Shown piece after piece: positions 1 to 64,000 of a stretch of 64,000 nucleotides of DNA. Position 1 is the first letter of the stretch; every line of letters begins with the position of its first letter. Both the position numbers and the translations under genes were made by a program. The notes under the pieces are model-generated. The model was not told the DNA's origin. It ran no database searches and worked only from the letters and a program-made list of their open reading frames with translations. This DNA is from Halichondria panicea (taxonomy: Eukaryota > Porifera > Demospongiae > Suberitida > Halichondriidae). The stretch is from contig NC_087386.1 in assembly GCF_963675165.1 (NCBI RefSeq), positions 1,414,931 to 1,478,930 on the forward strand, given 5' to 3'.

Positions 1-408
1 CTGAATATTCTTAATTTGGCCATGCAATTCTATCCATATGCACGAGTATCAGTACTTTTCATGGGGGCTCTCAGTGGCTTCTTATCTGTACTCCTAATAA
101 ACGGGATACTAGAATTTGTGTGTGCCCAGTCACCATACAACATGCGAGGACTTCTGACCGGCTACATAATATTTCTTGTACTTCTCTCAGTATCTGCCAA
201 CTTTCTCATGAGATTTTTCCATTTTTTGATCTATAAACATTCGAAATATTACGTTATCCCTTCAATATCAACTGCACTGAGTGTGATTGGATTGGTCCTG
301 TACTGCCTCCTGGCTCGCTGGTACAAGAGGAGAGTTAGAGATGAGGACTACAATGCACACAGAGTGGTGGAGGAGGTCTATGATCGATACCTCTCTCATG
401 TACAGTAG
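1..408 (+). CDS. SLC15/POT-like membrane protein, 3' part (5' end outside window)
   Basis: The reading frame is open from base 1 (LNILNLAMQF...) to a TAG at 406-408, giving the last 135 residues of a transporter: TM10, the EFVCAQSPYNMRGLL block, TM11, TM12 and the basic/acidic tail ending YDRYLSHVQ. It most resembles the end of the gene at 22106-23728 (same MQFYPYAR...SVLFMGALSGFLS stretch), with different residues around the TM11-12 loop. No lesion is visible. From base 142 onward the sequence recurs at 27,756 and 60,204, but there without the upstream gene body, so this copy marks the uninterrupted left side of the duplicated unit. Whether the missing 5' part is intact is unknown. Confidence 0.8.
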   Translation: MNILNLAMQFYPYARVSVLFMGALSGFLSVLLINGILEFVCAQSPYNMRGLLTGYIIFLVLLSVSANFLMRFFHFLIYKHSKYYVIPSISTALSVIGLVLYCLLARWYKRRVRDEDYNAHRVVEEVYDRYLSHVQ

Positions 409-1084
409 AGACAAGAATAACTATGCACCTATATAGTGAAAATCAACTGCCATACTGTTTCACCACAAGCTTAAATTTGGTTTCATTATGTGAGTGCTAT
501 TTTCTTGTTCTACAGGTAGATTTGTTTGCGAATTCACTGTTTAGCTCATATTATTTTGCTGGTATTAAATTCTGCTCAAATTGTGAAATTAATGTTATTC
601 ATAACGTTTCTAATTACTCGCAAGTGGTTTTAATGAGTTCATCGCAATTTCCAATTATCTGTGAGTACAGGGACTCATTTGCAGAAATAGCAGAAATTAA
701 ATACTCGCGAAAATATGTCACCTTAAAATTAAGGTACTTTCATCTTGTTATGCCTCGAGGCGTAGCCGCACGAGGGATACTTGTTCACAAAGGAGGGGTA
801 AGTATATAGCTATCATTAACAGCAACAAATGTAACACCAGCCCTGCATGGGAAGCATACAAATATTATGTCATTGCAAAACTGAAACATACGAAACATAA
901 TTATTATTATTATACATCCTTATCAGAGTTGGGACAAGCATGTTGTTTGTTCACCAACAGCACATTACATCATTCATATCACAATTATAACAATTTTCCT
1001 GGAGGAACAGTTATAATTGGCTTCAAGCATCTGAAAAGAATAACTCCACTAACAGCAGCTCAAGAGTCAACCATAGTAATTAGT
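409..1084. other. Spacer with degenerate class I upstream sequence
   Basis: No supported gene. The spacer is nearly identical at 28,023-28,698 and 60,471-61,151. Open frames here differ between the three copies through small indels, so I treat them as chance. At 930-976 the sequence GTTGGGACAAGCATGTTGTT... followed by CACCAACAGCACATTACAT is a diverged form of the class I upstream motif seen before other genes. At about 1039 the usual ATGGACTCCACTAACAGC start is present as ATAACTCCACTAACAGC, so the family start codon is lost here. A small palindrome GCCTCGAGGC lies near 751. Confidence 0.6.
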
Positions 1085-2662
1085 ATGAAACAAGTGATGG
1101 GAAAGAGGTGCAAGTATCAAGTGAGGTATTTCTATTCAAAAGGAGCATTTCTTGTTCTATTGTGGACTACACTTATCAGTGCAACTGTGGGGTCATATCA
1201 ATTTGGAGGAAGGCTCATCATAGGATCACATCGGAAGAATGTTTCTATAGTGCTCGTGGCACTATCATGTTTAACTTGTAGTACCATCCCACTGCTAGGG
1301 TGGTTAGCAGATGCTAAACTTGGAAACTACAGAGTATTTAAACTAAGCTGCTTTTTTTTACTAGTTGCAGCAATAGTCATTTCCATCAATGTTCTATGCT
1401 TTCCCATGCTAAACTCTGTTGCGCTACAGTACACAAGTGATGTCATCCTAGCACCAGTATTCGCAGTGAGTGCAGCAAGTACAGCAGTTTGCTTAATGAC
1501 AGCCTTACAGCTTGGTCTAGATCAAATGCCAGATGCTTCTTCCACTAACATTTCAAGTTTTATCAGTTGGTTTGTATTTTCAATTGTTTTTGGGTTCTGG
1601 ATTCCTGAGTTGCTATTGTATGCACTCCTTTATTGCACACATTCTTCGAGTCTCAACATTTCACAATTATTCAGCTTATTTCCAGTGACTTGTATGGTTA
1701 TCATTTGCTCTTCAATGTTTTTGTTAGCTCCAAAATGGCTAATTATAGAACCAAAGTCACCTCGAGCCCTCAAAACCATCTACCAAGTTCTCAAGTTTGC
1801 AGCCAAGCACAAGGCTCCTATTTATCGCAGTGCTCTCACATACTGGGAGGAAAATGTACCCTCTAGACTGGACCTGGGGAAGACAAAATATGGTGGACCA
1901 TTCACTACTGAGCAAGTAGAGGATGTGAAAATCTTCCTAAGAATACTTGTGACGTCTTTACCAATATTTATCATTTTAACAGCACGTGGGTATATGAATC
2001 CACTCAGTTTCATAGTTGACAGTAATGTGAGAAAGATTAGCATAGAAGTACTGCATCTTATCAACCCCAACATCACCGAATGTATGTCAAGTGTCGTATA
2101 CACTTTCAGTTTCAACTGTTTGTGGAGTGGTATTGTTACAACAGTTGTCTACGAATTTGCATTGTATCCGTTTCTAAAAAAAAAAGTAACCAGCTCTATT
2201 CGGCGAATTGGAGCTGCGGCTTTATTTAACATGCTACTGAATATTCTATATTTGGCTGCACAATTCTGTCCACATGTATGGGGATCAGTTCTACATTGTG
2301 TCGTGGAATTTTTCAGTGGCATCATGTTTGTACTCATACTAAATGGCATACTGGAATTTGTGTGTGCCCAGTCACCATACAACATGCGAGGACTTCTGAC
2401 TGGCTACATGATGTTTCTATCGTTTCTCTCGCTATCTCTGAACATCTTTAACGCATTACTACTATATTCAAATCATATACATGCACATCACATTGTCCCT
2501 TCAATATCAACTGCACTGAGTGTGATTGGATTGGTCTTGTACTGCCTCCTGGCTCGCTGGTATAAGAGGAGAGTTAGAGACGAGGACTACAATGCACACA
2601 GAGTGGTGGAGGAGGTCTATGATCGATACCTCTCTCATGTACAGAATAACTGTGTGCCTTAA
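1085..2662 (+). CDS. SLC15/POT-like 12-TM membrane protein, intact, 525 aa
   Basis: Intact open frame without introns. I chose ATG 1085 (MKQVMGKRCKYQV) because the frame further upstream is not conserved in the copies at 28,699 and 61,152, which both begin at the equivalent Met; the family's usual MDSTNSSS start has been destroyed. POT landmarks: GWLADAKLGNYRVF at residues 72-85, QLGLDQMPD at 142-150, a long central cytosolic loop about 218-285 with GGPFTTEQVEDVK, a TM7-8 loop with NPNITEC at 327-333, and EFVCAQSPYNMRGLL before TM11. TM1 contains no acidic residue. The tail ends ...LSHVQNNCVP. Substrate unknown. Compared with 61,152-62,729 it differs at only a few residues; both share E-E-N-V in the central loop, where the 28,699 copy has E-E-D-V. 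Confidence 0.85.
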   Translation: MKQVMGKRCKYQVRYFYSKGAFLVLLWTTLISATVGSYQFGGRLIIGSHRKNVSIVLVALSCLTCSTIPLLGWLADAKLGNYRVFKLSCFFLLVAAIVISINVLCFPMLNSVALQYTSDVILAPVFAVSAASTAVCLMTALQLGLDQMPDASSTNISSFISWFVFSIVFGFWIPELLLYALLYCTHSSSLNISQLFSLFPVTCMVIICSSMFLLAPKWLIIEPKSPRALKTIYQVLKFAAKHKAPIYRSALTYWEENVPSRLDLGKTKYGGPFTTEQVEDVKIFLRILVTSLPIFIILTARGYMNPLSFIVDSNVRKISIEVLHLINPNITECMSSVVYTFSFNCLWSGIVTTVVYEFALYPFLKKKVTSSIRRIGAAALFNMLLNILYLAAQFCPHVWGSVLHCVVEFFSGIMFVLILNGILEFVCAQSPYNMRGLLTGYMMFLSFLSLSLNIFNALLLYSNHIHAHHIVPSISTALSVIGLVLYCLLARWYKRRVRDEDYNAHRVVEEVYDRYLSHVQNNCVP

Positions 2663-3568
2663 GAGTGAGAGTCAAGGACAACATGAGTCACATGACTGAA
2701 CTGACTACACTCATGCATGCATAACGTACTATCTGTTTCTAAATCACCACAAGTTTAAACATTTAGTTTCAATGTTATTTTGTTATTCTGTGTTTAAATA
2801 CCCTACAATATAAACAAGGTTACGTGTACACAGCTGGAACCATGCATATGTTATATAAAGCATACATGCATGTACCTAGTCAAGACTCACCATTAATGCT
2901 TAACAGGTATAATTATAACTTGTTTTTAATTCTCATACCTGTATCCGGCAATTGGCATGCCACGGGGATAACCTACAGTAAGGTTAGTACACTATCGCAA
3001 TAATTGATTTATGAATACAGAATCAATTGATCGGCCAGCCAAAGACACTTTACGAGCACACACCAAACACTTACTTACTTGAATGAACCAAGTGTTGGCG
3101 AAGGAGGACTCCCTCAGAGAAGCAAACACATTGATTCCCCACCGGCACAGTCATGACCATCAATTTGACAGGCAGTCCCACACTCAAAGCTTACAGCCGT
3201 GATATGGATAATTCAAACAACACGATTACCTCTGCATGTACAAGTTCAAAATGGCAGTAGTTGCAGGGAGGATGTTCATATATTGATTTCTATTGATTTC
3301 TCTCACCCATCATTTTGGTAATATCATGAACATTGTTTGCCATATATGTATGCATCTTTCTTATTTAGCTGTTCGACCTCTGGAATGGTGTAGGTGTAGT
3401 GAGTCACATTTGAATGTATTTAATTATACATTGCCATGTTTATAAACTTTATCATTGAGGCTGTAACCCTGTTGTTCATCAGGGCACGGTCAGAATGTCA
3501 TGTATTTCACAAACAATTCTATACAAAATCAGAGGACCATGGCCAGTTGGTATTAAGCAAGTAAAAGA
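2663..3568. other. Spacer between transporter loci
   Basis: No gene is seen. The first 260 bp (AGAGTCAAGGACAACATGAG...) form a 3'-flank type also found after the genes ending at 23,728, 30,276, 55,095 and 62,729, which suggests shared 3' untranslated sequence. The remainder is unique to this locus and its copies at 30,277-31,182 and 62,730-63,631, where it is nearly identical. Neither class I nor class II upstream motif is present; the next gene therefore has its own, third type of 5' flank (ending TTGGTATTAAGCAAGTAAAAGAATGG). Confidence 0.55.
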
Positions 3569-5118
3569 ATGGACTCCACTAACAGCAGCTCAATTGAGAA
3601 GTCAGGGAAGAGAAAAAGATTCAACTATAAAGTGAGGTGGTTTTATTCAAAAGGAGCATTTCTTGTTCTACTGTGGACTGCACTTATCAGTGCAACTTTG
3701 TGGTCTTATGTGGCAGATTTGGGACAAAACTTCGCCATAAGAAAATATTTAAAACTTATAGTAATATCAAGCTTAACTTTCTTTGCTATTCCATTCCTAG
3801 GATGGTTAGCAGATGCTAAGTTTGGAAACTACAGAATCTTTAAATTGAATTGCTTCTTCTTACAAGTTACAATGATTGTCAACTGCATTCAAATCGTCTA
3901 CTTTCCCATGCTGAATTGTATTGTATTACAGGACATTGTTACAGCACTAGTATTCACAGTGAGCATAACAAGTACATCAGTTTGCGTAATGACAGCCTTA
4001 CAGCTTGGTCTAGATCAAATGCCAGATGCTTCTTCCACTAACGTTTCAAGTTTCATCAGTTGGTTTGTGTTTTCAGTCTTTTTTGGAATTTCTGCTTCTG
4101 ATTGGTTATACTCCTTAATTGCATAAACTTATCGACAATCAACGATATGCAAAAAGTACAACTGTTTAGCTTATTTCCAGTGATTTGTATGATTATCATT
4201 TGCTCTTCAATGTTTTTGTTAGCTCCAAAATGGCTAACTATTGAACCAAAGTCGCCTAAAGCCATCAAAACCATCCACCACGTTCTCAAGTTTGCAGTCA
4301 AGCACAAGGCTCCTATTTATCGCAGTGCTCTCACATACTGGGAGGAAGACGTACCTTCTAGACTAGATCTGGGAAAGACAAAATATGGTGGTCCATTCAC
4401 TACAGAGCAAGTTGAAGATGTGAAAACCTTCCTAAGAATACTTGTAATGTCTTTCCCAATATTTATCATTTTAATAGCATGTAGGAGTATTTACATAGAT
4501 GATAGAATCATGAAGTTTGGCAAAACACTGAAGGATCATCTTAACCCCAACATTACTGAATGCACATCAAACATCATATTCACGTTTAGCAGTGCTTGGT
4601 TGAGTGGCAGTGTTACAACAATTGTCTATGAATTTGCATTGTATCCACTCATAAGAAACAAAGTACCCAGCTCTATCCGGCGAATTGGAGGTGTGGCTCT
4701 ACTTAATCTGCTACTGAATATTCTATATTTGGCTACTCCATATGTGTGGGTGTCAGTAATTTACATAGGGATTTTGAATGGCTTCTTAAATGTACTTTTG
4801 TTGAATGGAATATTCGAATTTGTGTGTGCCCAGTCACCATACAACATGCGAGGACTTCTAACTGGCTACATCAATTTTCTAATAATCGTTTCATTTTCTT
4901 TGAACTACCTTATCGGATATCTACTACTGAAATTTTCAAAGCAATATTACGTGGAACCTTCAATATCAACTGCACTGAGTGTGATTGGATTGGTCCTGTA
5001 CTGCCTTTTGGCTCGCTGGTACAAGTGGAGAGTTAGAGACGAGAACTACAATGCACACAAAGTGGTAGAGGAGGTCTATGATAGATACCTCTCTCATGTA
5101 CAGTACAGACAAGAGTAA
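3569..5118 (+). pseudogene. SLC15/POT-like gene with one frameshift in TM5-6 region
   Basis: Begins MDSTNSSSIEKSGKRKRFNYKVRWFY and reads 185 codons to a TAA at 4124-4126. Compared with paralogues (W-L-S-N-A-L-L-Y-C-I-N), about 7 bases are missing near 4107-4112, shifting the frame just after TM5. From there the other frame is open for the remaining 330 or so codons to 5118, with all later landmarks (GGPFTTEQVEDVK, NPNITEC, EFVCAQSPYNMRGLL, tail ending SHVQYRQE). Both halves are free of other lesions, and the copy at 31,183-32,732 has the same single lesion with identical predicted proteins. It could be a young pseudogene duplicated after inactivation, or two half-proteins; pseudogene is the simpler reading. 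Confidence 0.75.
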
Positions 5119-5399
5119 CTATGCAAGTTTAAATATTACGTAACTATCTGTTTTATGCATTCACTCACTCATACATGTAAGCACAAACAAGCTATTTGGG
5201 ACAATTTTTCTCAATGAAATAATGTTACTGGGATGCCTCAGGGGAACAATAAACTGTACTTGTTTATCAGGCAATGATAACAAAAACTAGTCCAAATATA
5301 GTCAAAGCATGGCACCCTCACTAAAGTAATGACATACATTGTATATAGTTATGTATACATTGATTATATTATGTGTGACGTCATTGCTTTTAATAGAGC

Positions 5400-5840
5400 T
5401 AAGAGTACACAAACACAAACCTAAATTTTCAGTCGTCACCGTGAGTCTTGACAATCTGGGCAATCAAATCACACAATGACTTGAGTGTAATTTCTCTCAT
5501 GTTTGGCAATCTCGAGACCACTATCCTAGCTCATCACGTTTGACTTACTGGATCATTATATGTTATAGAACTGTAACAATAGCAACACAGAGTGGTGGAG
5601 GAGGTCTATGATCGATACCTCTCTCTCATGTACAGTAACAATAACAACACAGAGTGGTGGAGGAGGTCTATGATCGATACCTATCTCATGTACAGTAGAG
5701 ACAATAACAACACAGAGTGGTGGAGGAGGTCTATGATCGATACCTCTCTCATGTACAGTAACAATAACAACACAGAGTGGTGGAAAAGGTCTATGATCGA
5801 TACCTCTCTCATGTACAGAATAACTGTGTACCTTAAGAGT
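5400..5840 (+). pseudogene. Gene-deletion scar: upstream flank fused to repeated C-terminal tail
   Basis: Bases 5400-5580 match the class II upstream flank of the genes at 9699 and 13950 (CAATCAAATCACACAATGAC..., GACTTACTGGATCATTATA). At about 5580 this runs directly into the coding sequence for the C-terminal tail (HRVVEEVYDRYLSHVQ), with no gene body. The tail is present four times in tandem (units starting 5583, 5645, 5708, 5768; period 60-63 bp), the last one followed by AATAACTGTGTACCTTAAGAGTGAT, the 3' end of the NNCVP-tailed genes. So a whole gene has been deleted and its last 60 bp amplified. The duplicate at 33,020-33,340 has two tail units. Confidence 0.8.
5583..5820 (+). repeat. 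Tandem repeat, 4 units of 60-63 bp, derived from transporter tail
   Basis: Each unit contains AGAGTGGTGGAGGAGGTCTA and TGATCGATACCT...CTCATGTACAG, the near-invariant end of the transporter genes, separated by short AACAATAAC linkers. The fourth unit has GGAAAAGG instead of GGAGGAGG. In unit B only the equivalents of the first and fourth units remain (33,210 and 33,270). Confidence 0.9.
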
Positions 5841-7095
5841 GATATAGTCAAGTGATTATGCACACTTACACATAACATCATAATTATGCTCTGTCTGTTT
5901 TATTGTAGCACTTTATTTGTGTGTCATATAGTATACGCTACATAGTACATGTAGCTAATAAGTATATACCAATTGTCAGTTTTGTAAGGACTGCATGGTT
6001 TCAAGAAATCTTAGCTGTAAAACCTCAATACATTTGCTTTACAGCTGTAACAGTAACCTGTTTATAGCTATCAGAAACCAGTCCAAATAAGGTCAAGTAT
6101 AAATTGAAACTAGATTGGGAAAACACAGTCGTTAAGTTAATTTCGCTTGCTTCAGATCGAGATCACACAAAAAAATTAAGATAATAAATATGACATAATA
6201 GGACTACAATCATGTGTGTATACACTGTGATAAGGAGAACAACTCGGAAATGGATATTTGTTCAGTTTTCTGGCTGGTTGAGTTTTCTTGCCACACAGTC
6301 GGAATGGCATACTATAACGACATACCTCAATGAGTTCCCCACCAGATAGTTAGAACAGTTCCAGAGCTGGTCATTCGGCACATGACCATCAATTTGTTTC
6401 TGTGGTTATGTGTTAGTACAGTCTCAGCTCAATACAGTCTACACATTGAGAAGTTGAAGAGGTCGCCCGATCCGTACACAGCAGTCATCACTGTATGTAG
6501 TCAATAATTATCATGAATCAAATGACAATAGACGATCATTAATTTTTACTTTTCTGTTGATTTGTTTCCTTCCTATAATAATTATTATCTTGATGACTAT
6601 TGCATCTTTCCTGAGTAGCTGTTCCACATGAATTGGTAAAACATGTAATACATGAGTTACATTTCACAGAAGTTAACTACCGTATACCAGAATATTTTGC
6701 TGGAGAAAAACCTTTGTGAATGAGCCAAACCAGAAGAAAATTTATTGCATTCTGGCAAGGATCATGTGTAATTACCAAAATAATTCAGGTTTTGCGATTT
6801 TATTGTTGCGAATTGATCAACCCTTGCATAACTTTATTTGATACTTATATACAGTAATACGGTATAGCTGGTAATTTCCGGGGGACAAAGTATTCGTAGT
6901 TTTCGTGGTTGAACACTGGAGCACAAATAGTTTACCCGGCCCCAAACGGAGTGACCTTGAATACCTTACAAGCAGCAACAACGAAAATAAGATACACGAA
7001 CTGACTACATATTGCTTCCCGTCCCCCTCCAAGTTCAGTACCTGTTATATAACGCGGTAATTATACACATCGATAATTTTTTCACAACAGATAAT
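5841..7095. other. Spacer; possible MITE at about 6,677-6,865
   Basis: No gene. Part (6060-6170) resembles spacers near 45,290 and 48,760 (AAGTATAAATTGAAACTAGAT). A segment starting TACCGTATACCAGAATATTT at 6677 and followed by AATACGGTATAGC near 6,858 has short inverted ends of the same TACCGTATA type as the clearer MITE at 27,341, but the inner arms do not pair well, so this is tentative. The same segment is present near 34,180-34,370. Confidence 0.35.
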
Positions 7096-7155
7096 CAATG
7101 TTTATCATCTTCATTGTTGGGACTGAAACATTGTTTGTTCATCAGCAGTACATTA
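7096..7155 (+). promoter_or_regulatory. Class I conserved upstream block
   Basis: CAATGTTTATCATCTTCATT followed by GTTGGGACTGAAACATTGTT and CATCAGCAGTACATT, about 165 bp before the ATG at 7263. The same block precedes the loci at 11642, 15862, 17784 (shortened), 34766, 39146, 43375, 46850 and 49789 at 130-170 bp. Conservation and fixed distance suggest a core promoter or 5' untranslated element; no experimental support. Confidence 0.5.
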
Positions 7156-7262
7156 ATTGTATATTTACTTTATTTGTGACACACAATTGCTCCCAAAAGT
7201 ATTAAAACCAGAGGAACAGTTAACATGCCATAAAGCATCAGCCTGAAGTAATAAGTCAAAGA

Positions 7263-8884
7263 ATGGACTCCACTAACAGCAGCTCAAGGGAGCATACAAA
7301 GCCAGTGATGAGAAAGAGGTGTAAGTATCAAGTGAGGTATTTCTATTCAAAAGGAGCATTTCTAGTTCTACTGTGGACTTTACTTTTCAGTGCGGCTGTG
7401 TGGTCTTATGTAGATCTACAAATGTTGGTACCAAGAATCATTATTGAAGACATCGATTTAGACATCTGGAAAACTGTTTCTCAAGTGTTCACAGCACTAC
7501 CATTTCTAGCTTACATCATCATCCCAATCATAGGATGGTTAGCAGATGCTAAGCATGGAAACTACAGAGTCTTTAATTTAGCTGCTTCTTTTTACTAGTA
7601 GCACTGATAACGGTTTGCATCAATATTCTATGTGCTCACAAGATAAACTCTATTGCGTTACAGTACATAAGTTCTGTCATAATAGCACTAGTGTATGTAG
7701 TGGGTATAGCAAGTATAGCAGTTTGCATAATGACAGCCTTACAACTTGGTTTAGATCAAATACCAGATTCTTCTTCCACTAACGTTTCAAGTTTTATCAG
7801 TTGGTTTGTATTTTCACTCATTCTTGGATGTTGGATTGCTGACTTGCTATCAAATGCACTCCGGTATTGCATAAACTCTTCGACAATCAATGATATACAC
7901 AAAGTACAACTGTTTAGCTTATTTCCAGTATTGTGTTTGGTAATTATTTGCTCTTCAATGTATTTGCTAGCTCAAAAATGGCTAATTATAGAGCCAAAGT
8001 CACCTAAAGCCCTCAAAACCATCTACCAAGTTCTCAAGTTTGCAGCCAAGCACAAGGCTCCTATTTATCGTAGTGCTCTCACATACTGGGAGGAAGACGT
8101 ACCCTCTAGACTAGACCTAGGGAAGACAAAATAATTATGGTGGTCCATTCACTACAGAGCAAGTTGAAAATGTCAAAACCTTCCTAAGAATTCTTTTGAT
8201 GTCTTTCCCAATATTTATCATTTTAACTGCGTGTTGGAATATACTCACACTAGGTTTTAATATCTATGTACATATACAAGTGTTTAACGAGGAAGTGCTG
8301 CATGCTAACACTACTGACAGTTGTACATCGAGCCTCATATACACTTCAGTTTCAACAATTTGTGGAGTGGTATTGTTACAACAATAATCTACGAATTTGC
8401 ATTGTATCCACTCATAAGAAACAAAGTATCCAGCTCCATCCGGCGAATTGGAGGTGCAGCTTTATTGAATTTGTTATTGAATGTGCTTTATTATTTACTT
8501 GCACAATTCTGTCCAAATCATTTCTGGAGACCTGTATTTGCGGGGGCTGTCGGTGGCTTTTTACTTGTACTCTTGATAAATAGCATACTAGAATTTGTGT
8601 ATGCCCAGTCACCATACAACATGCGAGGACTTCTGACTGGCTACATGATGTTTCTATTGTTTCTCTCACTATCTCTGAACTACGTACTAGTTGAATTGCT
8701 ACTAAATGGAAAGCCTTTGCCAATATATACTCTCCCTTCAATATCAGCTACACTGAGTCTGTTTGGATTGGTCCTGTACTGCCTCCTGGCTTGCTGGTAT
8801 AAGAGGAGAGTTAGAGATGAGGACTACAGAGCACACAGAGTGGTGGAGGAGGTCTATGATCGATACCTCTCTCATGTACAGTAG
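7263..8884 (+). pseudogene. SLC15/POT-like pseudogene, three frame lesions
   Basis: Starts MDSTNSSSREHTKPVMRKRC. Lesion 1: one base is missing near 7575 (CTTTAATTTAGC; CTTTAAATTTAGC in the unit B copy), right after the GWLADAKHGNYRVF motif, found only here. Lesion 2: four extra bases create TAA at 8132-8134 after DLGKTK. Lesion 3: one base is missing near 8346 in the TM7-8 loop. Lesions 2 and 3 are shared with 34766-36388 and so predate the A/B duplication. The remaining frame keeps TM8-12 and the tail, with EFVYAQSPYNMRGLL (Tyr for the usual Cys) and LLACWYKRR (Cys for Arg). Confidence 0.88.
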
Positions 8885-9390
8885 AGACAAGAATAACTGT
8901 GTATATTTTGATTGATAGTCTATGCCCATAACACCACTTAACACACTATAATAATGTTTAGTTTCAATGTGTGTGCTATTTTGTTGTTATTGTTTAATAC
9001 TCGAGCAATTGTCATGACACAATGGGGATGTATCATACAGCAGCTCGATATAGCTCACCCATGCTAGTCTCTGAACTGACATTTCTGGCTGGTTGAGTTT
9101 CAATTATAACCTGCAAGTGACTATTGTAACATATACCACAATAATTATAGATTGGTAGATATCACGCACGTTAGCCTAGCAATTGCATGGTCGTCCAGCC
9201 AGACATACTTTACGAGCCAACCAATCCTGCAGCATAGAGATACATTAGTGAAATGTCACACACTCAGACTCACTTGTGAATGAACCAAAGCACTCCCTCA
9301 GTGAAGCGAACACATTACCCATGCACCAGATAAAAGCAGCTCCAGCATGACCCTCAATTTATATAGTTAGCAAACAGTCGTCATCCATTA
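8885..9390. other. Spacer with diverged 3'/5' flanks
   Basis: No gene. The first 200 bp match the spacer after 13,248 (TGTGTATATTTTGATTGATAG...). GATATCACGCACGTTAGCC near 9156 is the empty version of the site that carries a 73-bp hairpin insertion at 13,543. Confidence 0.6.
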
Positions 9391-9698
9391 CTTCTCACTA
9401 AAGGACATATTTATTTGACTTCAATAAGAGCACAAACAAAAATTTGCAGTTGTCACTGCATGTGAGTCTGGGTCATCAAATCACACAATGACAAGGGTTC
9501 AAAGGTGTGTGCAATTTTTCTCTCCATGGAATGTTTGGCAATCTTGAGACTAACTGTCTGCATCACGTTTGACTTACTGGATCATTATAATTATGTTGTA
9601 ACAATATCTTCATCATTGAAACAAAAACAGTATTAACAAGCACATTAATAAAAAAAAACTTTCAAATACAATCAGAGCAACAGTTTTAACATAAAGCA
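9391..9698 (+). promoter_or_regulatory. Class II conserved upstream flank
   Basis: About 310 bp ending directly at the ATG and containing TCAAATCACACAATGAC, TTTGACTTACTGGATCATTA, CATTGAAACAAAAACAGTA, then AATACAATCAGAGCAACAG and TTTTAACATAAAGC. It recurs before 13950, 37203 and 41455, and in truncated form before the gene-deletion scars at 5580 and 33,207. Probably promoter plus 5' untranslated region, distinct from class I. Confidence 0.5.
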
Positions 9699-11300
9699 AT
9701 GGACTCCACTAACAGCAGCTCAAGGGACCATACAAAGCCAGTGATGAGAAAGAAGTGCAAGTATCAAGTGAGGTGGTTCTATTCAAAAGGAGCATTTCTT
9801 GTTCTATTGTGGACTACACTTGTCAGTGCAACTTTTTGGTCGTATACAACAAATTTGGGACAAAAATTCCTTAAGAAATCATATGGGGAACACTGGTATA
9901 TAGTGCTTATACCACTGTCAAGCTTAACTTTCATTGTCATTCCACTGCTAGGATGGTTAGCAGATGCTAAACTCGGAAACTACAGAGTCTTTAAATTCAA
10001 CTGCTTCTCTTTACTAATTGCCACAATCATTTGCGGCATTCATATTCTCTACGGTCTCACACTAAAGTCAATTGCATTGCAGTACACAAGTGCTGTCGTT
10101 TTAGTACTAGTAGATGCAGTAGGTACAGCAGGTGCAGTAGTTTCCATAACGACAGCCTTACAGCTGGGTCTAGATCAAATGCCAGATGCTTCTTCTACTA
10201 ACATGTCAAGTTTCATTAGTTGGTTTGCATTTTCAATCTTTTTTGGGTTCTGGATTGCTGACTGGCTATTAAGCACACTCTTGTATTGCGTACCATTGTC
10301 GGAAAGCACCAAAGTGCAAATGTTTAGCTTGTTTCCAGTGACGTGTACGATAATTATCTGCTCTTCAATGTTTTTGTTAGCTCCAAAATGGCTAACTATT
10401 GAACCAAAGTCACCTAAAACCCTCAAAATCATCTACCAAGTTTTCAAGTTTGCAGCCAAGCACAAGGCTCCTATTTATCGCAGTGCTCTCACATACTGGG
10501 AGGAAGATGTACCCTCTAGACTAGACCTGGGGAAGACAAAATATAGTGGACCATTTTCTACAGAGCAAGTTGAAGATGTGAAAACCTTCCTAAGAATACT
10601 TATGATGTCTTTCCCAATATTCGTCATTTTAACAGCGGGTGGAAATATACTAGTCAGTTTCGTGGCTATTGATCAAGTGGTAATATTTAACACAACGAAA
10701 TATCATCTCAACCCTAACATCACCGAATGTATATCAAGCATCGTATACAATTTTAGTTTCAACCCTTGGTGGAGTGGTATCGTTACAACAGTCGTTTATG
10801 AGTTTGCTATGTATCCACTCATAAGAAACAAAGTACCCAGCTCTATCCGGCGAATTGGAAGTGCGGCTCTACTTATCCTGCTACTGAATGCGCTCAATTT
10901 GGCTATGCAATTCTGTCCATATGTGTGGGCGTCAGTATTTTTTACAGGAATTCTCACTGGCTTTGGACTTGTACTCCTAATAAACGGGATACTGGAATTT
11001 GTGTGTGCCCAGTCACCATACAACATGCGAGGACTTCTGACTGCCTACATAATATTTCTAGCACTTCTCTCAGTATCTTTCAACTTTCTTATGAAATGTG
11101 TCCATTTTTTGATTTATAAACATTCAAAATATTATGTGGTCCCTTCAATATCAACTGCACTGAGTGTGATTGGATTGGTCCTGTACTGCCTCCTGGCTCG
11201 CTGGTATAAGAGGAGAGTTAGAGACGAGGACTACAATGCACACAGAGTGGTGGAGGAGGTCTATGATCGATACCTCTCTCATGCACAGTACAGACAATAA
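9699..11300 (+). CDS. SLC15/POT-like 12-TM membrane protein, intact, 533 aa
   Basis: Intact. Predicted membrane spans are about residues 31-49, 67-89, 100-120, 130-152, 171-196, 207-228, 298-318, 357-376, 386-404, 410-436, 444-465 and 481-501, with a cytosolic central loop at 229-297. Landmarks are GWLADAKLGNYRVF 85-98, QLGLDQMPD 155-163, GPFSTEQVEDVK 284-295 and EFVCAQSPYNMRGLL 433-447. The TM7-8 loop has potential N-glycosylation sites NTT (331) and NIT (340), followed by Cys344. TM1 has no Glu, so the POT ExxER motif is missing. The KYSGPF variant replaces the usual KYGGPF; the tail ends SHAQYRQ. A near-identical copy is at 37203-38804. Transport substrate cannot be inferred. Confidence 0.88.
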   Translation: MDSTNSSSRDHTKPVMRKKCKYQVRWFYSKGAFLVLLWTTLVSATFWSYTTNLGQKFLKKSYGEHWYIVLIPLSSLTFIVIPLLGWLADAKLGNYRVFKFNCFSLLIATIICGIHILYGLTLKSIALQYTSAVVLVLVDAVGTAGAVVSITTALQLGLDQMPDASSTNMSSFISWFAFSIFFGFWIADWLLSTLLYCVPLSESTKVQMFSLFPVTCTIIICSSMFLLAPKWLTIEPKSPKTLKIIYQVFKFAAKHKAPIYRSALTYWEEDVPSRLDLGKTKYSGPFSTEQVEDVKTFLRILMMSFPIFVILTAGGNILVSFVAIDQVVIFNTTKYHLNPNITECISSIVYNFSFNPWWSGIVTTVVYEFAMYPLIRNKVPSSIRRIGSAALLILLLNALNLAMQFCPYVWASVFFTGILTGFGLVLLINGILEFVCAQSPYNMRGLLTAYIIFLALLSVSFNFLMKCVHFLIYKHSKYYVVPSISTALSVIGLVLYCLLARWYKRRVRDEDYNAHRVVEEVYDRYLSHAQYRQ

Positions 11301-11500
11301 TACAATTGTGTATAATTTATACACTTAGATTGAAAGTCAACTATAGCTGATTAGGTCCATAACATACAAACTTAACACACTTAGCTATTGCATGTTCTGT
11401 CTGTTTCACCACAAACTTATAAACATTCAGTTTCAATGAATAATTACGTCTCACATTTGAAATAACATTAAGTACTAGATCTGTATACACAACTAATTTT

Positions 11501-11558
11501 CAATGTTTATCATCTTCATTGTTGGAACTGAAATCTGTTTGTTTGTCAGCAGTATATT
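11501..11558 (+). promoter_or_regulatory. Class I conserved upstream block
   Basis: CAATGTTTATCATCTTCATT and GTTGGAACTGAAATCTGTTT, 141 bp before the ATG at 11642. GTTGGAACT differs by one base from the consensus GTTGGGACT kept at 39,005. Confidence 0.45.
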
Positions 11559-11641
11559 ATTATAATCTAGACATTACAGTCACATTGAAAACAATTCCAA
11601 AAGTAAATAGAACAGTTCACTTGAGCATCAGCCTTTAAATA

Positions 11642-13248
11642 ATGGACTCCACTAACAGCTGCAGCTCAAGGGATCATACAAAGCCAGTGATGAGAAAGAG
11701 GTGCAAGTATCAAGTGAGGTGGTTCTATTCAAAAGGAGCATTTCTTGTTCTACTGTGGAGCTCACTTTTCAATGCGGCTGTGTGGTCTTATGTGACGATT
11801 TTGGGAGAAAGAATCTTATCAGAAGGCATAGATTTAGACAGGAATACTTTTTCTCGAGTGTTCATTGCACTACCATTTCTAGTTTATGTTACCATCCCAC
11901 TTGTAGGATGTAGGAAACTACAGAGTCTTTAAATTTAGCTGCTTCTTTTTAGTAGTCGCATCGATAACCATTTGCATCACTATTCTCTGTGATACAAAGA
12001 TAAACTTCAGTGCACTGCAGTACACACATAAAGTCATAGTAGTGCTAGCATATGCAGTGGGTATAGCAAGTACAGCAGTTTGTGTAATAACAGCCTTGCA
12101 GCTTGGTTTAGATCAAATGCCAGATGCTTCATCCACCAACATTTCAAGTTTCATCAGTTGGTTTATGTTTTCAATCAATTTGGGGTTCTGGATTCCTGAG
12201 TTGCTATCAAATACTCTCTTTCATTGCATAAACTCTTCGACAATCAATGGCATACAGAAAGTGCAACTGTTTAGCTTATTTCCAGTATTGTGTTTGGTAA
12301 TTATTTGTTCTTCAATGTTTTTGTTAGCTCCAAAATGGCTAATTAATGAACCAAAGTCGCCTAAAGCCCTCAAAATCATCTACCAAGTTCTCAAGTTTGC
12401 AGTCAAGCACAAGGCTCCTATTTATCGCAGTGCTCTCACATACTGGGAGGAAGACGTACCCTCTAAGCTGGACCTGGGGAAGACAAAATACGGTGGACCA
12501 TTCACTACAGAGCAAGTTGAAGATGTGAAAACTTTTGTACAAATAATTGTGATGTCTTTCCCAATATTCCTCACCTTAACTGCGTGTTGGAATATTTTAC
12601 TTGTACTAGGTTTTACAGTGTATAGCTATGTAGGAGTGTTAAACGAGGAAATGCTGTAGTATCTTACTGTCTCCAACACTACTGACAATTGTACATCGAG
12701 CATCATATACACTTTTAGTTTCAGCCATTAGTGGAGTGGTATTGTTACAACAGTTGTCTACGAATTTGCATTGTATCCATTCATAAGAAACATAGTACCC
12801 AGCTCTATGCGACGAATTGGAGGCGCAACTTTATTTATCTTATTACTGAATATGCTAAAGTTGGCTCTTCAATTCTCTCCATATGCACAGGCATCAGTAC
12901 TTTACATGGGGGCTCTTAGCGGCTTCTTATCTGTATACTCCTATAAACGGAATACTAGAATTTGTGTGTGCCCAGTCACCATACAACATGCGAGGACTTC
13001 TGACTGGCTACGTGATGTTTCTATTGTTTCTCTCACTATCTCTGAACTACTTTGTTGAAATGCTACCAAATGAAATATATTTGCCAATATATACTCTCTC
13101 TTCAATATATACTGCACTGAGTGTGATTGGATTGGTCCTGTACTGCCTCCTGGCTCGCTGGTACAAGAGGATAGTTAGAGACGAGGACTACAATGCACAC
13201 AGAGTGGTGGAGGAGGTCTATGATCGATACCTCTCTCATGTGCAGTAG
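11642..13248 (+). pseudogene. SLC15/POT-like pseudogene with 17-bp deletion in the GWLADA motif
   Basis: Starts MDSTNSCSSRDHTKPVMRKRC. Seventeen bases are missing near 11,908 (GGATGTAGGAAACTAC), which removes most of the GWLADAKLGNY motif and leads to a stop at 11930-11932. A TGG-to-TAG change at 12657-12659 interrupts the TM7-8 loop (EEML*), a second TAG occurs at 12729-12731 (SH*WSG), and a net +1 near 12,936 shifts the frame before the EFVCAQSPYNMRGLL block. The sequence between the lesions keeps the family pattern. The 39146 copy shares all lesions except the second TAG. The 17-bp deletion is also present in the locus at 17784. Confidence 0.9.
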
Positions 13249-13667
13249 AGGCAAGAATAACTGTGTATATTTTGATTGATAGTCTATGCCCATAACACCA
13301 CTTAACACACTATAATAATGTTTAGTTTCAATGTGTGTGCTATTTTGTTGTTATTATTTAATACTCGAGCAATTGTCATGACACAATGGGGATGTATCAT
13401 ACAGCAGCTCGATATAGCTCACCCATGCTAGGAAATGTATCTCTGAAGTGACATTTCTGGCTGGTTGAGTTTCAATTATAACCTGCAACCCACAAGTGAC
13501 TATTGTAGCATACCACGATCATTATAGATTGATGGATATCACCATGCATGCAGGAGTGCATGAATATTAAAGTAAATTTCTTTTTACTAATTGCCACAAT
13601 CATTCATGCACTCCTGATATCACGCACGTTAGCCTAGCAATTGCATGGTGGTCGTCCAGCCAATAAG
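13249..13667. other. Spacer carrying a 73-bp hairpin insertion
   Basis: No gene. The spacer is like that after 8884, except for the insertion at 13543-13615. Its last part resembles the sequence around 9180 (CACGTTAGCCTAGCAATTGC). Confidence 0.6.
13543..13615. mobile_element. 73-bp hairpin insertion with 8-bp direct repeats and a captured gene scrap
   Basis: GATATCAC occurs at 13535-13542 and again at 13616-13623; the paralogous spacer near 9156 has it once, so this is a filled site. AGGAGTGCATGAAT near the left pairs with ATTCATGCACTCCT at the right end. The loop contains TTTACTAATTGCCACAATCA followed by TT, a 22-base exact match to the TM3 coding sequence of the gene at 9699 (around 10,010). 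The same insertion is at 41047-41119 in unit B. It may be a miniature hairpin transposon that picked up host sequence, or a templated repair product. Confidence 0.7.
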
Positions 13668-13949
13668 AACACAAACCTCAATTTTCAGTTATCAAGGCCG
13701 GTGATTCTTGACATTCTGGGTAATCAAATCACACAATGACAAGGGTTCAAAGATGTGTCTAATTTTTCTCTCCATGGAATTTTTGGCAATCTCGAGACCA
13801 CTGTCTGCATCACATTTGACTTACTGGATCATTATATGTTATAAAACTGTAATAATATCTTTACCATCGAAACAAAAACAGTACTAACAGCACATTAAAT
13901 AAAAAAAAACTTTCAAATACAATCAGAGCAACAGTTTTAACATAAAGCA
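13668..13949 (+). promoter_or_regulatory. Class II conserved upstream flank
   Basis: The same flank as before 9699, containing TTTGACTTACTGGATCATTA and CAATCAGAGCAACAGTTTTA, and ending at ATG 13950. Confidence 0.45.
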
Positions 13950-15545
13950 ATGGACTCCACTAACAGCAGCTCAAAGGATCATACAAAACCAGTGATGAAA
14001 AAGAGATGCAAGTATCAAGTGAGGTGGTTCTATTCAAAAGGAGCAGTTCTTATTCTATTGTGGACTACACTTCTAAGTGCAACTTTTTGGTCATATATAA
14101 CAAATTTGGGACAAAAATTCCTGAAAGAATCATATGGGGAACATTTATATGTAGTGCTTATAGCACTATCAAGTTTAACTCTGTTTGTCATTCCACTGCT
14201 AGGATGGTTAGCAGATGCTAAACTTGGAAACTACAAAGTCTTTAAATTCAACTGCTTCTCTTTACTAATTGACACAATCATTTGCGGCATTCATATTCTC
14301 TACGTTCTCGCACTAAAGTCAATTGCATTGCAGTACACCAGTGCTGTCGTTTTAGTACTAGTAGATGCAGTAGGTACAGCAGGTGCAATAGTTTCCATAA
14401 CGACAGCCTTACAGCTGGGTCTAGATCAAATGCCAGATGCTTCTTCCACTAACATTTCAAGTTTCATCAGTTGGTTTGTATTTTCAATCTTTTTTGGGTT
14501 CTGGATTGCTGACTGGCTATTAAGTACACTCTTGTATTGCATACCATTGTTGGAAAGCACCAAAGTGCAACTGTTCAGCTTGTTTCCAGTGACGTGTACG
14601 GTAATTATCTGCTCTTCAATGTTTTTGTTAGCCAAAATGGCTAACTGTTGAACCAGAGTCGCCTAAAACCCTCAAAACCATCTACCAAGTTATCAAATTT
14701 GCAGCCAATTCAAGCACAAGGCTCCTATTTATCGCAGTGCTCTCACATACTGGGAGGAAGACGTACCCTCTAGACTGGACCTGGGGAAGACAAAATATGG
14801 TGGACCATTTACTATAGAGCAAGTTGAAGATGTGAAAACCTTTCTAAGAATACTTGTGATGTCTCTCCTTTTATTCTTTATTTTAACAGCGGGTGGAAAT
14901 ATACTAGTCAGTTTTGTGGCTATTGATCAAGTGGTAATATTTGACGCAATGAAATATCATCTCAACCCTAACATCACTGAATGTATATCAAGCATTATAT
15001 ACAATTTTAGTTTCAACCCTTGGTGGAGTAGTATTGTTATAACAGTCGTTTATGAGTTTGCGATGTATCCACTCATAAGAAACAAAGTACCCAGCTCTAT
15101 TCGACGAATTGGAAGTGCGGCTCTACTTATCCTGCTACTGAATGCGCTCAATTTGGCTATGCAATTCTGTCCATATGTGTGGGCGTCAGTATTTTTCACA
15201 GGAATTCTCACTGGCTTTGGACTTGTTCTCCTAATAGACGGGATACTAGAATTTGTGTGTGCCCAGTCACCATACAACATGCGAGGACTTCTGACTGCCT
15301 ACATGATATTTCTAGCACTTCTCTCACTATCTCTCAACTTTCTTATGAAATTTGTCCATTTTTTGATCTATAAACATTCGAAATATTACGTGGTCCCTTC
15401 AATATCAACTGCACTGAGTGTGATTGGATTAATACTGTACTGCCTGCTGGCTCGCTGGTACAAGAGGAGAGTTAGAGACGAGGACTACAATGCACACAGA
15501 GTGGTGGAGGAGGTCTATGATCGATACCTCTCTCATGTACAGTAG
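13950..15545 (+). pseudogene. SLC15/POT-like gene, broken in unit A (intact in B)
   Basis: Begins MDSTNSSSKDHTKPVMKKRC and is open for 233 codons. At about 14,632 two bases are missing (TTAGCCAAAATGG against TTAGCTCCAAAATGG), giving a stop at 14649-14651 after TM6. About 75 bp later, five extra bases (GCCAATTCAAGCAC, near 14,708) bring the frame back (net +3). The rest, including GGPFTIEQVEDVK, the TM7-8 loop with NPNITEC, EFVCAQSPYNMRGLL and the tail, is open to 15545. The unit B counterpart at 41455-43047 has neither indel and is a full 530-codon gene, so inactivation is recent and confined to A. Confidence 0.88.
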
Positions 15546-15717
15546 AGACAAGAATATAACTGTGTATACTTTAGATTGAAAGTCAACTATAGCTGATTAC
15601 GTCCACACTTAGCACACTTAACTATTGCTTTGTCTGTTTCACCACAAACTTATAAACATTCAGTTTCAATGAATAATTACGTCTCACATTTATAACATTA
15701 AGTACTATTATACACTT

Positions 15718-15773
15718 CAATGTTTATCATCTTCGTTGTTGGGACTGAAATCTGTTTGTTCATCAGCAGTATA
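15718..15773 (+). promoter_or_regulatory. Class I conserved upstream block
   Basis: CAATGTTTATCATCTTCGTT and GTTGGGACTGAAATCTGTTT, 144 bp before ATG 15862. Between block and ATG lies the shared AACAATTCCAAAAGTAAATA and GAGCATCAGCCTTCAAACA. Confidence 0.5.
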
Positions 15774-15861
15774 GCATGTTATAACCTAGACACTACATTT
15801 CACATTGAAAACAATTCCAAAAGTAAATAGAACAGTTTACTTGAGCATCAGCCTTCAAACA

Positions 15862-17457
15862 ATGGACTCCACTAACATCAGCTCAAGGGATCATACAAAG
15901 CCAGTGATGGGAAAGAGATGTAAGTATCAAGTGAGGTGGTTCTATTCAAAAGGAGCAGTTCTTATTCTATTGTGGACTACACTTCTAAGTGCAACTTTTT
16001 GGTCGTATATAACAAATTTGGGACAAAAATTCCTAAAAGAATCATATGGGGAACATTTATATGTAGTGCTTATAGCACTATCAGTTTTAACTCTGTTTGT
16101 CATTCCACTCCTAGGGTGGTTAGCAGATGCTAAGCTTGGAAATTACAGAGTCTTTAAATTAAACTGCTTCTCTTTACTAATTACTACAATTATTGGCGGC
16201 ATCCATATTCTCTATGTTATTGCACTAAATTCAATTGCATTGCAGTACACAAGTGCTGTCGTTTTAGTACTAGTAGATGTACTAGGTGTAGCAAGTGCAG
16301 TAGTTTCCATGACGACAGCCTTACAGCTTGGTTTAGATCAAATGCCATATGCTTCTTCTACTAACATGTCAAGTTTCATTAGTTGGTTTGCATTTTCAAT
16401 CTTTTTTGGGTTCTGGATTGCTGACTGGCTATTAAGTACACTCTTGTATTGCGTACCATTGTCAAAAAGTACCAAAGTGAAACTGTTTAGCTTGTTTCCA
16501 GTGACGTGTACGGTAATTATCTGCTCTTCAATGTTTTTGTTAGCTCCAAAATGGCTAATTATAGAACCAAAGTCGCCTAAAGCCATCAAAACCATTTACC
16601 AAGTTATCAAGTTTGCAGTCAAGCACAAGGCTCCTATTTATCGCAGTGCTCTCACATACTGGGAGGAAGACGTACCCTCTAGACTAGATCTGGGGAAGAC
16701 AAAATACGGTGGACCATTCACTACTGAGCAAGTTGAAGATGTGAAAACCTTTCTAAGAATACTTGTGATGTCTTTCCCAATATTCGTCATTTTAGCAGCG
16801 GGTGGGAATATCCTGATCAGTTCTTTCACGGTTGTTGATCAAGGAGTAATATTTGACGCAATGAAATATCATCTTAACCCTAACATCACCAAATGTATAT
16901 CAAACATCGTATACAATTTTAGTTTCAACCCTTGGTGGAGTAGTATTGTTATAACAGTCGTTTATGAGTTTGCGATGTATCCACTCATAAGAAACAAAGT
17001 ACCCAGCTCTATTCGACGAATTGGAAGTGCGGCTCTACTTATCCTGCTACTGAATGCGCTCAATTTGGCTATGCAATTCTGTCCATATGTGTGGGCATCA
17101 GTATTTTTCACGGGAATTCTTGCTGGCTTTGAACTTGTACTCCTAATAAACGGGATACTAGAATTTGTGTGTGCCCAGTCACCATACAACATGCGAGGAC
17201 TTTTGACTGGCTACATGATGTTTCTAATACTTCTCTCACTATCTCTCAATTTCCTTATGAAATTTGTCCATTTTTTGATCTCGAAATATTACGTGATCCC
17301 TTCAATATCAACTGCACTGAGTGTGATTGGATTGGTCCTGTACTGCCTCCTGGCTCGCTGGTACAAGAGGAGAGTTAGAGACGAGGACTACAATGCACAC
17401 AGAGTGGTGGAGGAGGTCTATGATCGATACCTCTCTCATGTACAGTATAGACAATAA
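15862..17457 (+). CDS. SLC15/POT-like 12-TM membrane protein, intact, 531 aa
   Basis: Intact from ATG 15862 (MDSTNISSRDHTKPVMGKRC). The frame is open 19 codons further upstream, but without an ATG and outside the family's conserved start. The protein is close to those at 9699 and 41455 in the TM1-2 loop (ITNLGQKFLKESYGEH), yet its TM7-8 loop (FTVVDQGVIFDAMKYHLN) matches that of the gene at 22106 instead, which points to exchange between paralogues. Unusual residues are MPYASSTN for MPDASSTN after TM4, NPNITKC for NPNITEC, and a shortened TM11-12 loop (HFLISKYYVIP, four residues fewer). The tail ends SHVQYRQ. The gene has no positional counterpart in unit B. Confidence 0.87.
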   Translation: MDSTNISSRDHTKPVMGKRCKYQVRWFYSKGAVLILLWTTLLSATFWSYITNLGQKFLKESYGEHLYVVLIALSVLTLFVIPLLGWLADAKLGNYRVFKLNCFSLLITTIIGGIHILYVIALNSIALQYTSAVVLVLVDVLGVASAVVSMTTALQLGLDQMPYASSTNMSSFISWFAFSIFFGFWIADWLLSTLLYCVPLSKSTKVKLFSLFPVTCTVIICSSMFLLAPKWLIIEPKSPKAIKTIYQVIKFAVKHKAPIYRSALTYWEEDVPSRLDLGKTKYGGPFTTEQVEDVKTFLRILVMSFPIFVILAAGGNILISSFTVVDQGVIFDAMKYHLNPNITKCISNIVYNFSFNPWWSSIVITVVYEFAMYPLIRNKVPSSIRRIGSAALLILLLNALNLAMQFCPYVWASVFFTGILAGFELVLLINGILEFVCAQSPYNMRGLLTGYMMFLILLSLSLNFLMKFVHFLISKYYVIPSISTALSVIGLVLYCLLARWYKRRVRDEDYNAHRVVEEVYDRYLSHVQYRQ

Positions 17458-17654
17458 TACAATTGTGTATATACACTTAGATTGAAAGTCAACTATAGCT
17501 GATTAGGTCCATAACATACAAACTTAACACACTTAGCTATTGCATGCTCTGTTTGCTTCACCACAAACTTATAAACATTCAGTTTCAATGAATAATTACG
17601 TCTCACATTTGAAATAACATTAAGTACTATATCTGTATATACACAACTAATTTT

Positions 17655-17702
17655 CAACTTCATTGTTGGGACTGAAATCTGTTTGTTCGTCAGCAGTATA
17701 TT
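17655..17702 (+). promoter_or_regulatory. Class I upstream block, shortened
   Basis: TTCAACTTCATTGTTGGGAC and TGAAATCTGTTTGTTCGTCA. The first part of the block (TGTTTATCATC) is missing. It lies about 130 bp before ATG 17784. The surrounding spacer matches that before 43375, not its neighbours in A. Confidence 0.4.
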
Positions 17703-17783
17703 ATAATCTAGACATTACAGTTCATATTGAAAACAATTTCAAAAGTAAATAGAGCAGTTCACTTGAGCATCAGCCTTCAAACA

Positions 17784-19374
17784 ATGGACTCCACTAACAT
17801 CAGCTCAAGGGATCATACAAAGCCAGTGATGGGAAAGAGGTGCAAGTATCAAGTGAGGTGGTTCTATTCAAAAGGAGCATTTCTTGTTCTACTGTGGAGT
17901 TCACTTTTCAATGCGGCTGTGTGGTCTTACGTGACGATTTTGGGAGAAAGAATCTTATCAGAAGGCATAGATTTAGACAGGAATACTTTTTCTCGAGTAT
18001 TCATTGTACTACCATTTCTAGTTTATGTTACCATCCCACTTGTAGGATGTAGGAAACTACAGAGTCTTTAAATTTAGCTGCTTCTTTTTAGTAGTCGCAT
18101 CGATAACCATTTGCATCACTATTCTCTGTGATACAAAGATAAACTTCAGTGCACTGCAGTACACACGTAAAGTCATAGTATAGAGCTAGCATATGCAGTG
18201 GGTATAGCAAGTACAGCAGTTTGTGTAATAACAGCCTTGCAGCTTGGTTTAGATCAAATGCCAGATGCTTCATCCACCAACATTTCAAGTTTCATCAGTT
18301 GGTTTATGTTTTCAATCAATTTGGGGTTCTGGATTCCTGAGTTGCTATCAAATACTCTCTTTCATTGCATAAGCTGTTTGACAATCAATGGTATACAGAA
18401 AGTGCAACTGTTTAGCTTATTTCCAGTATTGTGTTTGGTAATTATTTGTTCCACGATGTTTTTGTTAGCTCCAAAATGGCTAATTATAGAACCAAAGTCG
18501 CCTAAAGCCATCAAAACCATCTATCAAGTTCTCAAGTTGCAGCCAAGCACAAGGCTCCTATTTATCGCAGTGCTCTCACATACTGGGAGAAAGACGTACC
18601 CTCTAGACTAGACCTGGGGAAGACAAAGTATGGTGGACCATTTTCTATAGAACAAGTTGAAAATGTCAAAACGTTCATAAGAATACTTGTGATGTCTTTC
18701 CCAATATTTATCATTTTAATAGCATTTGGGCAATTTTACATGGATTGAGGATTCCAATATCGATGTTTGACAGTGTCCAGAATCTTAACCTCAACATTAC
18801 TAACTGTACATCAAGCATGGTATACACTTTTAGTTTGAGCCATTGGTGGAGTGGTATTGTTACAACAGTTGTCTACGAATTTGCATTGTATCCATTCATA
18901 AGAAACAAAGTACCCAGCTCTATCCGACGAATTGGTGGTGCAGCTTTATTTATCCTGTTACTGAATATTGTAAACTTGGCCATGCAATTTAGTCGATACA
19001 CATGGATATCAGTACTTTATATGGGAACTCTCGATGGTTTCATAATGGTACTCTTGCTAAACGGAATATTTGAGTTTCTGTGCGCCCAGTCACCTTACAA
19101 CATGCGAGGACTTCTGACTGGCTACATGATACTACTATTTGTTTTTGCAATATCTCTGAATGACCTAATGAAGGATATTGGAACAGGAGTTAAATTGTAT
19201 ACATCAACTGCACTGAGTATGATTGGATTGGTCCTGTACTGCCTCCTGGCTCGCTGGTACAAGAGGAGAGTTAGAGATGAGGACTACAATGCACACAGAG
19301 TGGTGGAGGAGGTCTATGATCGATACCTCTCTCATGTACAGTATAGAAACAAGAATAACTGTGTATCTCCGTAG
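17784..19374 (+). pseudogene. Chimeric SLC15/POT-like pseudogene
   Basis: The 5' half (MDSTNISS..., TILGERILSEGIDLDRN, TM6 ending ICSTMFLLAPKW) and its upstream spacer match the locus at 43375; the 3' half (GGPFSIEQVENVKTF, TM7 FIILIAFGQFYMD, NLNITNCTSS, tail SHVQYRNKNNCVSP) matches the gene at 49789. The switch lies between about 18,435 and 18,640, in the most conserved block of the family. Lesions: the 17-bp GWLADA deletion near 18,048, a stop near 18,181, one base missing near 18,536, and an indel giving a stop near 18,746. In unit B the two parent-like genes are separate, with a third gene between, so the fusion probably arose by unequal recombination deleting about 6 kb. Confidence 0.85.
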
Positions 19375-19580
19375 TGAAAGTCAACTGATTACGTCCATGT
19401 ATAACAATTACACACTTAACACATAATTATCTGTTTCATCACACATTTATTATAATTATGTGAGGGATATTTTCTTGTTTTTATTAATTTTAAAGACCTG
19501 ATTGTGTGATAGACTGTCCAATAATTAATTGTTAGCTGAAAAATTACAGCACTTGCTTCAGATCGAAATCACAGAAAAAC
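19375..19580. other. Spacer after the chimeric locus
   Basis: No gene. It matches 51,373-51,554 closely; the 3' half of the chimera and this spacer therefore belong to the same block as the gene at 49789. Confidence 0.6.
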
Positions 19581-19701
19581 CAGAGGAGGTACGACATCCG
19601 CGTGTCAAAGGAAACGTTTTGGACACACATTCCTTAGGTCAAAGTTCGGAATGTGTATGTTAAAGACATGTGGATGACACGCGGATGTCGTACCTCCTCT
19701 G
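19581..19701. mobile_element. 121-bp MITE with perfect 26-bp inverted ends and 9-bp target duplication
   Basis: It starts CAGAGGAGGTACGACATCCG and ends with the exact reverse complement (26 of 26 bases, 19581-19606 and 19676-19701). CAGAAAAAC flanks it on both sides (19572-19580 and 19702-19710), while the unit B site at 51555-51563 has a single CAGAAAAAC and no insert. A 9-bp target duplication is typical of Mutator-like elements, but the family is not proven. An inner palindrome (ACACATTCC...GGAATGTGT) is present. Confidence 0.92.
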
Positions 19702-19740
19702 CAGAAAAACAACTGTATAGTAAACATGACATCATGGGGG

Positions 19741-20778
19741 GTGCATGGAAAAGAAGGAAACGGAAAACGGAAACGGAAAACGGAACTTTCTCAGCTAGAT
19801 CTATCTAAAGTTAGCGACCATTACCATTCTGTATTTTTTGCAGTGAATATCAAGAAGAACATCAGTGAAAGTTGATAGCAGAGTTGTAGAAAGATGTATT
19901 TGTATTAAAAGGGGTGCTGTGGGGAAGCCTATCCATCTAGCTATTACATTCAAGGAGCAACTAGGTAAGGTAGCTTGAGACAAGTGGGTGCTTCTGTTCA
20001 TGTTCACTTCATTCACTCAATCTCATCAGTACAGGGCTTTTATGCTTTCATGTTCACTTCACTCTCATCAGTTAAATTACCATTCTGTGTTTTAAATTGA
20101 ACATATAAATCAATGAATAAATAAGTAAACATGAAGCAAGTGAAGTAAAAACTGAAAACCGAACAAGTACAAGACTACCATGCAGTACTGTTTTACTTTA
20201 GATGGCTATAGGTTCAGCCATTGCTGCTTTATCTTTAGGGTCTTACTTCTCCAACATAATTACAATCTTGTGTAAGGTTCAGCCATCAAGTTGCCATGCA
20301 ATGTTGCAGCACAGTTGATGGTTTGCAAGGGTCTTACTTCTCCAACATAATTACAATCTTGCCTAACGTCATCTGTTACTTGTGAAAGCTGGATGTATTC
20401 AGTTCTCAGATTCAGGCCTCCTATACTTGCTTTTCCATGTACTCACTACTTTCATATCAGTCGATCAAACAGGTTCACTTCATTCACTCTGATCGACCAG
20501 GGGCGTAGGAAGCATGCTCTGGAGCACCCCCTTGTCTCAAGCTACATTATCTTGTTGCTCCTTGAAGCTTCTTGAAGCTAGATAGGCTTCCTACAACTAG
20601 CTCAGCTCTCAACTTTCTGTTCAGTCATATTCATGTCACAAAACACAGAATGGTAATGGTCGTTAACTTTACACAGCTGAGATAATATTTCCTTTTTCCG
20701 TTTTCCGTTTCCGCCTTCCGTTTTCGTTTTCGTTTCCGCCTTCCGTTTCCGTTTTCCGTTTCCTTCTTTTCCATTCAC
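19741..20778. mobile_element. About 1.04-kb foldback element with purine-rich arms (unit A only)
   Basis: The left end GTGCATGGAAAAGAAGGAAA continues into repeats of GGAAACGGAAAAC; the right end is the reverse complement (CGTTTTCCGTTTCC...CTTCTTTTCCATTCAC). Pairing continues inward for about 300 bp, imperfectly: AAGTTAGCGACCATTACCAT pairs with ATGGTAATGGTCGTTAACTT, and GTAGCTTGAGACAAG pairs with CTTGTCTCAAGCTAC. Unit B lacks it (CATCATGGGTATATACAG at 51,583). No coding potential is recognised. Target duplication could not be defined. Confidence 0.85.
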
Positions 20779-21003
20779 ATGTATTATCAGTAACCTGTGT
20801 ACTCTAATGTAACTCATTAGTAACACACCTATAATAATTATAATATGCTAGAAATGCTCGTTTCTGTCTTTCTTGTACTTATATCAAAACATAAACTCTA
20901 TTCTGCTCCCAGACAATTAGAAAATAACCGTGCTTTAGAAAAGTTTATTTCTAAAGCACAGCCGGACCTGAGACTACTCCATGCAACCTCATGACCACGT
21001 TCG

Positions 21004-21085
21004 GTATCGTAAAACTGTAACGCTATCTTTATCATTGAAACAAAAACTTAGCAGCACATTAGTTTATATAAGAAAAACAAGTACA
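21004..21085 (+). promoter_or_regulatory. Displaced upstream flank of the gene at 22106
   Basis: GGTATCGTAAAACTGTAACG, CTATCTTTATCATTGAAACA and AGCAGCACATTAG resemble the inner part of class II. Normally this lies within 100 bp of the ATG; here a foldback element (21163-22078) separates it from the ATG by about 1 kb. The copy is at 51,813-51,893. Confidence 0.4.
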
Positions 21086-21162
21086 AGTTGCATACATGAC
21101 AAGGGGGGGGGGGGGTCAAAATGTGCTACTAATTACCATAGAAAAGATAGTGATTAGATCTA

Positions 21163-22078
21163 TACAGGGTTTTGCAGAATTCTTGCAACAGGGCTAAACA
21201 GACACAGCAATGACTTCCATATATGGAAGTCAAGTCAACTGCTGACTTAAAATATTGTGTGTACATGTATGTATGTAGGGTGTCATACTGCTCATACAGG
21301 GGAGGGATATGATTATATCTCTCCTCTGGCTCCAATTCCCCCCCCCCTAAAATGTGCATTTAGGTACTCAGTTGTATTTGTGTGTCCATAGCGGTAGGGT
21401 ATTGAAATAACTGTTGACTTTTTGTTTATGTTCTGGTGATGTTTCAAAGTCCCCTCTCTAATTCAAAATCCTGTATGACACCCTGGTATGTGTATAATTA
21501 TTTGAATTGAAAGTTGTCCTGTGAGCCTAAAAGAGAGCTAATTCAAAATCCTGTATGACACCCTGGTATGTGTATAATTATTTGAATTGAAAGTTGTCCT
21601 GTGAGCCTAAAAGAGAGCATCACAAGATCAGGAGGACATCCTGACAAGATTTAAGGTGGTGAACGGTGCACCAGGTGGAAATGTCATAAAGTTGGTGACA
21701 AGACAATTTGCTTCAACTGTGTAGAACTGTTGCTCTTTTCAATGACACCCTGATAAGCATTTCCATGGTGCACCACCCACCACCTTAATTAAATCTTGTG
21801 AATAAGCTGATGCTCTCTTAAGGCTTCAGGACATCTTTCAATTCAAAATACAGATACCTGCACATGTACAATAATAAAAGTAATAATAAAAATTAATAGT
21901 AAAAGTCAGCAGTTGACTTCCATATATGGAAGTCATTGCTGTGTCTGCTTAGCCCTGTTACAATAACTCTGCAAAACCCTGTACCCAAAATATTATAGTC
22001 AGCAGTTGACTTCCATATATATGGAAGTCTTTGCAGTGTCTGTTTAGCCCTGTTGCAAGGATTTTGCAAAACCCTGTA
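21163..22078. mobile_element. Foldback element in the 5' region of the next gene
   Basis: Terminal TACAGGGTTTTGCAGAATTC at 21163 pairs with TGCAAAACCCTGTA at 21970-21983. A second copy of the right arm follows at about 21991-22078. The arms include TTCCATATATGGAAGTC and AAACAGACACAGCAATGAC. The interior is also palindromic: AGATTTAAGGTGGTGAACGG pairs with CCACCACCTTAATTAAATCT, and GAGAGCATCACAAGAT pairs with the region at 21,800-21,825. A poly-G run sits just outside at 21,103. No open frame of note. The unit B copy (51969-53455) is further split by a 647-bp insertion. Confidence 0.8.
21458..21617 (+). repeat. 80-bp tandem duplication (two units) inside the foldback
   Basis: CTAATTCAAAATCCTGTATG...AAAAGAGAG occurs at 21458 and again at 21538. 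Unit B has one unit (about 52,265), so the duplication occurred in A after the units separated, or was lost from B. Confidence 0.92.
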
Positions 22079-22105
22079 GAGCATCAGCTTGAAATAAGTG
22101 AAAGA

Positions 22106-23728
22106 ATGGACTCCACTAACAGCAGCTCAGGGGACCATACAAAGCCAGTGATGAGAAAGAGATGCAAGTATCAAGTGAGGTGGTTCTATTCAAAAGGAGC
22201 ATTTCTTATTCTACTGTGGACTACACTTATCAGTGCACTTCTGGGATTTTATGTAACAAGTTTGGGACAAACTATCCTTTTAGGAACATTCGAGAAGAAC
22301 GATTTACCAATTGTATTCATAGCGCCGCCATTTTTAACTTTCCTTGCTATTCCATTCCTAGGATGGTTAGCAGATGCTAAGCTTGGAAACTACAGAGTCT
22401 TTAAATTAAACTGTTTCTTATTACTAATTGGAACAATCTTCTGCTCCATTCATACTCTCTACTTTCCCATGCTAAACTCTGTTGCACTAAGATACACAGA
22501 TGCTGTCATTGTAGTACTAGGATATGCAGTGGGTGCAGCAAGTATAGCAGTTTGCTTAATGATCGCCTTGCAGCTTGGTTTAGATCAAATGCCAGATGCT
22601 TCTTCCACTAACGTTTCAAGTTTCATCAGTTGGTTTGGGTTTTTAATCTTTCTTGGGTTCTGGATTTCTAACTGGTTATCGAATGCACTCATTTATTGCA
22701 TACCGTTACTTTTGACAATCGACGATATTTTGAAAATGCAACTGTTTACCTTATACCCAGTAATATGTTTGGCAATTATCTGCTCTTCAATGTTTTTGCT
22801 AGCTCCAAAATGGCTAATTATAGAACCAAAGTCGCCTAAAGCCATCAAAACCATCTACCAGGTTCTCAAGTTTGCGGCCAAGCACAAGGCTCCTATTTAT
22901 CGCAGTGCTCTGACATACTGGGAGGAAGACGTACCTTCTAGACTAGACCTGGGGAAGACAAAATACGGTGGTCCATTTTCTACAGAGCAAGTTCAAGATG
23001 TGAACACGTTTCTAAGAATACTTGTGATGTCTTTCCCAATATTCGTCATTTTAACATCGGGTGGGAATATACTCATCAATTTCACGGTTGTTGATCAAGA
23101 CGTAATATTTGATGCAATGCAATATTATCTTAACCCCAACATCACCGAATGTACATCAAGCATTGTATACAATTTTAGTTGCAACTTTTGGTGGAGTGGT
23201 ATCGTTACAATAGTTGTCTACGAGTTTGCATTATATCCATTCATAAGAAACAAAGTACCCAGCTCTATCCGACGAATTGGAGGTGCGGCTCTACTGTACA
23301 TATTACTGAATATTCTTAATTTGGCCATGCAATTTTATCCATATGCACGAGCATCAGTACTTTTTATGGGGGCTCTCAGTGGCTTCTTATCTGTACTCTT
23401 AATAAACGGAATACTAGAATTTGTGTGTGCCCAGTCACCATACAACATGCGAGGACTTTTAACTGGCTACATGATATTTCTTGTGCTTCTATCAGTATCT
23501 GCCAACTTTCTCATGAGATATTTCCACATTTTGATCAATAAACATTCGAAATATTACGTTATCCCTTCAATATCAACTGCACTGAGTTTAGTTGGATTGG
23601 TCCTGTACTGCCTCCTGGCTCGCTGGTACAAGTGGAGAGTTAGAGACGAGGACTACAATGCACACAGAGTGGTGGAGGAGGTCTATGATCGATACCTCTC
23701 TCATGTACAGAATAACTGTGTACCTTAA
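22106..23728 (+). CDS. SLC15/POT-like 12-TM membrane protein, intact, 540 aa
   Basis: Intact from ATG 22106 (MDSTNSSSGDHTKPVMRKRC); the open frame extends 25 codons upstream into the foldback repeat but without an ATG. TM1-2 loop VTSLGQTILLGTFEKND is unlike other members, while the TM7-8 loop FTVVDQDVIFDAMQYYLN is like that of the gene at 15862. The VQDVNTF variant replaces VEDVKTF before TM7, and MIALQLGLDQ replaces MTALQLGLDQ. The tail ends SHVQNNCVP. The ATG is only 27 bp beyond the foldback arm, so transcription must start in or across the element, or the gene may be poorly expressed. The unit B counterpart (53483) has a 10-bp deletion. Confidence 0.87.
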   Translation: MDSTNSSSGDHTKPVMRKRCKYQVRWFYSKGAFLILLWTTLISALLGFYVTSLGQTILLGTFEKNDLPIVFIAPPFLTFLAIPFLGWLADAKLGNYRVFKLNCFLLLIGTIFCSIHTLYFPMLNSVALRYTDAVIVVLGYAVGAASIAVCLMIALQLGLDQMPDASSTNVSSFISWFGFLIFLGFWISNWLSNALIYCIPLLLTIDDILKMQLFTLYPVICLAIICSSMFLLAPKWLIIEPKSPKAIKTIYQVLKFAAKHKAPIYRSALTYWEEDVPSRLDLGKTKYGGPFSTEQVQDVNTFLRILVMSFPIFVILTSGGNILINFTVVDQDVIFDAMQYYLNPNITECTSSIVYNFSCNFWWSGIVTIVVYEFALYPFIRNKVPSSIRRIGGAALLYILLNILNLAMQFYPYARASVLFMGALSGFLSVLLINGILEFVCAQSPYNMRGLLTGYMIFLVLLSVSANFLMRYFHILINKHSKYYVIPSISTALSLVGLVLYCLLARWYKWRVRDEDYNAHRVVEEVYDRYLSHVQNNCVP

Positions 23729-23978
23729 GAGTGATAGTCAAGGACAACATGAGTCACATGACTGAACTGACTACACTCATGCATAACGCACTATCTGTTT
23801 CTGAATCACCACAAGTTTAAACATTTAGTTTCAATGTGAGTGTTATTTTGTTATTAATTTTTATGAAATACCCTACAATATAAACAAGGTTACGTGTACA
23901 CAGCTGGAACCATGCATATGTTATATAAAGCATACATGCATGTACCTAGTCAAGACTCACCTTAATGCTTAACAGGTA

Positions 23979-24180
23979 TCCGACTAGAAAAACATTTGCA
24001 ATGTGAAAAATTGCTAGGATTGGCCAGGGGAATCACAAAAAAGCGTGGAAACAAGAAATCCGACGAGAGTATAACTCCAATCCGTTACAACGTCAATCAC
24101 ATGTACTGGTAGTTTCCATGTTTTCCCGGCCAATATAATATAAATACGCAATTTTTACTGGTGGGGTGATGACCAATCCT
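23979..24180. repeat. About 200-bp dispersed repeat (R1)
   Basis: TCCGACTAGAAAAACATTTG...CAATCCGTTACAACGTCAAT...TGGTGGGGTGATGACCAATC. The same unit, in both orientations and various lengths, occurs at about 25,040, 25,375-25,575 (inverted), 25,795-25,915 (inverted), 49,131-49,460 and the unit B counterparts. The 3' flank of the gene at 1085 lacks it at the same place (AACAGGTATAATTATAAC near 2,906 against AACAGGTATCCGACTAG), which marks an insertion or junction at 23,978. Confidence 0.75.
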
Positions 24181-24245
24181 TTTACATGTATTAGTAAAAC
24201 CAGTAGGTTTTACCAACTCTTCAATCTATGGTTTTACATAGGATT

Positions 24246-26687
24246 GGCAGTGGGTTTGCCCGTATTTAGCAATATTTCGACTCATGTTTAAACTGTTCTA
24301 TCTCTGCAAGGAAAGGCCATATCAAGGAACTGGCTAGACAGATAGTTTATTTAGCCTTTTCTCTCTTTGTATCTCTCATTTCATAATCCATGAACATTTT
24401 AATGAATGAATATTGTCATTTTAAAAATTGCACTATTTCCACATTTCACCGCACTTTGTCTGACTGACTAAGTGAGTAAGTAAGTTTCTTGCCCAGCATT
24501 TGCTCCAAGTACAGCCATCTCCAGGACATTCTGCACAGGGTTTCCAAACCACTACAACCTGGATTACAAAGCGCTTCTTCAGATTTGCGCGATTGCTTCC
24601 ACGAGGCAGATGACCTCTCAGTCTCTATTTCTCTTACCTAGACAATTCCGCCATCTTTAATGACTCACAGCAATTGCATTGTGGCCACTTAATAATAGAT
24701 AGGCGTGGCTAATAAACCGTGCGCCTAGAATCAGTGCAGCAGTGCTTTTCCAGAGCCTGAGGTGTTTAATCACACTGTTCAGCTCTAGCTCCCTTTCTCT
24801 GACAGGCATGCTATATGCACTGGCTAGATATCATGCTCTTAAAATGGCTGTCATTTAATACTGATACAAATTCAACATATCAAGCAATAATTATTACTCA
24901 TTACTATAATTATTAGTCCAGAGATATTCGAGAAAATATCTGATTAGTCCTGTCTTCTCTTCTCTTGAACTTCTGTACTGCCTCTTGACGTTCCACTTAT
25001 GCATGTCATGATACGTAAACTGTACTGAAAAAGAAAGGGAATCCGACTAGAAAAACATTTGCAATGTGAAAAATTGCTAGGATTGGCCAGGGGAACCACA
25101 AAAAAGCATGGAAACAAGAAATCAGATGAGAGCATAACTCCAATCCGTTACAACGTCATGAACATGTACAATACATAGTATATTAAATAATAGACTGTGT
25201 TCCAGATCCACCACATCATTCCATGCAGGTGACCAGTACGATCCGTGCATGCATGTTATACTACGCATGGATGGACTGTGTGTATACCTGTGCTCAACAC
25301 TGCATGTATTAGGAACATCAATTCATCACAAATCATCATGATTATGTGCCCGCACATTCCAAAATGGATAAATATATAGGGATTGGTCATCACTCCACCA
25401 GTAAAAATTGCGTGGCATATTGGCTGGGAAAACATGGGAAAACTACCAGTACATGTGATTGACGTTGTAACGGATTGGAGTTATGCTCTCGTCTGATTTC
25501 TTGTTTCCACGCTTTTTTGTGGTTCCCCTGGCCAATCCTAGCAATTTTTCACATTGCAAATGTTTTTCTATACATCCATTTTGGAATGTGCGGGCATATA
25601 ATCATGATGATTTGTGATGAATTGATGTTCCTAATACATGCAGTGTTGAGCACAGGTACACACAGTCCATCCATGCGTAGTAACATGCACGGACCATACT
25701 GGTGACCTGCATGGAATGATGACTGTGGTGGATGGAAGCTGGTAGATGGATCTGGAACACAGTCTATATACTATGTATTGTACATGTTCATGACGTTGTA
25801 ACAGATTGGAGTCATGCTCTCGTCAGATTTCTTGTTTCCACGCTTTTTTGTGGTTTCCCTGGCCAATCCTAGCAATTTTTCACATTGCAAAATTTTTCTA
25901 GTCGGATTCCCTTTCTTTTTCCGTACAAGTGGAACGTCAAGAGGCAGTACAGAAGTTCAAGAAGAGAAGACAGGACTAATCAGATATCTTCTCGAATATC
26001 TCTGGACTAATAATTATAGTATTAAATGAGTAATATTGATATGTTGAATTCGTGAATCATTATTAATTAAATGACAGCCATTTTAAGAGCATGATACATA
26101 GCCAGTGCATATAGCATGCTTGTCAGAGAAAGGGAGCTAGAGCTGAACAGTGTGAAAAAAAGCAACACCTCAGGCTCTGGAAAAGTGATTTTAGCCGTAC
26201 GGTTTCTTAGCCACGCCTATCTATTATTTGGCCACAACGCAATTGATGAGTCATTAAAGATGGCGGAATTGTCTAGGTAAGAGAAATAGAGACTGAAAGG
26301 TCATCTGCCTCGTGGAAGCAATCGCAAATCTGAAGAAGCGCTTTGTAATCCAGGTTGTAGTCGTTTGGAAACCATGTGCAGAATGTCCTGGAGAGGGCTG
26401 TACTTGGAGTAAATGCTGGGCAAGAAACTTACTCACTCACTCACTCCACTCACTTATTTTGACTCATGTTCAATCTCTGCAGGCAAAGGCCACATCAAGA
26501 AACTGAATGGACAGATAGTTTATTTAGCCTTTTCTCTCTTTGTATCTCTCATTTCATAATCCATGAACGTTTTAAATGTATGAATATTGTCATTTTAAAA
26601 ATTGCACTATTTCGAAGTTTCACCGCTCGTTGTCTGACTGGTAAGTAAGTAAGTGAAATATTGCTAAACACGGGCAAACCCACTGCC
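24246..26687. mobile_element. 2.44-kb palindromic element with 35-bp inverted ends
   Basis: Left end GGCAGTGGGTTTGCCCGTAT, right end ACGGGCAAACCCACTGCC. Inside, arms of about 900 bp (24,470-25,370 and 25,560-26,440) pair over most of their length, e.g. TTTCTTGCCCAGCATTTGCT with AAATGCTGGGCAAGAAACTT. An R1 unit lies at the centre. A 200-bp direct repeat (ACAGATAGTTTATTTAGCCT...) flanks the arms at 24,330 and 26,510. No transposase frame is recognised. Its right end abuts the middle of a transporter gene with no gene on the left, so it marks a truncation. Copy at 56695-59135. Confidence 0.82.
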
Positions 26688-27262
26688 AACCTTCCTAAGA
26701 ATACTTGTGATGTCTTTCCCAATATTCATTATTTCAACAGCGTGTGAATTTATTTTCAGTTATGGTACATTGATGGAGTTTATCAGAGTATTGCATCATC
26801 ACAACCCCAACATCACCGAAGTGTCGTATGCAATTTTAGTTGCAACTTTTGGTGGAGTGGTATCGTTACAACAGTTGTCTATGAGTTTGCATTATATCCA
26901 TTTATAAGAACCAAAGTTCCCAGCTCTATCCGACGAATTGGAGGTGCGGCTCTACTTAATCTGATACTGAATTTTCTATATTATTTTGGTATGATATTTA
27001 CACATTAATACTTTACACAGAGATTCTCAGAGGCTTCTTATTTGTACTCTTGCTATTTGGAATACTGGAATTTGTGTGTGCCCAGTCACCATACAACATG
27101 CGAGGACTTCTGACTGGCTACATGATTTTTCTCATATTTCTATCACTATTGACAAGCATATTTCTTGGATTTCTACAAAAAATATAATTATTTGCCAATA
27201 TACACTCTCCCTTTAATATATACTGCACTGAGTGTGATTGGATTGGTCCTGTACTGCCTCCT
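26688..27262 (+). pseudogene. SLC15/POT-like C-terminal remnant, both ends lost
   Basis: Homology starts abruptly at AACCTTCCTAAGAATACTTG (residues DVKTFLRILVMS), directly after the palindromic element, and stops at GTACTGCCTCCT in TM12, where other genes continue GGCTCGCTGG. Frameshifts lie in the TM7-8 loop (NPNITE then VSYAILV in the wrong frame) and stops in TM9-10. EFVCAQSPYNMRGLLTGYM is preserved in one frame. The last part has been replaced by unrelated spacer. The identical arrangement is at 59136-59710. Non-functional. Confidence 0.88.
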
Positions 27263-27755
27263 ACCTATTAAGATTTATAAGACACCTGTATTTTTTTTAC
27301 ATAGGACACCATTTATTATCTAAAATACCTATTATTGATTACCGTATAGCGGGTATATTTTGAGGGTATAAACTTTCACGGATTGACAGTTAGAAAAGTT
27401 TTTGTGGATTTAATTTTCACGGAATAGCAGCCTCTCTGCAGCATGCATGCATGCGATATTAAATTCGTGGGTATAAATGTTCGCGGTACATGCTTAATCA
27501 GCGAAAACCGCAAACATTTTATACCCTCGAAATATGCACACTATACGATATACTAAGACACCTATTTATTCAATGAAAATGTGAGAGACATGCACAACTG
27601 GCATTTGACTCATTTGGACCCCCTATAGTTCTTAAGGGTGACAATGGGTGGAGTGCACGGGTGACAAACAAGGAATATGAGTGGGAACACCTGTGCTCAG
27701 CAGAATGAGTACCTACACCATGTATGTAGCCATTGTTTTAATGCGATAGAGTAAT
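27263..27755. other. Spacer at the duplication junction
   Basis: Holds the MITE at 27341-27549 and about 200 bp of sequence seen nowhere else except its copy before 60,204. Ends TGCGATAGAGTA, then gene-interior sequence begins at 27,756. Confidence 0.6.
27341..27549. mobile_element. About 209-bp MITE with TACCGTATAGCGGGTATATT-type ends
   Basis: Left ACCGTATAGCGGGTATATTT then GAGGGTATAAA; right TTTATACCCTCGAAATATGC then ACACTATACGAT. About 35 bp pair with a few mismatches. A GCATGCATGCATGC run lies in the middle. Copy at 59789-59996. No coding capacity. Confidence 0.8.
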
Positions 27756-28022
27756 ATGCGAAGACTTCTGACTGGCTACATGATATTTCTTGTGCTTCTC
27801 TCAGTATCTGCCAACTTTCTCATGAGATTTTTCCACATTTTGATCAATAAACATTCGAAATATTACATTATCCCTTCAATATCAACTGCACTGAGTGTGA
27901 TTGGATTGGTCCTATATTGCCTCCTGGCCCGCTGGTATAAGAGGAGAGTTAGAGACGAGGACTACAATTCACACAGAGTAGTGGAGGAGGTCTATGATCG
28001 ATACCTCTCTCATGTACAGTAG
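27756..28022 (+). pseudogene. C-terminal fragment of SLC15/POT-like gene at the junction
   Basis: Eighty-eight codons from ATG 27756 (MRRLLTGYMIFLVLL...) through TM11, TM12 and the tail to TAG. This equals bases 142-408, but the rest of the gene is missing because the duplication breakpoint falls here. MRRLL replaces MRGLL (GGA to AGA), and NSHRVVEE replaces NAHRVVEE. It could be expressed only as a two-segment peptide; most likely a dead remnant. Confidence 0.85.
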
Positions 28023-28698
28023 AGACAAGAACAACTATGCACCTATATAGTGAAAATCAACTGCCATACTGTTTCACCACAAGCTTAAATTTGGTTTCAT
28101 TATGTGAGTGCTATTTTCTTGTTCTACAGGTAGATTTGTTTGCGAATTCACTGTTTAGCTCATATTATTTTGCTGGTATTAAATTCTGCTCAAATTGTGA
28201 AATTAATGTTATTCATAACGTTTCTAATTACTCGCAAGTGGTTTTAATGAGTTCATCGCAATTTCCAATTATCTGTGAGTACAGTGACTCATTTGCAGAA
28301 ATAGCAGAAATTAAATACTCGCGAAAATATGTCACCTTAAAATTAAGGTACTTTTCATCTTGTTATGCCTCGAGGCGTAGCCGCACGAGGGATACTTGTT
28401 CACAAAGGAGGGGTAAGTATATAGCTATCATGAACAGCAACAAATGTAACACCAGCCCTGCATGGGAAGCATACAAATATTATGTCATTGCAAAACTGAA
28501 ACATACGAAACATAATTATTATTATTATACATCCTTATCAGAGTTGGGACAAGCATGTTGTTTGTTCACCAACAGCACATTACATTATTCATATCACAAT
28601 TATAACAACTTTCCTGGGGAAAAGTTATAATTGGCTTCAAGCATCTGAAAAGAATAACTCCACTAACAGCAGCTCAAGAGTCAACCATATTAATTAGT
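28023..28698. other. Spacer, copy of 409-1084
   Basis: No gene. Differs from 409-1084 by scattered substitutions and small indels that lengthen one chance open frame (to 28,630) and shorten it in unit C, as expected for non-coding sequence. Confidence 0.6.
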
Positions 28699-30276
28699 AT
28701 GAAGCTAGTGATGGGAAAGAGGTGCAAGTATCAAGTGAGGTATTTCTATTCAAAAGGAGCATTTCTTGTTCTATTGTGGACTACACTTATCAGTGCAACT
28801 GTGGGGTCATATCAATTTGGAGGAAGGCTCATCATAGGATCACATCGGAAGAATGTTTCTATAGTGCTCGTGGCACTATCATGTTTAACTTGTATTACCA
28901 TCCCACTGCTAGGATGGTTAGCAGATGCTAAACTTGGAAACTACAGAGTCTTTAAATTAAGTTGCTTCCTTTTACTAGTTGCAGCAATAGTCATTTCCAT
29001 CAATGTTCTATGCTTTCCCATGCTAAGCTCTGTTGCGCTACAGTACACAAGTGATGTCATCCTAGCACCAGTATTCGCAGTGAGTGCAGCAAGTACAGCA
29101 GTTTGCTTAATGACAGCCTTACAGCTTGGTCTAGATCAAATGCCAGATGCTTCTTCCACTAACATTTCAAGTTTTATCAGTTGGTTTGTATTTTCAATTG
29201 TTTTTGGGTTCTGGATTCCTGAGTTGCTATTGTATGCACTCCTTTATTGCACACATTCTTCGAGTCTCAACATTTCACAATTATTCAGCTTATTTCCAGT
29301 GATTTGTATGGTTATCATTTGCTCTTCAATGTTTTTGTTAGCTCCAAAATGGCTAATTATAGAACCAAAGTCACCTCGAGCCCTCAAAACCATCTACCAA
29401 GTTCTCAAGTTTGCAGCCAAGCACAAGGCTCCTATTTATCGCAGTGCTCTCACATACTGGGAGGAAGATGTACCCTCTAGACTGGACCTGGGGAAGACAA
29501 AATATGGTGGACCATTCACTACTGAGCAAGTAGAGGATGTGAAAATCTTCCTAAGAATACTTGTGACGTCTTTACCAATATTTATCATTTTAACAGCACG
29601 AGGGTATATGAATCCACTCAGTTTCATAGTTGACAGTAATGTGAGAAAGATTAGCATAGAAGTACTGCATCTTATCAACCACAACATCACCGAATGTATG
29701 TCAAGTGTCGTATACACTTTCAGTTTCAACTGTTTGTGGAGTGGTATTGTTACAACAGTTGTTTATGAATTTGCATTGTATCCGTTTATAAAAAAAAAAG
29801 TAACCAGCTCTATTCGGCGAATTGGAGCTGCGGCTTTATTTAACATGCTACTGAATATTCTATATTTGGCTGCACAATTCTGTCCTCATGTATGGGGATC
29901 AGTTTTACATTGTGTCGTGGAATTTTTCAGTGGCATCATGTTTGTAGTTTTATTAAATGGCATACTGGAATTTGTGTGTGCCCAGTCACCATACAACATG
30001 CGAGGACTTCTGACTGGCTACATGATGTTTCTATTGTTTCTCTCGCTATCTCTGAACATCTTTAACGCATTACTACTATATTCAAATCATATACATGCAC
30101 TTCACATTGTCCCTTCAATATCAACTGCACTGAGTGTGATTGGATTGGTCCTGTACTGCCTCCTGGCTCGCTGGTATAAGAGGAGAGTTAGAGACGAGGA
30201 CTACAATGCACACAGAGTGGTGGAGGAGGTCTATGATCGATACCTCTCTCATGTACAGAATAACTGTGTGCCTTAA
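28699..30276 (+). CDS. SLC15/POT-like 12-TM membrane protein, intact, 525 aa
   Basis: Unit B copy of the gene at 1085, starting MKLVMGKRCKYQV; here a TAA at 28,627-28,629 just upstream closes the frame, supporting this Met as the start. Replacements relative to the A copy include I/S after LSCLTC, L/F before LLVAA, S/N in FPMLSS, D for N in WEED, H for P in NHNITEC and L for H in HIHALHIV. The NHNITEC change keeps the NIT site. No stops or indels. Confidence 0.86.
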   Translation: MKLVMGKRCKYQVRYFYSKGAFLVLLWTTLISATVGSYQFGGRLIIGSHRKNVSIVLVALSCLTCITIPLLGWLADAKLGNYRVFKLSCFLLLVAAIVISINVLCFPMLSSVALQYTSDVILAPVFAVSAASTAVCLMTALQLGLDQMPDASSTNISSFISWFVFSIVFGFWIPELLLYALLYCTHSSSLNISQLFSLFPVICMVIICSSMFLLAPKWLIIEPKSPRALKTIYQVLKFAAKHKAPIYRSALTYWEEDVPSRLDLGKTKYGGPFTTEQVEDVKIFLRILVTSLPIFIILTARGYMNPLSFIVDSNVRKISIEVLHLINHNITECMSSVVYTFSFNCLWSGIVTTVVYEFALYPFIKKKVTSSIRRIGAAALFNMLLNILYLAAQFCPHVWGSVLHCVVEFFSGIMFVVLLNGILEFVCAQSPYNMRGLLTGYMMFLLFLSLSLNIFNALLLYSNHIHALHIVPSISTALSVIGLVLYCLLARWYKRRVRDEDYNAHRVVEEVYDRYLSHVQNNCVP

Positions 30277-31182
30277 GAGTGAGAGTCAAGGACAACATGA
30301 GTCACATGACTGAACTGACTACACTCATGCATGCATAACGTACTATCTGTTTCTAAATCACCACAAGTTTAAACATTTAGTTTCAATGTTATTTTATTAT
30401 TTTGTGTTTAAATACCCTACAATATAAACAAGGTTACATGTACACAGCTGGAACCATGCATATGTTATATAAAGCATACATGCATGTACCTAGTCAAGAC
30501 TCACCATTAATGCTTAACAGGTATAATTATAACTTGTTTTTAATTCTCATACCTGTATCCGGCAATTGGCATGACACGGGGATACCCTACAGTAAGGTTA
30601 GTACACTATCGCAATAATTGATTTATGAATACAGAATCAATTGATCGGCCAGCCAAAGACACTTTACGAGCACACACCAAACACTTACTTACTTGAATGA
30701 ACCAAGTGTTGGCGAAGGAGGACTCCCTCAGAGAAGCAAACACATTGATTCCCCACCGGCACAGTCATGACCATCAATTTGACAGGCAGTCCCACACTCA
30801 AAGCTTACAGCCGTGATATGGATAATTCAAACAACACGATTACCTCTGCATGTACAAGTTCAAAATGGCAGTAGTTGCAGGGAGGATGTTCATATATTGA
30901 TTTCTATTGATTTCTCTCACCCATCATTTTGGTAATATCATGAACATTGTTTGCCATATATGTATGCATCTTTCTTATTTAGCTGTTCGACCTCTGGAAT
31001 GGTGTAGGTGTAGTGAGTCACATTTGAATGTATTTAATTATACATTGCCATGTTTATAAACTTTATCATTGAGGCTGTAACCCTGTTGTTCATCAGGGCA
31101 CGGTCAGAATGTCATGTATTTCACAAACAATTCTATACAAAATCAGAGGACCATGGCCAGTTGGTATTAAGCAAGTAAAAGA
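30277..31182. other. Spacer, copy of 2663-3568
   Basis: No gene; near-identical to the unit A and C spacers, with a few substitutions. Confidence 0.55.
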
Positions 31183-32732
31183 ATGGACTCCACTAACAGC
31201 AGCTCAATTGAGAAGTCAGGGAAGAGAAAAAGATTCAACTATAAAGTGAGGTGGTTTTATTCAAAAGGAGCATTTCTTGTTCTACTGTGGACTGCACTTA
31301 TCAGTGCAACTTTGTGGTCTTATGTGGCAGATTTGGGACAAAACTTCGCCATAAGAAAATATTTAAAACTTATAGTAATATCAAGCTTAACTTTCTTTGC
31401 TATTCCATTCCTAGGATGGTTAGCAGATGCTAAGTTTGGAAACTACAGAATCTTTAAATTGAATTGCTTCTTCTTACAAGTTACAATGATTGTCAACTGC
31501 ATTCAAATCGTCTACTTTCCTATGCTGAATTGTATTGTATTACAGGACATTGTTACAGCACTAGTTTTCACAGTGAGCATAACAAGTACATCAGTTTGCG
31601 TAATGACAGCCTTACAGCTTGGTCTAGATCAAATGCCAGATGCTTCTTCCACTAACGTTTCAAGTTTCATCAGTTGGTTTGTGTTTTCAGTCTTTTTTGG
31701 AATTTCTGCTTCTGATTGGTTATACTCCTTAATTGCATAAACTTATCGACAATCAACGATATGCAAAAAGTACAACTGTTTAGCTTATTTCCAGTGATTT
31801 GTATGATTATCATTTGCTCTTCAATGTTTTTGTTAGCTCCAAAATGGCTAACTATTGAACCAAAGTCGCCTAAAGCCATCAAAACCATCCACCACGTTCT
31901 CAAGTTTGCAGTCAAGCACAAGGCTCCTATTTATCGCAGTGCTCTCACATACTGGGAGGAAGACGTACCTTCTAGACTAGATCTGGGAAAGACAAAATAT
32001 GGTGGTCCATTCACTACAGAGCAAGTTGAAGATGTGAAAACCTTCCTAAGAATACTTGTAATGTCTTTCCCAATATTTATCATTTTAATAGCATGTAGGA
32101 GTATTTACATAGATGATAGAATCATGAAGTTTGGCAAAACACTGAAGGATCATCTTAACCCCAACATTACTGAATGCACATCAAACATCATATTCACGTT
32201 TAGCAGTGCTTGGTTGAGTGGCAGTGTTACAACAATTGTCTATGAATTTGCATTGTATCCACTCATAAGAAACAAAGTACCCAGCTCTATCCGGCGAATT
32301 GGAGGTGTGGCTCTACTTAATCTGCTACTGAATATTCTATATTTGGCTACTCCATATGTGTGGGTGTCAGTAATTTACATAGGGATTTTGAATGGCTTCT
32401 TAAATGTACTTTTGTTGAATGGAATATTCGAATTTGTGTGTGCCCAGTCACCATACAACATGCGAGGACTTCTAACTGGCTACATCAATTTTCTAATAAT
32501 CGTTTCATTTTCTTTGAACTACCTTATCGGATATCTACTACTGAAATTTTCAAAGCAATATTACGTGGAACCTTCAATATCAACTGCACTGAGTGTGATT
32601 GGATTGGTCCTGTACTGCCTTTTGGCTCGCTGGTACAAGTGGAGAGTTAGAGACGAGAACTACAATGCACACAAAGTGGTAGAGGAGGTCTATGATAGAT
32701 ACCTCTCTCATGTACAGTACAGACAAGAGTAA
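31183..32732 (+). pseudogene. SLC15/POT-like gene with the shared TM5-6 frameshift
   Basis: Copy of 3569-5118. The same short deletion lies near 31,721-31,726, with a TAA at 31,738-31,740. Nucleotide differences from A are few and mostly silent (e.g. TTCCTATGCTG for TTCCCATGCTG), and the two predicted half-proteins are identical between units, which is notable for sequence assumed to be dead. Confidence 0.75.
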
Positions 32733-33019
32733 CTATGCAAGTTTAAATATTACGTAACTATCTGTTTTATGCATTCACTCACTCATACATGTAAGCACAA
32801 ACAAGCTATTTGGGACAATTTTTCTCAATGAAATAATGTTACTGGGATGCCTCAGGGGAACAATAAACTGTACTTGTTTATAATACTGACCATCAGGCAA
32901 TGATAACAAAAACTAGTCCAAATATAGTCAAAGCATGGCACCCTCACTAAAGTAATGACATACATTGTATATAGTTATGTATACATTGATTATATTATGT
33001 GTGACGTCATTGCTTTTAA
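32733..33019. other. Spacer after the frameshifted locus
   Basis: No gene. Copy of about 5119-5399, with an extra TAATACTGACCA near 32,881. Contains AACAATAAACTG (near 32,859), a possible polyadenylation signal AATAAA about 130 bp after the preceding stop codon. Confidence 0.45.
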
Positions 33020-33340
33020 TAGAGCTAAGAGTACACGAACACAAACCTAAATTTTCAGTCGTCACCGTGAGTCTTGACAATCTGGGCAATCAAATCACAC
33101 AATGACTTGAGTGTAATTTTTTCTCATGTTTGGCAATCTCGAGACCACTATCCTAGCTCATCACGTTTGACTTACTGGATCATTATATGTTATAGAACTG
33201 TAACAATAGCAACACAGAGTGGTGGAGGAGGTCTATGATCGATACCTCTCTCATGTACAGTAACAATAACAACACAGAGTGGTGGAAAAGGTCTATGATC
33301 GATACCTCTCTCATGTACAGAATAACTGTGTACCTTAAGA
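33020..33340 (+). pseudogene. Gene-deletion scar, two tail units
   Basis: Counterpart of 5400-5840. Class II upstream flank to about 33,207, then two tail units (33,210 and 33,270, period 60 bp), then AATAACTGTGTACCTTAAGAG. The units correspond to the first and last of the four in A. Confidence 0.8.
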
Positions 33341-34598
33341 GTGATATAGTCAAGTGATTATGCACACTTACACATAACATTATAATTATGCTCTGTCTGT
33401 TTTATTGTAGCACTTTATTTGTGTGTCATATAGTATACGCTACATAGTACATGTAGCTAATAAGTATATACCAATTGTCAGTTTTGTAAGGACTGCATGG
33501 TTTCAAGAAATCTTAGCTGTAAAACCTCAATACATTTGCTTTACAGCTGTAACAGTAACCTGTTTATAGCTATCAGAAACCAGTCCAAATAAGGTCGAAG
33601 TATAAATTGAAACTAGATTGGGAAAACACAGTCGTTAAGTTAATTTCGCTTGCTTCAGATCGAGATCACACAACAAAATTAAGATAATAAATATGACATA
33701 ATAGGACTACAATCATGTGTGTATACACTGTGATAAGGAGAACAACTCGGAAATGGATATTTGTTCAGTTTTCTGGCTGGTTGAGTTTTCTTGCCACACA
33801 GTCGGAATGGCATACTATAACGACATACCTCAATGAGTTCCCCACCAGATAGTTAGAACAGTTCCAGAGCTGGTCATTCGGCACATGACCATCAATTTGT
33901 TTCTGTGGTTATGTGTTAGTACAGTCTCAGCTCAATACAGTCTACACATTGAGAAGTTGAAGAGGTCGCCCGATCCGTACACAGCAGTCATCACTGTATG
34001 TAGTCAATAATTATCATGAATCAAATGACAATAGACGATCATTAATTTTTACTTTTCTGTTGATTTTTTTCCTTCCTATAATAATTATTATCTTGATGAC
34101 TATTGCATCTTTCCTGAGTAGCTGTTCCACATGAATTGGTAAAACATGTAATACATGAGTTACGTTTCACAGAAGTTAACTACCGTATACCAGAATATTT
34201 TGCTGGAGAAAAACCTTTGTGAATGAGCCAAACCAGAAGAAAATTTATTGCGTTCTGGCAAGGATCGTGTGTAATTACCAAAATAATTCAGGTTTTGCGA
34301 TTTTATTGTTGCGAATTGATCAACCCTCGCATAACTTTATTTGATACTTATATACAGTAATACGGTATAGCTGGTAATTTCCGGGGGACAAAGTATTCGT
34401 AGTTTTCGTGGTTGAACACTGGAGCACAAATAGTTTACCCGGCCCCAAACGGAGTGACCTTGAATACCTTACAAGCAGCAACAACGAAAATAAGATACAC
34501 GAACTGACTACATATTGCTTCCCGTCCCCCTCCAAGTTCAGTACCTGTTATATAACGCGGTAATTATACACATCGATCATTTTTTCACAACAGATAGT
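33341..34598. other. Spacer, copy of 5841-7095
   Basis: No gene is seen; the same tentative TACCGTATA-ended segment lies near 34,180-34,370. Confidence 0.4.
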
Positions 34599-34658
34599 CA
34601 ATGTTTATCATCTTCATTGTTGGGACTGAAACATTGTTTGTTCATCAGCAGTACATTA
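34599..34658 (+). promoter_or_regulatory. Class I conserved upstream block
   Basis: CAATGTTTATCATCTTCATT and GTTGGGACTGAAACATTGTT, 167 bp before ATG 34766; copy of 7096-7155. Confidence 0.5.
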
Positions 34659-34765
34659 ATTGTATATTTACTTTATTTGTGACACACAATTGCTCCCAAA
34701 AGTATTAAAACCAGAGGAACAGTTAACATGCCATAAAGCATCAGCCTGAAGTAATCAGTCAAAGA

Positions 34766-36388
34766 ATGGACTCCACTAACAGCAGCTCAAGGGAGCATAC
34801 AAAGCCAGTGATGAGAAAGAGGTGTAAGTATCAAGTGAGGTATTTCTATTCAAAAGGAGCATTTCTAGTTCTACTGTGGACTTTACTTTTCAGTGCGGCT
34901 GTGTGGTCTTATGTAGATCTACAAATGTTGGTACCAAGAATCATTATTGAAGACATCGATTTAGACATCTGGAAAACTGTTTCTCAAGTGTTCACAGCAC
35001 TACCATTTCTAGCTTACATCATCATCCCAATTATAGGATGGTTAGCAGATGCTAAGCATGGAAACTACAGAGTCTTTAAATTTAGCTGCTCCTTTTTACT
35101 AGTAGCACTGATAACGGTTTGCATCAATATTCTATGTGCTCACAAGATAAACTCTATTGCGTTACAGTACATAAGTTCTGTCATAATAGCACTAGTGTAT
35201 GTAGTGGGTATAGCAAGTATAGCAGTTTGCATAATGACAGCCTTACAGCTTGGTTTAGATCAAATGCCAGATGCTTCTTCCACTAACGTTTCAAGTTTTA
35301 TCAGTTGGTTTGTATTTTCACTCATTCTTGGATGTTGGATTGCTGACTTGCTATCAAATGCACTCCGGTATTGCATAAACTCTTCGACAATCAATGATAT
35401 ACACAAAGTACAACTGTTTAGCTTATTTCCAGTATTGTGTTTGGTAATTATTTGCTCTTCAATGTATTTGCTAGCTCCAAAATGGCTAATTATAGAGCCA
35501 AAGTCACCTAAAGCCCTCAAAACCATCTACCAAGTTCTCAAGTTTGCAGCCAAGCACAAGGCTCCTATTTATCGTAGTGCTCTCACATACTGGGAGGAAG
35601 ACGTACCCTCTAGACTAGACCTAGGGAAGACAAAATAATTATGGTGGTCCATTCACTACAGAGCAAGTTGAAAATGTCAAAACCTTCCTAAGAATTCTTG
35701 TGATGTCTTTCCCAATATTTATCATTTTAACTGCGTGTTGGAATATACTCACACTAGGTTTTAATATCTATGTACATGTACAAGTGTTTAACGAGGAAGT
35801 GCTGCATGCTAACACTACTGACAGTTGTACATCGAGCCTCATATACACTTCAGTTTCAACAATTTGTGGAGTGGTATTGTTACAACAATAATCTACGAAT
35901 TTGCATTGTATCCACTCATAAGAAACAAAGTACCCAGCTCCATCCGGCGAATTGGAGGTGCAGCTTTATTGAATTTGTTATTGAATGTGCTTTATTATTT
36001 ACTTGCACAATTCTGTCCAAATCATTTCTGGAGACCTGTATTTGCGGGGGCTGTCGGTGGCTTTTTACTTGTACTCTTGATAAATAGCATACTAGAATTT
36101 GTGTATGCCCAGTCACCATACAACATGCGAGGACTTCTGACTGGCTACATGATGTTTCTATTGTTTCTCTCACTATCTCTGAACTACGTACTAGTTGAAT
36201 TGCTACTAAATGGAAAGCCTTTGCCAATATATACTCTCCCTTCAATATCAACTACACTGAGTCTGTTTGGATTGGTCCTGTACTGCCTCCTGGCTTGCTG
36301 GTATAAGAGGAGAGTTAGAGATGAGGACTACAGAGCACACAGAGTGGTGGAGGAGGTCTATGATCGATACCTCTCTCATGTACAGTAG
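34766..36388 (+). pseudogene. SLC15/POT-like pseudogene, two frame lesions
   Basis: Copy of 7263-8884 without its first lesion, so the frame is open for 290 codons (GWLADAKHGNYRVFKFSC..., MPDASSTN, LLAPKW). A four-base insertion then gives a TAA at 35636-35638 after DLGKTK, and a base is missing near 35,850. The rest, to LSHVQ, is open. It retains EFVYAQSPYNMRGLL and LLACWYKRR. Comparison dates the four-base insertion and the second deletion before the A/B duplication, and the 7575 deletion after it. Confidence 0.88.
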
Positions 36389-36893
36389 AGACAAGAATAA
36401 CTGTGTATATTTTGATTGATAGTCTATGCCCATAACACCACTTAACACACTATAATAATGTTTAGTTTCAATGTGTGTGCTATTTTGTTGTTATTGTTTA
36501 ATACTCGAGCAATTGTCATGACACAATGGGGATGTATCATACAGCAGCTCGATATAGCTCACCCATGCTAGTCTCTGAACTGACATTTCTGGCTGGTTGA
36601 GTTTCAATTATAACCTGCAAGTGACTATTGTAACATATACCACAATAATTATAGATTGGTAGATATCACGCACGTTAGCCTAGCAATTGCATGGTCGTCC
36701 AGCCAGACATACTTTACGAGCCAACCAATCCTGCAGCATAGAGATACATTAGTGAAATGTCACACACTCAGACTCACTTGTGAATGAACCAAAGCACTCC
36801 CTCAGTGAAGCGAACACATTACCCATGCACCAGATAAAAGCAGCTCCAGCATGACCCTCAATTTATATAGTTAGCAAACAGTCGTCATCCATT
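36389..36893. other. Spacer, copy of 8885-9390
   Basis: No gene; contains the empty GATATCACGCACG site. Confidence 0.55.
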
Positions 36894-37202
36894 ACTTCTC
36901 ACTAAAGGACATATTTATTTGACTTCAATAAGAGCACAAACAAAAATTTGCAGTTGTCACTGCATGTGAGTCTGGGTCATCAAATCACACAATGACAAGG
37001 GTTCAAAGGTGTGTGCAATTTTTCTCTCCATGGAATGTTTGGCAATCTTGAGACTAACTGTCTGCATCACGTTTGACTTACTGGATCATTATAATTATGT
37101 TGTAACAATATCTTCATCATTGAAACAAAAACAGTATTAACAAGCACATTAATAAAAAAAAACTTTCAAATACAATCAGAGCAACAGTTTTAACATAAAG
37201 CA
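36894..37202 (+). promoter_or_regulatory. Class II conserved upstream flank
   Basis: Copy of 9391-9698, directly before ATG 37203. Confidence 0.45.
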
Positions 37203-38804
37203 ATGGACTCCACTAACAGCAGCTCAAGGGACCATACAAAGCCAGTGATGAGAAAGAAGTGCAAGTATCAAGTGAGGTGGTTCTATTCAAAAGGAGCATT
37301 TCTTGTTCTATTGTGGACTACACTTGTCAGTGCAACTTTTTGGTCGTATACAACAAATTTGGGACAAAAATTCCTTAAGAAATCATATGGGGAACACTGG
37401 TATATAGTGCTTATACCACTGTCAAGCTTAACTTTCATTGTCATTCCACTGCTAGGATGGTTAGCAGATGCTAAACTTGGAAACTACAGAGTCTTTAAAT
37501 TCAACTGCTTCTCTTTACTAATTGCCACAATCATTTGCGGCATCCATATTCTCTACGGTCTCACACTAAAGTCAATTGCATTGCAGTACACCAGTGCTGT
37601 CATTTTAGTACTAGTAGATGCAGTAGGTACAGCAGGTGCAGTAGTTTCCATAACGACAGCCTTACAGCTGGGTCTAGATCAAATGCCAGATGCTTCTTCT
37701 ACTAACATGTCAAGTTTCATCAGTTGGTTTGCATTTTCAATCTTTTTTGGGTTCTGGATTGCTGACTGGCTATTAAGTACACTCTTGTATTGTGTACCAT
37801 TGTCGGAAAGCACCAAAGTGCAAATGTTTAGCTTGTTTCCAGTGACGTGTACGGTAATTATCTGCTCTTCAATGTTTTTGTTAGCTCCAAAATGGCTAAC
37901 TATTGAACCAAAGTCACCTAAAACCCTCAAAATCATCTACCAAGTTTTCAAGTTTGCAGCCAAGCACAAGGCTCCTATTTATCGCAGTGCTCTCACATAC
38001 TGGGAGGAAGATGTACCCTCTAGACTAGACCTGGGGAAGACAAAATATAGTGGACCATTTTCTACAGAGCAAGTTGAAGATGTGAAAACCTTCCTAAGAA
38101 TACTTATGATGTCTTTCCCAATATTCGTCATTTTAACAGCGGGTGGAAATATACTAGTCAGTTTTGTGGCTATTGATCAAGTGGTAATATTTAACACAAC
38201 GAAATATCATCTCAACCCTAACATCACCGAATGTATATCAAGCATCGTATACAATTTTAGTTTCAACCCTTGGTGGAGTGGTATCGTTACAACAGTCGTT
38301 TATGAGTTTGCTATGTATCCACTCATAAGAAACAAAGTACCCAGCTCTATCCGGCAAATTGGAAGTGCGGCTCTACTTATCCTGCTACTGAATGCGCTCA
38401 ATTTGGCTATGCAATTCTGTCCATATGTGTGGGCGTCAGTATTTTTTACAGGAATTCTCACTGGCTTTGGACTTGTACTCCTAATAAACGGGATACTGGA
38501 ATTTGTGTGTGCCCAGTCACCATACAACATGCGAGGACTTCTGACTGCCTACATAATATTTCTAGCACTTCTCTCAGTATCTTTCAACTTTCTTATGAAA
38601 TGTGTCCATTTTTTGATTTATAAACATTCAAAATATTACGTGGTCCCTTCAATATCAACTGCACTGAGTGTGATTGGATTGGTCCTGTACTGCCTCCTGG
38701 CTCGCTGGTATAAGAGGAGAGTTAGAGACGAGGACTACAATGCACACAGAGTGGTGGAGGAGGTCTATGATCGATACCTCTCTCATGCACAGTACAGACA
38801 ATAA
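37203..38804 (+). CDS. SLC15/POT-like 12-TM membrane protein, intact, 533 aa
   Basis: Unit B copy of 9699-11300, with very few replacements: I for V in TM4 (SAVILVL), V for I in TM6 (CTVIICSS) and Q for R in SSIRQIGSAA, a basic position otherwise invariant in the family (SSIRRIG, between TM8 and TM9). Retains the KYSGPF variant and SHAQYRQ tail. No lesions. The mainly silent differences suggest constraint since duplication, but the count is too small for a claim. Confidence 0.87.
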   Translation: MDSTNSSSRDHTKPVMRKKCKYQVRWFYSKGAFLVLLWTTLVSATFWSYTTNLGQKFLKKSYGEHWYIVLIPLSSLTFIVIPLLGWLADAKLGNYRVFKFNCFSLLIATIICGIHILYGLTLKSIALQYTSAVILVLVDAVGTAGAVVSITTALQLGLDQMPDASSTNMSSFISWFAFSIFFGFWIADWLLSTLLYCVPLSESTKVQMFSLFPVTCTVIICSSMFLLAPKWLTIEPKSPKTLKIIYQVFKFAAKHKAPIYRSALTYWEEDVPSRLDLGKTKYSGPFSTEQVEDVKTFLRILMMSFPIFVILTAGGNILVSFVAIDQVVIFNTTKYHLNPNITECISSIVYNFSFNPWWSGIVTTVVYEFAMYPLIRNKVPSSIRQIGSAALLILLLNALNLAMQFCPYVWASVFFTGILTGFGLVLLINGILEFVCAQSPYNMRGLLTAYIIFLALLSVSFNFLMKCVHFLIYKHSKYYVVPSISTALSVIGLVLYCLLARWYKRRVRDEDYNAHRVVEEVYDRYLSHAQYRQ

Positions 38805-39004
38805 TACAATTGTGTATAATTTATACACTTAGATTGAAAGTCAACTATAGCTGATTAGGTCCATAACATACAAACTTAACACACTTAGCTATTGCATGTT
38901 CTGTCTGTTTCACCACAAACTTATAAACATTCAGTTTCAATGAATAATTACGTCTCACATTTGAAATAACATTAAGTACTAGATCTGTATACACAACTAA
39001 TTTT

Positions 39005-39062
39005 CAATGTTTATCATCTTCATTGTTGGGACTGAAATCTGTTTGTTTGTCAGCAGTATATT
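39005..39062 (+). promoter_or_regulatory. Class I conserved upstream block
   Basis: CAATGTTTATCATCTTCATT and GTTGGGACTGAAATCTGTTT, 141 bp before ATG 39146. Confidence 0.45.
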
Positions 39063-39145
39063 ATTATAATCTAGACATTACAGTCACATTGAAAACAATT
39101 CCAAAAGTAAATAGAACAGTTCACTTGAGCATCAGCCTTTAAATA

Positions 39146-40752
39146 ATGGACTCCACTAACAGCTGCAGCTCAAGGGATCATACAAAGCCAGTGATGAGAA
39201 AGAGGTGCAAGTATCAAGTGAGGTGGTTCTATTCAAAAGGAGCATTTCTTGTTCTACTGTGGAGCTCACTTTTCAATGCGGCTGTGTGGTCTTACGTGAC
39301 GATTTTGGGAGAAAGAATCTTATCAGAAGGCATAGATTTAGACAGGAATACTTTTTCTCGAGTGTTCATTGTACTACCATTTCTAGCTTATGTTACCATC
39401 CCACTTGTAGGATGTAGGAAACTACAGAGTCTTTAAATTTAGCTGCTTCTTTTTAGTAGTCGCATCGATAACCATTTGCATCACTATTCTCTGTGATACA
39501 AAGATAAACTTCAGTGCACTGCAGTACACACATAAAGTCATAGTAGTGCTAGCATATGCAGTGGGTATAGCAAGTACAGCAGTTTGTATAATAACAGCCT
39601 TGCAGCTTGGTTTAGATCAAATGCCAGATGCTTCATCCACCAACATTTCAAGTTTCATCAGTTGGTTTATGTTTTCAATCAATTTGGGGTTCTGGATTCC
39701 TGAGTTGCTATCAAATACTCTCTTTCATTGCATAAACTCTTCGACAATCAATGGCATACAGAAAGTGCAACTGTTTAGCTTATTTCCAGTATTGTGTTTG
39801 GTAATTATTTGTTCTTCAATGTTTTTGTTAGCTCCAAAATGGCTAATTAATGAACCAAAGTCGCCTAAAGCCCTCAAAATCATCTACCAAGTTCTCAAGT
39901 TTGCAGTCAAGCACAAGGCTCCTATTTATCGCAGTGCTCTCACATACTGGGAGGAAGACGTACCCTCTAAGCTGGACCTGGGGAAGACAAAATACGGTGG
40001 ACCATTCACTACAGAGCAAGTTGAAGATGTGAAAACTTTTGTACAAATAATTGTGATGTCTTTCCCAATATTCCTCACCTTAACTGCGTGTTGGAATATT
40101 TTACTCGTACTAGGTTTTACAGTGTATAGCTATGTAGGAGTGTTAAACGAGGAAATGCTGTAGTATCTTACTGTCTCCAACACTACTGACAATTGTACAT
40201 CGAGCATCATATACACTTTTAGTTTCAACCCTTGGTGGAGTGGTATTGTTACAACAGTTGTCTACGAATTTGCATTGTATCCATTCATAAGAAACATAGT
40301 ACCCAGCTCTATGCGACGAATTGGAGGGACAACTTTATTTATCTTATTACTGAATATGCTAAAGTTGGCTCTTCAATTCTCTCCATATGCACAGGCATCA
40401 GTACTTTACATGGGGGCTCTTAGCGGCTTCTTATCTGTATACTCCTATAAACGGAATACTAGAATTTGTGTGTGCCCAGTCACCATACAACATGCGAGGA
40501 CTTCTGACTGGCTACGTGATGTTTCTATTGTTTCTCTCACTATCTCTGAACTACTTTGTTGAAATGCTACCAAATGAAATATATTTGCCAATATATACTC
40601 TCTCTTCAATATATACTGCACTGAGTGTGATTGGATTGGTCCTGTACTGCCTCCTGGCTCGCTGGTACAAGAGGATAGTTAGAGACGAGGACTACAATGC
40701 ACACAGAGTGGTGGAGGAGGTCTATGATCGATACCTCTCTCATGTGCAGTAG
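39146..40752 (+). pseudogene. SLC15/POT-like pseudogene with 17-bp deletion
   Basis: Copy of 11642-13248: 17-bp loss near 39,412, TAG at 40161-40163 after NEEML, net +1 near 40,440. Bases around 40,228 read CAACCCTTGGTGGAG, lacking the second TAG of the A copy; this short stretch is typical of the 9699-type genes, so it may be a gene-conversion patch. Confidence 0.88.
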
Positions 40753-41046
40753 AGACAAGAATAGCTGTGTATATTTTGATTGATAGTCTATGCCCATAAC
40801 ACCACTTAACACACTATAATAATGTTTAGTTTCAATGTGTGTGCTATTTTGTTGTTATTGTTTAATACTCGAGCAATTGTCATGACACAATGGGGATGTA
40901 TCATACAGCAGCTCGATATAGCTCACCCATGCTAGGAAATGTATCTCTGAAGTGACATTTCTGGCTGGTTGAGTTTCAATTATAACCTGCAACCCACAAG
41001 TGACTATTGTAACATACCACAATCATTATAGATTGATGGATATCAC

Positions 41047-41119
41047 CATGCATGCAGGAGTGCATGAATATTAAAGTAAATTTCTTTTTACTAATTGCCA
41101 CAATCATTCATGCACTCCT
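41047..41119. mobile_element. 73-bp hairpin insertion, copy of 13543-13615
   Basis: Flanked by GATATCAC at 41039-41046 and 41120-41127. Insert sequence appears unchanged from A, with the same 22-base scrap of TM3 coding sequence. Lies in the 40753-41164 spacer, which holds no gene. Confidence 0.7.
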
Positions 41120-41164
41120 GATATCACGCACGTTAGCCTAGCAATTGCATGGTGGTCGTCCAGC

Positions 41165-41454
41165 CAATAAGAACACAAACCTCAATTTTCAGTTATCAAG
41201 GCCGGTGATTCTTGACATTCTGGGTAATCAAATCACACAATGACAAGGGTTCAAAGATGTGTCTAATTTTTCTCTCCATGGAATTTTTGGCAATCTCGAG
41301 ACCACTGTCTGCATCACATTTGACTTACTGGATCATTATATGTTATAAAACTGTAATAATATCTTTACCATCGAAACAAAAACAGTACTAACAGCACATT
41401 AAATAAAAAAAAAACTTTCAAATACAATCAGAGCAACAGTTTTAACATAAAGCA
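41165..41454 (+). promoter_or_regulatory. Class II conserved upstream flank
   Basis: Copy of 13668-13949, with one extra A in the A-run near 41,407. Confidence 0.45.
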
Positions 41455-43047
41455 ATGGAATCCACTAACAGCAGCTCAAAGGATCATACAAAACCAGTGA
41501 TGAGAAAGAGATGCAAGTATCAAGTGAGGTGGTTCTATTCAAAAGGAGCAGTTCTTATTCTATTGTGGACTACACTTCTAAGTGCAACTTTTTGGTCGTA
41601 TATAACAAATTTGGGACAAAAATTCCTGAAAGAATCATATGGGGAACATTTATATGTAGTGCTTATAGCACTATCAAGTTTAACTCTGTTTGTCATTCCA
41701 CTGCTAGGATGGTTAGCAGATGCTAAACTTGGAAACTACAGAGTCTTTAAATTCAACTGCTTCTCTTTACTAATTGCCACAATCATTTGCGGCATTCATA
41801 TTCTCTATGTTCTCACACTAAAGTCAATTGCATTGCAGTACACCAGTGCTGTCGTTTTAGTACTAGTAGATGCAGTAGGTACAGCAGGTGCAATAGTTTC
41901 CATAACGACAGCCTTACAGCTGGGTCTAGATCAAATGCCAGATGCTTCTTCCACTAACGTTTCAAGTTTCATCAGTTGGTTTGTATTTTCAATCTTTTTT
42001 GGGTTCTGGATTGCTGACTGGCTATTAAATACACTCTTGTATTGCGTACCATTGTCGGAAAGCACCAAAGTGCAACTGTTTAGCTTGTTTCCAGTGATGT
42101 GTACGGTAATTATCTGCTCTTCAATGTTTTTGTTAGCTCCAAAGTGGCTAACTGTTGAACCAGAGTCGCCTAAAACCCTCAAAACCATCTACCAAGTTAT
42201 CAAGTTTGCAACCAAGCACAAGGCTCCTATTTATCGCAGTGCTCTCACATACTGGGAGGAAGATGTACCCTCTAGACTGGACCTGGGGAAGACAAAATAT
42301 GGTGGACCATTTACTATAGAGCAAGTTGAAGACGTGAAAACCTTTCTAAGAATACTTGTGATGTCTCTCCCTTTATTCTTTATTTTAACAGCGGGTGGAA
42401 ATATACTAGTCAATTTCGTGGCTATTGATCAAGTGGTAATATTTGACGCAATGAAAAATCATCTCAACCCTAACATCACCGAATGTATATCAAGCATTAT
42501 ATACAATTTTAGTTTCAACCCTTGGTGGAGTGGTATCGTTATAACAGTCGTTTATGAGTTTGCGATGTATCCACTCATGAGAAACAAAGTCCCCAGCTCT
42601 ATCCGACGAATAGGAAGTGCGGCTCTACTTATCCTGCTACAGAATGTGCTCAATTTGGCTATGCAATTCTGTCCATATGTGTGGGCATCAGTATTTTTCA
42701 CGGGAATTCTCACTGGCTTTGGACTTGTTCTCCTAATAAACGGGATACTAGAATTTGTGTGTGCCCAGTCACCATACAACATGCGAGGACTTCTGACTGC
42801 CTACATGATATTTCTAGCACTTCTCTCACTATCTCTCAACTTTCTTATGAAATTTGTCCATTTTTTTATCTATAAACATTCAAAATATTACGTGGTCCCT
42901 TCAATATCAACTGCACTGAGTGTGATTGCATTGGTCCTGTACTGCCTCCTGGCTCGCTGGTATAAGAGGAGAGTTAGAGACGAGGACTACAATGCACACA
43001 GAGTGGTGGAGGAGGTCTATGATCGATACCTCTCTCATGTACAGTAG
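41455..43047 (+). CDS. SLC15/POT-like 12-TM membrane protein, intact, 530 aa
   Basis: Functional-looking counterpart of the broken 13950 locus. Starts MESTNSSSKDHTKPVMRKRC (Glu for Asp at position 2, unique here). Close to the 9699 protein in both variable loops (ITNLGQKFLKESYGEH; FVAIDQVVIFDAMKNHLN), with EPESPKTLK for EPKSPKTLK and FTIEQVEDVK in the central loop, LLQNVLN in TM9 and VIALVLYC for VIGLVLYC in TM12. Tail ends LSHVQ. All POT landmarks are present except an acidic TM1 motif. Confidence 0.87.
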   Translation: MESTNSSSKDHTKPVMRKRCKYQVRWFYSKGAVLILLWTTLLSATFWSYITNLGQKFLKESYGEHLYVVLIALSSLTLFVIPLLGWLADAKLGNYRVFKFNCFSLLIATIICGIHILYVLTLKSIALQYTSAVVLVLVDAVGTAGAIVSITTALQLGLDQMPDASSTNVSSFISWFVFSIFFGFWIADWLLNTLLYCVPLSESTKVQLFSLFPVMCTVIICSSMFLLAPKWLTVEPESPKTLKTIYQVIKFATKHKAPIYRSALTYWEEDVPSRLDLGKTKYGGPFTIEQVEDVKTFLRILVMSLPLFFILTAGGNILVNFVAIDQVVIFDAMKNHLNPNITECISSIIYNFSFNPWWSGIVITVVYEFAMYPLMRNKVPSSIRRIGSAALLILLQNVLNLAMQFCPYVWASVFFTGILTGFGLVLLINGILEFVCAQSPYNMRGLLTAYMIFLALLSLSLNFLMKFVHFFIYKHSKYYVVPSISTALSVIALVLYCLLARWYKRRVRDEDYNAHRVVEEVYDRYLSHVQ

Positions 43048-43238
43048 AGACAATAACACAATCGTGTATACACTTAGATTGAAAGTCAACTATAGCTGAT
43101 TAGGTCCATAACATACAAACTTAACACACTTAGCTATTGCATGCTCTGTTTGCTTCACCACAAACTTATAAACATTCAGTTTCAATGAATAATTACGTCT
43201 CACATTTGAAATAACTAGATGTATACACAACTAATTTT

Positions 43239-43295
43239 TAATGTTTATCATCTTCCTTGTTGGGACTGAAATCTGTTTGTTCGTCAGCAGTATAT
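43239..43295 (+). promoter_or_regulatory. Class I conserved upstream block
   Basis: TAATGTTTATCATCTTCCTT and GTTGGGACTGAAATCTGTTT, 136 bp before ATG 43375. Confidence 0.45.
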
Positions 43296-43374
43296 TATAA
43301 TCTAGACATTACAGTTCACATTGAAAACAATTAAAGTAAATAGAACAGTTCACTTGAGCATCAGCCTTCAAACA

Positions 43375-44832
43375 ATGGACTCCACTAATTTAACATCAGC
43401 TCAAGGGATCATACAAAGCCACTGATGGAAAAGAGGTGCAAGTATCAAGTGAGGTGGTTCTATTCAAAAGGAGCATTTCTTGTTCTACTGTGGAATTTAC
43501 TTTTCAATGCGGCTGTGTGGTCTTATGTGACGATGTTGGGAGAAAGAATCTTATCAGAAGGCATACATTTAGAGAGGAATACTTTTTTTCGAGTGTTCTT
43601 TGTACTACCATTTCTAGTTTATGTTACCATCCCACTTGTAGGATGGTTAGCAGATGCTAAGCTTGGAAACTACAGAGTCTTGAAATTTAGCTGCTTCTTT
43701 TTAGTAGTCGCATCGATAACCATTTGCATCAATATTCTCTGTGATACTAAGATGAACTTCAGTGCATTACAGTACACACGTAAAGTCATAGTAGTGCTAG
43801 CATATGCAGTGAGTGTAGCAAGTACAGCAGTTTGTATAATAACAGCCTTGCAGCTTGGTCTAGATCAAATGCCAGATGCTTCTTCCACCAACATTTCAAG
43901 TTTCATCAGTTGGTTTATGTTTTCACTCATTTTTGGAGGTTGGATTGCTGACTGGCTATCAAATACTCTCCTTCATTGCATAAACTCTTCGACAATCAAT
44001 GATATACAGAAAGTGCAACTGTTTAGCTTATTTCCAGTATTGTGTTTGGTAATTATTTGTTCTACGATGTTTTTGTTAGCTCCAAAATGGCTAATTATAG
44101 AACCAAAGTCGCCTAAAGCCATCAAAACCATCTATCAAGTTCTCAAGTTTGCAGCCAAGCACAAGGCTCCTATTTATCGCAGTGCTCTCACATACTGGGA
44201 GGAAGACGTACCCTCTAGACTAGACCTGGGGAAGACAAAATATGGTGGTCTATTCACTACAGAGCAAGTTGAAGATGTGAAAACTTTTGTACAAATAATT
44301 GTGATGTCTTTCCCAATATTCCTCACCTTAACTGCGTGTTGGAATATTTTACTCACACTAGGCTTTACAGCGGATAGCCATGTAGGAGTGTTAAACGAGG
44401 AAATGCTGTGGCATCTTACTGTCTCCAACACTACTGACAATTGTACATCGAGCATCATATACACTTTTAGTTTCAGCCATTGGTGGAGTGGTATTGTTAC
44501 AACAGTTGTCTACGAATTTGCATTGTATCCATTCATAAGAAACATAGTACCCAGCTCTATGCGACGAATTGGAGACGCAACTTCTGGCTGGCTACATGAT
44601 GTTTCTATTGTTTCTCTCACTATCTCTGAACTACTTTGTTGAAATGCTACCAAATGAAATATATTTGCCAATATACACTCTCCCTTCAATATATACTGCA
44701 CTGAGTGTGATTGGATTGGTCCTGTACTGCCTCCTGGCTCGCTGGTACAAGAGGAGAGTTAGAGACGAGGACTACAATGCACACAGAGTGGTGGAGGAGG
44801 TCTATGATCGATACCTCTCTCATGTACAGTAG
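43375..44832 (+). pseudogene. SLC15/POT-like pseudogene, N-terminal frameshift and internal deletion
   Basis: Four extra bases after MDSTN (ACTAATTTAACATCAGC) cause a stop within 17 codons, although an in-frame ATG at 43425 (MEKRCKYQV) could restart with little loss. The frame then runs through GWLADAKLGNYRVL, QLGLDQMPD, GGLFTTEQVEDVK (Leu for Pro) and the TM7-8 loop. Near 44,580 about 160 bp encoding TM9 to EFVCAQSP are missing: GACGCAACTT joins CTGGCTGGCTAC, with ACTT occurring at both ends of the deleted stretch in paralogues, and the frame is lost. TM11, TM12 and tail follow in another frame to 44832. It is the parent type of the 5' half of the chimera at 17784. Confidence 0.86.
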
Positions 44833-45500
44833 TATGTATATATGCATGTGTACCTTTAGATGAGAGTCAACTGATTACGTCCATAACATAATAATTATAC
44901 TTAACACACTTAATATAATAATTATGCTTCTTTCACTGTAGCATTTATTTTGCGTTTTATACTCTAGATCTTATGGCACATTATTACGCTTTTACATTCA
45001 CATACTTTCAGTGGTGGCTGAGATTGAATGTGGAGTCATCGATGTTACAATAGTTAAATTTGCAGAACTTGTAATAGTTTCAGTATCTGTTTTGGCATTA
45101 CAAAGATAAAAATTATGTGGTAGCATCCGACACGGACACAACAATCAATATACCACTTGTCAGTTTTATAAGGTTTTTAACATTCATGTACCGATAAGTA
45201 CAATCAGTATATGAATGGTATAAGGTGTCAAGTAATGCATTTCATTATTGTATTGTAACTTGTTAATAACACTCACTATCAAGCAATGATACCAAAGTAT
45301 AAGCAATTGAAACTAGATACAAACAAGATGCTCATAGCATTCACTTCGTGCGTTGAGCTTCTTTGCATAACAGATACGATCACTTTTACCGTAACGACCT
45401 TACCATTATAGCTAGGGAATGATCGTGAATCTAATTAGAAAACAGTGTTTTTTGTTCGCCTTCAAAGTTTCCAGATAGAAATATAAGTAAGTAGCCTATT
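44833..45500. repeat. Duplicated spacer (with 48,464-48,940)
   Basis: GCATGTGTACCTTTAGAT..., CGTTGAGCTTCTTTGCATAA and AGAAAACAGTGTTTTTTGT recur in order after the next gene at 48,464-48,940. This shows that gene plus spacer (about 3.5 kb) duplicated locally inside unit B. No gene. Confidence 0.7.
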
Positions 45501-45576
45501 ATTTTTCAACTACTGTCTCATTAGCTTAAAGCAGTCCATGAAAATGTCTAGTGCGCTAAAATAGCTCATTTTGTGT

Positions 45577-45577
<1 letters not shown>

Positions 45578-45629
<52 letters not shown>
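45578..45629. repeat. (CA)26 microsatellite
   Basis: Twenty-six uninterrupted CA units; a likely length-variable site. The equivalent place after 48,940 has only CAACACGCACACC. Confidence 0.97.
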
Positions 45630-45632
<3 letters not shown>

Positions 45633-45983
45633 CGACACACACACCAATAAAAACACACAGTCTTTTTATTCAGTTGTGATAATTATAGACTGTTTTTCAT
45701 CAAAATTTGCTGTCATTCCCCATCCATGTAACATGCACCGTACATAACAGTCATAAAGGACAAATTTGACCCCATACATCACTGTAATCTTAACAACCTG
45801 TACAATCAATGACAATATAGATCCAGTTGGGAGGGAGTGTGTGTAAATTACTTTTCTGTTAATTTTTCCTTCCAGTATTGTGGCAATCTCATGTAGTCAT
45901 GAGCGAGTCGTGAGTCATGTTTGACAGAGCTGAGTGAAGTACCTACATAACAGATTATCAATGTTTATCAAGTGCATGCGCAC

Positions 45984-46139
45984 GGAAAAGACTTGCTTAA
46001 GTGTGAGTATCAACAAAGTATTAGTGCATATACCTTTATAAAGTATATACAAGCATGAAAAGACTTGCTTAAATGTGAGTATCAGATTTATTTGTGCATA
46101 ATACCTTTATAAAGCATATACAAGCATGGAAAAGACTTG
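45984..46139 (+). repeat. About 71-bp tandem repeat, two units and a partial third
   Basis: GAAAAGACTTGCTTAAGTGT...ATACCTTTATAAAGTATATA starts at 45,984, again at 46,057, and partially at 46,128. Not coding. The remaining spacer to 46,700 has only short frames that I do not support as genes. Confidence 0.85.
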
Positions 46140-46702
46140 ATTATCAGGTAACTTCACACACATGCACACACACTCAATGGAAGCTAAAGATTCACTCAGA
46201 GAAGCAAACACATTCCCAACCCGAACCAGATACTATACTAACTTACCTTGCTGGAAGTGACATTTCCAACACATTATGTTGTGCAAAAGTGACACGTTGC
46301 TCCCTCCGTTCCAAGTTAAAATACTCTCCTTGTTAATTGGATTAGTGGGATTGATACGTTGGATGACTACCGAGCAGTTTAGTTTATCCAGCACAATCTT
46401 CCATTTATGTATACAGGAAATTAGACAGTCTCGGTTAGTGCAGCATCAAAATATAAATCTTAAGGCTATCAGCTACAACACAACACACATGCAATTAATG
46501 ACCACTTTGCAATTATCCCTCAATCCACGTAAAACCATAATAACGGTCATCACTGTAGTCTTGATAAAAAACAGTCACATAACCATGCACAAAAGTGTAC
46601 TCACTCTGTTAACTTTTACCCCCCTCTTGGTGTATAGCTAGCTGTTCCACCTGTACTAGACCACATGGTAAAGTGTACTGCATGATATTAAGTACTGCAC
46701 AG

Positions 46703-46760
46703 CAATGTTTATCATCTTCATTGTTGGGACTGAAACCTGTTTGTTTATCAGCAGTACATT
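46703..46760 (+). promoter_or_regulatory. Class I conserved upstream block
   Basis: CAATGTTTATCATCTTCATT and GTTGGGACTGAAACCTGTTT, then ATCAGCAGTACATTG, 147 bp before ATG 46850. The wide spacer before this gene makes it the clearest case for a promoter element carried with the gene. Confidence 0.5.
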
Positions 46761-46849
46761 GTAGTAGCACATTATATAAAAACACATTCAAAACAATTCT
46801 CCCAAAAGTAAATAGAACAGTTAAGTATCAGCCTGAAGTAAGTGAGAGA

Positions 46850-48463
46850 ATGGACTCCATTAACAGCAGCTCAAGGGACCATACAAAGCCAGTGATGGGA
46901 AAGAGGTGCAAGTATCAAGTGAGGTGGTTCTATTCAAAAGGAGCATTTCTTGTTCTACTGTGGACTACACTTGTCAGTGCAGCTGTGTGGTCTTATGGGA
47001 CAATGTTGGGAGAGAGAATCTTATCAGAAGGCATAGATTTAGAGAGGAATACTTTTTCTCGAGTGTTCCTTGTACTACCAATTCTAGTCTATGTTACCAT
47101 CCCACTTGTAGGATGGTTAGCAGATGCTAAGCTTGGAAACTACAGAGTCTTGAAATTTAGCTGCTTCTTTTTAGTAGTTGCATCGATAGTCATTTGCATA
47201 AATATTCTCTGTGATACTAAGATGAACTTCAGTGCATTACAGTACACACGTAAAGTCATAATAGGGCTAGCGTATGCAGTGAGTGCAGCAAGTACAGCAG
47301 TTTGTATAATAACAGCCTTACAGCTTGGTCTAGATCAAATGCCAGATGCTTCATCCACCAACATTTCAAGTTTCATCAGTTGGTTTGTGTTTTCACACAT
47401 TCTTGGATGTTGGATTGCTGAATGGCTATCAAATACTCTCTTTCATTGCGTAAACTCTTCGACAATTAATGATATACAGAAAATGCAACTGTTTAGCTTA
47501 TTTCCAGTGACTTGTATGGTAGTTATTTGTTCTTCAATGTTTTTGTTAGCTCCAAAATGGCTAATTATAGAACCAAAGTCGCCTAAAGCCCTCAAAACCA
47601 TCTACCAAGTTCTCAAGTTTGCAGCCAAGCACAAGGCTCCTATTTATCGCAGTGCTCTCACATACTGGGAGGAAGACGTACCCTCTAGATTGGACCTGGG
47701 GAAAACAAAATATGGTGGACCATTCACTACAGAGCAAGTTGAAGATGTGAAAACCTTTTTACAAATAATTGTGATGTCTTTCCCAATATTTCTCACTGTA
47801 ACTGCAAGTTGGAATATTTTACTCGGACTAGGCTTTACAGCAGATAGCTATGTAGGAGTGTTGAACGAGGAAATGCTGTGGCATCTTACTGTCTCCAACA
47901 CTACTGACAATTGTACATCGAGCATCATATACAGTTTTAGTTTGAGCCATTGGTGGAGTGGTATTGTTACAACAGTTGTCTACGAATTTGCATTATATCC
48001 ACTCATAAGAAACAAAGTACCCAGCTCTATCCGACGAATTGGAGGTGCAGCTTTATTTTTCCTGTTACTAAACATGCTAAAGTTGGCTATTCAATTTTCT
48101 CCATATGCACAAGCATCAGTACTTTACATGGGGGCTCTCAGTGGCTTCTTATCTGTACTCCTAATAAACGGAATACTAGAATTTGTGTGTGCCCAGTCAC
48201 CATACAACATGCGAGGACTTTTGACTGGCTACATGATGTTTCTATTGTTTCTCTCAGTATCTCTGAACTACTTTGTTGAAATGCTACCTATATATTTGCC
48301 AATTTACACTCTCCCTTCAATATGTACTGCACTGAGTGTGATTGGATTGGTCCTGTACTGCCTCCTGGCTCGCTGGTATAAGAGGAGAGTTAGAGACGAG
48401 GACTACAATGCACACAGAGTGGTGGAGGAGGTCTATGATCGATACCTCTCTCATGTACAGTAG
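46850..48463 (+). CDS. SLC15/POT-like 12-TM membrane protein, intact, 537 aa
   Basis: Intact from ATG 46850 (MDSINSSSRDHTKPVMGKRC); the frame is open 59 codons upstream, but those codons overlap the class I block and do not match the family, so the conserved start is preferred. TM1-2 loop GTMLGERILSEGIDLERN; long TM7-8 loop FTADSYVGVLNEEMLWHLT followed by SNTTDNCTSS with two potential N-glycosylation sites (NTT, NCT). These loops define the same subtype as the pseudogenes at 11642, 39146 and 43375; this is its only intact member here. Tail ends LSHVQ. Confidence 0.88.
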   Translation: MDSINSSSRDHTKPVMGKRCKYQVRWFYSKGAFLVLLWTTLVSAAVWSYGTMLGERILSEGIDLERNTFSRVFLVLPILVYVTIPLVGWLADAKLGNYRVLKFSCFFLVVASIVICINILCDTKMNFSALQYTRKVIIGLAYAVSAASTAVCIITALQLGLDQMPDASSTNISSFISWFVFSHILGCWIAEWLSNTLFHCVNSSTINDIQKMQLFSLFPVTCMVVICSSMFLLAPKWLIIEPKSPKALKTIYQVLKFAAKHKAPIYRSALTYWEEDVPSRLDLGKTKYGGPFTTEQVEDVKTFLQIIVMSFPIFLTVTASWNILLGLGFTADSYVGVLNEEMLWHLTVSNTTDNCTSSIIYSFSLSHWWSGIVTTVVYEFALYPLIRNKVPSSIRRIGGAALFFLLLNMLKLAIQFSPYAQASVLYMGALSGFLSVLLINGILEFVCAQSPYNMRGLLTGYMMFLLFLSVSLNYFVEMLPIYLPIYTLPSICTALSVIGLVLYCLLARWYKRRVRDEDYNAHRVVEEVYDRYLSHVQ

Positions 48464-48940
48464 TATGTATACCTGCATGTGTACCTTTAGATTGAGAGTC
48501 AACTGATTACGTCCATAACTTATACTTAGCACACTTATATAATAATTACTGTAGCATTTATTTTGCATGTACTCTCTATACATGACACGTTCAGTACATT
48601 TACTATATTCCGCTTTTACATTCACAGACGATCATGAATGCATGGTACGATTAATACACATAATATATGTCACTTGTCAGTTTGTAAGGTTTCAAGTAAT
48701 GCATTTGTATAATACTCACTATCGAACAAGCAATGATACCTAATAAGGTCAAAGTATAAGCAATTGAAAACTAGATGAGCATTCACTCCCTGCGTTGAGC
48801 TTCTTCACATAACAGATACAATCACTTTTTACCATAACAACGATTATCTAGGGAATGATTGTGAATCTATAAAGCAACGTGTTAGAAAACAGTGTTTTTT
48901 GTCGCCTTCAAAGTTTGTCTGCAAGTTCAACTATATAAGC
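48464..48940. repeat. Duplicated spacer (with 44,833-45,500)
   Basis: Second copy of the spacer described at 44,833, somewhat shortened. No gene. Confidence 0.7.
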
Positions 48941-49130
48941 ATTTTTCAACTACTATCTCATTAGCAGTCCATTAGTGCACACAATCAGCTCATTTTTGTG
49001 TCAACACGCACACCTAAACCAGCACACACATTAATCACTTTACCGCTGCGCATGCACGGGGTAAAAACACAGTATTTTATGATTATTGTATTGATGATTG
49101 TGATATAAACTGAATTGATTTCGTAATCGT

Positions 49131-49460
49131 TCCCCAAAAAGCGTAGAAACAAGAAAGCAGACAAGAGCATAACTCTAATCCGTTACAAGCATCATTCGTA
49201 TATGCATGTACAGCTAGTGTTGAGGCACAATTGACCTAGATTCTACATGCAACCACATCATTTACTTTCATATAATATTAATTATTATATACATAAGCCA
49301 TAGCATGGAAAAACTACCAGGGAAAGATATTGAGTATACTTATACATATTTATGACGACATTGTAACGGATTGGAGTTATGCTTTCGTCTACTTTATTGT
49401 TTTTATGCTTTTTGGTGTTTCCCCTGGCTAATCCTAGCAATTTTCACATTGTAAGTGGGC
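49131..49460. repeat. Inverted pair of diverged R1 units
   Basis: TTCCCCAAAAAGCGTAGAAA...CTAATCCGTTACAA at about 49,131-49,190 pairs with TTGTAACGGATTGGAGTTAT...GTTTCCCCTGGCTAATCCTA at 49,360-49,440. More diverged from the other R1 units than these are from each other, so an older insertion. No gene. Confidence 0.7.
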
Positions 49461-49621
49461 CTTCAATGTAGCCTTAACAACCCGTACAATCAAAACTATA
49501 CAATAGTTAGGAGAAAGTGTATGTGTAATTACTTTTTTGTAGACTTCCTTTCAGTATCGTGGCAATCTCATGTAGTCATGAGTCACGTATAAGCACTAGA
49601 TCTATATACATAACAGTTTAT

Positions 49622-49692
49622 CAATGTTTATCTTCATTGTTGGCTGAAACACTGTTCATTCATCAGCAGCATTCATTCATCAGCAGCACATT
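49622..49692 (+). promoter_or_regulatory. Class I upstream block, modified
   Basis: CAATGTTTATCTTCATTGTT lacks CATC, and CATTCATCAGCAGCA is tandemly repeated. It lies 167 bp before ATG 49789. Confidence 0.42.
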
Positions 49693-49788
49693 GATTAGTA
49701 GCATTGTTTACTTTTTAAAACTAACAAAAGAATTGCTCCCAAATGAAGAAGAGTTAACATAAAACACCTGCATGAAATAAGTGAAAGA

Positions 49789-51372
49789 ATGGACTCCACT
49801 AACAGCAGTTCAAGAGACCATACAAAGCCAGTGATGAGAAAGAGATGCAAATATCAAGTGAGGTGGTTCTATTCAAAAGGAGCATTTCTTGTTCTATTGT
49901 GGACTACACTTGTCAGTGCAACTTGTTGGTCTTACATAACAGATTTGGGAAGAAGAATTTTCAAAGAACTAGATGAGCAACACCGTTTTCAAGGATTCAT
50001 AGCACTACCATTCATCGCAATCCCATTGCTAGGATGGTTAGCAGATGCTAAGCTTGGAAACTACAGAGTCTTTAAGTTAAACTGCTTCTTTTTACTGATA
50101 GGAACAATATTTGGCTGTATTCAAATTCTCTGTTTTCCACTGTTAAATTCTATTGCACTACGATACACAAGTGCTGTAATTGCAGTACTAGGATATGGAG
50201 TGTGTGCAACAAATATAGCAGTTTGCGTAATGACAGCCTTGCAGCTTGGTTTAGATCAAATGCCAGATGCTTCTTCCACTAACGTTTCAAGTTTCATCAG
50301 TTGGTTCGTGTTTTCGATCAATATTGGATTTTGGATTGCTGACTGGCTATCAAATGCATTCCTTTATTGCATAAACTCTTCGACAATCAATGGTATACAG
50401 AAAGTGCAACTGTTTAGCTTATTTCCAGTATTGTGTTTGGTAATTATTTGTTCTTCAATGTTTTTGTTAGCTCCAAAATGGCTAATTATTGAACCAAAGT
50501 CGCCTAAAGCACTTAAAACCATCTACCAAGTTCTCAAGTTTGCAGCCAAGCACAAGGCTCCTATTTATCGCAGTGCTCTCACATACTGGGAGGAAGACGT
50601 ACCCTCTAGACTAGACCTGGGGAAGACAAAGTATGGTGGACCATTTTCTATAGAGCAAGTTGAAAATGTCAAAACCTTCATAAGAATACTTGTGATGTCT
50701 TTCCCAATATTTATCATTTTAATAGCATTTGGGCAATTTTACATGGATTCAAATATCGTGATGTTTGACAGTGTAAAGAATCTTAACCTCAACATTACTA
50801 ACTGTACATCAAGCATGGTATACACTTTTAGTTTGAGCCATTGGTGGAGTGGTATTGTTATAACAATTGTCTACGAATTTGCATTGTATCCACTCATAAG
50901 AAACAAAGTACCCAGCTCTATCCGACGAATTGGTGGTGCAGCTTTATTTATCCTGTTACTGAAAATTGTAAACTTGGCCATGCAATTTAGTCGATACGCA
51001 TGGATATCAGTACTTTATATGGGAACTCTTGATGGTTTTATAATGGTACTCTTGCTAAACGGAATATTTGAGTTTCTGTGCGCCCAGTCACCTTACAACA
51101 TGCGAGGACTTCTGACTGGCTACATGATATTACTATTTGTTTTTGCAATATCTCTGAATGACCTAATGAAGGATATTGGAACAGGAGTTAAATTGTATAC
51201 ATCAACTGCACTGAGTATGATTGGATTGGTTCTGTACTGCCTCCTGGCTCGCTGGTACAAGAGGAGAGTTAGAGACGAGGACTACAATGCACACAGAGTG
51301 GTGGAGGAGGTCTATGATCGATACCTCTCTCATGTACAGTATAGAAACAAGAATAACTGTGTATCTCCGTAG
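49789..51372 (+). CDS. SLC15/POT-like 12-TM membrane protein, intact, 527 aa
   Basis: Intact, MDSTNSSSRDHTKPVMRKRC. Distinct subtype: TM1-2 loop ITDLGRRIFKELDEQHR, shortened TM2 (FIALPFIAIPLLGW), GPFSIEQVENVKTF (Asn for the usual Asp before VK), TM7-8 loop FYMDSNIVMFDSVKNLN with NITNCTSS, EFLCAQSPYNMRGLL (Leu for Val) and a shortened TM11-12 loop (DIGTGVKLYTSTAL). Tail ends SHVQYRNKNNCVSP. Its 3' half is the one found in the chimera at 17784; unit A therefore lacks an intact version of this subtype. Confidence 0.88.
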   Translation: MDSTNSSSRDHTKPVMRKRCKYQVRWFYSKGAFLVLLWTTLVSATCWSYITDLGRRIFKELDEQHRFQGFIALPFIAIPLLGWLADAKLGNYRVFKLNCFFLLIGTIFGCIQILCFPLLNSIALRYTSAVIAVLGYGVCATNIAVCVMTALQLGLDQMPDASSTNVSSFISWFVFSINIGFWIADWLSNAFLYCINSSTINGIQKVQLFSLFPVLCLVIICSSMFLLAPKWLIIEPKSPKALKTIYQVLKFAAKHKAPIYRSALTYWEEDVPSRLDLGKTKYGGPFSIEQVENVKTFIRILVMSFPIFIILIAFGQFYMDSNIVMFDSVKNLNLNITNCTSSMVYTFSLSHWWSGIVITIVYEFALYPLIRNKVPSSIRRIGGAALFILLLKIVNLAMQFSRYAWISVLYMGTLDGFIMVLLLNGIFEFLCAQSPYNMRGLLTGYMILLFVFAISLNDLMKDIGTGVKLYTSTALSMIGLVLYCLLARWYKRRVRDEDYNAHRVVEEVYDRYLSHVQYRNKNNCVSP

Positions 51373-51968
51373 TGAAAGTCAACTGATTACGTCCATGTAT
51401 AACAATTACACACTTAATTAACACATAATTATCTGTTTCATCACACATTTATTATATGTGAGGGATATTTTCTTAAAGACCTGATTGTGTGATAGACTGT
51501 CCAATATTTAATTGTTAGCTGAAAAATTACAGCACTTGCTTCAGATCGAAATCACAGAAAAACAACTGTATAGTAAACATGACATCATGGGTATATACAG
51601 TAACCTGTGTACACTAATGTAACTCATTAGTAACACACCTATAATAATTATAATATGCTAGAAAATGCTCGTTTCAGTCTTCCTTGTACATATATCAAAA
51701 CACCAACTCTATTCTGCTCCCAGACAATTAGAAAATAACCCTGCTTTAGAAAAGTTATTCTAAAGCACAGCCGGACCTGAGACTACTCCATGCAACCTCA
51801 TGACCACGTTCGGTATCGTAAAACTGTAACGCTATCTTTATCATTGAAACAAAAACTTAGCAGCACATTAGTTTATATAAGAAAAACAAGTACAAGTTGC
51901 ATACATGACAAGGGGGGGGGGTCAAAATGTGCTACTAATTACCATAGAAAAGATAGTGATTAGATCTA
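51373..51968. other. Spacer, empty-site version of 19375-21162
   Basis: No gene. Contains CAGAAAAAC once (51555-51563) where A has the 121-bp MITE, and lacks the 1.04-kb foldback. The class II-like flank of the next gene is at 51,813-51,893, and a poly-G run near 51,911 is shorter than in A. Confidence 0.65.
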
Positions 51969-53455
51969 TACAGGGTTTTGCAGAATTCTTGCAACAGGGC
52001 TAAACAGACACAGCAATGACTTCCATATATGGAAGTCAAGTCAACTGCTGACTTAAAATATTGTGTGTACATGTATGTATGTAGGGTGTCATACTGCTCA
52101 TACAGGGGAGGGATATGATTATATCCCTCCTCTGGCTCCAATTCCCCCCCCCCCTAAAATGTGCATTTAGGTACTCAGTTGTATTTGAGTGTCCATAGCG
52201 GTAGGGTATCGAAATAACTGTTGACTTTTTGTTTATGTTCTGGTGATGTTTCAAAGTCCCCTCTCTAATTCAAAATCCTGTATGACACCCTGGTATGTGT
52301 ATAATTATTTGAATTGAAAGTTGTCCTGTGAGCCTAAAAGAGAGCATCACAAGATCAGGAGGACATCCTGACAAGATTTAAGGTGGTGAACGGTGCACCA
52401 GGTGGAAATGTCATAAAGTTGGTGACAAGACAATTTGCTTCAACTGTGTAGAACTGTTGCTCTTTTCAATGACACCCTGATAAGCATTTCCATGGTGCAC
52501 CACCCACCACCTTAATTAAATCTTGTGAATAAGCTGATGCTCTCTTAAGGCTTCAGGACATCTTTCAATTCAAAATACAGATACCTGCACATGTACAATA
52601 ATAAAAGTAATAATAAAAATTAATAGTACAGGGGCGGATCCAGGATTTAAGAAAGGGGGGTTCTTATAGTACTTTCTCGCGGACAAGAAATTCACCCGGC
52701 GCGCAGCGCCGAAATTTTTGAAGACCACGCCCCATTTTGACGTGCCACGCCTACTAATTAATCACTTTCTATCTTCAAAAAATTTGTAACACAGGAGAGA
52801 TGGTTTTGTGACTGGAGGAGAGATAGTACTGGTGAAGAGGAGACTTGGCTGTAGACGTGTAGAACTTAACCATCAATTTATTAATGATTATAGCAATTAT
52901 ACATGTAAGTATGCAGTGTCATTCAATATGCAGTGCCATGCACTCTCCCTTACCTGAAACTTTCCTCTTCTTAAACCAAGGATTCATGGCTATATATAAT
53001 AATTTATCACTTGACCACGGTGCAAATCAATGTGGCTGCAGTAGCCAGCCCCACCCTCTACTTGTTATGCAGAGAGAACCAGCCCCACCCTTTTATTATA
53101 CAGAGAGACCCAGCCCCACCCTTTTATTATGCAGAGGAACCAGCCCCACCCTTTTATTATACGGAGAGAACTTTGTACGACTTTGTCAGTACAGTTAGCT
53201 AGACTTAGTAATGTCAAGACTAGCTGGAAGGGTAGTTCGTACGAACCCAACGAACTACCTCTGGATCCGCCCCTGTAGTAAAAGTCAGCAGTTGACTTCC
53301 ATATATGGAAGTCATTGCTGTGTCTGCTTAGCCCTGTTACAATAACTCTGCAAAACCCTGTACACAAAATATTATAGTCAGCAGTTGACTTCCATATATG
53401 GAAATCTTTGCAGTGTCTGTTTAGCCCTGTTGCAAGGATTTTGCAAAACCCTGTA
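51969..53455. mobile_element. Foldback element, unit B copy, split by a hAT-like insertion
   Basis: Counterpart of 21163-22078 with one 80-bp unit instead of two. The element at 52629-53275 sits in the right arm next to AATTAATAGTA. Ends 28 bp before the ATG of the next locus. Confidence 0.8.
52629..53275. mobile_element. 647-bp non-autonomous hAT-like element
   Basis: CAGGGGCGGATCCAG at the left and CTGGATCCGCCCCTG at the right (15-bp inverted ends); TAGTA flanks both sides (52624-52628 and 53276-53280), and unit A has a single TAGTA. Ends of the CAGGGGCGGATCCAG type occur on hAT elements; a 5-bp target duplication would fit the hAT5 group rather than classical 8-bp hATs (family assignment is from memory). 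Near 53,047-53,170 there are four units of about 29 bp containing CAGCCCCACCCTTTTATTAT. No transposase. Confidence 0.88.
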
Positions 53456-53482
53456 GAGCATCAGCTTGAAATAAGTGAAAGA

Positions 53483-55095
53483 ATGGACTCCACTAACAGC
53501 AGCTCAGGGGACCATACAAAGCCAGTGATGAGAAAGAGATGCAAGTATCAAGTGAGGTGGTTCTATTCAAAAGGAGCATTTCTTATTCTATTGTGGACTA
53601 CACTTATCAGTGCACTTCTGGGATTTTATGTAACAAGTTTGGGACAAACTATCCTTTTAGGAACATTCAAGAAGAACGATTTACCAATTGTATTCATAGC
53701 GCCGCCATTTTTAACTTTCCTTTCCTAGGATGGTTAGCAGATGCTAAGCTTGGAAACTACAGAGTCTTTAAATTAAACTGTTTCTTATTACTAATTGGAA
53801 CAATCTTCTGCTCCATTCATACTCTCTGCTTTCCCATGCTAAACTCTGTTGCACTAAGATACACAGATGCTGTCATTGTAGTACTAGGATATGCAGTGGG
53901 TGCAGCAAGTATAGCAGTTTGCTTAATGATCGCCTTGCAGCTTGGTTTAGATCAAATGCCAGATGCTTCTTCCACTAACGTTTCAAGTTTCATCAGTTGG
54001 TTTGGGTTTTTAATCTTTCTTGGGTTCTGGATTTCTAACTGGTTATCAAATGCACTCATTTATTGCATACCGTTACTTTTGACAATCGACGATATTTTGA
54101 AAATGCAACTGTTTACCTTATACCCAGTAATATGTTTGGCAATTATCTGCTCTTCAATGTTTTTGCTAGCTCCAAAATGGCTAATTATAGAACCAAAGTC
54201 ACCTAAAGCCATCAAAACCATCTACCAGGTTCTCAAGTTTGCGGCCAAGCACAAGGCTCCTATTTATCGCAGTGCTCTGACATACTGGGAGGAAGACGTA
54301 CCTTCTAGACTAGACCTGGGGAAGACAAAATACGGTGGTCCATTTTCTACAGAGCAAGTTCAAGATGTGAACACGTTTCTAAGAATACTTGTGATGTCTT
54401 TCCCAATATTCGTCATTTTAACATCGGGTGGGAATATACTCATCAATTTCACGGTTGTTGATCAAGGCGTAATATTTGATGCAATGCAATATCATCTTAA
54501 CCCCAACATCACCGAATGTACATCAAGCATTGTATACAATTTTAGTTGCAACTTTTGGTGGAGTGGTATCGTTACAATAGTTGTCTACGAGTTTGCATTA
54601 TATCCATTCATAAGAAACAAAGTACCCAGCTCTATCCGACGAATTGGAGGTGCGGCTCTACTGTACATATTACTGAATATTCTTAATTTGGCCATGCAAT
54701 TTTATCCATATGCACGAGCATCAGTACTTTTTATGGGGGCTCTCAGTGGCTTCTTATCTGTACTCTTAATAAACGGAATACTAGAATTTGTGTGTGCCCA
54801 GTCACCATACAACATGCAAGGACTTTTAACTGGCTACATGATATTTCTTGTGCTTCTATCAGTATCTGCCAACTTTCTCATGAGATATTTCCACATTTTG
54901 ATCAATAAACATTCGAAATATTACGTTATCCCTTCAATATCAACTGCACTGAGTTTAGTTGGATTGGTCCTGTACTGCCTCCTGGCTCGCTGGTACAAGT
55001 GGAGAGTTAGAGACGAGGACTACAATGCACACAGAGTGGTGGAGGAGGTCTATGATCGATACCTCTCTCATGTACAGAATAACTGTGTACCTTAA
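53483..55095 (+). pseudogene. SLC15/POT-like gene, 10-bp deletion (intact in unit A)
   Basis: Counterpart of 22106-23728. Near 53,720 AACTTTCCTTTCCTAGGATGG replaces the A version, losing TGCTATTCCA; the frame from MDSTNSSSGDHTKP ends at 53,728 in TM2. The remaining 450 or so codons are open from GWLADAKLGNYRVF to SHVQNNCVP. YNMQGLL replaces the family-invariant YNMRGLL, consistent with relaxed constraint. A protein could arise only by internal initiation without TM1. Confidence 0.87.
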
Positions 55096-55344
55096 GAGTG
55101 ATAGTCAAGGACAACATGAGTCACATGACTGAACTGACTACACTCATGCATAACGCACTATCTGTTTCTGAATCACCACAAGTTTAAACGTTTAGTTTCA
55201 ATGTGAGTGTTATTTTGTTATTATTTTTATGAAATACCCTACAATATAAACAAGGTTACGTGTACACAGCTGGAACCATGCATATGTTATATAAAGCATA
55301 CATGCATGTACCTAGTCAAGACTCACCTTAATGCTTAACAGGTA

Positions 55345-56658
55345 TCCGACTAGAAAAACATTTGCAATGTGAAAAATTGCTAGGATTGGCCAGGGGAATC
55401 ACAAAAAAGCGTGGAAACAAGAAATCCGACGAGAGTATAACTCCAATCCGTTACAACGTCAATCACATGTACTGGTAGTTTTCCTAGCCTCGATCCCAGG
55501 CCGAGTTTTCGCTTTTATAACGGTTAGGCGAACAACTGGGCCTGGTACTAGTTGTCTGCGCATGCGTCAGTCGTTCGTCAGATTCTGACGAATGGATATT
55601 CTCGTTCACTTTCGTGACATTTATATTCGTGTACTATCGTGTACTAGAAGTCAGTTCCCGTTTTATCATTATTGGAATCGATTGGAATGGCTCTTAGCTG
55701 AAGCTTCTCTCTTCTCTGAAGCTTATTCTGAAGACTGAACAACAAGGGAAGAGGTATAAAGCTTTGTCAAGCTTGTTAAGGTCAGATATTTTTGTGTGGG
55801 CCCTATGGCTATGCTATCAAGTCTTGTTCATGTTTGGCAAGATCTACCGGTACGTAGGTAGACTATAGTTTCATCATTAATATGGTGGATCAAGTGAAGA
55901 GTGTGAGCTAGAGAACTTGGTGCTGCCATCATCAGCTCGTCGACAATGACACTATAACCGAGAAATTTAATATGTATAGATCTACACGTATTTAAAATGT
56001 CTACTTCTCTGTACAGGATCTAGGAGCAATGGTTAATATCCAGCTATCCCAACAGTGCTCCTCTTGGCTATACTAACGGACGAGACTGGACAGTTTGAGG
56101 TAAGGGTTTAACCGTCCTTGGTTTCTTTTAATATTGTCCTATACTCACAGGATTGGAGTATGACCTGCTCATTCGAGCGTTGCTGGGTAGCTCAGAGACA
56201 TCAAGAGAATCTACGTTTTCTCAAGCAAAATTTAACTGAGTTACGAGTTGGGGCCTAGAATCACAGAAGTCCAGCAGCCTGCTAAATCTTTTTGAAACGT
56301 AATTTGAAGGCATTCAATCATCCTGAAGTTGCCCTGGGTCACTGTAATTGTGCTGCAGCACAACTGGCAACTCCCCAGGCCTTTGTGAAGCAGCTCCCTA
56401 TGTGCATCTTTTGTGTACTCACTCTGTGCATTTTCTGTGTACAAATTTCTATTATTGATTTATTAAATATTTTTGCCGACCACAAATATACAATGAAAAT
56501 TTGACGCATGCGCAGACAACTAGTACCAGGCCCAGTTGTTCGCCTAACCGTTATAAAAGCGAAAACTCGGCCTGGGATCGAGGCTAGTAGTTTTCCATGT
56601 TTTCCCGGCCAATATAATATAAATACGCAATTTTTACTGGTGGGGTGATGACCAATCC
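55345..56658. repeat. R1 repeat interrupted by a transposon
   Basis: Counterpart of 23979-24180: R1 sequence at 55,345-55,483 and 56,588-56,658, separated by the 1,104-bp element. Confidence 0.8.
55484..56587. mobile_element. 1,104-bp DNA transposon with perfect 85-bp inverted ends and 8-bp target duplication
   Basis: The first 85 bp (starting CTAGCCTCGATCCCAGGCCG) and last 85 bp are exact reverse complements. TAGTTTTC flanks both sides (55476-55483 and 56588-56595), and unit A (near 24,111) has the uninterrupted site TAGTTTCCATG. Perfect ends imply recent insertion. The interior (55,569-56,502) has no transposase frame, only short frames. An 8-bp target duplication is compatible with hAT, P or related superfamilies; the end sequence does not settle which. 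Confidence 0.95.
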
Positions 56659-56694
56659 TTTTATTAGTAAAACCAGTAGGTTTTACATAGGATT

Positions 56695-59135
56695 GGCAGT
56701 GGGTTTGCCCGTATTTTTAGCAATATTTCGACTCATGTTTAAACTGTTCTATCTCTGCAAGGAAAGGCCATATCGAGGAACTGGCTAGACAGATAGTTTA
56801 TTTAGCCTTTTCTCTCTTTGTATCTCTCATTTCATAATCCATGAACATTTTAATGAATGAATATTGTCATTTTAAAAATTGCACTATTTCCACATTTCAC
56901 CGCACTTTGTCTGACTGACTAAGTGAGTAAGTAAGTTTCTTGCCCAGCATTTGCTCCAAGTACAGCCATCTCCAGGACATTCTGCACAGGGTTTCCAAAC
57001 CACTACAACCTGGATTACAAAGCGCTTCTTCAGATTTGCGCGATTGCTTCCACGAGGCAGATGACCTCTCAGTCTCTATTTCTCTTACCTAAACAATTCC
57101 GCCATCTTTAATGATTCACAGCAATTGCATTGTGGCCACTTAATAATAGATAGGCGTGGCTAATAAACCGTGCGCCTAGAATCAGTGCAGTGCTTTTCCA
57201 GAGCATGAGGTGTTTAATCACACTGTTCAGCTCTAGCTCCCTTTCTCTGATAGGCATGCTATATGCACTGGCTAGATATCATGCTCTTAAAATGGCTGTC
57301 ATTTAATACTGATACAAATTCAACATATCAAGCAATAATTATTACTCATTACTATAATTATTAGTCCAGAGATATTCGAGAAAATATCTGATTAGTCCTG
57401 TCTTCTCTTCTCTTGAACTTCTGTACTGCCTCTTGACGTTCCACTTATGCATGTCATGATACGTAAACTGTACTGAAAAAGAAAGGGAATCCGACTAGAA
57501 AAACATTTGCAATGTGAAAAATTGCTAGGATTGGCCAGGGGAACCACAAAAAAGCGTGGAAACAAGAAATCAGATAAGAGCATAACTCCAATCCGTTACA
57601 ACGTCATGAACATGTACAATACATAGTATATTAAATAATAGACTGTGTTCCAGATCCACCACATCATTCCATGCAGGTCACCAGTACGGTCCGTGCATGC
57701 ATGTTATACTACGCATGGATGGACTGTGTGTATACCTGTGCTCAACACTGCATGTATTAGGAACATCAATTCATCACAAATCATCATGATTATGTGCCCG
57801 CACATTCCAAAATGGATAAATATATAGGGATTGGTCATCACTCCACCAGTAAAAATTGCGTGGCATATTGGCTGGGAAAACATGGGAAAACTACCAGTAC
57901 ATGTGATTGACGTTGTAACGGATTGGAGTTATGCTCTCGTCTGATTTCTTGTTTCCACGCTTTTTTGTGGTTCCCCTGGCCAATCCTAGCAATTTTTCAC
58001 ATTGCAAATGTTTTTCTATACATCCATTTGGAATGTGCGGGCATATAATCATGATGATTTGTGATGAATTGATGTTCCTAATACATGCAGTGTTGAGCAC
58101 AGGTACACACAGTCCATCCATGCGTAGTAACATGCACGGACCATACTGGTGACCTGCATGGAATGATGACTGTGGTGGATGGAAGCTGGTAGATGGATCT
58201 GGAACACAGTCTATATACTATGTATTGTACATGTTCATGACGTTGTAACAGATTGGAGTCATGCTCTCGTCAGATTTCTTGTTTCCACGGTTTTTTGTGG
58301 TTCCCCTGGCCAATCCTAGCAATTTTTCACATTGCAAATATTTTTCTAGTCGGATTCCCTTTCTTTTTCAGTACAAGTGGAACGTCAAGAGGAAGTACAG
58401 AAGTTCAAGAAGAGAAGACAGGACTAATCAGATATCTTCTCAAATATCTCTGGACTAATAATTATAGTATTAAATGAGTAATATTGATATGTTGAATTCG
58501 TGAATCAGTATTAATTAAATGACAGCCATTTTAAGAGCATGATACATAGCCAGTGCATATAGCATGCTTGTCAGAGAAAGGGAGCTAGAGCTGAACAGTG
58601 TGAAAAAAAGCAACACCTCAGGCTCTGGAAAAGTGATTTTAGCCGTACGGTTTCTTAGCCACGCCTATCTATTATTTGGCCACAACGCAATTGATGAGTC
58701 ATTAAAGATGGCGGAATTGTCTAGGTAAGAGAAATAGAGACTGAAAGGTCATCTGCCTCGTGGAAGCAATCGCAAATCTGAAGAAGCGCTTTGTAATCCA
58801 GGTTGTAGTCGTTTGGAAACCCTGTGCAGAATGTCCTGGAGAGGGCTGTACTTGGAGTAAATACTGGGCAAGAAACTTACTCACTCACTCACTCCACTCA
58901 CTTATTTTGACTCATGTTCAATCTCTGCAGGCAAAGGCCACATCAAGAAACTGAATGGACAGATAGTTTATTTAGCCTTTTCTCTCTTTGTATCTCTCAT
59001 TTCATAATCCATGAACGTTTTAAATGTATGAATATTGTCATTTTAAAAATTGCACTATTTCAAAGTTTCACCGCTCGTTGTCTGACTGGTAAGTAAGTAA
59101 GTGAAATATTGCTAAACACGGGCAAACCCACTGCC
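56695..59135. mobile_element. 2.44-kb palindromic element, unit B copy
   Basis: Counterpart of 24246-26687, with the same ends and the same junction with the truncated gene. Small differences (CGTATTTTTAGC; ATCCATTTGGAATG at the centre; loss of CAG near 57,188). Confidence 0.82.
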
Positions 59136-59710
59136 AACCTTCCTAAGAATACTTGTGATGTCTTTCCCAATATTTATTATTTCAACAGCGTGTGAATTTA
59201 TTTTCAGTTATGGTACATTGATGGAGTTTATCAGAGTATTGCATCATCACAACCCCAACATCACTGAAGTGTCGTATGCAATTTTAGTTGCAACTTTTGG
59301 TGGAGTGGTATCGTTGCAACAGTTGTCTATGAGTTTGCATTATATCCATTTATAAGAACCAAAGTTCCCAGCTCTATCCGACGAATTGGAGGTGCGGCTC
59401 TACTTAATCTGATACTGAATTTTCTATATTATTTTGGTATGATATTTACACATTAATACTTTACACAGGGATTCTCAGAGGCTTCTTATTTGTACTCTTG
59501 CTATTTGGAATACTGGAATTTGTGTGTGCCCAGTCACCATACAACATGCGAGGACTTCTGACTGGCTACATGATTTTTCTCATATTTCTATCACTATCGA
59601 CAAGCATATTTCTTGGATTTCTACAAAAACTATAATTATTTGCCAATATACACTCTCCCTTTAATATATACTGCACTGAGTGTGATTGGATTGGTCCTGT
59701 ACTGCCTCCT
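59136..59710 (+). pseudogene. SLC15/POT-like C-terminal remnant, unit B copy
   Basis: Same truncations and frameshifts as 26688-27262. One or two substitutions only, so the truncation predates duplication. Confidence 0.87.
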
Positions 59711-59788
59711 ACCTATTAAGATTTATAAGACACCTGTATTTTTTTTACATAGGACACCATTTATTATCTAAAATACCTATTATTGATT

Positions 59789-59996
59789 ACCGTATAGCGG
59801 GTATATTTTGAGGGTATAAACTTTCACGGATTGACAGTTAGAAAAGTTTTTGTGGATTTAATTTTCACGGAATAGCAGCCTCTCTGCAGCATGCATGCAT
59901 GCGATATTAAATTCGTGGGTATAAATGTTCGCGGTACATGCTTAATCAGCGAAAACCGCAAACATTTTATACCCTCGAATATGCACACTATACGAT
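59789..59996. mobile_element. MITE, copy of 27341-27549
   Basis: One base shorter (CCTCGAATATGC). Confidence 0.8.
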
Positions 59997-60203
59997 ATAC
60001 TAAGACACCTATTTATTCAATGAAAATGTGAGAGACATGCACAACTGGCATTTGACTCATTTGGACCCCCCTATAGTTCTTAAGGGTGACAATGGGTGGA
60101 GTGCACGGGTGACAAACAAGGAATATGAGTGGGAACACCTGTGCTCAGCAGAATGAGTACCTACACCATGTATGTAGCCATTGTTTTAATGCGATAGAGT
60201 AAT

Positions 60204-60470
60204 ATGCGAGGACTTCTGACTGGCTACATGATATTTCTTGTGCTTCTCTCAGTATCTGCCAACTTTCTCATGAGATTTTTCCACATTTTGATCTATAAAC
60301 ATTCGAAATATTACATTATCCCTTCAATATCAACTGCACTGAGTGTGATTGGATTGGTCCTATATTGCCTCCTGGCCCGCTGGTATAAGAGGAGAGTTAG
60401 AGACGAGGACTACAATGCACACAGAGTAGTGGAGGAGGTCTATGATCGATACCTCTCTCATGTACAGTAG
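60204..60470 (+). pseudogene. C-terminal fragment of SLC15/POT-like gene at the B/C junction
   Basis: Eighty-eight codons, MRGLLTGYMIFLVLL...LSHVQ, equal to 27756-28022 but with the regular Gly and Ala residues (MRGLL, NAHRVV). Lacks everything before TM11. Confidence 0.85.
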
Positions 60471-61151
60471 AGACAAGAATAACTATGCACCTATATAGTG
60501 AAAATCAACTGCCATACTGTTTCACCACAAGCTTAAATTTGGTTTCATTATGTGAGTGCTATTTTTTTGTTCTACAGGTAGATTTGTTTGCGAATTCACT
60601 GTTTAGCTCATAATTATTATTTTGCTGGTATTAAATTCTGCTCAAATTGTGAAATTAATGTTATTCATAACGTTTCTAATTACTCGCAAGTGGTTTTAAT
60701 GAGTTCATCGCAATTTCCAATTATCTGTGAGTACAGTGACTCATTTGCAGAAATAGCAGAAATTAAATACTCGCGAAAATATGTCACCTTAAAATTAAGG
60801 TACTTTTTATCTTGTTATGCCTCGAGGCGTAGCCGCACGAGGGATACTTGTTCACAAAGGAGGGGTAAGTATAATAGCTATCATGAACAGCAACAAATGT
60901 AACACCAGCCCTGCATGGGAAGCATACAAATATTATGTCATTGCAAAACTGAAACATACGAAACATAATTATTATTATTATACATCCTTATCAGAGTTGG
61001 GACAAGCGTGTTGTTGGTTCACCAACAGCACATTACATCATTCATATCACAATTATAACAATTTTCCTGGGGAAAAGTTATAATTGGCTTCAAGCATCTG
61101 AAAAGAATAACTCCACTAACAGCAGCTCAAGAGTCAACCATATTAATTAGT
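60471..61151. other. Spacer, copy of 409-1084
   Basis: No gene. Small insertions (e.g. AATTATTATTTTGC near 60,612) break the frames that happen to be open in the other copies. Confidence 0.6.
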
Positions 61152-62729
61152 ATGAAGCTAGTGATGGGAAAGAGGTGCAAGTATCAAGTGAGGTATTTCT
61201 ATTCAAAAGGAGCATTTCTTGTTCTATTGTGGACTACACTTATCAGTGCAACTGTGGGGTCATATCAATTTGGAGGAAGGCTCATCATAGGATCACATCG
61301 GAAGAATGTTTCTATAGTGCTCGTGGCACTATCATGTTTAACTTGTAGTACCATCCCACTGCTAGGGTGGTTAGCAGATGCTAAACTTGGAAACTACAGA
61401 GTATTTAAACTAAGCTGCTTTTTTTTACTAGTTGCAGCAATAGTCATTTCCATCAATGTTCTATGCTTTCCCATGTTAAACTCTGTTGCGCTACAGTACA
61501 CAAGTGATGTCATCCTAGCACTAATATTCGCAGTGAGTGCAGCAAGTACAGCAGTTTGCTTAATGACAGCCTTACAGCTTGGTCTAGATCAAATGCCAGA
61601 TGCTTCTTCCACTAACATTTCAAGTTTTATCAGTTGGTTTGTATTTTCAATTGTTTTTGGGTTCTGGATTCCTGAGTTGCTATTGTATGCACTCCTTTAT
61701 TGCACACATTCTTCGAGTCTCAACATTTCACAATTATTCAGCTTATTTCCAGTGACTTGTATGGTTATCATTTGCTCTTCAATGTTTTTGTTAGCTCCAA
61801 AATGGCTAATTATAGAACCAAAGTCACCTCGAGCCCTCAAAACCATCTACCAAGTTCTCAAGTTTGCAGCCAAGCACAAGGCTCCTATTTATCGCAGTGC
61901 TCTCACATACTGGGAGGAAAATGTACCCTCTAGACTGGACCTGGGGAAGACAAAATATGGTGGACCATTCACTACTGAGCAAGTAGAGGATGTGAAAATC
62001 TTCCTAAGAATACTTGTGACGTCTTTACCAATATTTATCATTTTAACAGCACGTGGGTATATGAATCCACTCAGTTTCATAGTTGACAGTAATGTGAGAA
62101 AGATTAGCATAGAAGTACTGCATCTTATCAACCCCAACATCACCGAATGTATGTCAAGTGTCGTATACACTTTCAGTTTCAACTGTTTGTGGAGTGGTAT
62201 TGTTACAACAGTTGTCTATGAATTTGCATTGTATCCGTTTATAAAAAAAAAAGTAACCAGCTCTATTCGGCGAATTGGAGCTGTGGCTTTATTTAACATG
62301 CTACTGAATATTCTATATTTGGCTGGACAATTCTGTCCTCATGTATGGGGATCAGTTTTACATTGTGTCGTGGAATTTTTCAGTGGCATCATGTTTGTAG
62401 TTTTATTAAATGGCATACTGGAATTTGTGTGTGCCCAGTCACCATACAACATGCGAGGACTTCTGACTGGCTACATGATGTTTCTATTGTTTCTCTCGCT
62501 ATCTCTGAACATCTTTAACGCATTACTACTATATTCAAATCATATACATGCACTTCACATTGTCCCTTCAATATCAACTGCACTGAGTGTGATTGGATTG
62601 GTCCTGTACTGCCTCCTGGCTCGCTGGTATAAGAGGAGAGTTAGAGACGAGGACTACAATGCACACAGAGTGGTGGAGGAGGTCTATGATCGATACCTCT
62701 CTCATGTACAAAATAACTGTGTACCTTAA
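61152..62729 (+). CDS. SLC15/POT-like 12-TM membrane protein, intact, 525 aa
   Basis: Third copy of the 1085 gene, MKLVMGKRCKYQV. Replacements include L-I for P-V in TM4 (DVILALIFAV), V for A in RRIGAVALF and G for A in YLAGQFCPH; it shares WEENVPS with the A copy and VVLLNGI and HIHALHIV with the B copy, a mosaic pattern. All landmarks intact; tail LSHVQNNCVP. Being intact in all three units, this is the most stably kept gene in the window. Confidence 0.86.
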   Translation: MKLVMGKRCKYQVRYFYSKGAFLVLLWTTLISATVGSYQFGGRLIIGSHRKNVSIVLVALSCLTCSTIPLLGWLADAKLGNYRVFKLSCFFLLVAAIVISINVLCFPMLNSVALQYTSDVILALIFAVSAASTAVCLMTALQLGLDQMPDASSTNISSFISWFVFSIVFGFWIPELLLYALLYCTHSSSLNISQLFSLFPVTCMVIICSSMFLLAPKWLIIEPKSPRALKTIYQVLKFAAKHKAPIYRSALTYWEENVPSRLDLGKTKYGGPFTTEQVEDVKIFLRILVTSLPIFIILTARGYMNPLSFIVDSNVRKISIEVLHLINPNITECMSSVVYTFSFNCLWSGIVTTVVYEFALYPFIKKKVTSSIRRIGAVALFNMLLNILYLAGQFCPHVWGSVLHCVVEFFSGIMFVVLLNGILEFVCAQSPYNMRGLLTGYMMFLLFLSLSLNIFNALLLYSNHIHALHIVPSISTALSVIGLVLYCLLARWYKRRVRDEDYNAHRVVEEVYDRYLSHVQNNCVP

Positions 62730-63631
62730 GAGTGAGAGTCAAGGACAACATGAGTCACATGACTGAACTGACTACACTCATGCATAACGCACTATCTGTT
62801 TCTGAATCACCACAAGTTTAAACATTTAGTTTCAATGTGAGTGTTATTTTATTATTTTGTGAAATACCCTACAATATAAACAAGGTTACGTGTACACAGC
62901 TGGAACCATGCATATGTTATATAAATCATACATGCATGTACATGGTCAAGACTCACCATTAATGCTTAACAGGTATAATTATAACTTGTTTTTAATTCTC
63001 ATACCTGTATCCGGCAATTGGCATGACATGGGGGATACCCTACAGTAAGGTTAGTACACTATCGCAATAATTGATTTATGAATACAGAATCAATTGATCG
63101 GCCAGCCAGAGACACTTTACGAGCACACACCAAACACTTACTTACTTGAATGAACCGAGTGTTGGCGAAGGAGGACTCCCTCAGAGAAGCAAACACATTG
63201 ATTCCCCACCGGCACAGTCATGACCATCAATTTGACAGGCAGTCCCACACTCAAAGCTTACAGCTGTGATATGGATAATTCAAACAACACGATTACCTCT
63301 GCATGTACAAGTTCAAAATGGCAGTAGTTGCAGGGAGGATGTTCACATAATTATTTCTATTGATTTCTCTCACCCATCATTTTGGTAATCTCATGAACAT
63401 TGTTTGCCATGTATGCATCTTTCTTATTTAGCTGTTCGACCTCTGGAATGGTGTAGGTGTAGTGAGTCACATTTGCATGTATTTAATTCTACATTGCCAT
63501 GTTTACAAACTTTATCATTGAGGCTGTAACCCTGTTGTTCATCAGGGCACGGTCAGAATGTCATCTATTTCACAAACAATTTTATACAAAATCAGAGGAC
63601 CATGGCCAGTTGGTATTAAGCAAGTAAAAGA
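62730..63631. other. Spacer, copy of 2663-3568
   Basis: No gene; slightly more diverged from A and B than these are from each other (e.g. GCACATTTGCATGTATTTAA region, loss of a TATATG near 63,407). Confidence 0.55.
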
Positions 63632-64000
63632 ATGGACTCCACTAACAGCAGCTCAATCGAGAAGTCAGGGAAAAGAAACAGATTCAACTATAAAGTGAGG
63701 TGGTTTTATTCAAAAGGAGCATTTCTTATTCTATTGTGGACTACACTCATCAGTGCAACTTTGTGGTCTTATGTGGCAGATTTGGGACAAAAATTCGTCA
63801 TAAGAAAGTATTTAAAACTTATAGTAATATCAAGCTTAACTTTCTTTGCTATTCCATTCCTAGGATGGTTAGCAGATGCTAAGTTTGGAAACTACAGAAT
63901 CTTTAAATTGAATTGCTTCTTCTTACAAGTTGCAATGATTGTCAACTGCATTCAAATTGTCTACTTTCCCATGCTGAATTGTATTGTATTACAGGACATT
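63632..64000 (+). CDS. SLC15/POT-like gene, 5' part (runs off the window)
   Basis: Third copy of the 3569 locus: MDSTNSSSIEKSGKRNRFNY..., open for 123 codons to the window end, through GWLADAKFGNYRIF and TM3-4. Replacements relative to A/B: N for K, I for V and T for A in TM1, K for N and V for A in GQKFVIRKY, A for T in QVAMIV. The position of the frameshift found in A and B (about 540 bp from the ATG) lies beyond the window, so it cannot be said whether this copy is intact. Confidence 0.75.
   Translation, partial: MDSTNSSSIEKSGKRNRFNYKVRWFYSKGAFLILLWTTLISATLWSYVADLGQKFVIRKYLKLIVISSLTFFAIPFLGWLADAKFGNYRIFKLNCFFLQVAMIVNCIQIVYFPMLNCIVLQDI

What the first reader, a model, noticed from the sequence alone, without database searches (positions are those of the whole stretch)
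9699..51372. Invariant DNA blocks alternate with hypervariable extracellular loops
The stretches encoding the central loop (HKAPIYRSALTYWEED to KTKYGG), SPYNMRGLL and the tail (RVRDEDYNAHRVVEEVYDR) are almost identical between all paralogues, including third codon positions, in both genes and pseudogenes. The TM1-2 loop (TTNLGQKFLKKSYGEH, GTMLGERILSEGIDLERN, ITDLGRRIFKELDEQHR, VTSLGQTILLGTFEKND) and TM7-8 loop are very different. This looks like conversion-homogenised scaffolds carrying diversified outward-facing surfaces, as in recognition or chemosensory families.
Basis: partly seen in the sequence, partly recalled or inferred. Interest (0 to 1): 0.75.

Follow-up and report, generated by a model that had tools for sequence, protein, structure and literature searches.

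The report
Transporter-like gene family sharing silent blocks
An animal genome holds a large family of distant relatives of a peptide transporter that have drifted far apart except for two short stretches on the inner face, which stay alike even at silent sites across chromosomes, most likely because the genes keep copying those stretches from each other.

Summary
The copies are ~530-aa MFS-fold proteins remotely related to SLC15A4 (POT), not 7-TM chemoreceptors. Two block 24-mers have 265 and 220 genomic sites (reversed control 0) on at least nine contigs.

Synonymous divergence is very uneven: dS 0.03 in the tail, 0.06 in the first half of the central loop, 0.7-1.7 around the TM1-2 and TM7-8 loops.

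Between lineages 40-60% different in DNA, mostly on different contigs, silent sites in both blocks stay far below saturation, while equally conserved residues elsewhere reach 0.81 of it. The central block's silent sites follow another tree than the gene, and genes on different contigs share exact runs up to 95 nt. This favours ectopic, inter-chromosomal gene conversion limited to these blocks. Tail evidence is mixed: pseudogene tails are more diverged, so nucleotide-level selection is not excluded.

Copies are also mosaics (chimera at 17784-19374). Average loop dN/dS is below 1 in five of six sets, so diversifying selection is not shown. A receptor-like role is inference.

The parts
1..408 (+). 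3' end of a disrupted copy that begins before the window
   Evidence: one stop inside
1085..2662 (+). intact SLC15A4-like gene (W701)
   Evidence: open frame, 525 aa from Met
3569..5118 (+). disrupted copy (frame change near codon 195)
5573..5818 (+). minisatellite of 4 x 60 bp units derived from the tail block (2 units in the duplicate at 33200-33320)
7263..8881 (+). pseudogene (several stops, frame changes)
9699..11300 (+). intact gene (reference W9690, 533 aa)
10443..10583 (+). central cytoplasmic-loop block of W9690 (codons 249-295)
11010..11051 (+). SPYNMRGLL region of W9690 (codons 438-451): conserved protein, silent sites not homogenised between clusters
11145..11282 (+). tail block of W9690 (codons 483-528)
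11642..13248 (+). disrupted copy
13950..15545 (+). disrupted copy
15862..17457 (+). intact gene (W15790)
17784..19374 (+). chimeric pseudogene: first half 91% to the W46613 / L012_+366 lineage, second half 97% to the gene at 49789
22106..23728 (+). intact gene (W22010)
26671..27263 (+). decayed fragment (codons ~290-499, frame changes and stops), ~71-80% DNA identity to C10-cluster copies, with a 48-nt stretch of the tail block at 96%; duplicate at 59119-59711
27753..28022 (+). orphan 3' fragment beginning in the SPYNMRG codons (442-530); duplicate at 60201-60470
28699..30276 (+). intact gene (W28606)
31183..32732 (+). disrupted copy (duplicate of 3569-5118)
34766..36388 (+). pseudogene (duplicate of 7263-8881)
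37203..38804 (+). intact gene (duplicate of 9699)
39146..40752 (+). disrupted copy
41455..43047 (+). intact gene (W41446)
43398..44832 (+). copy with an internal deletion joining codon ~390 to ~446
46850..48463 (+). intact gene (W46613)
49789..51372 (+). intact gene (W49747)
53483..55095 (+). disrupted copy of the W22010 type
61152..62729 (+). intact gene (W61059)
63632..64000 (+). start of an intact gene that runs past the window's end

Best explanation
This is a large family of SLC15A4-like (POT/MFS) genes that are single open frames in the copies examined. Shown: two stretches, the central cytoplasmic loop (codons ~249-295) and the C-terminal tail (~492-526), stay alike at silent sites among lineages otherwise 40-60% different in DNA and mostly on different contigs, and copies within clusters are recombinant mosaics. 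Inferred mechanism: purifying selection keeps these stretches, which are among the longest conserved runs in the protein, identical enough to serve as recombination substrates. Ectopic gene conversion between clusters then keeps resetting their silent sites, while the rest of the gene has diverged beyond the reach of conversion between lineages. Inside a cluster, exchange also joins the N half of one copy to the C half of another. Functional inference (weak): a constant inner face, a variable outer face and no ExxER motif suggest a receptor- or scaffold-like use rather than ordinary proton-coupled peptide transport.
For: Copies and spread. dS profile. C10 against C5 cluster: silent difference 0.09-0.32 in the blocks, 0.36-0.86 elsewhere. 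Against equally conserved residues elsewhere: 0.24 and 0.18 versus 0.525 (Mann-Whitney p 3e-7, 5e-8). Not simply a slow clock, central block: within the C5 cluster central 0.077 vs control 0.099; from C5 to lineages 54% different, central 0.120 vs control 0.571. Central-block tree differs from gene tree with one sequence per lineage: delta lnL 48-54 in 3 of 3 sets versus 1.7-21 for 24 control windows; third positions alone 24-29 versus 2.7-9.3 for 18 controls. Longest exact match lies in a block in 1506 of 1514 between-lineage pairs; exact runs of 95 nt between C5 and C14 and between C10 and C14 genes that differ at 44-45% of sites; with residues held fixed, 113 of 273 sampled pairs reach p<=0.01, in 36 of 65 lineage pairs. 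Holds without the loci chosen by the block 24-mers. A second POT-like family shows the dip only where the loop protein is itself conserved. Mosaics: contiguous parts conflict (delta lnL 21-162), interleaved codons much less (1.9-13.5); chimeras.
Against: Tail blocks of this cluster's pseudogenes are more diverged than those of intact genes (silent 39/497 vs 16/528, p 7e-4; replacement 40/1597 vs 14/1695, p 2e-4; tests on counts), which fits selection on silent sites there, or rarer conversion of dead copies; copies are not independent. Central blocks do not differ in this cluster (58/542 vs 61/541), but in the small MSCK group they do (15/62 in 2 pseudogenes, 10/93 in 3 intact). Most pseudogenes look young, so the test is weak. 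In the tail two other frames are open in 55 and 51 of 62 copies (0-4 of 62 in control segments), so an overlapping function there is not excluded. Tail tree conflict is modest (AU 0.002-0.036). 29 of 65 lineage pairs gave no sampled pair at p<=0.01. With all 54 sequences all eight control windows also conflict with the rest, so conflict is specific to the blocks only at the level of deep lineages. The blocks (~100-150 nt) are shorter than the ~200 bp quoted for yeast (PMC3924818, passages read). One genome only. Function untested.
Confidence: 0.6

Rival explanations
1. Nucleotide-level purifying selection: the two blocks carry an RNA, codon-order or DNA element that fixes silent sites in every copy, without exchange between loci.
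For: Same codons at many positions in all lineages, next to freely varying ones; intact tails less diverged than pseudogene tails; two other frames of the tail mostly open (55 and 51 of 62); blocks shorter than usual conversion substrates.
Against: Silent changes do accumulate in the central block within clusters at 0.55-0.88 of the control but hardly further between lineages; silent sites carry a tree that conflicts with the gene tree; no unusual RNA fold (z +1.0 and -0.56), no Rfam match in the window, no other frame open in all 62 copies; the second family is saturated at silent sites where its loop protein has diverged, and family 1 x family 2 is near saturation (0.82 central, 1.10 tail).
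Confidence: 0.26
2. Ordinary birth-and-death: duplicates under strong constraint inside and weaker constraint outside, with no conversion.
For: Segmental duplication and many disrupted copies in the cluster; dN/dS 0.09-0.24 inside, 0.41-1.06 outside.
Against: Uniform dS is expected and not seen; equally conserved residues elsewhere are near silent saturation; mosaics with contiguous-segment conflict.
Confidence: 0.08
3. Blocks are spread by reverse-transcribed copies (cDNA-mediated conversion), which would also explain single-frame genes.
For: Full-length single-frame matches are common, though the 62 genes used were selected as long open frames; the tail lies at the 3' end.
Against: The central block is mid-gene; no 3' gradient: codons 300-480 are not homogenised between clusters.
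Confidence: 0.05

Closest known systems
SLC15A4/SLC15A3 (PHT1/PHT2), POT/PTR family of the major facilitator superfamily
   Same: Profile match to SLC15A4 E 2e-17; the predicted fold's best structural match is SLC15A4 (Z 33.9, rmsd 3.0 over 390 residues), with other MFS proteins such as NorA (31.7) and PepT2 (31.5) close behind; shared GGPF.tE.VEDVK in the TM6-7 loop.
   Different: About 15-17% identity over the fold; no ExxER in TM1 (0 of 62) and no Lys in the ten TM4 columns read; only 1 of 30 members matches Pfam PTR2 at E<=1; a very large family.
Zebrafish NLR-B30.2 genes (PMC4852459, passages read)
   Same: Large family in which one domain has low dS across otherwise diverged groups and a different tree, explained by gene conversion between groups.
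   Different: There whole exons, with the cross-group conversion in groups on one chromosome, and the domain shared across groups is the recognition domain; here ~100-150 nt inside one open frame, across contigs, in the constant inner part.
Animal chemoreceptor clusters (general knowledge, no call)
   Same: Tandem arrays, many pseudogenes, variable membrane proteins.
   Different: MFS transporter fold instead of a 7-TM fold; no sensory evidence.

Membership tests
POT/PTR (SLC15) family | Sequence relationship | tested here: met
   Profile of 30 members against PDB chains: SLC15A4 2.4e-17, SLC15A3 2.6e-7, bacterial peptide symporter (2xut/4uvm) 3.6e-6
POT/PTR (SLC15) family | MFS fold | tested here: met
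   AF2 model pLDDT 75, pTM 0.79; SLC15A4 Z 33.9; low-confidence parts 1-24, 270-279, 508-533, which include half of the central block and most of the tail
POT/PTR (SLC15) family | ExxER(F/Y) proton/peptide-coupling motif in TM1 (recalled) | tested here: not met
   0 of 62 proteins have E..E[RK] in the first 80 residues
POT/PTR (SLC15) family | Passes Pfam PTR2 gathering score | tested here: not met
   1 of 30 members matches PTR2 at all, best E 7e-4; the whole-genome PTR2 search lists one family member (C3:4409519), below cut-off
POT/PTR (SLC15) family | Proton-coupled peptide transport | not testable with these tools
   needs an assay
Gene families homogenised by ectopic gene conversion | dS heterogeneity along the gene not explained by amino-acid constraint | tested here: met
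Gene families homogenised by ectopic gene conversion | Segment history conflicts with gene history, at silent sites | tested here: met
   central; tail weaker
Gene families homogenised by ectopic gene conversion | Within-species homogeneity with between-species divergence | not testable with these tools
   no relative found in viral contigs or genome contigs, which hold viruses, bacteria and archaea
Positively selected recognition receptors | dN/dS above 1 in exposed loops | tested here: inconclusive
   loop averages 0.41-0.69 in five sets, 1.06 (not significant) in one; three cluster-wide windows 1.11-1.36; no single-site test was run

The most novel reading that the evidence does not exclude
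A genome-wide conversion network confined to sub-200-bp islands: two ~100-150 nt blocks are kept alike among a few hundred otherwise half-diverged genes on nine or more contigs, because protein constraint there preserves enough identity to keep conversion going (a self-sustaining loop). The same islands act as anchors at which halves carrying different extracellular loops are exchanged, building a combinatorial set of outward-facing receptors derived from a peptide transporter.
Probability: 0.25. Interest if true: 0.75.

Novelty: new variant of a known kind. Interest (0 to 1): 0.52.

Why it matters
Gene conversion is said to occur mainly above 80% identity and to be efficient with about 200 bp of identity in yeast, though shorter cases are not ruled out (PMC3924818, passages read). 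Here lineages 40-60% different, mostly on different contigs, appear still to exchange the two stretches that selection keeps similar. If right, this gives a natural measurement of how short a substrate can be, shows how selection on protein can feed back on silent sites (a trap for dS-based dating and dN/dS tests), and describes a large transporter-derived membrane-protein repertoire with a constant inside and a variable outside.

Tried and rejected
Chemoreceptor/GPCR identity: rejected; PDB profile search and fold search give SLC15A4 and other MFS proteins. Pfam and NCBIfam gave no useful family for the single members tried; the Peptidase_C57 hit is below its cut-off and taken as chance.

Amino-acid conservation or codon bias as the whole cause of low silent divergence: rejected by the control of equally conserved columns and the difference expected at codon-usage saturation. 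Overlapping reading frame: no other frame is open in all copies, but two frames of the tail are open in 55 and 51 of 62, so it is not excluded for the tail. RNA structure: no sign in the reference gene, no Rfam family in the window.

Pseudogene test of conversion versus constraint: not decisive; for the tail it points against pure conversion. These copies were found by a block core (up to 5 of 24 mismatches), which favours good blocks; 'pseudo/other' (35 of 97 copies) also holds some long frames that only lack the N-terminal anchor (two in the C10 cluster; L019, L021, L050, L064, L070).

Tree conflict with all 54 sequences: not specific to the blocks. Triplet recombination scan: 9 of 15 copies reach the permutation floor of 5e-5, which does not by itself survive correction for 2728 triplets; the chimera is judged by its identity profile. 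Positive selection in loops: not found on average. A length threshold for conversion: suggestive only (10 runs, rho -0.62, p 0.054). Relatives in other species: none in viral contigs and genome contigs. Papers: six searches, listings seen; none of the titles listed concerns an SLC15-like expansion (SLC15 count 0 in all 20 listed of 186); this does not show that none exists. Two papers were read in passages (PMC4852459, PMC3924818).

Rows dropped: three frames without the N-terminal anchor (L009_+4961, L021, W53497) and L050, L064, L070; L019 from alignments; eight near-identical copies from the 54-taxon trees; L014 from the tail table; C10a-C10b pairs from the between-lineage counts. Confidence was lowered from 0.62 to 0.60 on rechecking, for the open tail frames and the 29 of 65 lineage pairs without support.
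Full report
What was checked. The window is G000:C10:1414931-1478930 of a 131-Mb genome in 39 contigs. It has Wnt matches (10), so it is taken to be an animal's; I suspect a sponge from recall, untested. The window holds a tandem cluster of genes of about 530 codons in a single open frame: ten intact within the window, one straddling its end, the rest disrupted or fragments. In the 1405931-1519000 stretch fetched there are 34 central and 37 tail cores; the cluster's outer ends were not sought.

What the proteins are. The members tried hit no useful Pfam or NCBIfam family, but phmmer finds human SLC15A4 (E 6e-6, residues 35-311) and a 30-member profile finds it at 2e-17. The predicted model (pLDDT 75, pTM 0.79) is an MFS fold. 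Its top Foldseek matches are SLC15A3 and SLC15A4; by Z, SLC15A4 leads with 33.9, followed closely by SLC15A3, NorA and PepT2. The TM1 ExxER motif is missing in 62 of 62, and no Lys appears in the ten TM4 columns read. The genome also has genes that do match Pfam PTR2, among them a second run of long single-frame genes around C3:5.66-5.85 Mb.

Family size. tblastn scored only its best 81 of 673 candidates and lists 82 matches. The 24-mers from the central block and from the tail (up to 2 mismatches) have 265 and 220 sites, with 0 for the reversed patterns. The sites listed lie on C2, C3, C5, C6, C7, C8, C10, C14 and C15; both lists are truncated.

Uneven dS. In 11 representatives of the window's cluster dS is 0.03 in the tail, 0.06 at codons 251-271, 0.17-0.43 over the rest of the central loop, 0.25-0.29 at SPYNMRGLL, and 0.7-1.7 around the TM1-2 and TM7-8 loops; TM3 reaches 1.1. 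Between the C10 and C5 clusters (about 47% protein identity), the share of same-residue codons that differ is 0.17-0.32 at codons 231-300 and 0.09-0.16 at 481-530. Elsewhere it is 0.36-0.86. With twelve lineages, columns with at least 80% conserved residue show 0.243 (central, 37 columns), 0.179 (tail, 28) and 0.525 (97 control columns); codon-usage saturation would be 0.60-0.65. So residue conservation and codon bias do not explain the two blocks. The same holds with only the 48 of 62 genes not chosen by block 24-mers, and with the 24-mer codons left out: 0.31 and 0.19 against 0.53.

Conversion or slow clock? Under a slow silent clock the ratio block:control should be similar at short and long distance. 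In the central block it is 0.55-0.88 within clusters but 0.36-0.55 between lineages, where the control is near saturation. Most sharply, within the C5 cluster central 0.077 against control 0.099, and from C5 to L049/MSCK/L043 (54% different DNA) central 0.120 (interval 0.069-0.183) against 0.571. A mix of frozen and free sites set to the C5 intervals would predict about 0.2 or more (my arithmetic, no call), so it is disfavoured, but not by a wide margin. For the tail the ratio varies without a clear trend.

Tree tests. With one sequence per lineage, eight control windows of 37-50 codons in three sets fit the gene tree within 1.7-21 lnL (3 of 24 with AU<0.05). The central block misses by 48-54 (AU<2e-4 in 3 of 3), the tail by 11-17 (AU 0.016-0.023). 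On third positions alone: central 24-29 (AU<=1.1e-4), tail 16-18 (AU 0.002-0.012), 18 controls 2.7-9.3 (2 of 18 with AU<0.05). In the central block L025, and more weakly L046, go with the C10 type, while in the rest they group with the C15 lineage. Without the loci picked by 24-mers: central 49 (all) and 27 (third), tail 14 and 13 (AU 0.036 and 0.014), three controls 0.1-10, one with AU 0.04.

Exact runs. The longest exact match between members of different lineages is in the central block in 903 and in the tail in 603 of 1514 pairs, elsewhere in 8; medians 32, 28 and 14 nt, maxima 97, 95 and 42. Of the 1514 pairs 1451 lie on different contigs; the 97-nt run is between two C6 genes, the 95-nt runs are between C5 and C14 and between C10 and C14 genes that differ at 44-45% of sites. 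Shuffling the silent states while keeping the residues in place, 113 of 273 sampled pairs reach p<=0.01 and 192 p<=0.05; 36 of 65 lineage pairs have at least one pair at p<=0.01, 29 none. Among conserved runs, other stretches of 19-28 codons (152-179, 22-41, 432-450) sit at 0.81-0.85 of saturation. A substrate-length threshold is suggested, but over ten runs rho is -0.62, p 0.054, and the 27-codon tail run is no longer than the run at 152-179.

A related family as control. In 14 genes of the second POT-like family the loop keeps a similar motif. Where its loop protein is conserved (86% identity; 16 pairs of C3, C2 and C5 copies) the central silent ratio is 0.50 against 0.82 in the rest; where it has diverged (46%; 57 pairs) it is 0.95, and between the two families 0.82. 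The effect therefore follows protein identity and is not an ancient property of the motif, though lineage-specific constraint is not excluded.

Mosaics. In the C10 and C5 clusters, N half and C half reject each other's trees (delta lnL 77-162), contiguous splits of each half by 21-86, while interleaved codons differ by 1.9-13.5 (one of four interleaved controls reached AU 0.02). The copy at 17784-19374 is ~91% to one lineage in its first half and 97% to the gene at 49789 in its second. L012_+366, an intact gene, joins a W46613-like N half (91%) to a W15790/W22010-like C half (85-86%). One fragment begins in the SPYNMRG codons at 27753, another ends inside the tail block at 27263.

Selection. 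In close pairs dN/dS is 0.41-0.69 in extracellular loops of five sets (1.06 in C15), 0.36-0.60 in helices and 0.09-0.24 inside. The outer face is less constrained; positive selection is not shown. Three cluster-wide windows exceed 1.

Evidence against. In this cluster pseudogene tails carry more silent and replacement changes than intact tails (p 7e-4, 2e-4), pseudogene central blocks do not; in the small MSCK group the central blocks of two pseudogenes do. Two other frames of the tail are mostly open. The blocks are shorter than the usual ~200 bp. One genome only.

Verdict. A real and unusual pattern in an SLC15A4-like family, best explained by identity-dependent ectopic conversion of two inner-face blocks (stronger for the central one), with unproven function. 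The nearest published pattern of which I read passages is the zebrafish NLR-B30.2 family.

Noticed in passing
window 5573-5818 and 33200-33320: A 60-bp minisatellite made of the tail block's last codons plus neighbouring bases: 4 units in one segmental copy, 2 in the other.
   Followed up: partly
window 139-17025 ~ 27753-44573; 24230-31551 ~ 56679-64000: Recent segmental duplications of the cluster, 96.4-98.6% identical; whether real or an assembly haplotype artefact was not tested.
   Followed up: partly
G000:C3:5664400-5851000, C2:1.64 Mb, C5:2.23-2.27 Mb, C8:4.2 Mb (L079-L093): A second set of long single-frame POT-like genes (14 of 15 fetched with frames of 595-672 aa) that pass Pfam PTR2 and share the loop motif.
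   Followed up: partly
window 27753, 60201 and G000:C10:1511496: Orphan 3' fragments of the gene start at the same place, in the SPYNMRG codons.
   Followed up: no
G000:C3, C6, C12: Wnt matches indicate that the genome is an animal's.
   Followed up: no
window 26671-27263: A decayed fragment whose best-kept stretch is 48 nt of the tail block (96%), ending abruptly inside that block.
   Followed up: partly
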